From assembly GCA_003166055.1 (NCBI GenBank), contig PMWR01000125.1, positions 1 to 17,108 on the forward strand: a DNA stretch of 17,108 nt, given 5' to 3'. The stretch comes from Acidobacteriaceae bacterium (GTDB lineage: Bacteria > Acidobacteriota > Terriglobia > Terriglobales > Acidobacteriaceae). The notes under the pieces are model-generated. The model saw only the letters and a program-made list of their open reading frames with translations. It ran no database searches and was not told the origin of the DNA. Shown piece after piece: positions 1-17,108 of the stretch (the stretch's first letter is position 1; the number at the start of each line of letters is the position of its first letter). The position numbers were made by a program, and so were the translations under genes.

Positions 1-10
1 CCCCGGCAAG

Positions 11-1150
11 CTACTGCCCTTGCTTTGGGATTGCCCTTTTGTGATGGCGCTCCGGCAGAGGCTTGCGTCCCTCGGGCTTCACATCGGTCTCGTCGACCGC
101 AATGGTACCCTGTACGTCATCTGCAAACGTGGCTCCGGCAGGTATCAGGTAGTCTTGTACATTCATGTCATCCCCTGTTCCGGTGGTCACGCTGATGCGG
201 CCGGCGTCGATTCCCTGGTCATTGACCAGGTAGTCCTTGACGTTGACCGCACGCTGCTTGTCAAAGTACTCGACCTTGGAGTGTTTATGCCTGGCCGCAA
301 TTTTCTCCTGTTTCGAAGTGATCAGCTTCTCTTTCGCGTTCGAGTCAGCTGCGATGACTATTCTGGCATCGGGGGTCTGCTTCAGGTCAAGGGCAATCTG
401 ATCCAGGCAGGCCTTGGCTTCATTGTCGACGCGCGTTGGCCGCTTAGTATCTCTTGCGAACGAAAGGCTGCATAGCGCCTGCACATGCGGGATCGGCGAC
501 GGCGGCGGCTCCACGATTGTCACGCTCGTATCAGCGTTCGCCGTATGGTTCTTGTCGTCCGCAACATTACATGTGATCCCAACCGTTCCTGTGGGCGCAC
601 CGGCGGACGAGAAGGTTGCGGTGGGGCCAACATCGCTAATCGTTCCTGCTTTAGCTGAGTAGGCGTAAGTCAAAGGACGGTTCTGAGGGCTGACGCCGGC
701 GCAAGTGATTGTGCTGGAATCTCCGGGTTTTAGCGTCGAAGGGTTCGCCACGCAACTTACCGTTGGCGGCTCAAATTCCTTCACCGTGAAGCTGGCCGAA
801 CACTCCGCCGTTTCGCCAGGCTTCAATCCCTCCTTGCCCTTCCTGCCTTCCTTCACTTCCGCTTTCACCGTGTAGTTGCCGGGATTCAAAGCTTCGGTCA
901 CTATCGCGGCCGTGCTTCCACTGCCTGTGACTCCAGCTCCTGACCAGCTATAAATCACGTCGGTGTTCTTTTTCGCGTTTATCGAACTGGCAGCGGCGGT
1001 TGCAGTCAACTGTTCACCCGGATAGATGGCGGGCGGAGTGGCGTTGCAATCCAGTTTGATTGGCTGCACCTTCTTACACCCCACTGAAACAAAGGCCAAG
1101 CCCATAACCATCTGGCTCAAACAGATCAACCTCAGACTTTGCGAACGCAT
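11..1150 (-). CDS. OmpA-like lipoprotein with Ig/PKD-like repeats
   Basis: Probable outer-membrane or periplasmic lipoprotein that anchors the envelope to peptidoglycan. Counting from the ATG at 1150, residues 1-25 form a signal peptide ending in a lipobox-like SVGC (Cys25), followed by KK. Two Ig/PKD-like beta domains follow (about 30-120 and 130-215), each with a CxA(N/T)P...PG(E/D) opening. A proline-rich linker leads to a divergent OmpA_C-like domain (about 225-340) with LDQIALDLKQTPDARIVIAA and QRAVNVKDYLVNDQGI, including the RA..V..YL signature. The tail is basic. ATG 1150 is preferred to the in-frame TTG at 1156 because an AGAGGA Shine-Dalgarno lies 7-8 bases upstream of it. The gene is complete, with its stop at 11-13. 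It is transcribed divergently from the receiver gene and has its own sigma-54 promoter about 150 bases upstream of the start. The family call is fairly sure; peptidoglycan binding is inferred from the OmpA_C resemblance only. Confidence 0.8.
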   Translation of the reverse strand: MRSQSLRLICLSQMVMGLAFVSVGCKKVQPIKLDCNATPPAIYPGEQLTATAAASSINAKKNTDVIYSWSGAGVTGSGSTAAIVTEALNPGNYTVKAEVKEGRKGKEGLKPGETAECSASFTVKEFEPPTVSCVANPSTLKPGDSSTITCAGVSPQNRPLTYAYSAKAGTISDVGPTATFSSAGAPTGTVGITCNVADDKNHTANADTSVTIVEPPPSPIPHVQALCSLSFARDTKRPTRVDNEAKACLDQIALDLKQTPDARIVIAADSNAKEKLITSKQEKIAARHKHSKVEYFDKQRAVNVKDYLVNDQGIDAGRISVTTGTGDDMNVQDYLIPAGATFADDVQGTIAVDETDVKPEGRKPLPERHHKRAIPKQGQ

Positions 1151-1318
1151 ATTCAATTCCTCTCCTTCTGACTCTCAACCTTTCTTCAGAACGGCCGACT
1201 CCTCTGGCGATCGCAGTGCTGAACAGTTTTCCGATCTTGCCAGTGCGCAGACCCCATGAGATTCACCAGAGCTGCCAATTCTCGCTGCTACCCCTGGGCG
1301 CTACCCTGATCTGACTCA

Positions 1319-1335
1319 AGCAAGAGAGGTGCCAA
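1319..1335 (-). promoter_or_regulatory. Sigma-54 (-24/-12) promoter of the OmpA-like gene
   Basis: The minus strand reads TTGGCACCTCTCTTGCT, matching the sigma-54 consensus TTGGCACG-N4-TTGCW with one mismatch and the obligatory 10 bases between GG and GC. The predicted transcript start is near 1308, giving a leader of about 150 bases before the ATG at 1150. Confidence 0.75.
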
Positions 1336-1377
1336 ACTCCAAAGCCATCGTTGCTCGGCCCGTGTATTCAGCAACAA

Positions 1378-1387
1378 TGTCGCGACG
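1378..1387. promoter_or_regulatory. Candidate enhancer-binding dyad TGTCGCGACG
   Basis: A 9-of-10 palindrome of the same type as the perfect TGTCGCGACA at 1558-1567. It is centred about 75 bases upstream of the predicted start of the minus-strand sigma-54 promoter, a normal position for an NtrC-type activator site. The rest of the 1157-1715 divergent region holds only the elements listed here; I see no gene in it. Confidence 0.4.
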
Positions 1388-1557
1388 AGCAGGCGCGAAC
1401 AACGTCACCTAATGCTTGCCTAATGAATCCCGAACACAATGACTTACGCCGCCAGAGACAGATGCGATTCATCCAGTTCGCAATGGGCTGCATTGATTTG
1501 CAGAAAGATGCCGGCGCACCTTGAAAGGCCATCGTTCAGCAACCGCTCAAGCGAGAG

Positions 1558-1598
1558 TGTCGCGACAGATTCGAAACTGACGACGACATTTTCGACAC
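1558..1598. promoter_or_regulatory. Candidate enhancer region: perfect dyad plus phased repeats
   Basis: TGTCGCGACA (1558-1567) is a perfect 10-base palindrome centred about 120 bases upstream of the start predicted for the plus-strand sigma-54 promoter. TTCGAAAC (1570-1577) and TTCGACAC (1591-1598) follow, spaced 21 bases apart, or two helical turns. The same TGTCG/CGACA half-sites and 21-base period recur upstream of the TonB receptor gene. Binding of a shared activator is inferred. Confidence 0.5.
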
Positions 1599-1654
1599 TG
1601 CGCTTCATGGGTGGAAATCGATATTGAAAACAAAAGGGATAATTTATCGCGGAT

Positions 1655-1671
1655 TTGGCATCCTCATTGCT
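1655..1671 (+). promoter_or_regulatory. Sigma-54 (-24/-12) promoter of the receiver/ECF unit
   Basis: TTGGCATCCTCATTGCT keeps TTGGCA, TTGCT and the exact 10-base GG-to-GC spacing; two of the weaker consensus positions (CG after TTGGCA) differ. The predicted start is near 1682, 34 bases before the ATG at 1716, the same leader length as at the TonB receptor promoter. Confidence 0.7.
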
Positions 1672-1715
1672 CTATCCCAACATCGAGCAGCACCGTTACA
1701 ACAGGAACGCCCGAT

Positions 1716-2120
1716 ATGAGAAAGACCATGAATGTACTCTCACTTGGTATCGAGGAGTGGAGGTTAGCAGTCCGTAAAGCCTTGTCCACAGGGCAAAAGA
1801 GCGGTTTTTGGGGAGTGAATAATTTGTGGGATCTGTGTGCTCTTCCGGAAGCTGTGTCGGTGGATGTCGCCGTCTTTCACCAATCCTTTTCCCTGCGCGA
1901 ATTGCGCTGCGCGGCTGAGTACATTCGCCGGCGTTGGCCCGAGGCGGTGATCCTTGTGATCGGCGAGCGAGCAAATCATTTGGATGATCCTCTCTACGAT
2001 CACAAAGCGAACTGCGAAATCTCAGTCGAGGAATTGGCGCGAATGATCGAAACATTGGTAGCGGGCAAAGCAGGAATCAGAAGGAATGTACGATCCGGGC
2101 TGAGCAACGTTCGAGGGTAA
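1716..2120 (+). CDS. Degenerate receiver-like (pseudo-response-regulator) protein
   Basis: A 134-residue protein whose strand and helix pattern resembles a stand-alone response-regulator receiver: beta1 MNVLSLG, beta3 VDVAVFHQSF, beta4 AVILVIG and a C-terminal helix SVEELARMIETLV. The beta3 end, where the phospho-accepting Asp sits, reads AVFHQS with no Asp, so it is probably not phosphorylated in the usual way. ATG 1716 is chosen over the upstream in-frame ATG at 1611: AGGA lies 9 bases before it, and the sigma-54 start near 1682 would exclude the longer form. It is followed by a strong stem-loop and then the ECF sigma gene, so a regulatory role as a protein-protein switch is plausible. The fold assignment rests on pattern only; it could be annotated simply as hypothetical. 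Confidence 0.7.
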   Translation: MRKTMNVLSLGIEEWRLAVRKALSTGQKSGFWGVNNLWDLCALPEAVSVDVAVFHQSFSLRELRCAAEYIRRRWPEAVILVIGERANHLDDPLYDHKANCEISVEELARMIETLVAGKAGIRRNVRSGLSNVRG

Positions 2121-2126
2121 AAGAAG

Positions 2127-2157
2127 CATGCGGAACAGCGACGATCTGTTCTGCATG
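2127..2157 (+). promoter_or_regulatory. 12-base-pair stem-loop between receiver and ECF genes
   Basis: CATGCGGAACAG (2127-2138) pairs with CTGTTCTGCATG (2146-2157) across a 7-base loop; every position pairs in RNA, with one G-U. It starts 6 bases after the receiver stop codon and ends 43 bases before the ECF start. No U-tract follows, so it is more likely an attenuator, an mRNA processing/stability element or a dyad operator (GAACAG-N7-CTGTTC) than a classic terminator. Confidence 0.5.
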
Positions 2158-2200
2158 ACGATCACGATGGCGCCGATTCCGGGCGCGTATGGAGGATGCA

Positions 2201-2881
2201 ATGCAGTTGGCAGACAAGCCGGAGTTGGCGCTTTCGAGCGAATTGAGTCCTGGACCTTTGCTCCAGACCAAAGAAGGTGGCGGTTGGCAGCGTAGCGATG
2301 AAGAACTCGTCATCGCAGCCCAAAACGGAGAGTCCTGTGCGCTGGGTGAGCTGCTCGGCCGCCACCAGAAGATGCTGTACTGCTTTGCTCGCCGTTATAC
2401 CGCGAATGCAGATGAAGCCAACGACCTGGTTCAGGAAACGATGTTGCGCGCATGCGGAAACATTCAAAGGTTCCGCGGGGAGTCTCGCTTTCTGACCTGG
2501 TTGAGCTCAATCGCAATCAACACAGCGCTCTCCAATAAAAGGAGGGAAAAGCACGTTCGATGGTTCTGTTTCGACGAGCAAGAAGGAGAGGAGGCTCGAT
2601 TCAGCATGAGAAGCCTCCGAGATGTGCGCCGGAATCCGGAAGAAGAGTATTCGCATCGAGAACTTCGCGGCCTGTTGCGGCGCGAGGCCTTGAAACTGCA
2701 CCCAAAGTATCGATCCATATTGAAGGCATGCGACTTCGACGATTGCTCTCTCAAGGAGGTTGCACGCGCGCAGGGCATCCAACTCGGAGCTGCGAAGTCG
2801 CGGTTGTTCAGGGCCAGGTGGAGTCTTTCGGCCGCATTGAAGAGATCCGGAGCGGTCGGGACAAGTATCCAGCATGGGTAG
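2201..2881 (+). CDS. ECF-family RNA polymerase sigma factor
   Basis: A 226-residue extracytoplasmic-function sigma factor that would direct RNA polymerase to a dedicated promoter set. Region 2 spans about residues 48-117, with the characteristic DEANDLVQETMLRA (71-84) and FRGESRFLTWLSSIAINTAL (91-110). Region 4 spans about 160-213, with the helix-turn-helix CSLKEVARAQGIQLGAAKSR (182-201). There is no region 3 and no C-terminal extension. ATG 2201 is preferred to the in-frame ATG at 2189 because GGAGG (2191-2195) sits 5 bases before it. No anti-sigma factor is encoded next to it; the next gene, 39 bases on, is a LolA/RseB-like exported protein. It lies in the unit read from the sigma-54 promoter at 1655, so its expression may depend on a second alternative sigma factor. 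Target promoters are unknown. Confidence 0.93.
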   Translation: MQLADKPELALSSELSPGPLLQTKEGGGWQRSDEELVIAAQNGESCALGELLGRHQKMLYCFARRYTANADEANDLVQETMLRACGNIQRFRGESRFLTWLSSIAINTALSNKRREKHVRWFCFDEQEGEEARFSMRSLRDVRRNPEEEYSHRELRGLLRREALKLHPKYRSILKACDFDDCSLKEVARAQGIQLGAAKSRLFRARWSLSAALKRSGAVGTSIQHG

Positions 2882-2920
2882 CGATGCCAGCACATCGGAA
2901 AGTCAGGAAGGAGCCCAACT

Positions 2921-3721
2921 TTGAATTTGCGCTACTGTAAATGCTTATGCCAGCTTTCGCTCCTTGCAGGGGGGCTGTTATCCTTGGGCCCTTGGTCCTT
3001 GTCGCAGAGTGCCCCCCCCGCTCCTTCGCCAGCGACACCTGATACTGCCCAGATTGTGCAGTCCATCGAACACCACGATCAGACGCAGGCAAAGACGTTA
3101 AAGCGCTATCAAGCACCGCGTCATTACAAGGTCGAGTATCGAGGTTTCTTCAAGAGCATCACCGCCAGGATGGACGTCGAACTCGAGTATGATGCCGCTA
3201 CCGGGAAGAGCTTCCGGATCGTTTCCCAGAGCGGTTCGCACACGCTTTGTGAAAAGGTTCTCAAGCGGGCGCTGGACAGCGAGAAGGATGCATCGAAGGA
3301 TCGCAGCGCCCACGCGTTGACGCCGGCGAATTACAACTTCCAGTTGCTTGGTAGTGAGACGCTCAACGGTCGGCTGTCCTATGTTTTGCAAGTCGATCCA
3401 GTCTCGGGCAGCCAGTATCTCTATCGAGGGAAGATATGGGTTGATGCAGCGGATGGTGCTGTGTCCAGGATGGAGGTTCAGCCCGCGAAGAATCCCTCAT
3501 TCTGGATCTCTCAGACGCTGATTCACCAGACAAATTCGAAGATCGGCGACTTTTGGTTCCCGGAGCAGAATCAAAGCGAGACTAAGGTTCGCGTCGGCGG
3601 AAAGGCCGTGTTGACGATCGACTACGGACCCTATCAGATTTCACAACCGCAATCGCCGCAATCTGTCGGTGACAATGAGACCGAACTGGCTAAGGGTAGT
3701 CTTCGCGCCGCGGTCCGGTGA
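2921..3721 (+). CDS. LolA/RseB-like exported protein (paralogue 1)
   Basis: A 266-residue secreted protein resembling outer-membrane lipoprotein-sorting or sigma-E-regulatory (LolA/MucB/RseB-like) folds, which hold acyl chains in a half-barrel. It begins with a TTG codon; AGGAAGGAG (2905-2913) ends 7 bases before it, making the start credible. Residues 1-30 form a signal peptide. The body has alternating beta strands and the signature NYNFQLLG..LNGRLSYVLQVDP, LYRGKIWVDAADGAVSRMEV, QPAK and FWFPEQ. The protein encoded at 6710-7447 repeats these blocks in the same order, so the two are paralogues flanking the TonB receptor. It lies 39 bases after the ECF gene and is probably cotranscribed with it. 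A role in lipoprotein or lipid handling is inferred. Confidence 0.8.
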   Translation: MNLRYCKCLCQLSLLAGGLLSLGPWSLSQSAPPAPSPATPDTAQIVQSIEHHDQTQAKTLKRYQAPRHYKVEYRGFFKSITARMDVELEYDAATGKSFRIVSQSGSHTLCEKVLKRALDSEKDASKDRSAHALTPANYNFQLLGSETLNGRLSYVLQVDPVSGSQYLYRGKIWVDAADGAVSRMEVQPAKNPSFWISQTLIHQTNSKIGDFWFPEQNQSETKVRVGGKAVLTIDYGPYQISQPQSPQSVGDNETELAKGSLRAAVR

Positions 3722-3759
3722 TTCTCTGAAAGGAACAGTGCGCCTGCTAGCAAGAGATC

Positions 3760-4038
3760 ATGAAACCCTCTTCCAAGGTCGTCGTTCTTCTTCTGGTAGC
3801 ATGCGCCATTCATCTGGATTTGCAAATCTAGAGAAGCGGCCGTCTACAGGTCGGGGTTGCGCTGGGCCGGGGCTGGCCGCTTGGCCTTGCTAACATCGGC
3901 GCAATTCCATATTTCGAAGAGCATCGCATTCCCCTCCCCGCGAAGGCAGGCGCTGAACCTTTCCGACGGGTCAGCGCTCCGCACACCCGCAACCACTGTT
4001 CCCCGATCGGTCAGCTCTCCTCTCGTCCATTTCACAAA
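3760..4038 (+). pseudogene. Possible remnant of a small exported protein with in-frame TAG
   Basis: ATG 3760 opens a 23-codon peptide with a signal-like stretch (VVVLLLVACAIHL), stopped by TAG at 3829-3831. The same frame then stays open for another 68 codons to 4038. It may be debris of a short exported protein, or chance. The ribosome site is weak and I recognise no family. The rest of 3722-4196 holds only the regulatory sites listed separately. Confidence 0.2.
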
Positions 4039-4061
4039 TGACGAAGCTGTTCCGTTCGGCA

Positions 4062-4095
4062 TCGACACTTTCGACTCATGTGTCGACTCTTTCGA
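4062..4095. promoter_or_regulatory. Candidate enhancer sites upstream of the TonB operon
   Basis: TCGACAC (4062-4068) and GTGTCGA (4080-4086) form a perfect 7-base inverted repeat with an 11-base spacer, centred about 89 bases upstream of the predicted start. The 13-base blocks TCGACACTTTCGA (4062) and TCGACTCTTTCGA (4083) are also direct repeats 21 bases apart, with a weak third copy in phase at 4104. Two-turn phasing fits a multimeric sigma-54 activator; its identity is unknown. Confidence 0.55.
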
Positions 4096-4135
4096 TCCTC
4101 CTGTTGATTCTTAAGTGATTGCGCACAGTTCACTT

Positions 4136-4152
4136 TTGGCAAGCCTATTGCT
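4136..4152 (+). promoter_or_regulatory. Sigma-54 (-24/-12) promoter of the TonB/headgroup operon
   Basis: TTGGCAAGCCTATTGCT differs from the consensus TTGGCACG-N4-TTGCW at one position and has the exact 10-base GG-to-GC spacing. The predicted start is near 4163, 34 bases before the GTG at 4197. It probably drives 4197-10644. Confidence 0.8.
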
Positions 4153-4196
4153 ATTACCGAAGTGGCAATGAAGGCATTGCCTGATGAGGACCAGAC

Positions 4197-6707
4197 GTGT
4201 TCATGAGATTTGCTTATCCGGTAGTTGGGCGCACTCGCGCAATGAGGAAGATCGAACCCAAAAGCATCTTCCTGGTCGCGGCCATGTTTGCCCTGTGTGT
4301 GCTTCTTCCTCCTTCTGCACGCGGGCAAAGTTCCGTCAGGCCGGGCTCTGTGGAAGGCACTGTTTTAGTTTTGGACTCCGGAGGGCCTTCCGTATTGCCA
4401 GGCGCAAAGGTCGTATTGAAGGGCTCCACAACCCGCGAGACCGAGGCCGATGCTGACGGAAAGTACAGTTTCCCTGAAGTCGCTCCCGGCGATTACACAA
4501 TTGAAGCCGACTTTCCCGGGATGCACGCAGAGCAAACAGTCGCTGTGACTCCCGGAGTCGATTTGAAGGTGCCGCTGAAACTGAGACTAGCTGAGGTCAA
4601 GACCTCAGTCACCGTAACGGGAAGCTCAAACGAAGCGGAAGTATCAACTTCTTCCGTGACCATCTCCGAAAAGATCATCAACGATGCACCCAACGCAGAC
4701 GAGCGATTTGAAAGCTTGCTTCCCCTGGTTCCAGGCGTGGTTCGTGGGCCGGATGGTCGTATCAATATGAAGGGCGCTCGCAGCACCCAGAGCGGAGCCC
4801 TGGTGAATAGCGCCAACGTGACTGATCCGGCCTCCGGTAGTTCCGCAATCAACCTGCCGATTGACGTGGTCTCTTCGGTCCAGGTCATTTCAAATCCATA
4901 TGACCCTCAATATGGCAAGCTGACTGGGGCACTTTCGACGGTTGAAACAAAAACAAGCAATTACGAGAAGTATCACTTTACGATTCAGAACATCGTTCCT
5001 CGCTGGCGCGATCGCGCCGGCACCATCGCGGGACTTGGCGCAGCAACTCCGCGCATGACTTTCACCGGCCCAATTCTCAGGGACCGGGCCGCATGGACCC
5101 AATCCTTTGAATACAGGTTCGTGCGGACTCCAGTAAACAGCCTGCCCCCGTTGCAGCGGGATACCAAACTGGAAGGGTTCAACTCGTATACGCAGTTCGA
5201 TCTAACGCACGGCTCCGAGCAGACGGCCACCGTATCGCTAACGATCTATCCGCAGAAGCTAGACTACATGGGGCTGAATACCTTCACGCCTCAGCCATCC
5301 ACAACGGATTTCCGTCAACGCGGATACGAGGTGTATGAACAGCACCGGTATATGACCGGAGACGACAGCGCTCTGATCTCACAATTCAGCTACAAAACAT
5401 ACGACGTTGATACCAACGCACAGAGCAACGATCCATACGAGTTGATGATCGACACAACCGCCGGTGGATTCTTTAACCGGCAAAGCCGGCGCACCGCCCG
5501 ATACGACGCACAGGAGAGCTATCAATTTGCACCTCGTCAGCTCGTTGGCGCACACCGTATTAAGACCGGTATAGAGTACTCGCACTCTTCACTCAGCGGG
5601 TTGGAAACCTCTCTTCCTGTCGAACTGATCGGGACCTCGGGAACGACGATTGAACAAATCTCGTTTACCCCCACTTCGACCTTCGACGTCGGCCAGAACG
5701 AGACTGCGGCCTATGTCTCCGATCAGTGGGCGCCTTTGAGCAGGTTGTCATTCACCTTCGGATTGCGGTTGGATAGCGATACCGTTACAGGCTCCACGCA
5801 CGTTGCGCCACGCGGCAGCATGCTCCTGACACTCACAAGCGACGGCAAGACACTGCTCAGCGGAGGAGCTGGAATCTTCTATGATCGCGTACCCCTGATG
5901 CTCCCAACGTTTCCAACTCTTCCGGCGCGCACGGTGTCGGTGTACGACTCCGGCGGCCAGGTTTCCAGTTCGATCGCTTTTGTCAACGCCATCGCGGGCG
6001 GGTTGCAGAGTCCGCGAAGCACATCTTGGAATGTTGAACTGGAACGGCAGGTCACCAGCAGATTCACCGCCCGCGCTGGCTACCAGGAACGTAACACCGC
6101 CAAGGATTTCGTAGTTTCTCCTGTCATGGGGGCGGAATCCGGTGTGATGTCGTTATCGAATGGGGGCAGCGATTCTTACCGCGAGTTTCAAGTTACTGGG
6201 CGCTATCAGATTCCTCGCGCGACTTTGAATGCATCGTATGTGCGTTCGCGGGCTTACGGCAATCTGAACGACCCGTTCCTCTTCATCGGGAACAATCCAC
6301 AGGCGGTGATTCAGCCCGATGCCAGTGCGCGTCTGCTCTTCGACGCCCCGAATCGCATCCTGATCTGGCCCACCATAGCCGGCCCGTGGAAACTGAACAT
6401 TCTGCCTGTCTACGACCTGCACACAGGCTTTCCCTATTCGGTCGAAAACGAGTACCGCCAGTACATCGGTCCGCGCGATGACCGGCGATTCCCATGGTTC
6501 TCCTCCTGCGACCTGCAGATCAACCGGCCCGCTACACTCCACGTCGGTGCTAAGCGGATGCATCTCGTCGTAGGCGGTTCCGTCTTCAATATGTTCAATC
6601 ACGATAATCCCCGCGACGTGCAGAACGATCTCGACAGTTCCTCGTTCGGCCGATTCTATAACCCCGCATGGAGAGAATACCGCGGGAAATTGGTATTCCA
6701 GTTTTGA
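4197..6707 (+). CDS. TonB-dependent receptor, Oar/CarboxypepD_reg type
   Basis: An 836-residue outer-membrane beta-barrel receptor. Order: N-terminal signal with hydrophobic core about 23-37 and likely cleavage after ARG at 43; carboxypeptidase-regulatory-like beta-sandwich about 49-145 (GTVLV...LPGAKVVLK...T.ADGKYSF..V.PGDYTI); plug about 150-255 (FESLLPLVPGVVRG, INMKGARSTQSGALVNSANV, IDVVSSVQVISNPYDPQYGK); then a long barrel rich in alternating aromatic strands, ending in KLVFQF, a terminal-Phe signal for BAM insertion. It is shorter than many acidobacterial Oar receptors (about 1000-1200 residues). The GTG at 4197 has GAGGA 6 bases upstream; ATG 4203 is the alternative. It is the first gene of the operon, followed after 2 bases by a LolA/RseB-like gene. 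The ligand is unknown; no siderophore or sugar genes are nearby. Confidence 0.9.
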   Translation: MFMRFAYPVVGRTRAMRKIEPKSIFLVAAMFALCVLLPPSARGQSSVRPGSVEGTVLVLDSGGPSVLPGAKVVLKGSTTRETEADADGKYSFPEVAPGDYTIEADFPGMHAEQTVAVTPGVDLKVPLKLRLAEVKTSVTVTGSSNEAEVSTSSVTISEKIINDAPNADERFESLLPLVPGVVRGPDGRINMKGARSTQSGALVNSANVTDPASGSSAINLPIDVVSSVQVISNPYDPQYGKLTGALSTVETKTSNYEKYHFTIQNIVPRWRDRAGTIAGLGAATPRMTFTGPILRDRAAWTQSFEYRFVRTPVNSLPPLQRDTKLEGFNSYTQFDLTHGSEQTATVSLTIYPQKLDYMGLNTFTPQPSTTDFRQRGYEVYEQHRYMTGDDSALISQFSYKTYDVDTNAQSNDPYELMIDTTAGGFFNRQSRRTARYDAQESYQFAPRQLVGAHRIKTGIEYSHSSLSGLETSLPVELIGTSGTTIEQISFTPTSTFDVGQNETAAYVSDQWAPLSRLSFTFGLRLDSDTVTGSTHVAPRGSMLLTLTSDGKTLLSGGAGIFYDRVPLMLPTFPTLPARTVSVYDSGGQVSSSIAFVNAIAGGLQSPRSTSWNVELERQVTSRFTARAGYQERNTAKDFVVSPVMGAESGVMSLSNGGSDSYREFQVTGRYQIPRATLNASYVRSRAYGNLNDPFLFIGNNPQAVIQPDASARLLFDAPNRILIWPTIAGPWKLNILPVYDLHTGFPYSVENEYRQYIGPRDDRRFPWFSSCDLQINRPATLHVGAKRMHLVVGGSVFNMFNHDNPRDVQNDLDSSSFGRFYNPAWREYRGKLVFQF

Positions 6708-6709
6708 CC

Positions 6710-7447
6710 ATGAGATTCCGCATCCTCATTTCGGCACTGCTTGCCTGCGCACCGGCGTCGCTGATCGGTCAAACGACCGCCGCGCCTTCTCTATCGGCGG
6801 ATGAAGTTATCGCACGGATGTTCACGCACGAAGTACAACGCGAATCCTCGGCCGGAGGATACACGGGCAGCCGGCAATACGTTCTTGACAACCCGCGCTT
6901 CGACAAACAAGCCCGGATGGAAGTCAGAGTCACCTGCGCTCCGGATGGAACGGAAAGCTTCCAGGTTGTTTCCGAACAGGGTTGGAAGTCAGCGAACCTC
7001 TTGCTGCGCAAGATTCTGGAATCGGAGTCCGAGACTTCGATGCCACTGGAGCGCGCCAAGAGCCGGGTCACCTCGGATAACTACGGATTTCAGATGATCG
7101 AATCCGCCCCTCTCGATGGCCGGCTCGCTTACGAGATCGATGTAATCCCGAAGCGCCAGGATGTGGTCCTGTTTCGCGGACGGATCTGGGTCGATGCCGA
7201 AGACTATGCGTTGGCGCGCGTCGAGGGCGAGCCAGCCAAGATCACAACCGTTTGGATCCACAGTGTGCATTTCACCCAAGAGTTTCGGAAGAGCGGTGAG
7301 TACTGGTTTCCTTCGTCTACCACCAGCATCACCGAGGCGCGGATCCTTGGCAAAACAAAGGTTGACATTCACCATTTCGACTACTTTCCGCGCTCCGGAA
7401 AGGCAAGCAGAGATGCAAAACCGTGGACTTGTGGAGGCTCGTTATGA
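6710..7447 (+). CDS. LolA/RseB-like exported protein (paralogue 2)
   Basis: A 245-residue secreted protein with a short signal peptide (MRFRILISALLACAPASLIG, likely cleaved before QTT). It shares ordered blocks with the 2921-3721 product: NYGFQMIES..LDGRLAYEIDV, LFRGRIWVDAEDYALARVEG, EPAK, VWI and YWFP. A periplasmic lipoprotein/lipid-binding or receptor-partner role is inferred. ATG 6710 lies 2 bases after the TonB receptor stop; the open frame extends back to 6668 inside the receptor gene, but the short start gives a proper signal peptide. Its stop overlaps the next start as ATGA, implying translational coupling to the cytidylyltransferase gene. Confidence 0.8.
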   Translation: MRFRILISALLACAPASLIGQTTAAPSLSADEVIARMFTHEVQRESSAGGYTGSRQYVLDNPRFDKQARMEVRVTCAPDGTESFQVVSEQGWKSANLLLRKILESESETSMPLERAKSRVTSDNYGFQMIESAPLDGRLAYEIDVIPKRQDVVLFRGRIWVDAEDYALARVEGEPAKITTVWIHSVHFTQEFRKSGEYWFPSSTTSITEARILGKTKVDIHHFDYFPRSGKASRDAKPWTCGGSL

Positions 7448-8208
7448 CAAACGCTAAACTCGCTCTGATTCTGGCAGCCGGCAACGGGAGCCGTTTGGCC
7501 TCTTGCTCTGGAGAACTTCCCAAGCCCCTTGTGGCGCTCCATGGCAAGCCGCTCCTGGAACATGTCATTTCAGGAGCACGCGAGGCTGGCATCGAGAGGT
7601 TTGTCATCGTGCTTGGGTATCGCAGCGATGCGATTCGAGAGTGGTACGAGAATCGGCATTTCCGGGGCGTCGATGTTGCCTGGGTTGAGAATCCCGATTA
7701 TCGCAAGAAGAACAATGGAGTCTCCGCTCTATGCGCAATGGATCTGATCCACGAACCTTTCCTTTTGATGATGGCAGACCACATCTTTGAACCAGCAACA
7801 GCTGCGGCTTTGCTACGGCAACCACTGGGCATGAATGAGGTCATTCTCGGCGTCGATCGGAAAGTCGAGAGCGTCTTTGACCTGGACGACGCAACCAAAG
7901 TCAGGCTTGAAGGAGACCGCATCGTCGACATCGGCAAGAATCTCAATCGCTACAACGCTCTCGATACAGGAATGTTCCTCTGTCAGCCGGTGCTCTTCCA
8001 GTGGCTGGAGAGCGCCATGATCGATGGCAATTGTTCCCTCTCGGATGGCCTGCGGATGATGGCACAGAACCGAACCTTCAAAGGCTTCGACATCGGAGAT
8101 GGGCATTGGCAGGACGTGGATACGCCGGCTGCTTTGGATAATGCGTGTAATTCGCTTTCTGTGCGGCCCTGGGCAATGCCGCAAATAGCGAGGCCGGCTT
8201 ATGCCTAG
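7444..8208 (+). CDS. Inositol-1-phosphate cytidylyltransferase-like nucleotidyltransferase
   Basis: A 254-residue cytosolic nucleotidyltransferase of the Rossmann-like GT-A type. It has the signature LILAAGNGSRL (8-18), Lys27 in LPKPLV, the base-contact NNG (90-92), metal-binding ADH (111-113, where sugar nucleotidyltransferases have GD), DTGMF (174-178) and WQDVD (222-226). The MADH block and the short length fit the cytidylyltransferase (IPCT) domain of IPCT-DIPPS enzymes, which makes CDP-inositol from CTP and myo-inositol-1-phosphate. The presence of a DIPPS-like CDP-alcohol phosphotransferase two genes later supports this. ATG 7444 overlaps the previous stop, and GGAGG (7433-7437) sits 6 bases before it. 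Other substrates such as glycerol- or sugar-phosphate cannot be excluded. Confidence 0.8.
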   Translation: MTNAKLALILAAGNGSRLASCSGELPKPLVALHGKPLLEHVISGAREAGIERFVIVLGYRSDAIREWYENRHFRGVDVAWVENPDYRKKNNGVSALCAMDLIHEPFLLMMADHIFEPATAAALLRQPLGMNEVILGVDRKVESVFDLDDATKVRLEGDRIVDIGKNLNRYNALDTGMFLCQPVLFQWLESAMIDGNCSLSDGLRMMAQNRTFKGFDIGDGHWQDVDTPAALDNACNSLSVRPWAMPQIARPAYA

Positions 8209-9244
8209 TTCCAAGCGAAAATCGAAGCCCGCACTGCAGATTCTCGCAGGGCTTCTAGGTGCCTCCTTGCTTGTTTATCTCGTTGAACGGGCAGGCCCCG
8301 GCATACTCCTCCAAAATGCAAAGAACCTCGCCTGGGGAATGGTTCTGGTCATCGCACTTGCAGGCTTTGCCCACATCGTCAAAACGTGGGCATGGCGGCT
8401 CGCTTTGCTCGGCGACGTGAAGAGAATCTCCTTCTGGAGGACTCTGGGCCTGCGTCTTGTATCCGAAGCTATTGGGCAGCTCGGTTTCGTTGGGCTGGTA
8501 TTCGGCGAATCGGCGCGAGTCGCTCTTCTAGGCTCAGGAGTGCCAGTGGCGAGCGCGATATCGTCCGTGGCAATGGACCGCGGCCTCTTCATCGTAACGG
8601 GCGCAATCGTGACAGTAACCGGAATTTGTGCCGCGGCTTTAGTGGCCGCCTTCTCGAGTGCGTTGCGTCTTTATGCAGGCCTATTCGTGTTTGCAGTTGT
8701 GTTTCTGTTGGGACTGGCCGTACTCGCACTCCACAAAGGGTGGCCGCTGTTCTCCATGCCCGCGCGTGCGGTTGGCCGCATTCCGTGGTTTCGCGGCTGG
8801 ATCAACGCCAAAAAGCCCGTCATTGAATCTTCAGAGCGCCAGTTCCTTCAGTTTCATCGCCAAGCGCCGGGCGCCTTTTGGGGCAGCTTGAGCCTCAACC
8901 TGGCAAGCCACCTCCTCGCCATTTTGGAAGTTTATCTGATCCTTCATTTTCTGGGTGCGCACGCCAGCTTCGTTGACGCACTCATTCTCGAATCTCTAAC
9001 CAAGCTAATCAACGTAATTGGTGCCGTTAACCCGGGGAACCTGGGCACCTACGAGGGCGGAAACATGGTAATTGGGAAACTTGCCGGCCTCAGCAGTGCC
9101 CAGGGTTTGACGCTCGGGCTTTGCCGCCGGGCAAGAGCCGTCTTCTGGGCCATTGTCGGAGTCATTTGCCTGGCGTGGTTTTCCCGATCGAACGAGCAGG
9201 CCGAATCGAACAACAGCGCCGAGATTATCACAGGAGCGAACTAA
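8201..9244 (+). CDS. UPF0104/LPG-synthase-TM-type membrane protein, putative flippase
   Basis: A 347-residue inner-membrane protein of the lysylphosphatidylglycerol-synthase transmembrane family (also AglD/YbhN-like), with about eight hydrophobic segments (near 11-27, 43-60, 86-105, 128-150, 158-177, 226-250, 258-276 and 312-327). The family hallmark appears as NPGNLGTYEGGN (277-288). Members move or present lipid or headgroup substrates across the membrane; no catalytic aminoacyl-transferase domain is fused here. Its start overlaps the cytidylyltransferase stop by 8 bases, and its own stop shares one base with the next start. Its place between the nucleotidyltransferase and the phosphotransferase suggests it handles their product; that function is inference. 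Confidence 0.85.
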   Translation: MPSSKRKSKPALQILAGLLGASLLVYLVERAGPGILLQNAKNLAWGMVLVIALAGFAHIVKTWAWRLALLGDVKRISFWRTLGLRLVSEAIGQLGFVGLVFGESARVALLGSGVPVASAISSVAMDRGLFIVTGAIVTVTGICAAALVAAFSSALRLYAGLFVFAVVFLLGLAVLALHKGWPLFSMPARAVGRIPWFRGWINAKKPVIESSERQFLQFHRQAPGAFWGSLSLNLASHLLAILEVYLILHFLGAHASFVDALILESLTKLINVIGAVNPGNLGTYEGGNMVIGKLAGLSSAQGLTLGLCRRARAVFWAIVGVICLAWFSRSNEQAESNNSAEIITGAN

Positions 9245-10644
9245 TGCGAGTGAATGAACCACCCAAGAACCACAACCAGTTGCGCTCCAATGCGCAAGTC
9301 GCGATCGTCCTTGCCAACGAACTTCCTTGGTCACCCTGGTTCGAGCCCTTAACCGCTCGAGTGGGAGCACTGCCCGTATTGCTGCGCGCCATTCTGGGAG
9401 TGCAAGCCACGAACCCGGAACGCACCATTGTTGTTTTCAACCGGGTCACGGGACCGCAGATCAGAGAAGATTTGCTCAAGACGCGGCGTCTCCCGACCGG
9501 TATTGAATGGATGGAAGTTGCCGCGGGCACGCCCCTGTCATCCATTGTTCGCCGTGTAGCTGCGAACTCCGGCAGCGCCCGTATCCTCCTGGTGGCCGGC
9601 AATTGCACTTACCAGCCCGCTTTGCATCGAATGGTGAGTGAATGGAATTGCCATAGAGGCGTGTTGGAACTCAGCACGAATAGCCAACCAACCGGACTTT
9701 TTACCTTCTCGCATAAAGCGGCTCTCGAACTTTGCGCCGATGCGCTGTGCAACGTGGTGACCGTGAAGGATCTGCACCGCTGGATCGCTCGGGAAGCCAC
9801 CTTGAACGGTCCATCGTTCGTCGATTTCAGGCTGGTGGCAGAAGACTCGTGGCATAAGATTTCCATGCCGCAGGATTTGATCGTCGCCGAACAAAAACTC
9901 AACCGCTGGCTCGTCAAGCCCACCGATGGCGTCTTTGCGCGGATGAATCGCAGGATTTCCATCCCCATCAGCCGCCAGCTCATCAAGTTCCCTATCACAC
10001 CCAATATGGTGAGCGGGTTTACGCTGGGTGTCAGCTTAATGGCGGGCGTTTCGTACGCATTGGGCGGATATTGGAATACGCTACTGGGAGCGGTCCTTTC
10101 GGTGTGCGCCAGCATCCTCGACGGTTGCGACGGAGAGGTCGCCCGCTTGAAACTGCAGGCCACCGATTTTGGATGCTGGCTCGAGACTGCGTGCGACTAC
10201 CTCTATTACTTGTTCATCTTTGCAGGAATGACAATCGGCCTGGCGCGGGCATCGGGAAGTAGCGCCTACTGGGCCTGGGGGGCGCTGCTTCTGTTTGGCG
10301 CCGCTACCACCATCCTGCTTGCGTGGTTTGAGCGAAGCAGGCTTTCCGCCAAGCATCCTGAGCAGTTCCTGGCGGTTTGGCAGAAGAAAGCAGAGAGCCG
10401 TTTATCCAATCCACTTTTGTATTTGGGGCGAAAGTGTGAGTTCATCATCCGGCGCTGCTTCCTCCCCTATGCTCTGTTCACCTTTGCGCTGTTGAATCTG
10501 AATTGGCTGGCGTTTTACATGACCGCAGTCGGCGCCAATATTGCGTGGATCATCTCCTTGTATTCGCGATTGACGTTTTCGTCAAAATCGCGCGCGGCAG
10601 CGAGAGCACCTGGCGCGCCGCAAATGAAGCCGATGAACATCTGA
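9244..10644 (+). CDS. CDP-alcohol phosphotransferase with degenerate nucleotidyltransferase N-terminus (DIPPS-like)
   Basis: A 466-residue fusion. Residues about 17-210 look like a decayed nucleotidyltransferase: the position of LAAGxGSR reads VLANELPWSPW, without the glycine loop, so it should not bind nucleotide. Residues about 218-255 (KLNRWLVKPTDGVFARMNRR, ISIPISR) match the linker of IPCT-DIPPS proteins. The C-terminal membrane domain carries the CDP-alcohol phosphotransferase signature D293-x2-D296-G-x2-A-R301-x8-G310-x3-E314-x3-D318; the third acidic residue is Glu instead of the near-universal Asp. It would transfer inositol phosphate (or another CDP-activated alcohol) to a second alcohol with release of CMP. 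ATG 9244 shares a base with the preceding TAA; AGGAG is 7 bases upstream. The open frame extends back to 9121 but overlaps the flippase gene. Confidence 0.85.
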   Translation: MRVNEPPKNHNQLRSNAQVAIVLANELPWSPWFEPLTARVGALPVLLRAILGVQATNPERTIVVFNRVTGPQIREDLLKTRRLPTGIEWMEVAAGTPLSSIVRRVAANSGSARILLVAGNCTYQPALHRMVSEWNCHRGVLELSTNSQPTGLFTFSHKAALELCADALCNVVTVKDLHRWIAREATLNGPSFVDFRLVAEDSWHKISMPQDLIVAEQKLNRWLVKPTDGVFARMNRRISIPISRQLIKFPITPNMVSGFTLGVSLMAGVSYALGGYWNTLLGAVLSVCASILDGCDGEVARLKLQATDFGCWLETACDYLYYLFIFAGMTIGLARASGSSAYWAWGALLLFGAATTILLAWFERSRLSAKHPEQFLAVWQKKAESRLSNPLLYLGRKCEFIIRRCFLPYALFTFALLNLNWLAFYMTAVGANIAWIISLYSRLTFSSKSRAAARAPGAPQMKPMNI

Positions 10645-10909
10645 ACTGAATCCTGCAACTGGTGACAGATTTTCCGTGAAACAGAACGCAAGCCGCCAGC
10701 GCCTTCGCCTTCGAATGCGGCCCGCATGTGAAAGCGGTCGTCCCCAGTTTCGACAATCGGCACAAGAGGCACTGAGCACTTTGCCAAATTAACAACTTGT
10801 ACGGAGGAAGGTCTCGCACTCCGAGTGCTTTCCGAAGAAGCGATGGTGAACCCCTTATGTTGCTCGATGAGGACGAAAAGGTCCTGGAAGTTTACAGGAA
10901 GGATGACCG
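10645..10909. other. Intergenic region before the HtrA gene
   Basis: No sigma-54 motif and no clear terminator is visible, so the protease may be read through from the upstream operon or from a promoter I cannot identify. An 18-codon frame (ATG 10857, encoding a charged peptide MLLDEDEKVLEVYRKDDR) ends at 10911-10913, overlapping the HtrA start as ATGA. It could be a leader peptide, the tail of a lost gene or chance. Confidence 0.3.
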
Positions 10910-12382
10910 ATGACCCGAAGTTCGATCACGCGATTGATGATCGCTAGCTGTCTCGCCGCTTTGCCAGCGAGGGTTGTTTGCCAACAGCCCACTCTCGGGC
11001 CGCCGGCGGAGGTTCGCCCGCATTCCCAGGTGAAATCACGGGCGCCGTCGGAAATCCTGACTCAATTTAGTGATTCATTACAACAGCTGGCCAGCAAGGT
11101 TTCTCCGGCCGTTGTTCAGATCGAGGTAACCGGATTCGGGACCGCCGAGGGGCACGATCGTGAAGGTTCAAATACGGCAGTCATGGTTAGCCAGCGCGCT
11201 ATTGGCGCAGGTGTAATTGTGGACCCTGACGGTTACGTCATGACCAATGCGCACGTGGTGGCCGGGGCACAGCAAATACGTCTAATCTTGCCCGCGGTCC
11301 CAGCAACTTTCTTTGACATTTCCAGTATCGGCAAGTCCCAGGTGCTGAACGCGAAGTTGATCGGAACCCAGAAAGACTGCGACCTGGCGTTGCTGAAGGT
11401 TGAAGCCACGAATCTCCCCACGCTTCCTTTCAATCTCGATCACTCTCCACAACTTGGAGAACTCGTGTTCGCAGTTGGAAGTCCTGAGGGTTTGCAGAGC
11501 TCTGTGACCATGGGAGTGGTTAGTTCGGCGTTTCGACAGCCTGACCCCAACAACCCAATGGTTTACCTGCAAACCGACGCGCCCATTAACCCTGGCAACA
11601 GTGGGGGGCCGCTGGTGGACGTTACAGGCGCAATCGTCGGCTTGAACACGTTCATCCTGAGCAGCAGCGGAGGCAGCCAGGGGTTGGGTTTTGCCATTCC
11701 CGCGCCGATCGTGAATTTCGTTTACCAGAACCTCAGGAAGTACGGCCACGTGCGCCATATCGAAATTGGCGCATTCGCACAAACCATCACACCCACAATG
11801 GCCGACGGCTTGGGGCTCGCGCAGAACTGGGGCGTTGTGCTTGCCGACGTCGAACCTGATGGAGCGGCGTATGCAGCCGGTTTAAGGCCCGGGGACGTTG
11901 TCTTGAATATGGACGGGCACCGTATGTTGGGCCTTCCCGGATTCGCCGTCACTCTCTATCAGCACCCAATCGATCAGGAAGTGAAAATCGATGTGCTGCG
12001 GGGTACGCAGAGACTGTCATTCAACGTCGCTCCCATTCTGGCGCGCGACCGCATGGATGAACTGGCCGGTGTCGCCAATCCAATCATCAGCCGCATCGGA
12101 TCGCTCGGCATTCTGGGGGTAGATCTTGATAGCAAAGTTCGATCGCTGTTGTCGGATGCGCGCCTTGACACAGGTGTCGTCGTAGTTGGACTGGACCGGG
12201 AATCAAATCTCGTAGACACCGGCTTGGAGACGGGGGACATCATCCACGCGCTGAATCGCATGCCCATTGCATCCGTCGAACAATTGAGGTCTGCGGCAGC
12301 TCAACTCAAACCGGAAGACTCAGTGGTCCTGCACATCGAGCGCGAGGGACAACTCAAGTATCTAGCCTTCGAAATGGAGTAG
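10910..12382 (+). CDS. HtrA/DegP-type serine protease with two PDZ domains
   Basis: A 490-residue periplasmic quality-control protease. The N-terminal signal is about residues 1-25. The trypsin-like domain has the full triad His115 (TNAHVV), Asp158 (KDCDLALLKV) and Ser231 (NPGNSGGPL). PDZ1 lies about 285-375 (GVVLADVEPDGAAYAAGLRPGD) and PDZ2 about 400-485 (GVVVVGLDRESNLVDTGLETGD). Length and layout equal classic two-PDZ HtrA proteins. An insertion of small residues (about 75-95) before the first catalytic strand resembles the LA loop region. AGGAAGG (10896-10902) precedes the ATG by 7 bases. It follows the envelope-lipid operon on the same strand, consistent with protection of the same compartment. 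Assignment to DegP, DegQ or DegS cannot be made from sequence alone, but the two PDZ domains exclude a DegS form. Confidence 0.95.
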   Translation: MTRSSITRLMIASCLAALPARVVCQQPTLGPPAEVRPHSQVKSRAPSEILTQFSDSLQQLASKVSPAVVQIEVTGFGTAEGHDREGSNTAVMVSQRAIGAGVIVDPDGYVMTNAHVVAGAQQIRLILPAVPATFFDISSIGKSQVLNAKLIGTQKDCDLALLKVEATNLPTLPFNLDHSPQLGELVFAVGSPEGLQSSVTMGVVSSAFRQPDPNNPMVYLQTDAPINPGNSGGPLVDVTGAIVGLNTFILSSSGGSQGLGFAIPAPIVNFVYQNLRKYGHVRHIEIGAFAQTITPTMADGLGLAQNWGVVLADVEPDGAAYAAGLRPGDVVLNMDGHRMLGLPGFAVTLYQHPIDQEVKIDVLRGTQRLSFNVAPILARDRMDELAGVANPIISRIGSLGILGVDLDSKVRSLLSDARLDTGVVVVGLDRESNLVDTGLETGDIIHALNRMPIASVEQLRSAAAQLKPEDSVVLHIEREGQLKYLAFEME

Positions 12383-12412
12383 TGCGTGGTTGGCAGCAAA
12401 AAGGAGAATTCC

Positions 12413-12895
12413 TTGACTAATACAAGCGCAGTTGGAGAAGCGGGTCCCGCGCAAGCGGTCAGCCCTGAGGGCCGTTTCCTCGCCAACCCGGCGTTTCACT
12501 TTGAGACGCTGCGGAATCCTGAATACATAATGCCCAACTGTGTCGATCTGGGTGAGGTTCTGAATGCGGTGAAGGTCATCGACGAAGGCGATTCACAGAG
12601 CTGGTACGCCGCGTGGAAGGCTACGGCCGATCTCGCGCTCGCACTGGCCGAGCGCACACAGGATTCCCTCAGCAAAGGCCGGCCCTGAATGCGCGTTTCC
12701 AAATACCAGCCCACGGCTCAGTTTCTGATCCCGCTCGACGGGCAGGCTGCCCTGGGCATTGACAGTGGTGTCGTCATAACGCTCTATCTCGCAGCCGTTT
12801 TCGATTGGCTCCCGGAGAAATTCTCCGCAATCCAGCGAGTGAACCAAACATCGAACCTTCGTGCTTTAACGGGTCGACGCCAATGGAGCGAATAA
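12413..12895 (+). pseudogene. Remnant of an alpha/beta hydrolase (N-terminal helical domain)
   Basis: A TTG start at 12413 with AAGGAG 6 bases upstream opens a 91-codon frame: FHFETLR, then DLGEVLNAVKVIDEGDSQSW, then YAAWKATADLALALAE. These blocks resemble the helical N-terminus of FrsA/2,6-dihydropseudooxynicotine-hydrolase-type alpha/beta hydrolases. TGA at 12686-12688 stops it, but the same frame continues from ATG 12689 with MRVSKYQPTAQFLIP and AAVFDWLPEKF, which look like the next family blocks (LRASNYYRTAEFFLP-type and AAxxFDxPxE-type). It ends at 12895 with no hydrolase core, Ser nucleophile or His. It is therefore best read as a truncated gene with one in-frame stop. Alternatively the two halves are separate small coupled genes. 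The homology is from memory of family patterns, not from a search. Confidence 0.55.
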
Positions 12896-13722
12896 AGGAA
12901 CTCGAAACAGGATCATTCACAACCACGCCAGACCAGATCAAGCTTTCGGATGCGGTCAGGATTGTCAACTGGAACATCAATCGCGGCCAACAGTTGAATG
13001 AGGTAATTGAGTTTCTTGCCGGAACGGGGGCAGACCTGGTCCTTTTGCAGGAAGCAGATTGGAATGCCCCACGAACACATTGTCGCAATGTCGCGCGGGA
13101 GATCGCGCAGGCCCTCCAAATGAACTATGTATTCGGATGGGAATTTGAAGAGCTTGCCCAACGACACAACGGGATGCCTGCCTATCATGGCCAGGCAACG
13201 CTCTCCCAATTTCCGCTTTTGAACTCGCGCATTCTCAGGTTCAATTGTCAGTCCAGATTCTGGCTTCCGCGATGGTTTATCCCGCGCATGAAGCCATTCC
13301 AGAGGCGATTAGGCGGCAGAATGGCGCTGATTAGCCACATCGTGCTCCCAGGACGGAAGCTTGTTGTTTACAACGTGCACCTCGAAAGCAGGGGAAATGA
13401 GGGCTTGCGATGCAGTCAACTAGCGGAGCTTCTGGACGATGCCTCTCCTCACGCTGCGGATGTTCAGGTTGTTGTTGCCGGCGACTTCAACGCTGATCTT
13501 CGCCAGGAACCTGCCGTTTCAGTCATCGGCAAAGCAGGGTTCATCAATCCATTCGCCGGCATTTCGAATCCTCTCACCACTGTGCCGACTCGTTTCAATG
13601 GCTCCCGCGCGATCGATTGGATCCTGACCAAGGGACCGCTTATTGCTTGTGAGCCAAAGTTACATGATTCGATTCGGGCCTCTGACCACTACCCGCTCAC
13701 GCTCACGCTTCGTCGTGCTTGA
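12883..13722 (+). CDS. Endonuclease/exonuclease/phosphatase-family protein
   Basis: A 279-residue metal-dependent phosphoesterase of the EEP superfamily (DNase I, sphingomyelinase and inositol-5-phosphatase relatives). All core motifs are visible: VNWNINRG (28-35, Asn31), LQEADW (Glu57), YNVHLES (His166), VAGDFNAD (Asp201, Asn203), IDWIL (Asp245) and SDHYPL (Asp268-His269). No signal peptide is seen. ATG 12883 is chosen; an in-frame TTG at 12805 would add 26 residues of hydrolase-remnant sequence. The start overlaps the end of the preceding broken frame by 13 bases, so it may have inherited its translation from the lost gene. The substrate cannot be read from the sequence; a phospholipid or inositol-phosphate substrate would suit the neighbourhood but is speculative. 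Confidence 0.88.
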   Translation: MERIKELETGSFTTTPDQIKLSDAVRIVNWNINRGQQLNEVIEFLAGTGADLVLLQEADWNAPRTHCRNVAREIAQALQMNYVFGWEFEELAQRHNGMPAYHGQATLSQFPLLNSRILRFNCQSRFWLPRWFIPRMKPFQRRLGGRMALISHIVLPGRKLVVYNVHLESRGNEGLRCSQLAELLDDASPHAADVQVVVAGDFNADLRQEPAVSVIGKAGFINPFAGISNPLTTVPTRFNGSRAIDWILTKGPLIACEPKLHDSIRASDHYPLTLTLRRA

Positions 13723-13864
13723 TTGACATCTTGGGGATAGTGCGAAGCCTCGAATCACAATTGTCGTATTTAACCTCGAAGGCCTTTACCCTCCTTCTAT
13801 GGCGTGCTTACTCTTGAACGTTCCTTCTAGTTGGTCCAGCTATCACGCCATTACGAGAGCTGCG

Positions 13865-13882
13865 GCTCGCGGTGAAGCGAGC
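13865..13882. terminator. Hairpin between convergent genes, possible terminator
   Basis: GCTCGC-GGTGAA-GCGAGC is a perfect 6-base-pair stem with a 6-base loop in the 176-base gap between the convergent EEP and GT39 genes. No T-tract follows on either strand, so intrinsic termination is unproven. Confidence 0.3.
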
Positions 13883-13898
13883 GACTTGAACGGCATTG

Positions 13899-15644
13899 TC
13901 AATACCAGTACTTGAGCCTGGTCCAGTCCTCAGCGTAGGTGAGCTTGCGGTGGCGAAGCCAGAGGTAGTGACTACGCTCGTGATCCATGATCCAGGGGGC
14001 GTCAAAAGAGCCCAGATCGACGACCTCGGCGTAGTCGCCGGCGTACTCTTTGGGGTCGTTGCCCAGGGTCAGGACGGACTCGCCAGTGTCGTTATTCCAG
14101 CCCCAGAAGAAGTAGTTCTGATGACCGCTGATTGCGGGCGGCAAACCGTAACTCGGGCCGAGAATGTTGACGGCGCTGGCTTCCCCGTAGTTGCTGCAGA
14201 AGATGGCGGTGCGGGAGCGAACGTCCGGAGGGAGGGCGTTGTATCGATCGGCAAAACCCTGCACCATTTGCGGCCAGCCAATGCGGTCGGAGAGGATCTC
14301 CGGTAAAGGACTGGTGAACTTCTCAAACCTGGTGGAATTGGGGTCGAAGGGGGCGGTGTAGACGACGTACTTTGCCGGAGGCAGTATTGTGAGCACAGTG
14401 GGGCCCGTGCCCAGACATAGCAGGACGATGAGACTGACCGAGTAGGCGGCAAGCGGCCAATCGCGGCGGACGAATTGGGCGAAGGCCGTGGCCCCGGAAG
14501 CGAAGAGGACGGGATAAATGGGTGCGAGGTAGTAATCCTTGCCATGCATGAGCATCATCGTGCCCAGGAAGAATAGATAGGTGAAAGCAACAAAGCGCCT
14601 GCGACGGGCGGCACGGGCGAAGGCGAGCCAAACCAGCCCGCCGATCCAAAGCGGAGCGGAAAAGACAAACAGGACCTTGACTTGTTCCAGGAGGAACGCC
14701 AGGGGAGGGAACTTGATGTTCTTGTCAGAGTGGGCAACTGTGCTGAGGAACTGGTAGGTGGGAAACTGATTAGCCACTTGCCACAAGAGGTTGGGCATGG
14801 CGATTAGCAGGAGGAGGACGACGCCGGTGGCGCATTCCCTGGTGAAGAGGATTCGCCGCTGCGGGCAAAGAAGGAGCCCGACAAGCAGCGCGGCGAGAAA
14901 GAAGACGGTGGAGTGCTTGTTTTCGATTCCGAGGCCCGTCAAGATACCAAAGACGAGCCAAGCTCGGGGAGTGGCCGTGCCATCAGCAATGCGCAGGACA
15001 ACAAACAAAGCACCCATCCAGAAGCAAGGCTCGAAGGAGTTCATCGAGAGATAGTTTGATGTGGCGAGGAACACCGGGGCGGCGAGTACGCCGCACATGG
15101 CCAGCACCTGCGCACTGCGGCGTCCGCCGAGCTGCCATGTGAGCAGGCCGGTGAGAGCGACGGTGACGCTGCCGGCCAGGTAGCTGAAGATGCGAATGCC
15201 GGTGGGTGAGAGGCCGAAAAGGACTTCAGCGAGGCGGGCCTGGAGGGCAACGAGAGGTGGCTGATCGACATAACCCCAGTCAAGATGGCGGCCGCAGACA
15301 AGGAAATACAGTTCGTCTCTGAAGTAGCCATAGCCGAGATGACTGCCCCAGATTGAGCTCAGAAAATGAATGAGAAAGGTGATTGAGGCAAAGAGAGAAG
15401 CAAGCAGGAACGCAGAGCGCAAGGGCATTCGCATGGGGATGGGAGAAAAGGACTCCGACAATCGAGGCCGCTCGCCAGTTTGTGCTTCCGTCAGGAAATC
15501 TTGCCGTGATCGAACTGGTTGAAATTGCGTGGACTTGGAAATAAGTCTTCCATCCGCCGCACGATAGCAGGCTCGAATGTTCTGGATCGCATTGAATAAG
15601 CTGTAGCCACTATCATTCACGGTAATTTCGGCCGTCGAGTTCAT
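13899..15644 (-). CDS. GT39-family membrane glycosyltransferase (PMT/ArnT-like)
   Basis: A 581-residue polytopic inner-membrane transferase that uses a polyprenyl-phosphate sugar donor to glycosylate proteins or lipids on the periplasmic face. Residues about 75-98 are the first membrane helix. The first periplasmic loop has the catalytic acidic pair in GYFRDELYF (105-113) and the family block LDWGYVDQPPL (121-131). About ten further hydrophobic segments run to about 420, followed by a soluble C-terminal domain. A polar N-terminal extension of about 70 residues precedes the first helix; AGGAG 6 bases before the ATG at 15644 supports this long form, whereas the internal ATG at 15434 (residue 71) has no ribosome site. 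It lies 53 bases downstream of the sigma-region-4-like gene on the same strand, probably in one transcript. Donor and acceptor are unknown. Confidence 0.88.
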   Translation of the reverse strand: MNSTAEITVNDSGYSLFNAIQNIRACYRAADGRLISKSTQFQPVRSRQDFLTEAQTGERPRLSESFSPIPMRMPLRSAFLLASLFASITFLIHFLSSIWGSHLGYGYFRDELYFLVCGRHLDWGYVDQPPLVALQARLAEVLFGLSPTGIRIFSYLAGSVTVALTGLLTWQLGGRRSAQVLAMCGVLAAPVFLATSNYLSMNSFEPCFWMGALFVVLRIADGTATPRAWLVFGILTGLGIENKHSTVFFLAALLVGLLLCPQRRILFTRECATGVVLLLLIAMPNLLWQVANQFPTYQFLSTVAHSDKNIKFPPLAFLLEQVKVLFVFSAPLWIGGLVWLAFARAARRRRFVAFTYLFFLGTMMLMHGKDYYLAPIYPVLFASGATAFAQFVRRDWPLAAYSVSLIVLLCLGTGPTVLTILPPAKYVVYTAPFDPNSTRFEKFTSPLPEILSDRIGWPQMVQGFADRYNALPPDVRSRTAIFCSNYGEASAVNILGPSYGLPPAISGHQNYFFWGWNNDTGESVLTLGNDPKEYAGDYAEVVDLGSFDAPWIMDHERSHYLWLRHRKLTYAEDWTRLKYWY

Positions 15645-15697
15645 TCCTCTCTCCTAATCCGCTCCCACACAGGCCTAATCGCCCGCTGGGAAAAGTC

Positions 15698-16195
15698 TCA
15701 ACTGTCCAAATGACCGATGTGTTTCAGAGCGCAATTCCTTGTATCCCGGATTCTCTGCGGCGAGACTCCTAATAGATCGGCGCAATTCTGATCAGCGTAT
15801 TCTTCAAGAACGGACAGAACGTACACGAGGCGTTCGAAGTCATCGAGCGCAAGAACTCTTGCAAGGAATGGTTCCTGCAAAGAGGTTGCCGCGAACGCCG
15901 CCGTGGACTCGGATTCGCAAGGGCCAGGGTTGGGTGTGAGCATTCGAACTGCATTGCGGACAATAGTGCGCCGGGTCCACGAATGTGCCCACTTGTGAGA
16001 GGCGGAATTCCCGCCTATGCACACATAGGGAATAATGTTGAAGCAAAGCTCCGCATTCTCGCGATCCGCAGTCAGCAGGATAGAGAGCAGGTACAAACCG
16101 CGGGAGTCATCCATGAGGAGCTCGCAAAAGTCTGCACTTGTTGTGAACTGACTGTTCCTGTTTTTTGACATTCCATGTGCATTCAAGCAACTCAC
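15698..16195 (-). CDS. Sigma-region-4-like regulatory protein
   Basis: A 165-residue cytosolic protein. Residues about 21-90 (DFCELLMDDSRGLYLLSILL, TADRENAEL, KWAHSWTRRTIVRNAVRML) weakly recall sigma region 2 but lack the usual DLVQE core. Residues about 113-161 (DDFERLVYVLSVLEEYADQN, then CADLLGVSPQRIRDTRNCAL) form a region-4-like helix-turn-helix. Proteins with this make-up are frequent in acidobacteria and are often labelled sigma-like or hypothetical. The start is GTG 16195 with GGAGAG 8 bases upstream; ATG 16171 is an alternative. A sigma-54 promoter lies about 170 bases upstream. It may regulate, or be cotranscribed with, the GT39 gene. Whether it works as a sigma factor is unknown. Confidence 0.75.
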   Translation of the reverse strand: MSCLNAHGMSKNRNSQFTTSADFCELLMDDSRGLYLLSILLTADRENAELCFNIIPYVCIGGNSASHKWAHSWTRRTIVRNAVRMLTPNPGPCESESTAAFAATSLQEPFLARVLALDDFERLVYVLSVLEEYADQNCADLLGVSPQRIRDTRNCALKHIGHLDS

Positions 16196-16374
16196 TGGTC
16201 TTTCTCTCCGGTCTCAATCCTGGGTGTAATACTTCGATTGTTTTCGTCCATCAACTTTCCGGTTGTGGCATCGCATCGGCAGCCGCAAGCTAGAGCCCTT
16301 CCACATTGCTTTGCGGCACTCATTGATGGGTAGCACGCTCCTGCAGCGCAGATTTGTGGGCTAATCTCAACATG

Positions 16375-16391
16375 TGCAATTCAAGTGCCAG
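16375..16391 (-). promoter_or_regulatory. Sigma-54 (-24/-12) promoter of the sigma-like/GT39 unit
   Basis: The minus strand reads CTGGCACTTGAATTGCA: YTGGCAC, TTGCA and exact 10-base GG-to-GC spacing, with one mismatch to consensus. The predicted start is near 16364, leaving a leader of about 170 bases before the GTG at 16195. Confidence 0.72.
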
Positions 16392-16484
16392 GGAATTACG
16401 TGCACCGGAATTCTGTTTAAGCAGTTGAATAGAAATAGGATTTGACACGGGATGAAGGTCGCGATGGCCGTCGATTGGCGAAGG

Positions 16485-16584
16485 TGTCGAAATCGACTTC
16501 GACAGCGCCGATTCTGCGCAGCCGCAGGGCCTGCGAGGGCCGATTCGTTGTGTGCTTTTGGAATTTTCGACAAGAATTCGACAA
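16485..16584. promoter_or_regulatory. Candidate enhancer sites upstream of the sigma-like/GT39 unit
   Basis: TGTCGA (16485-16490) and TCGACA (16499-16504) are perfect inverted arms with an 8-base spacer, centred about 130 bases upstream of the predicted start. Farther up, TCGACAA occurs at 16567-16573 and 16578-16584, 11 bases (one turn) apart. The half-sites match those at the other sigma-54 promoters in the window. Confidence 0.5.
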
Positions 16585-16623
16585 AGTCGCGGAAGGGAGG
16601 TGCTTCTAAATGATTGAATTGAT

Positions 16624-16672
16624 TGGTGGACCTGATCGGGATCGAACCGATGACCTCTTCCATGCCATGGAA
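16624..16672 (-). other. 3' fragment of tRNA-Ala(GGC), putative attachment site
   Basis: On the minus strand the sequence contains an anticodon loop ATGGCAT (anticodon GGC) with most of its stem, variable loop AGGTC, T-arm ATCGG-TTCGATC-CCGAT, 3' acceptor strand CAGGTCC, discriminator A and encoded CCA. The D-arm and 5' acceptor strand are absent: similarity stops inside the anticodon stem at about 16672. A fragment from anticodon stem to CCA is the usual repeat left by tyrosine-recombinase integration into a tRNA gene. By orientation, chromosome lies below 16624 and the element above 16672, with an intact tRNA gene expected beyond the window. Confidence 0.75.
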
Positions 16673-16711
16673 TGCTTCAAAAGCCAAATTATAGACGGCA
16701 CAGGACTTATG

Positions 16712-16747
16712 AGTCGGTACAGTCGGCAAAACCGGCACAATCGGCGA
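16712..16747. repeat. Four degenerate 9-base tandem repeats
   Basis: AGTCGGTAC, AGTCGGCAA, AACCGGCAC and AATCGGCGA lie head to tail (16712, 16721, 16730, 16739), sharing the pattern A-x-YCGGC-x-x. They begin 40 bases inside the presumed element end, where arm-type recombinase sites can occur. Confidence 0.55.
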
Positions 16748-16751
16748 TATT

Positions 16752-16772
16752 TGCTGCCAAAATGCTGCCAAA
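16752..16772. repeat. Direct repeat TGCTGCCAAA, period 11
   Basis: Two exact 10-base copies (16752-16761, 16763-16772) separated by one A, immediately after the 9-base tandem repeats. Confidence 0.6.
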
Positions 16773-16792
16773 TTTGCAACCAGTGGGCCACC

Positions 16793-16816
16793 GGGCTGAT
16801 CGTGTGGGATCAGCCC
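16793..16816. other. Perfect 9-base-pair hairpin
   Basis: GGGCTGATC (16793-16801) and GATCAGCCC (16808-16816) are perfect inverted arms around a 6-base loop. No T-tract follows in either direction. It could be a factor-independent transcription barrier or a protein-binding dyad at the element end. Confidence 0.5.
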
Positions 16817-17108
16817 AAGTTCCTTGATTGGGCCTCGGAGGAATTGTGCAGCGGGCTGCTGCATAAGTGCCTGTGTTGGCGCCAGCCGTGCGCGAATTCA
16901 CCGCTTCGTTTTTTCGGAATTCAATCCCCTCAAGAAGGGGCTTGGAGTGTTGATGTTTTGTAAGAGTACGCCAGTCCCTATTGACCGTGGGTGAGGCCGG
17001 AACTCGGCGGATTTTGAGTCTCTCAAGAATACCGTAAGTCTATGATAAATAAGCGAAATCGAGCGTAATGTCGGATATCCACAAGTGACTGCCCATCAGC
17101 AACTTAGC

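Follow-up and report, generated by a model that had tools for sequence, protein, structure and literature searches.

Four putative sigma-54 promoters and a predicted shared activator site in an envelope gene region of an Acidobacteriaceae bacterium

In the stretch of Acidobacteriaceae DNA analysed here (17,108 nucleotides, hereafter the window), which probably comes from a Terracidiphilus-like member of the Acidobacteriota, four sites would function as sigma-54 (RpoN) promoters, and a single activator encoded elsewhere would switch their units on together. From the sequence, the probability of this reading is estimated at about 0.8. The sites had been pointed out in a preliminary description, and their coordinates, strands and letters are all exact:

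1319 to 1335, minus strand: putative sigma-54 -24/-12 promoter TTGGCACCTCTCTTGCT, exact match, matrix score 16.1, serving the OmpA-domain lipoprotein gene
1655 to 1671, plus strand: putative sigma-54 promoter TTGGCATCCTCATTGCT, exact match, score 15.2, serving the small receiver-like/ECF sigma/LolA-like unit
4136 to 4152, plus strand: putative sigma-54 promoter TTGGCAAGCCTATTGCT, exact match, score 16.6, serving the TonB/LolA-like/NTP-transferase/HpnL-like/CDP-alcohol transferase unit
16375 to 16391, minus strand: putative sigma-54 promoter CTGGCACTTGAATTGCA, exact match, score 16.7, serving sigL and the GT39-type gene

The genes of these units are the following:

11 to 1150, minus strand: OmpA-domain protein (PF00691, 28.4 bits, cut-off 27.2), a putative lipoprotein in the preliminary description
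1716 to 2120, plus strand: small protein with no family match, judged receiver-like by eye
2201 to 2881, plus strand: ECF sigma factor (Sigma70_r2, 1.1e-17; Sigma70_r4_2, 5.6e-10)
2921 to 3721, plus strand: LolA-like exported protein (PF17131, 1.2e-5, below cut-off)
4203 to 6707, plus strand: TonB-dependent receptor with a CarboxypepD_reg domain, from the family search
6710 to 10644, plus strand: genes for LolA-like, NTP transferase, LPG_synthase_TM/HpnL-like and CDP-alcohol phosphatidyltransferase proteins, in an order kept in relatives
13899 to 15644, minus strand: PMT_2/GT39-type glycosyltransferase (PF13231, 2.3e-17)
15698 to 16171, minus strand: sigL, a degenerate ECF-sigma-like protein (TIGR02983 and TIGR02937 weak, below cut-off; no Pfam match)

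All four sites hold the 10-base spacing between GG and GC within YTGGCA-N6-TTGCW, as had been described, and they are the sole matches to this pattern on both strands of the window. Alternative spacers of 0 to 15 give one match in all, at spacer 7, and sets of 300 Markov sequences contain a mean of 0.08 (order 1) and 0.06 (order 3) matches, with a maximum of 2. The four also have the highest sigma-54 matrix scores in the window (15.2 to 16.7, the next best being 12.4); the matrix is approximate, with weights that are not fitted, on which the exact-pattern counts do not depend. In nine related genomes (about 48.6 Mb), the pattern is found 172 times, or about 3.5 per Mb, so that four sites in 17 kb represent a strong local cluster, and the reversed pattern is found 73 times, which indicates that single matches are often due to chance. 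Moreover, rpoN is present in all six related genomes tested, in one of them as a fragment.

With the gene starts chosen, all four sites fall in the non-coding part of the window, which makes up 16% of it, and the upstream location claimed for them holds. The distances to the start codons are 168 nt for the 1319 site, 44 for 1655, 50 for 4136 and 179 or 203 for 16375. The 1655 site would sit within a longer mechanical ORF (1611 to 2120) if a GTG start were used, and the 16375 site within a mechanical ORF of no assigned function (16367 to 16864, minus strand). The assertion that such a site heads every main transcription unit goes too far, as the stretch 10910 to 13722 (HtrA, orf100 and EEP) lacks its own sigma-54-like site, with best scores of 1.1 to 4.9.

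A shared activator site upstream of these promoters (UAS), predicted from sequence comparison, is new here. The motif TGTCGAatCTGacTTCGACA, trained on 20 promoters of other genomes with the window excluded, has the form of a TGTCGA-N8-TCGACA palindrome with a spacer of 12 between TGTC and GACA, and its two best sites in the window lie upstream of the 16375 and 1655 promoters. The elements considered are:

16485 to 16504: putative UAS palindrome TGTCGAAGTCGATTTCGACA, starting at -113 from the 16375 promoter, the best site of the window (25.9 and 24.8 on the two strands)
16567 to 16583: two more activator half-sites, TCGACA at 16567 and 16578, beyond that palindrome
1578 to 1597, plus strand: putative UAS TGACGACGACATTTTCGACA, 58 to 77 bp upstream of the 1655 promoter, the second-best site of the window (19.6)
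4062 to 4087, plus strand: putative activator repeat TCGACACTTTCGACTCATGTGTCGAC, with half-sites at -74 and -55 from the 4136 promoter
1378 to 1387: sequence TGTCGCGACG, weakly resembling an activator site and lying about 43 bp upstream of the 1319 site, read by eye and outside the top matches of the trained motif
1558 to 1567: palindrome TGTCGCGACA in the divergent region 1336 to 1654, also read in the sequence

For reference, 300 Markov-2 windows give a mean maximum score of 12.4, a 95% level of 17.0 and a highest value of 20.7. A UAS is predicted at the 16375 and 1655 promoters by the trained motif, and at the 4136 promoter only by half-sites and a repeat, its upstream region having a low motif score of 6.7. 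The first 16 bases of that repeat are identical to a sequence located at -73 in another genome (L265), at nearly the same distance. Only weak versions are found at the 1319 promoter (a score of 12.0 at -253, and the sequence at 1378), and the UAS at 1578 to 1597 could also serve it. A further UAS-like match at 10736 to 10755 scores 14.3 and has no accompanying sigma-54 site.

The density of half-sites is 6.5 per kb upstream of 24 promoters (those of the window and of the sigL loci of relatives), against 0.93 per kb in the remaining DNA of the loci. Upstream of generic sigma-54 pattern matches, of which 30 of the 172 were sampled, it is 0.80 per kb, and a UAS score of at least 15 is reached in just one of the 30. 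Of the 18 half-sites in the window, 7 lie within 4.2% of the sequence (P 5e-6), a value that is optimistic because the half-site was chosen after inspecting these regions. Measured from the -24 element, the motif begins at -87/-88 or -99/-100 in 12 of the 20 promoters used for training, which is a common distance for an enhancer.

Homologs of sigL are found in 68 of 398 genomes of the family (E 1e-8), and a comparison of 60 sigL loci associates the promoter and UAS pair with activator genes. Where a sigma-54 activator gene is present, the pair precedes sigL at 15 of 24 loci; where there is none, it does so at 3 of 36 (P 2e-5). This count is partly circular because loci used for training the motif were included in it; the antisense control gives 0 of 60. 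The pair is also present at six loci whose promoter is outside the training set (L185, L190, L195, L199, L210 and L218; for L210, a different site of the same locus was in the set). It is missing from the six best-ranked sigL matches (L172 to L177), which places the sigL of the window nearest to members without this control. All three activators scanned beside such promoters in relatives contain GAF and Sigma54_activat domains; in these three, no helix-turn-helix family, such as the C-terminal Fis type of FhlA/NorR-type activators, is listed at E 0.001, and no receiver domain is listed. Their adjacency suggests that the neighbouring GAF-AAA+ activator would bind the UAS. In certain relatives a small gene separates the promoter from sigL; a STAS-like label for it was dropped, as two scanned examples match no Pfam family. 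A wider search, used for leads only, gives 104 rows in 76 of the 398 genomes (13 for the reversed control), overlapping duplicates and conserved coding stretches included, and larger surrounding regions were taken for 35 of these places.

Conservation upstream of orthologs is borne out only in part. Among 15 TonB-ortholog loci (identity of at least 50%, upstream region visible), three carry the promoter and UAS before the TonB module or before its ECF gene, and 12 do not. In L262, the pair heads the orthologous module in an arrangement similar to that of 4136; in L301, it does so with a weaker promoter; and in L264, it lies before an ECF gene preceding the module, with TTGGCG replacing TTGGCA. 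At 11 loci (L002 to L004, L006 to L009, L011, L117, L119 and L121), the best sigma-54-like scores are 3.4 to 11.9, with a shuffle P of 0.025 to 0.055 in four and at least 0.195 in the others, and half-sites occur in two, one apiece; these loci were rejected as a sign of conservation. L001, L005 and L012 were excluded as the TonB start is missing. In the closest genus, the CDP-alcohol gene is found in 1 of 80 genomes, and the upstream comparison is lost because this sole contig begins inside TonB. Relatives of the receiver-like gene (13 loci in 11 of 398 genomes, about 29 to 41% identity, best site P 0.08) are probably not orthologs and were set aside as uninformative.

These data bear on three other explanations. 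The four promoters could be genuine and respond to different activators, as the UAS layout varies from a perfect palindrome at 16375 to a partial one at 1655, repeats at 4136 and a weak version at 1319. However, TGTCGA/TCGACA half-sites are found at three of the four promoters and are rare elsewhere in the window, and palindrome and repeat types both precede such promoters in relatives, sometimes together in one promoter (for example, L282), which makes separate activators unlikely. Somewhat less probable still is that the elements serve a conventional dimeric repressor or some other factor, sigma-54 control being separate. The site is a plain palindrome, and the match at 10736 to 10755 stands without a sigma-54 site, but the enhancer-like position of the motif in the training promoters and the association of the pair with activator genes argue against this.

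That the 17-mers are chance or relict matches, unused as promoters, agrees with the 12 TonB-module orthologs without sites and with the 73 reversed matches against 172. Nonetheless, four sites in 17 kb, placed upstream of genes and accompanied by a UAS that is nearly absent from generic matches, make this explanation highly improbable.

The single-regulon reading of the preliminary description is retained in part: shared UAS-type sequences at three of four promoters and the recurrence of the pair beside activator genes in relatives support it, while the weak UAS of the 1319 unit, the TonB-ortholog loci without the pair and the HtrA/EEP stretch without a site do not. According to this single-regulon reading, an AAA+ activator from elsewhere in the genome (the window has no activator gene), probably of the GAF-domain type as in relatives, would bind the TGTCGA-N8-TCGACA palindromes or TCGACA repeats and contact the sigma-54 polymerase, so that the promoters would open. 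One signal, perhaps the state of the envelope, would then turn on all four units jointly: OmpA lipoprotein, receiver/ECF/LolA, TonB/lipid-headgroup and sigma-like/glycosyltransferase. Since two of the products are sigma-factor-like, this switch may in turn drive a further tier of transcription.

A sigma-54 promoter driving an ECF-type sigma gene is known from the HrpRS-sigma-54-HrpL cascade of Pseudomonas syringae, and this feature is predicted here too, although the activators, targets and host are different. Another related system is QseF (GlrR) of E. coli and Salmonella, described as a response regulator and AAA+ activator that acts from upstream sites on the sigma-54 promoters of glmY and of the ECF gene rpoE (PMC6075780), with the site TGTC(N)10GACA (PMC4987338). 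As in the QseF regulon, a sigma-54 promoter, here a putative one, precedes an ECF sigma gene, in the 1655 unit and in L264, and an activator at upstream sites is predicted to act on regulators of envelope homeostasis. In contrast, the present site has the form TGTC(N)12GACA plus GA/TC arms, the three candidate activators, from relatives, carry GAF in place of the receiver domain of QseF, the targets include structural envelope genes, and the phylum differs. The domain pair of these relatives' activators resembles that of FhlA/NorR-type proteins, but neither the FhlA site CATTTCGTACGAAATG nor the NorR site GT(N)7AC, as given in PMC4987338, matches the UAS when consensus letters are compared. 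The envelope theme is common to a general survey that presents sigma-54 as a controller of the bacterial exterior, including lipoprotein, lipid and polysaccharide genes (Francke 2011, PMC3162934); the accessible text of the survey contains no occurrence of 'Acidobacteri' and no comparable UAS. A non-exhaustive literature search found no publication on a sigma-54 regulon of Acidobacteriota.

What emerges is probably a sigma-54 envelope regulon particular to this lineage, similar to the control of glmY and rpoE by QseF in E. coli. A wider proposal is more tentative, with the odds slightly against it: that across Acidobacteriaceae a GAF-AAA+ activator on TGTCGA-N8-TCGACA drives RND pumps, TonB/lipid-headgroup modules, outer-membrane proteins and degenerate ECF-like sigmas, forming a sigma-54-to-ECF relay of an origin independent of QseF-RpoE. 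If this is true, TonB transport, a possible phospholipid-headgroup pathway and efflux pumps would be tied to one switch. The enhancer motif, the target set and the candidate activator type would make a sigma-54 regulon directly testable in Acidobacteriota, which are abundant soil bacteria.

The four 17-mers reported in the preliminary description as sigma-54 promoters lie where it placed them, and the window holds no further match to YTGGCA-N6-TTGCW (a strict promoter match) and, over the remaining spacers from 0 to 15, one match in total. Random sequences of the same composition gave means of 0.08 (order 1) and 0.06 (order 3) strict matches in 300 trials each. Given the gene starts chosen, all four sites are non-coding, the non-coding share of the window being 16%; the 1655 and 16375 sites, named by first coordinate, fall inside longer mechanical ORFs if those are used. 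Nine related genomes (~48.6 Mb) contain 172 occurrences of the pattern versus 73 of its reversed control, so lone matches are often due to chance; the density of four sites per 17 kb far exceeds that in related genomes. The promoter sites and their units are as follows:

1319-1335, minus strand: first gene encoding an OmpA-domain protein
1655-1671, plus strand: small receiver-like protein (by eye), ECF sigma factor, LolA-like protein
4136-4152, plus strand: TonB receptor with CarboxypepD_reg domain, second LolA-like protein, NTP transferase, HpnL-like membrane protein, CDP-alcohol phosphatidyltransferase
16375-16391, minus strand: degenerate ECF-like protein (sigL), GT39-type transferase

The claim that such sites head the main units holds for these four, each exact site being upstream of genes, but not for HtrA, orf100, and EEP (10910-13722), where a sigma-54-like site of their own was looked for and none was found. 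A match resembling the upstream activator site (UAS) precedes HtrA (10736-10755, score 14.3), with no sigma-54-like site downstream of it.

TGTCGA/TCGACA half-sites reach 6.5 per kb within the 250-base regions preceding 24 strict promoters (four from the window and 20 from sigL loci of relatives), the values being 0.93 per kb across the remaining DNA of the window and sigL loci and 0.80 per kb upstream of generic pattern matches (30 fetched of the 172). Expectation-maximisation on the 20 non-window promoters gave the UAS motif TGTCGAatCTGacTTCGACA, which scores at least 15 in 15 of them and in 12 begins at -87/-88 or -99/-100 relative to the promoter. When both strands of the window are scanned, the top site (16485-16504, score 25.9) lies upstream of the 16375 promoter and the runner-up (1578-1597, score 19.6) upstream of the 1655 promoter; maxima in 300 random windows had a mean of 12.4, a 95% value of 17.0, and a highest value of 20.7, and the maximum in twelve relatives' loci (L001-L012) did not exceed 16.3. 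The 4136 region scores just 6.7. Its promoter is preceded, at -74, by the repeat TCGACACTTTCGACTCATGTGTCGAC, whose first 16 bases are shared, base for base, with a repeat at -73 in the related locus L265, located ahead of a gene for a 337-aa product that looks by eye like the CarboxypepD_reg protein of L264; related repeats precede the TonB genes of L262 and L301. Promoter elements are present at all four sites and related upstream sites at three, and the proposed shared regulon is supported to that extent (4136, 1655, and 16375), whereas the 1319 promoter shows weak versions only, namely a score of 12.0 at -253 and TGTCGCGACG nearby. By eye, several relatives' promoters (L262, L265, and other rows of the TCGACA-N60-90-TTGGCA-N6-TTGC search) have a CACTTA-like stretch that lies after the UAS and before the -24 element. 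Also, like the window, L180/L267, L262, L264, L265, and L274 have two to three promoters with UAS half-sites within a few kb.

Among 398 genomes of the family, 68 contain sigL homologs (E 1e-8); of the 90 places listed, the 60 best were examined. Strict matches are oriented as sigL in 19 cases versus one opposite, the reversed control giving none in the sigL direction and one against; 17 of the 19 precede sigL, spread over 15 loci, and 11 lie ~340-455 bases ahead of it. By a simple motif test, 24 of the 60 loci contain an AAA+ sigma-54 activator gene, among them 13 of the 15 with a strict promoter before sigL, and the three activators scanned all carry GAF and Sigma54_activat domains. Moreover, a promoter (score at least 8) with a UAS (score at least 12) precedes sigL in 15 of the 24 loci that have an activator gene versus 3 of the other 36 (Fisher P 2e-5), a comparison whose loci overlap the motif training set; the pair is also found in six sigL loci whose promoter was not used in training, and on the antisense strand of the identical regions in 0 of 60. 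It is absent from the six top-ranked sigL matches (L172-L177). Up to five members of this family of degenerate ECF-like proteins were seen per genome. In L181, the sole locus with such genes scanned, RND pump genes (HlyD, ACR_tran) lie 3' of sigL, and other loci resemble it by eye; among the ORF lists seen (L172-L231), the neighbors differ, being RND pump genes or, by eye, cytochrome-bd-like (L172) or two-component (L173) genes.

The order TonB-LolA-NTP-HpnL-CDP-alcohol is kept in many Acidobacteriaceae loci. However, the strong sigma-54 site before TonB is not conserved, the best scores in 11 loci being 3.4-11.9 versus 16.7 in the window (shuffle P 0.025-0.055 in four of the 11), and this absence, taken alone, spoke against the preliminary description. 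When 398 genomes were searched for TCGACA-N60-90-TTGGCA-N6-TTGC, 104 rows, some overlapping or coding, came from 76 genomes, versus 13 for the reversed control, and 35 regions were followed. L262 has the promoter and UAS pair before its TonB module (TonB identity 51%), and L264 (50%) has a promoter with TTGGCG for TTGGCA and two half-sites before an ECF gene adjoining the module; both carry additional promoters of the UAS-associated kind. L301, which came from a TonB search of the 76 pattern-positive and 76 other genomes, shows a promoter with GTGCC for TTGCW (score 10.5) plus a UAS repeat. The pair thus occurs at three of 15 loci with a TonB ortholog of at least 50% identity and a visible upstream region, a biased rate, since L262 and L264 were found via the pattern and the L301 genome was picked for the pattern elsewhere; it is absent at 12, including both from the 76 pattern-negative genomes. 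Therefore, the sigma-54/UAS wiring of the TonB module is lineage-specific.

Regarding the module genes, the nearest match of the CDP-alcohol protein with an organism named by the source is a Terracidiphilus MAG (80% identity). The NTP and CDP-alcohol transferases (7444-10644) are both similar, below the cut-off, to portions of an archaeal inositol-phosphate cytidylyltransferase/transferase, and in many relatives among the matches listed a single protein of ~812 aa combines the HpnL-like and CDP-alcohol parts. Elsewhere, the stretch 16628-16680 (minus strand) has the appearance of a tRNA gene 3' half, although ARAGORN reports no complete tRNA, and could mark a boundary of an integrated element; one 22-base segment of it, allowing up to two mismatches, had no match among the fetched loci of relatives.

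Sigma-54 control of the cell exterior is a published idea (PMC3162934), and no sigma-54 regulon paper for Acidobacteriota was found among the literature matches listed; the string "Acidobacteri" is absent from the text of PMC12316311. The closest studied system is that of QseF, an activator of the sigma-54 promoters that drive glmY and rpoE, the latter an ECF sigma gene (PMC6075780). The window system may work in an analogous way. Nonetheless, we do not place it in the QseF system because the UAS motif described above has TGTC(N)12GACA, whereas the QseF site is listed as TGTC(N)10GACA (PMC4987338), and because the candidate activator type suggested by the relatives (GAF-AAA+) differs from QseF.

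Finally, rpoN is present in all six tested relatives with the CDP-alcohol gene, one copy being a fragment. An activator of the GAF-AAA+ type would bind the upstream sites and turn on the sigma-54 polymerase at the promoter units in parallel. Since two of these units encode sigma-like proteins, a relay through their products is possible.
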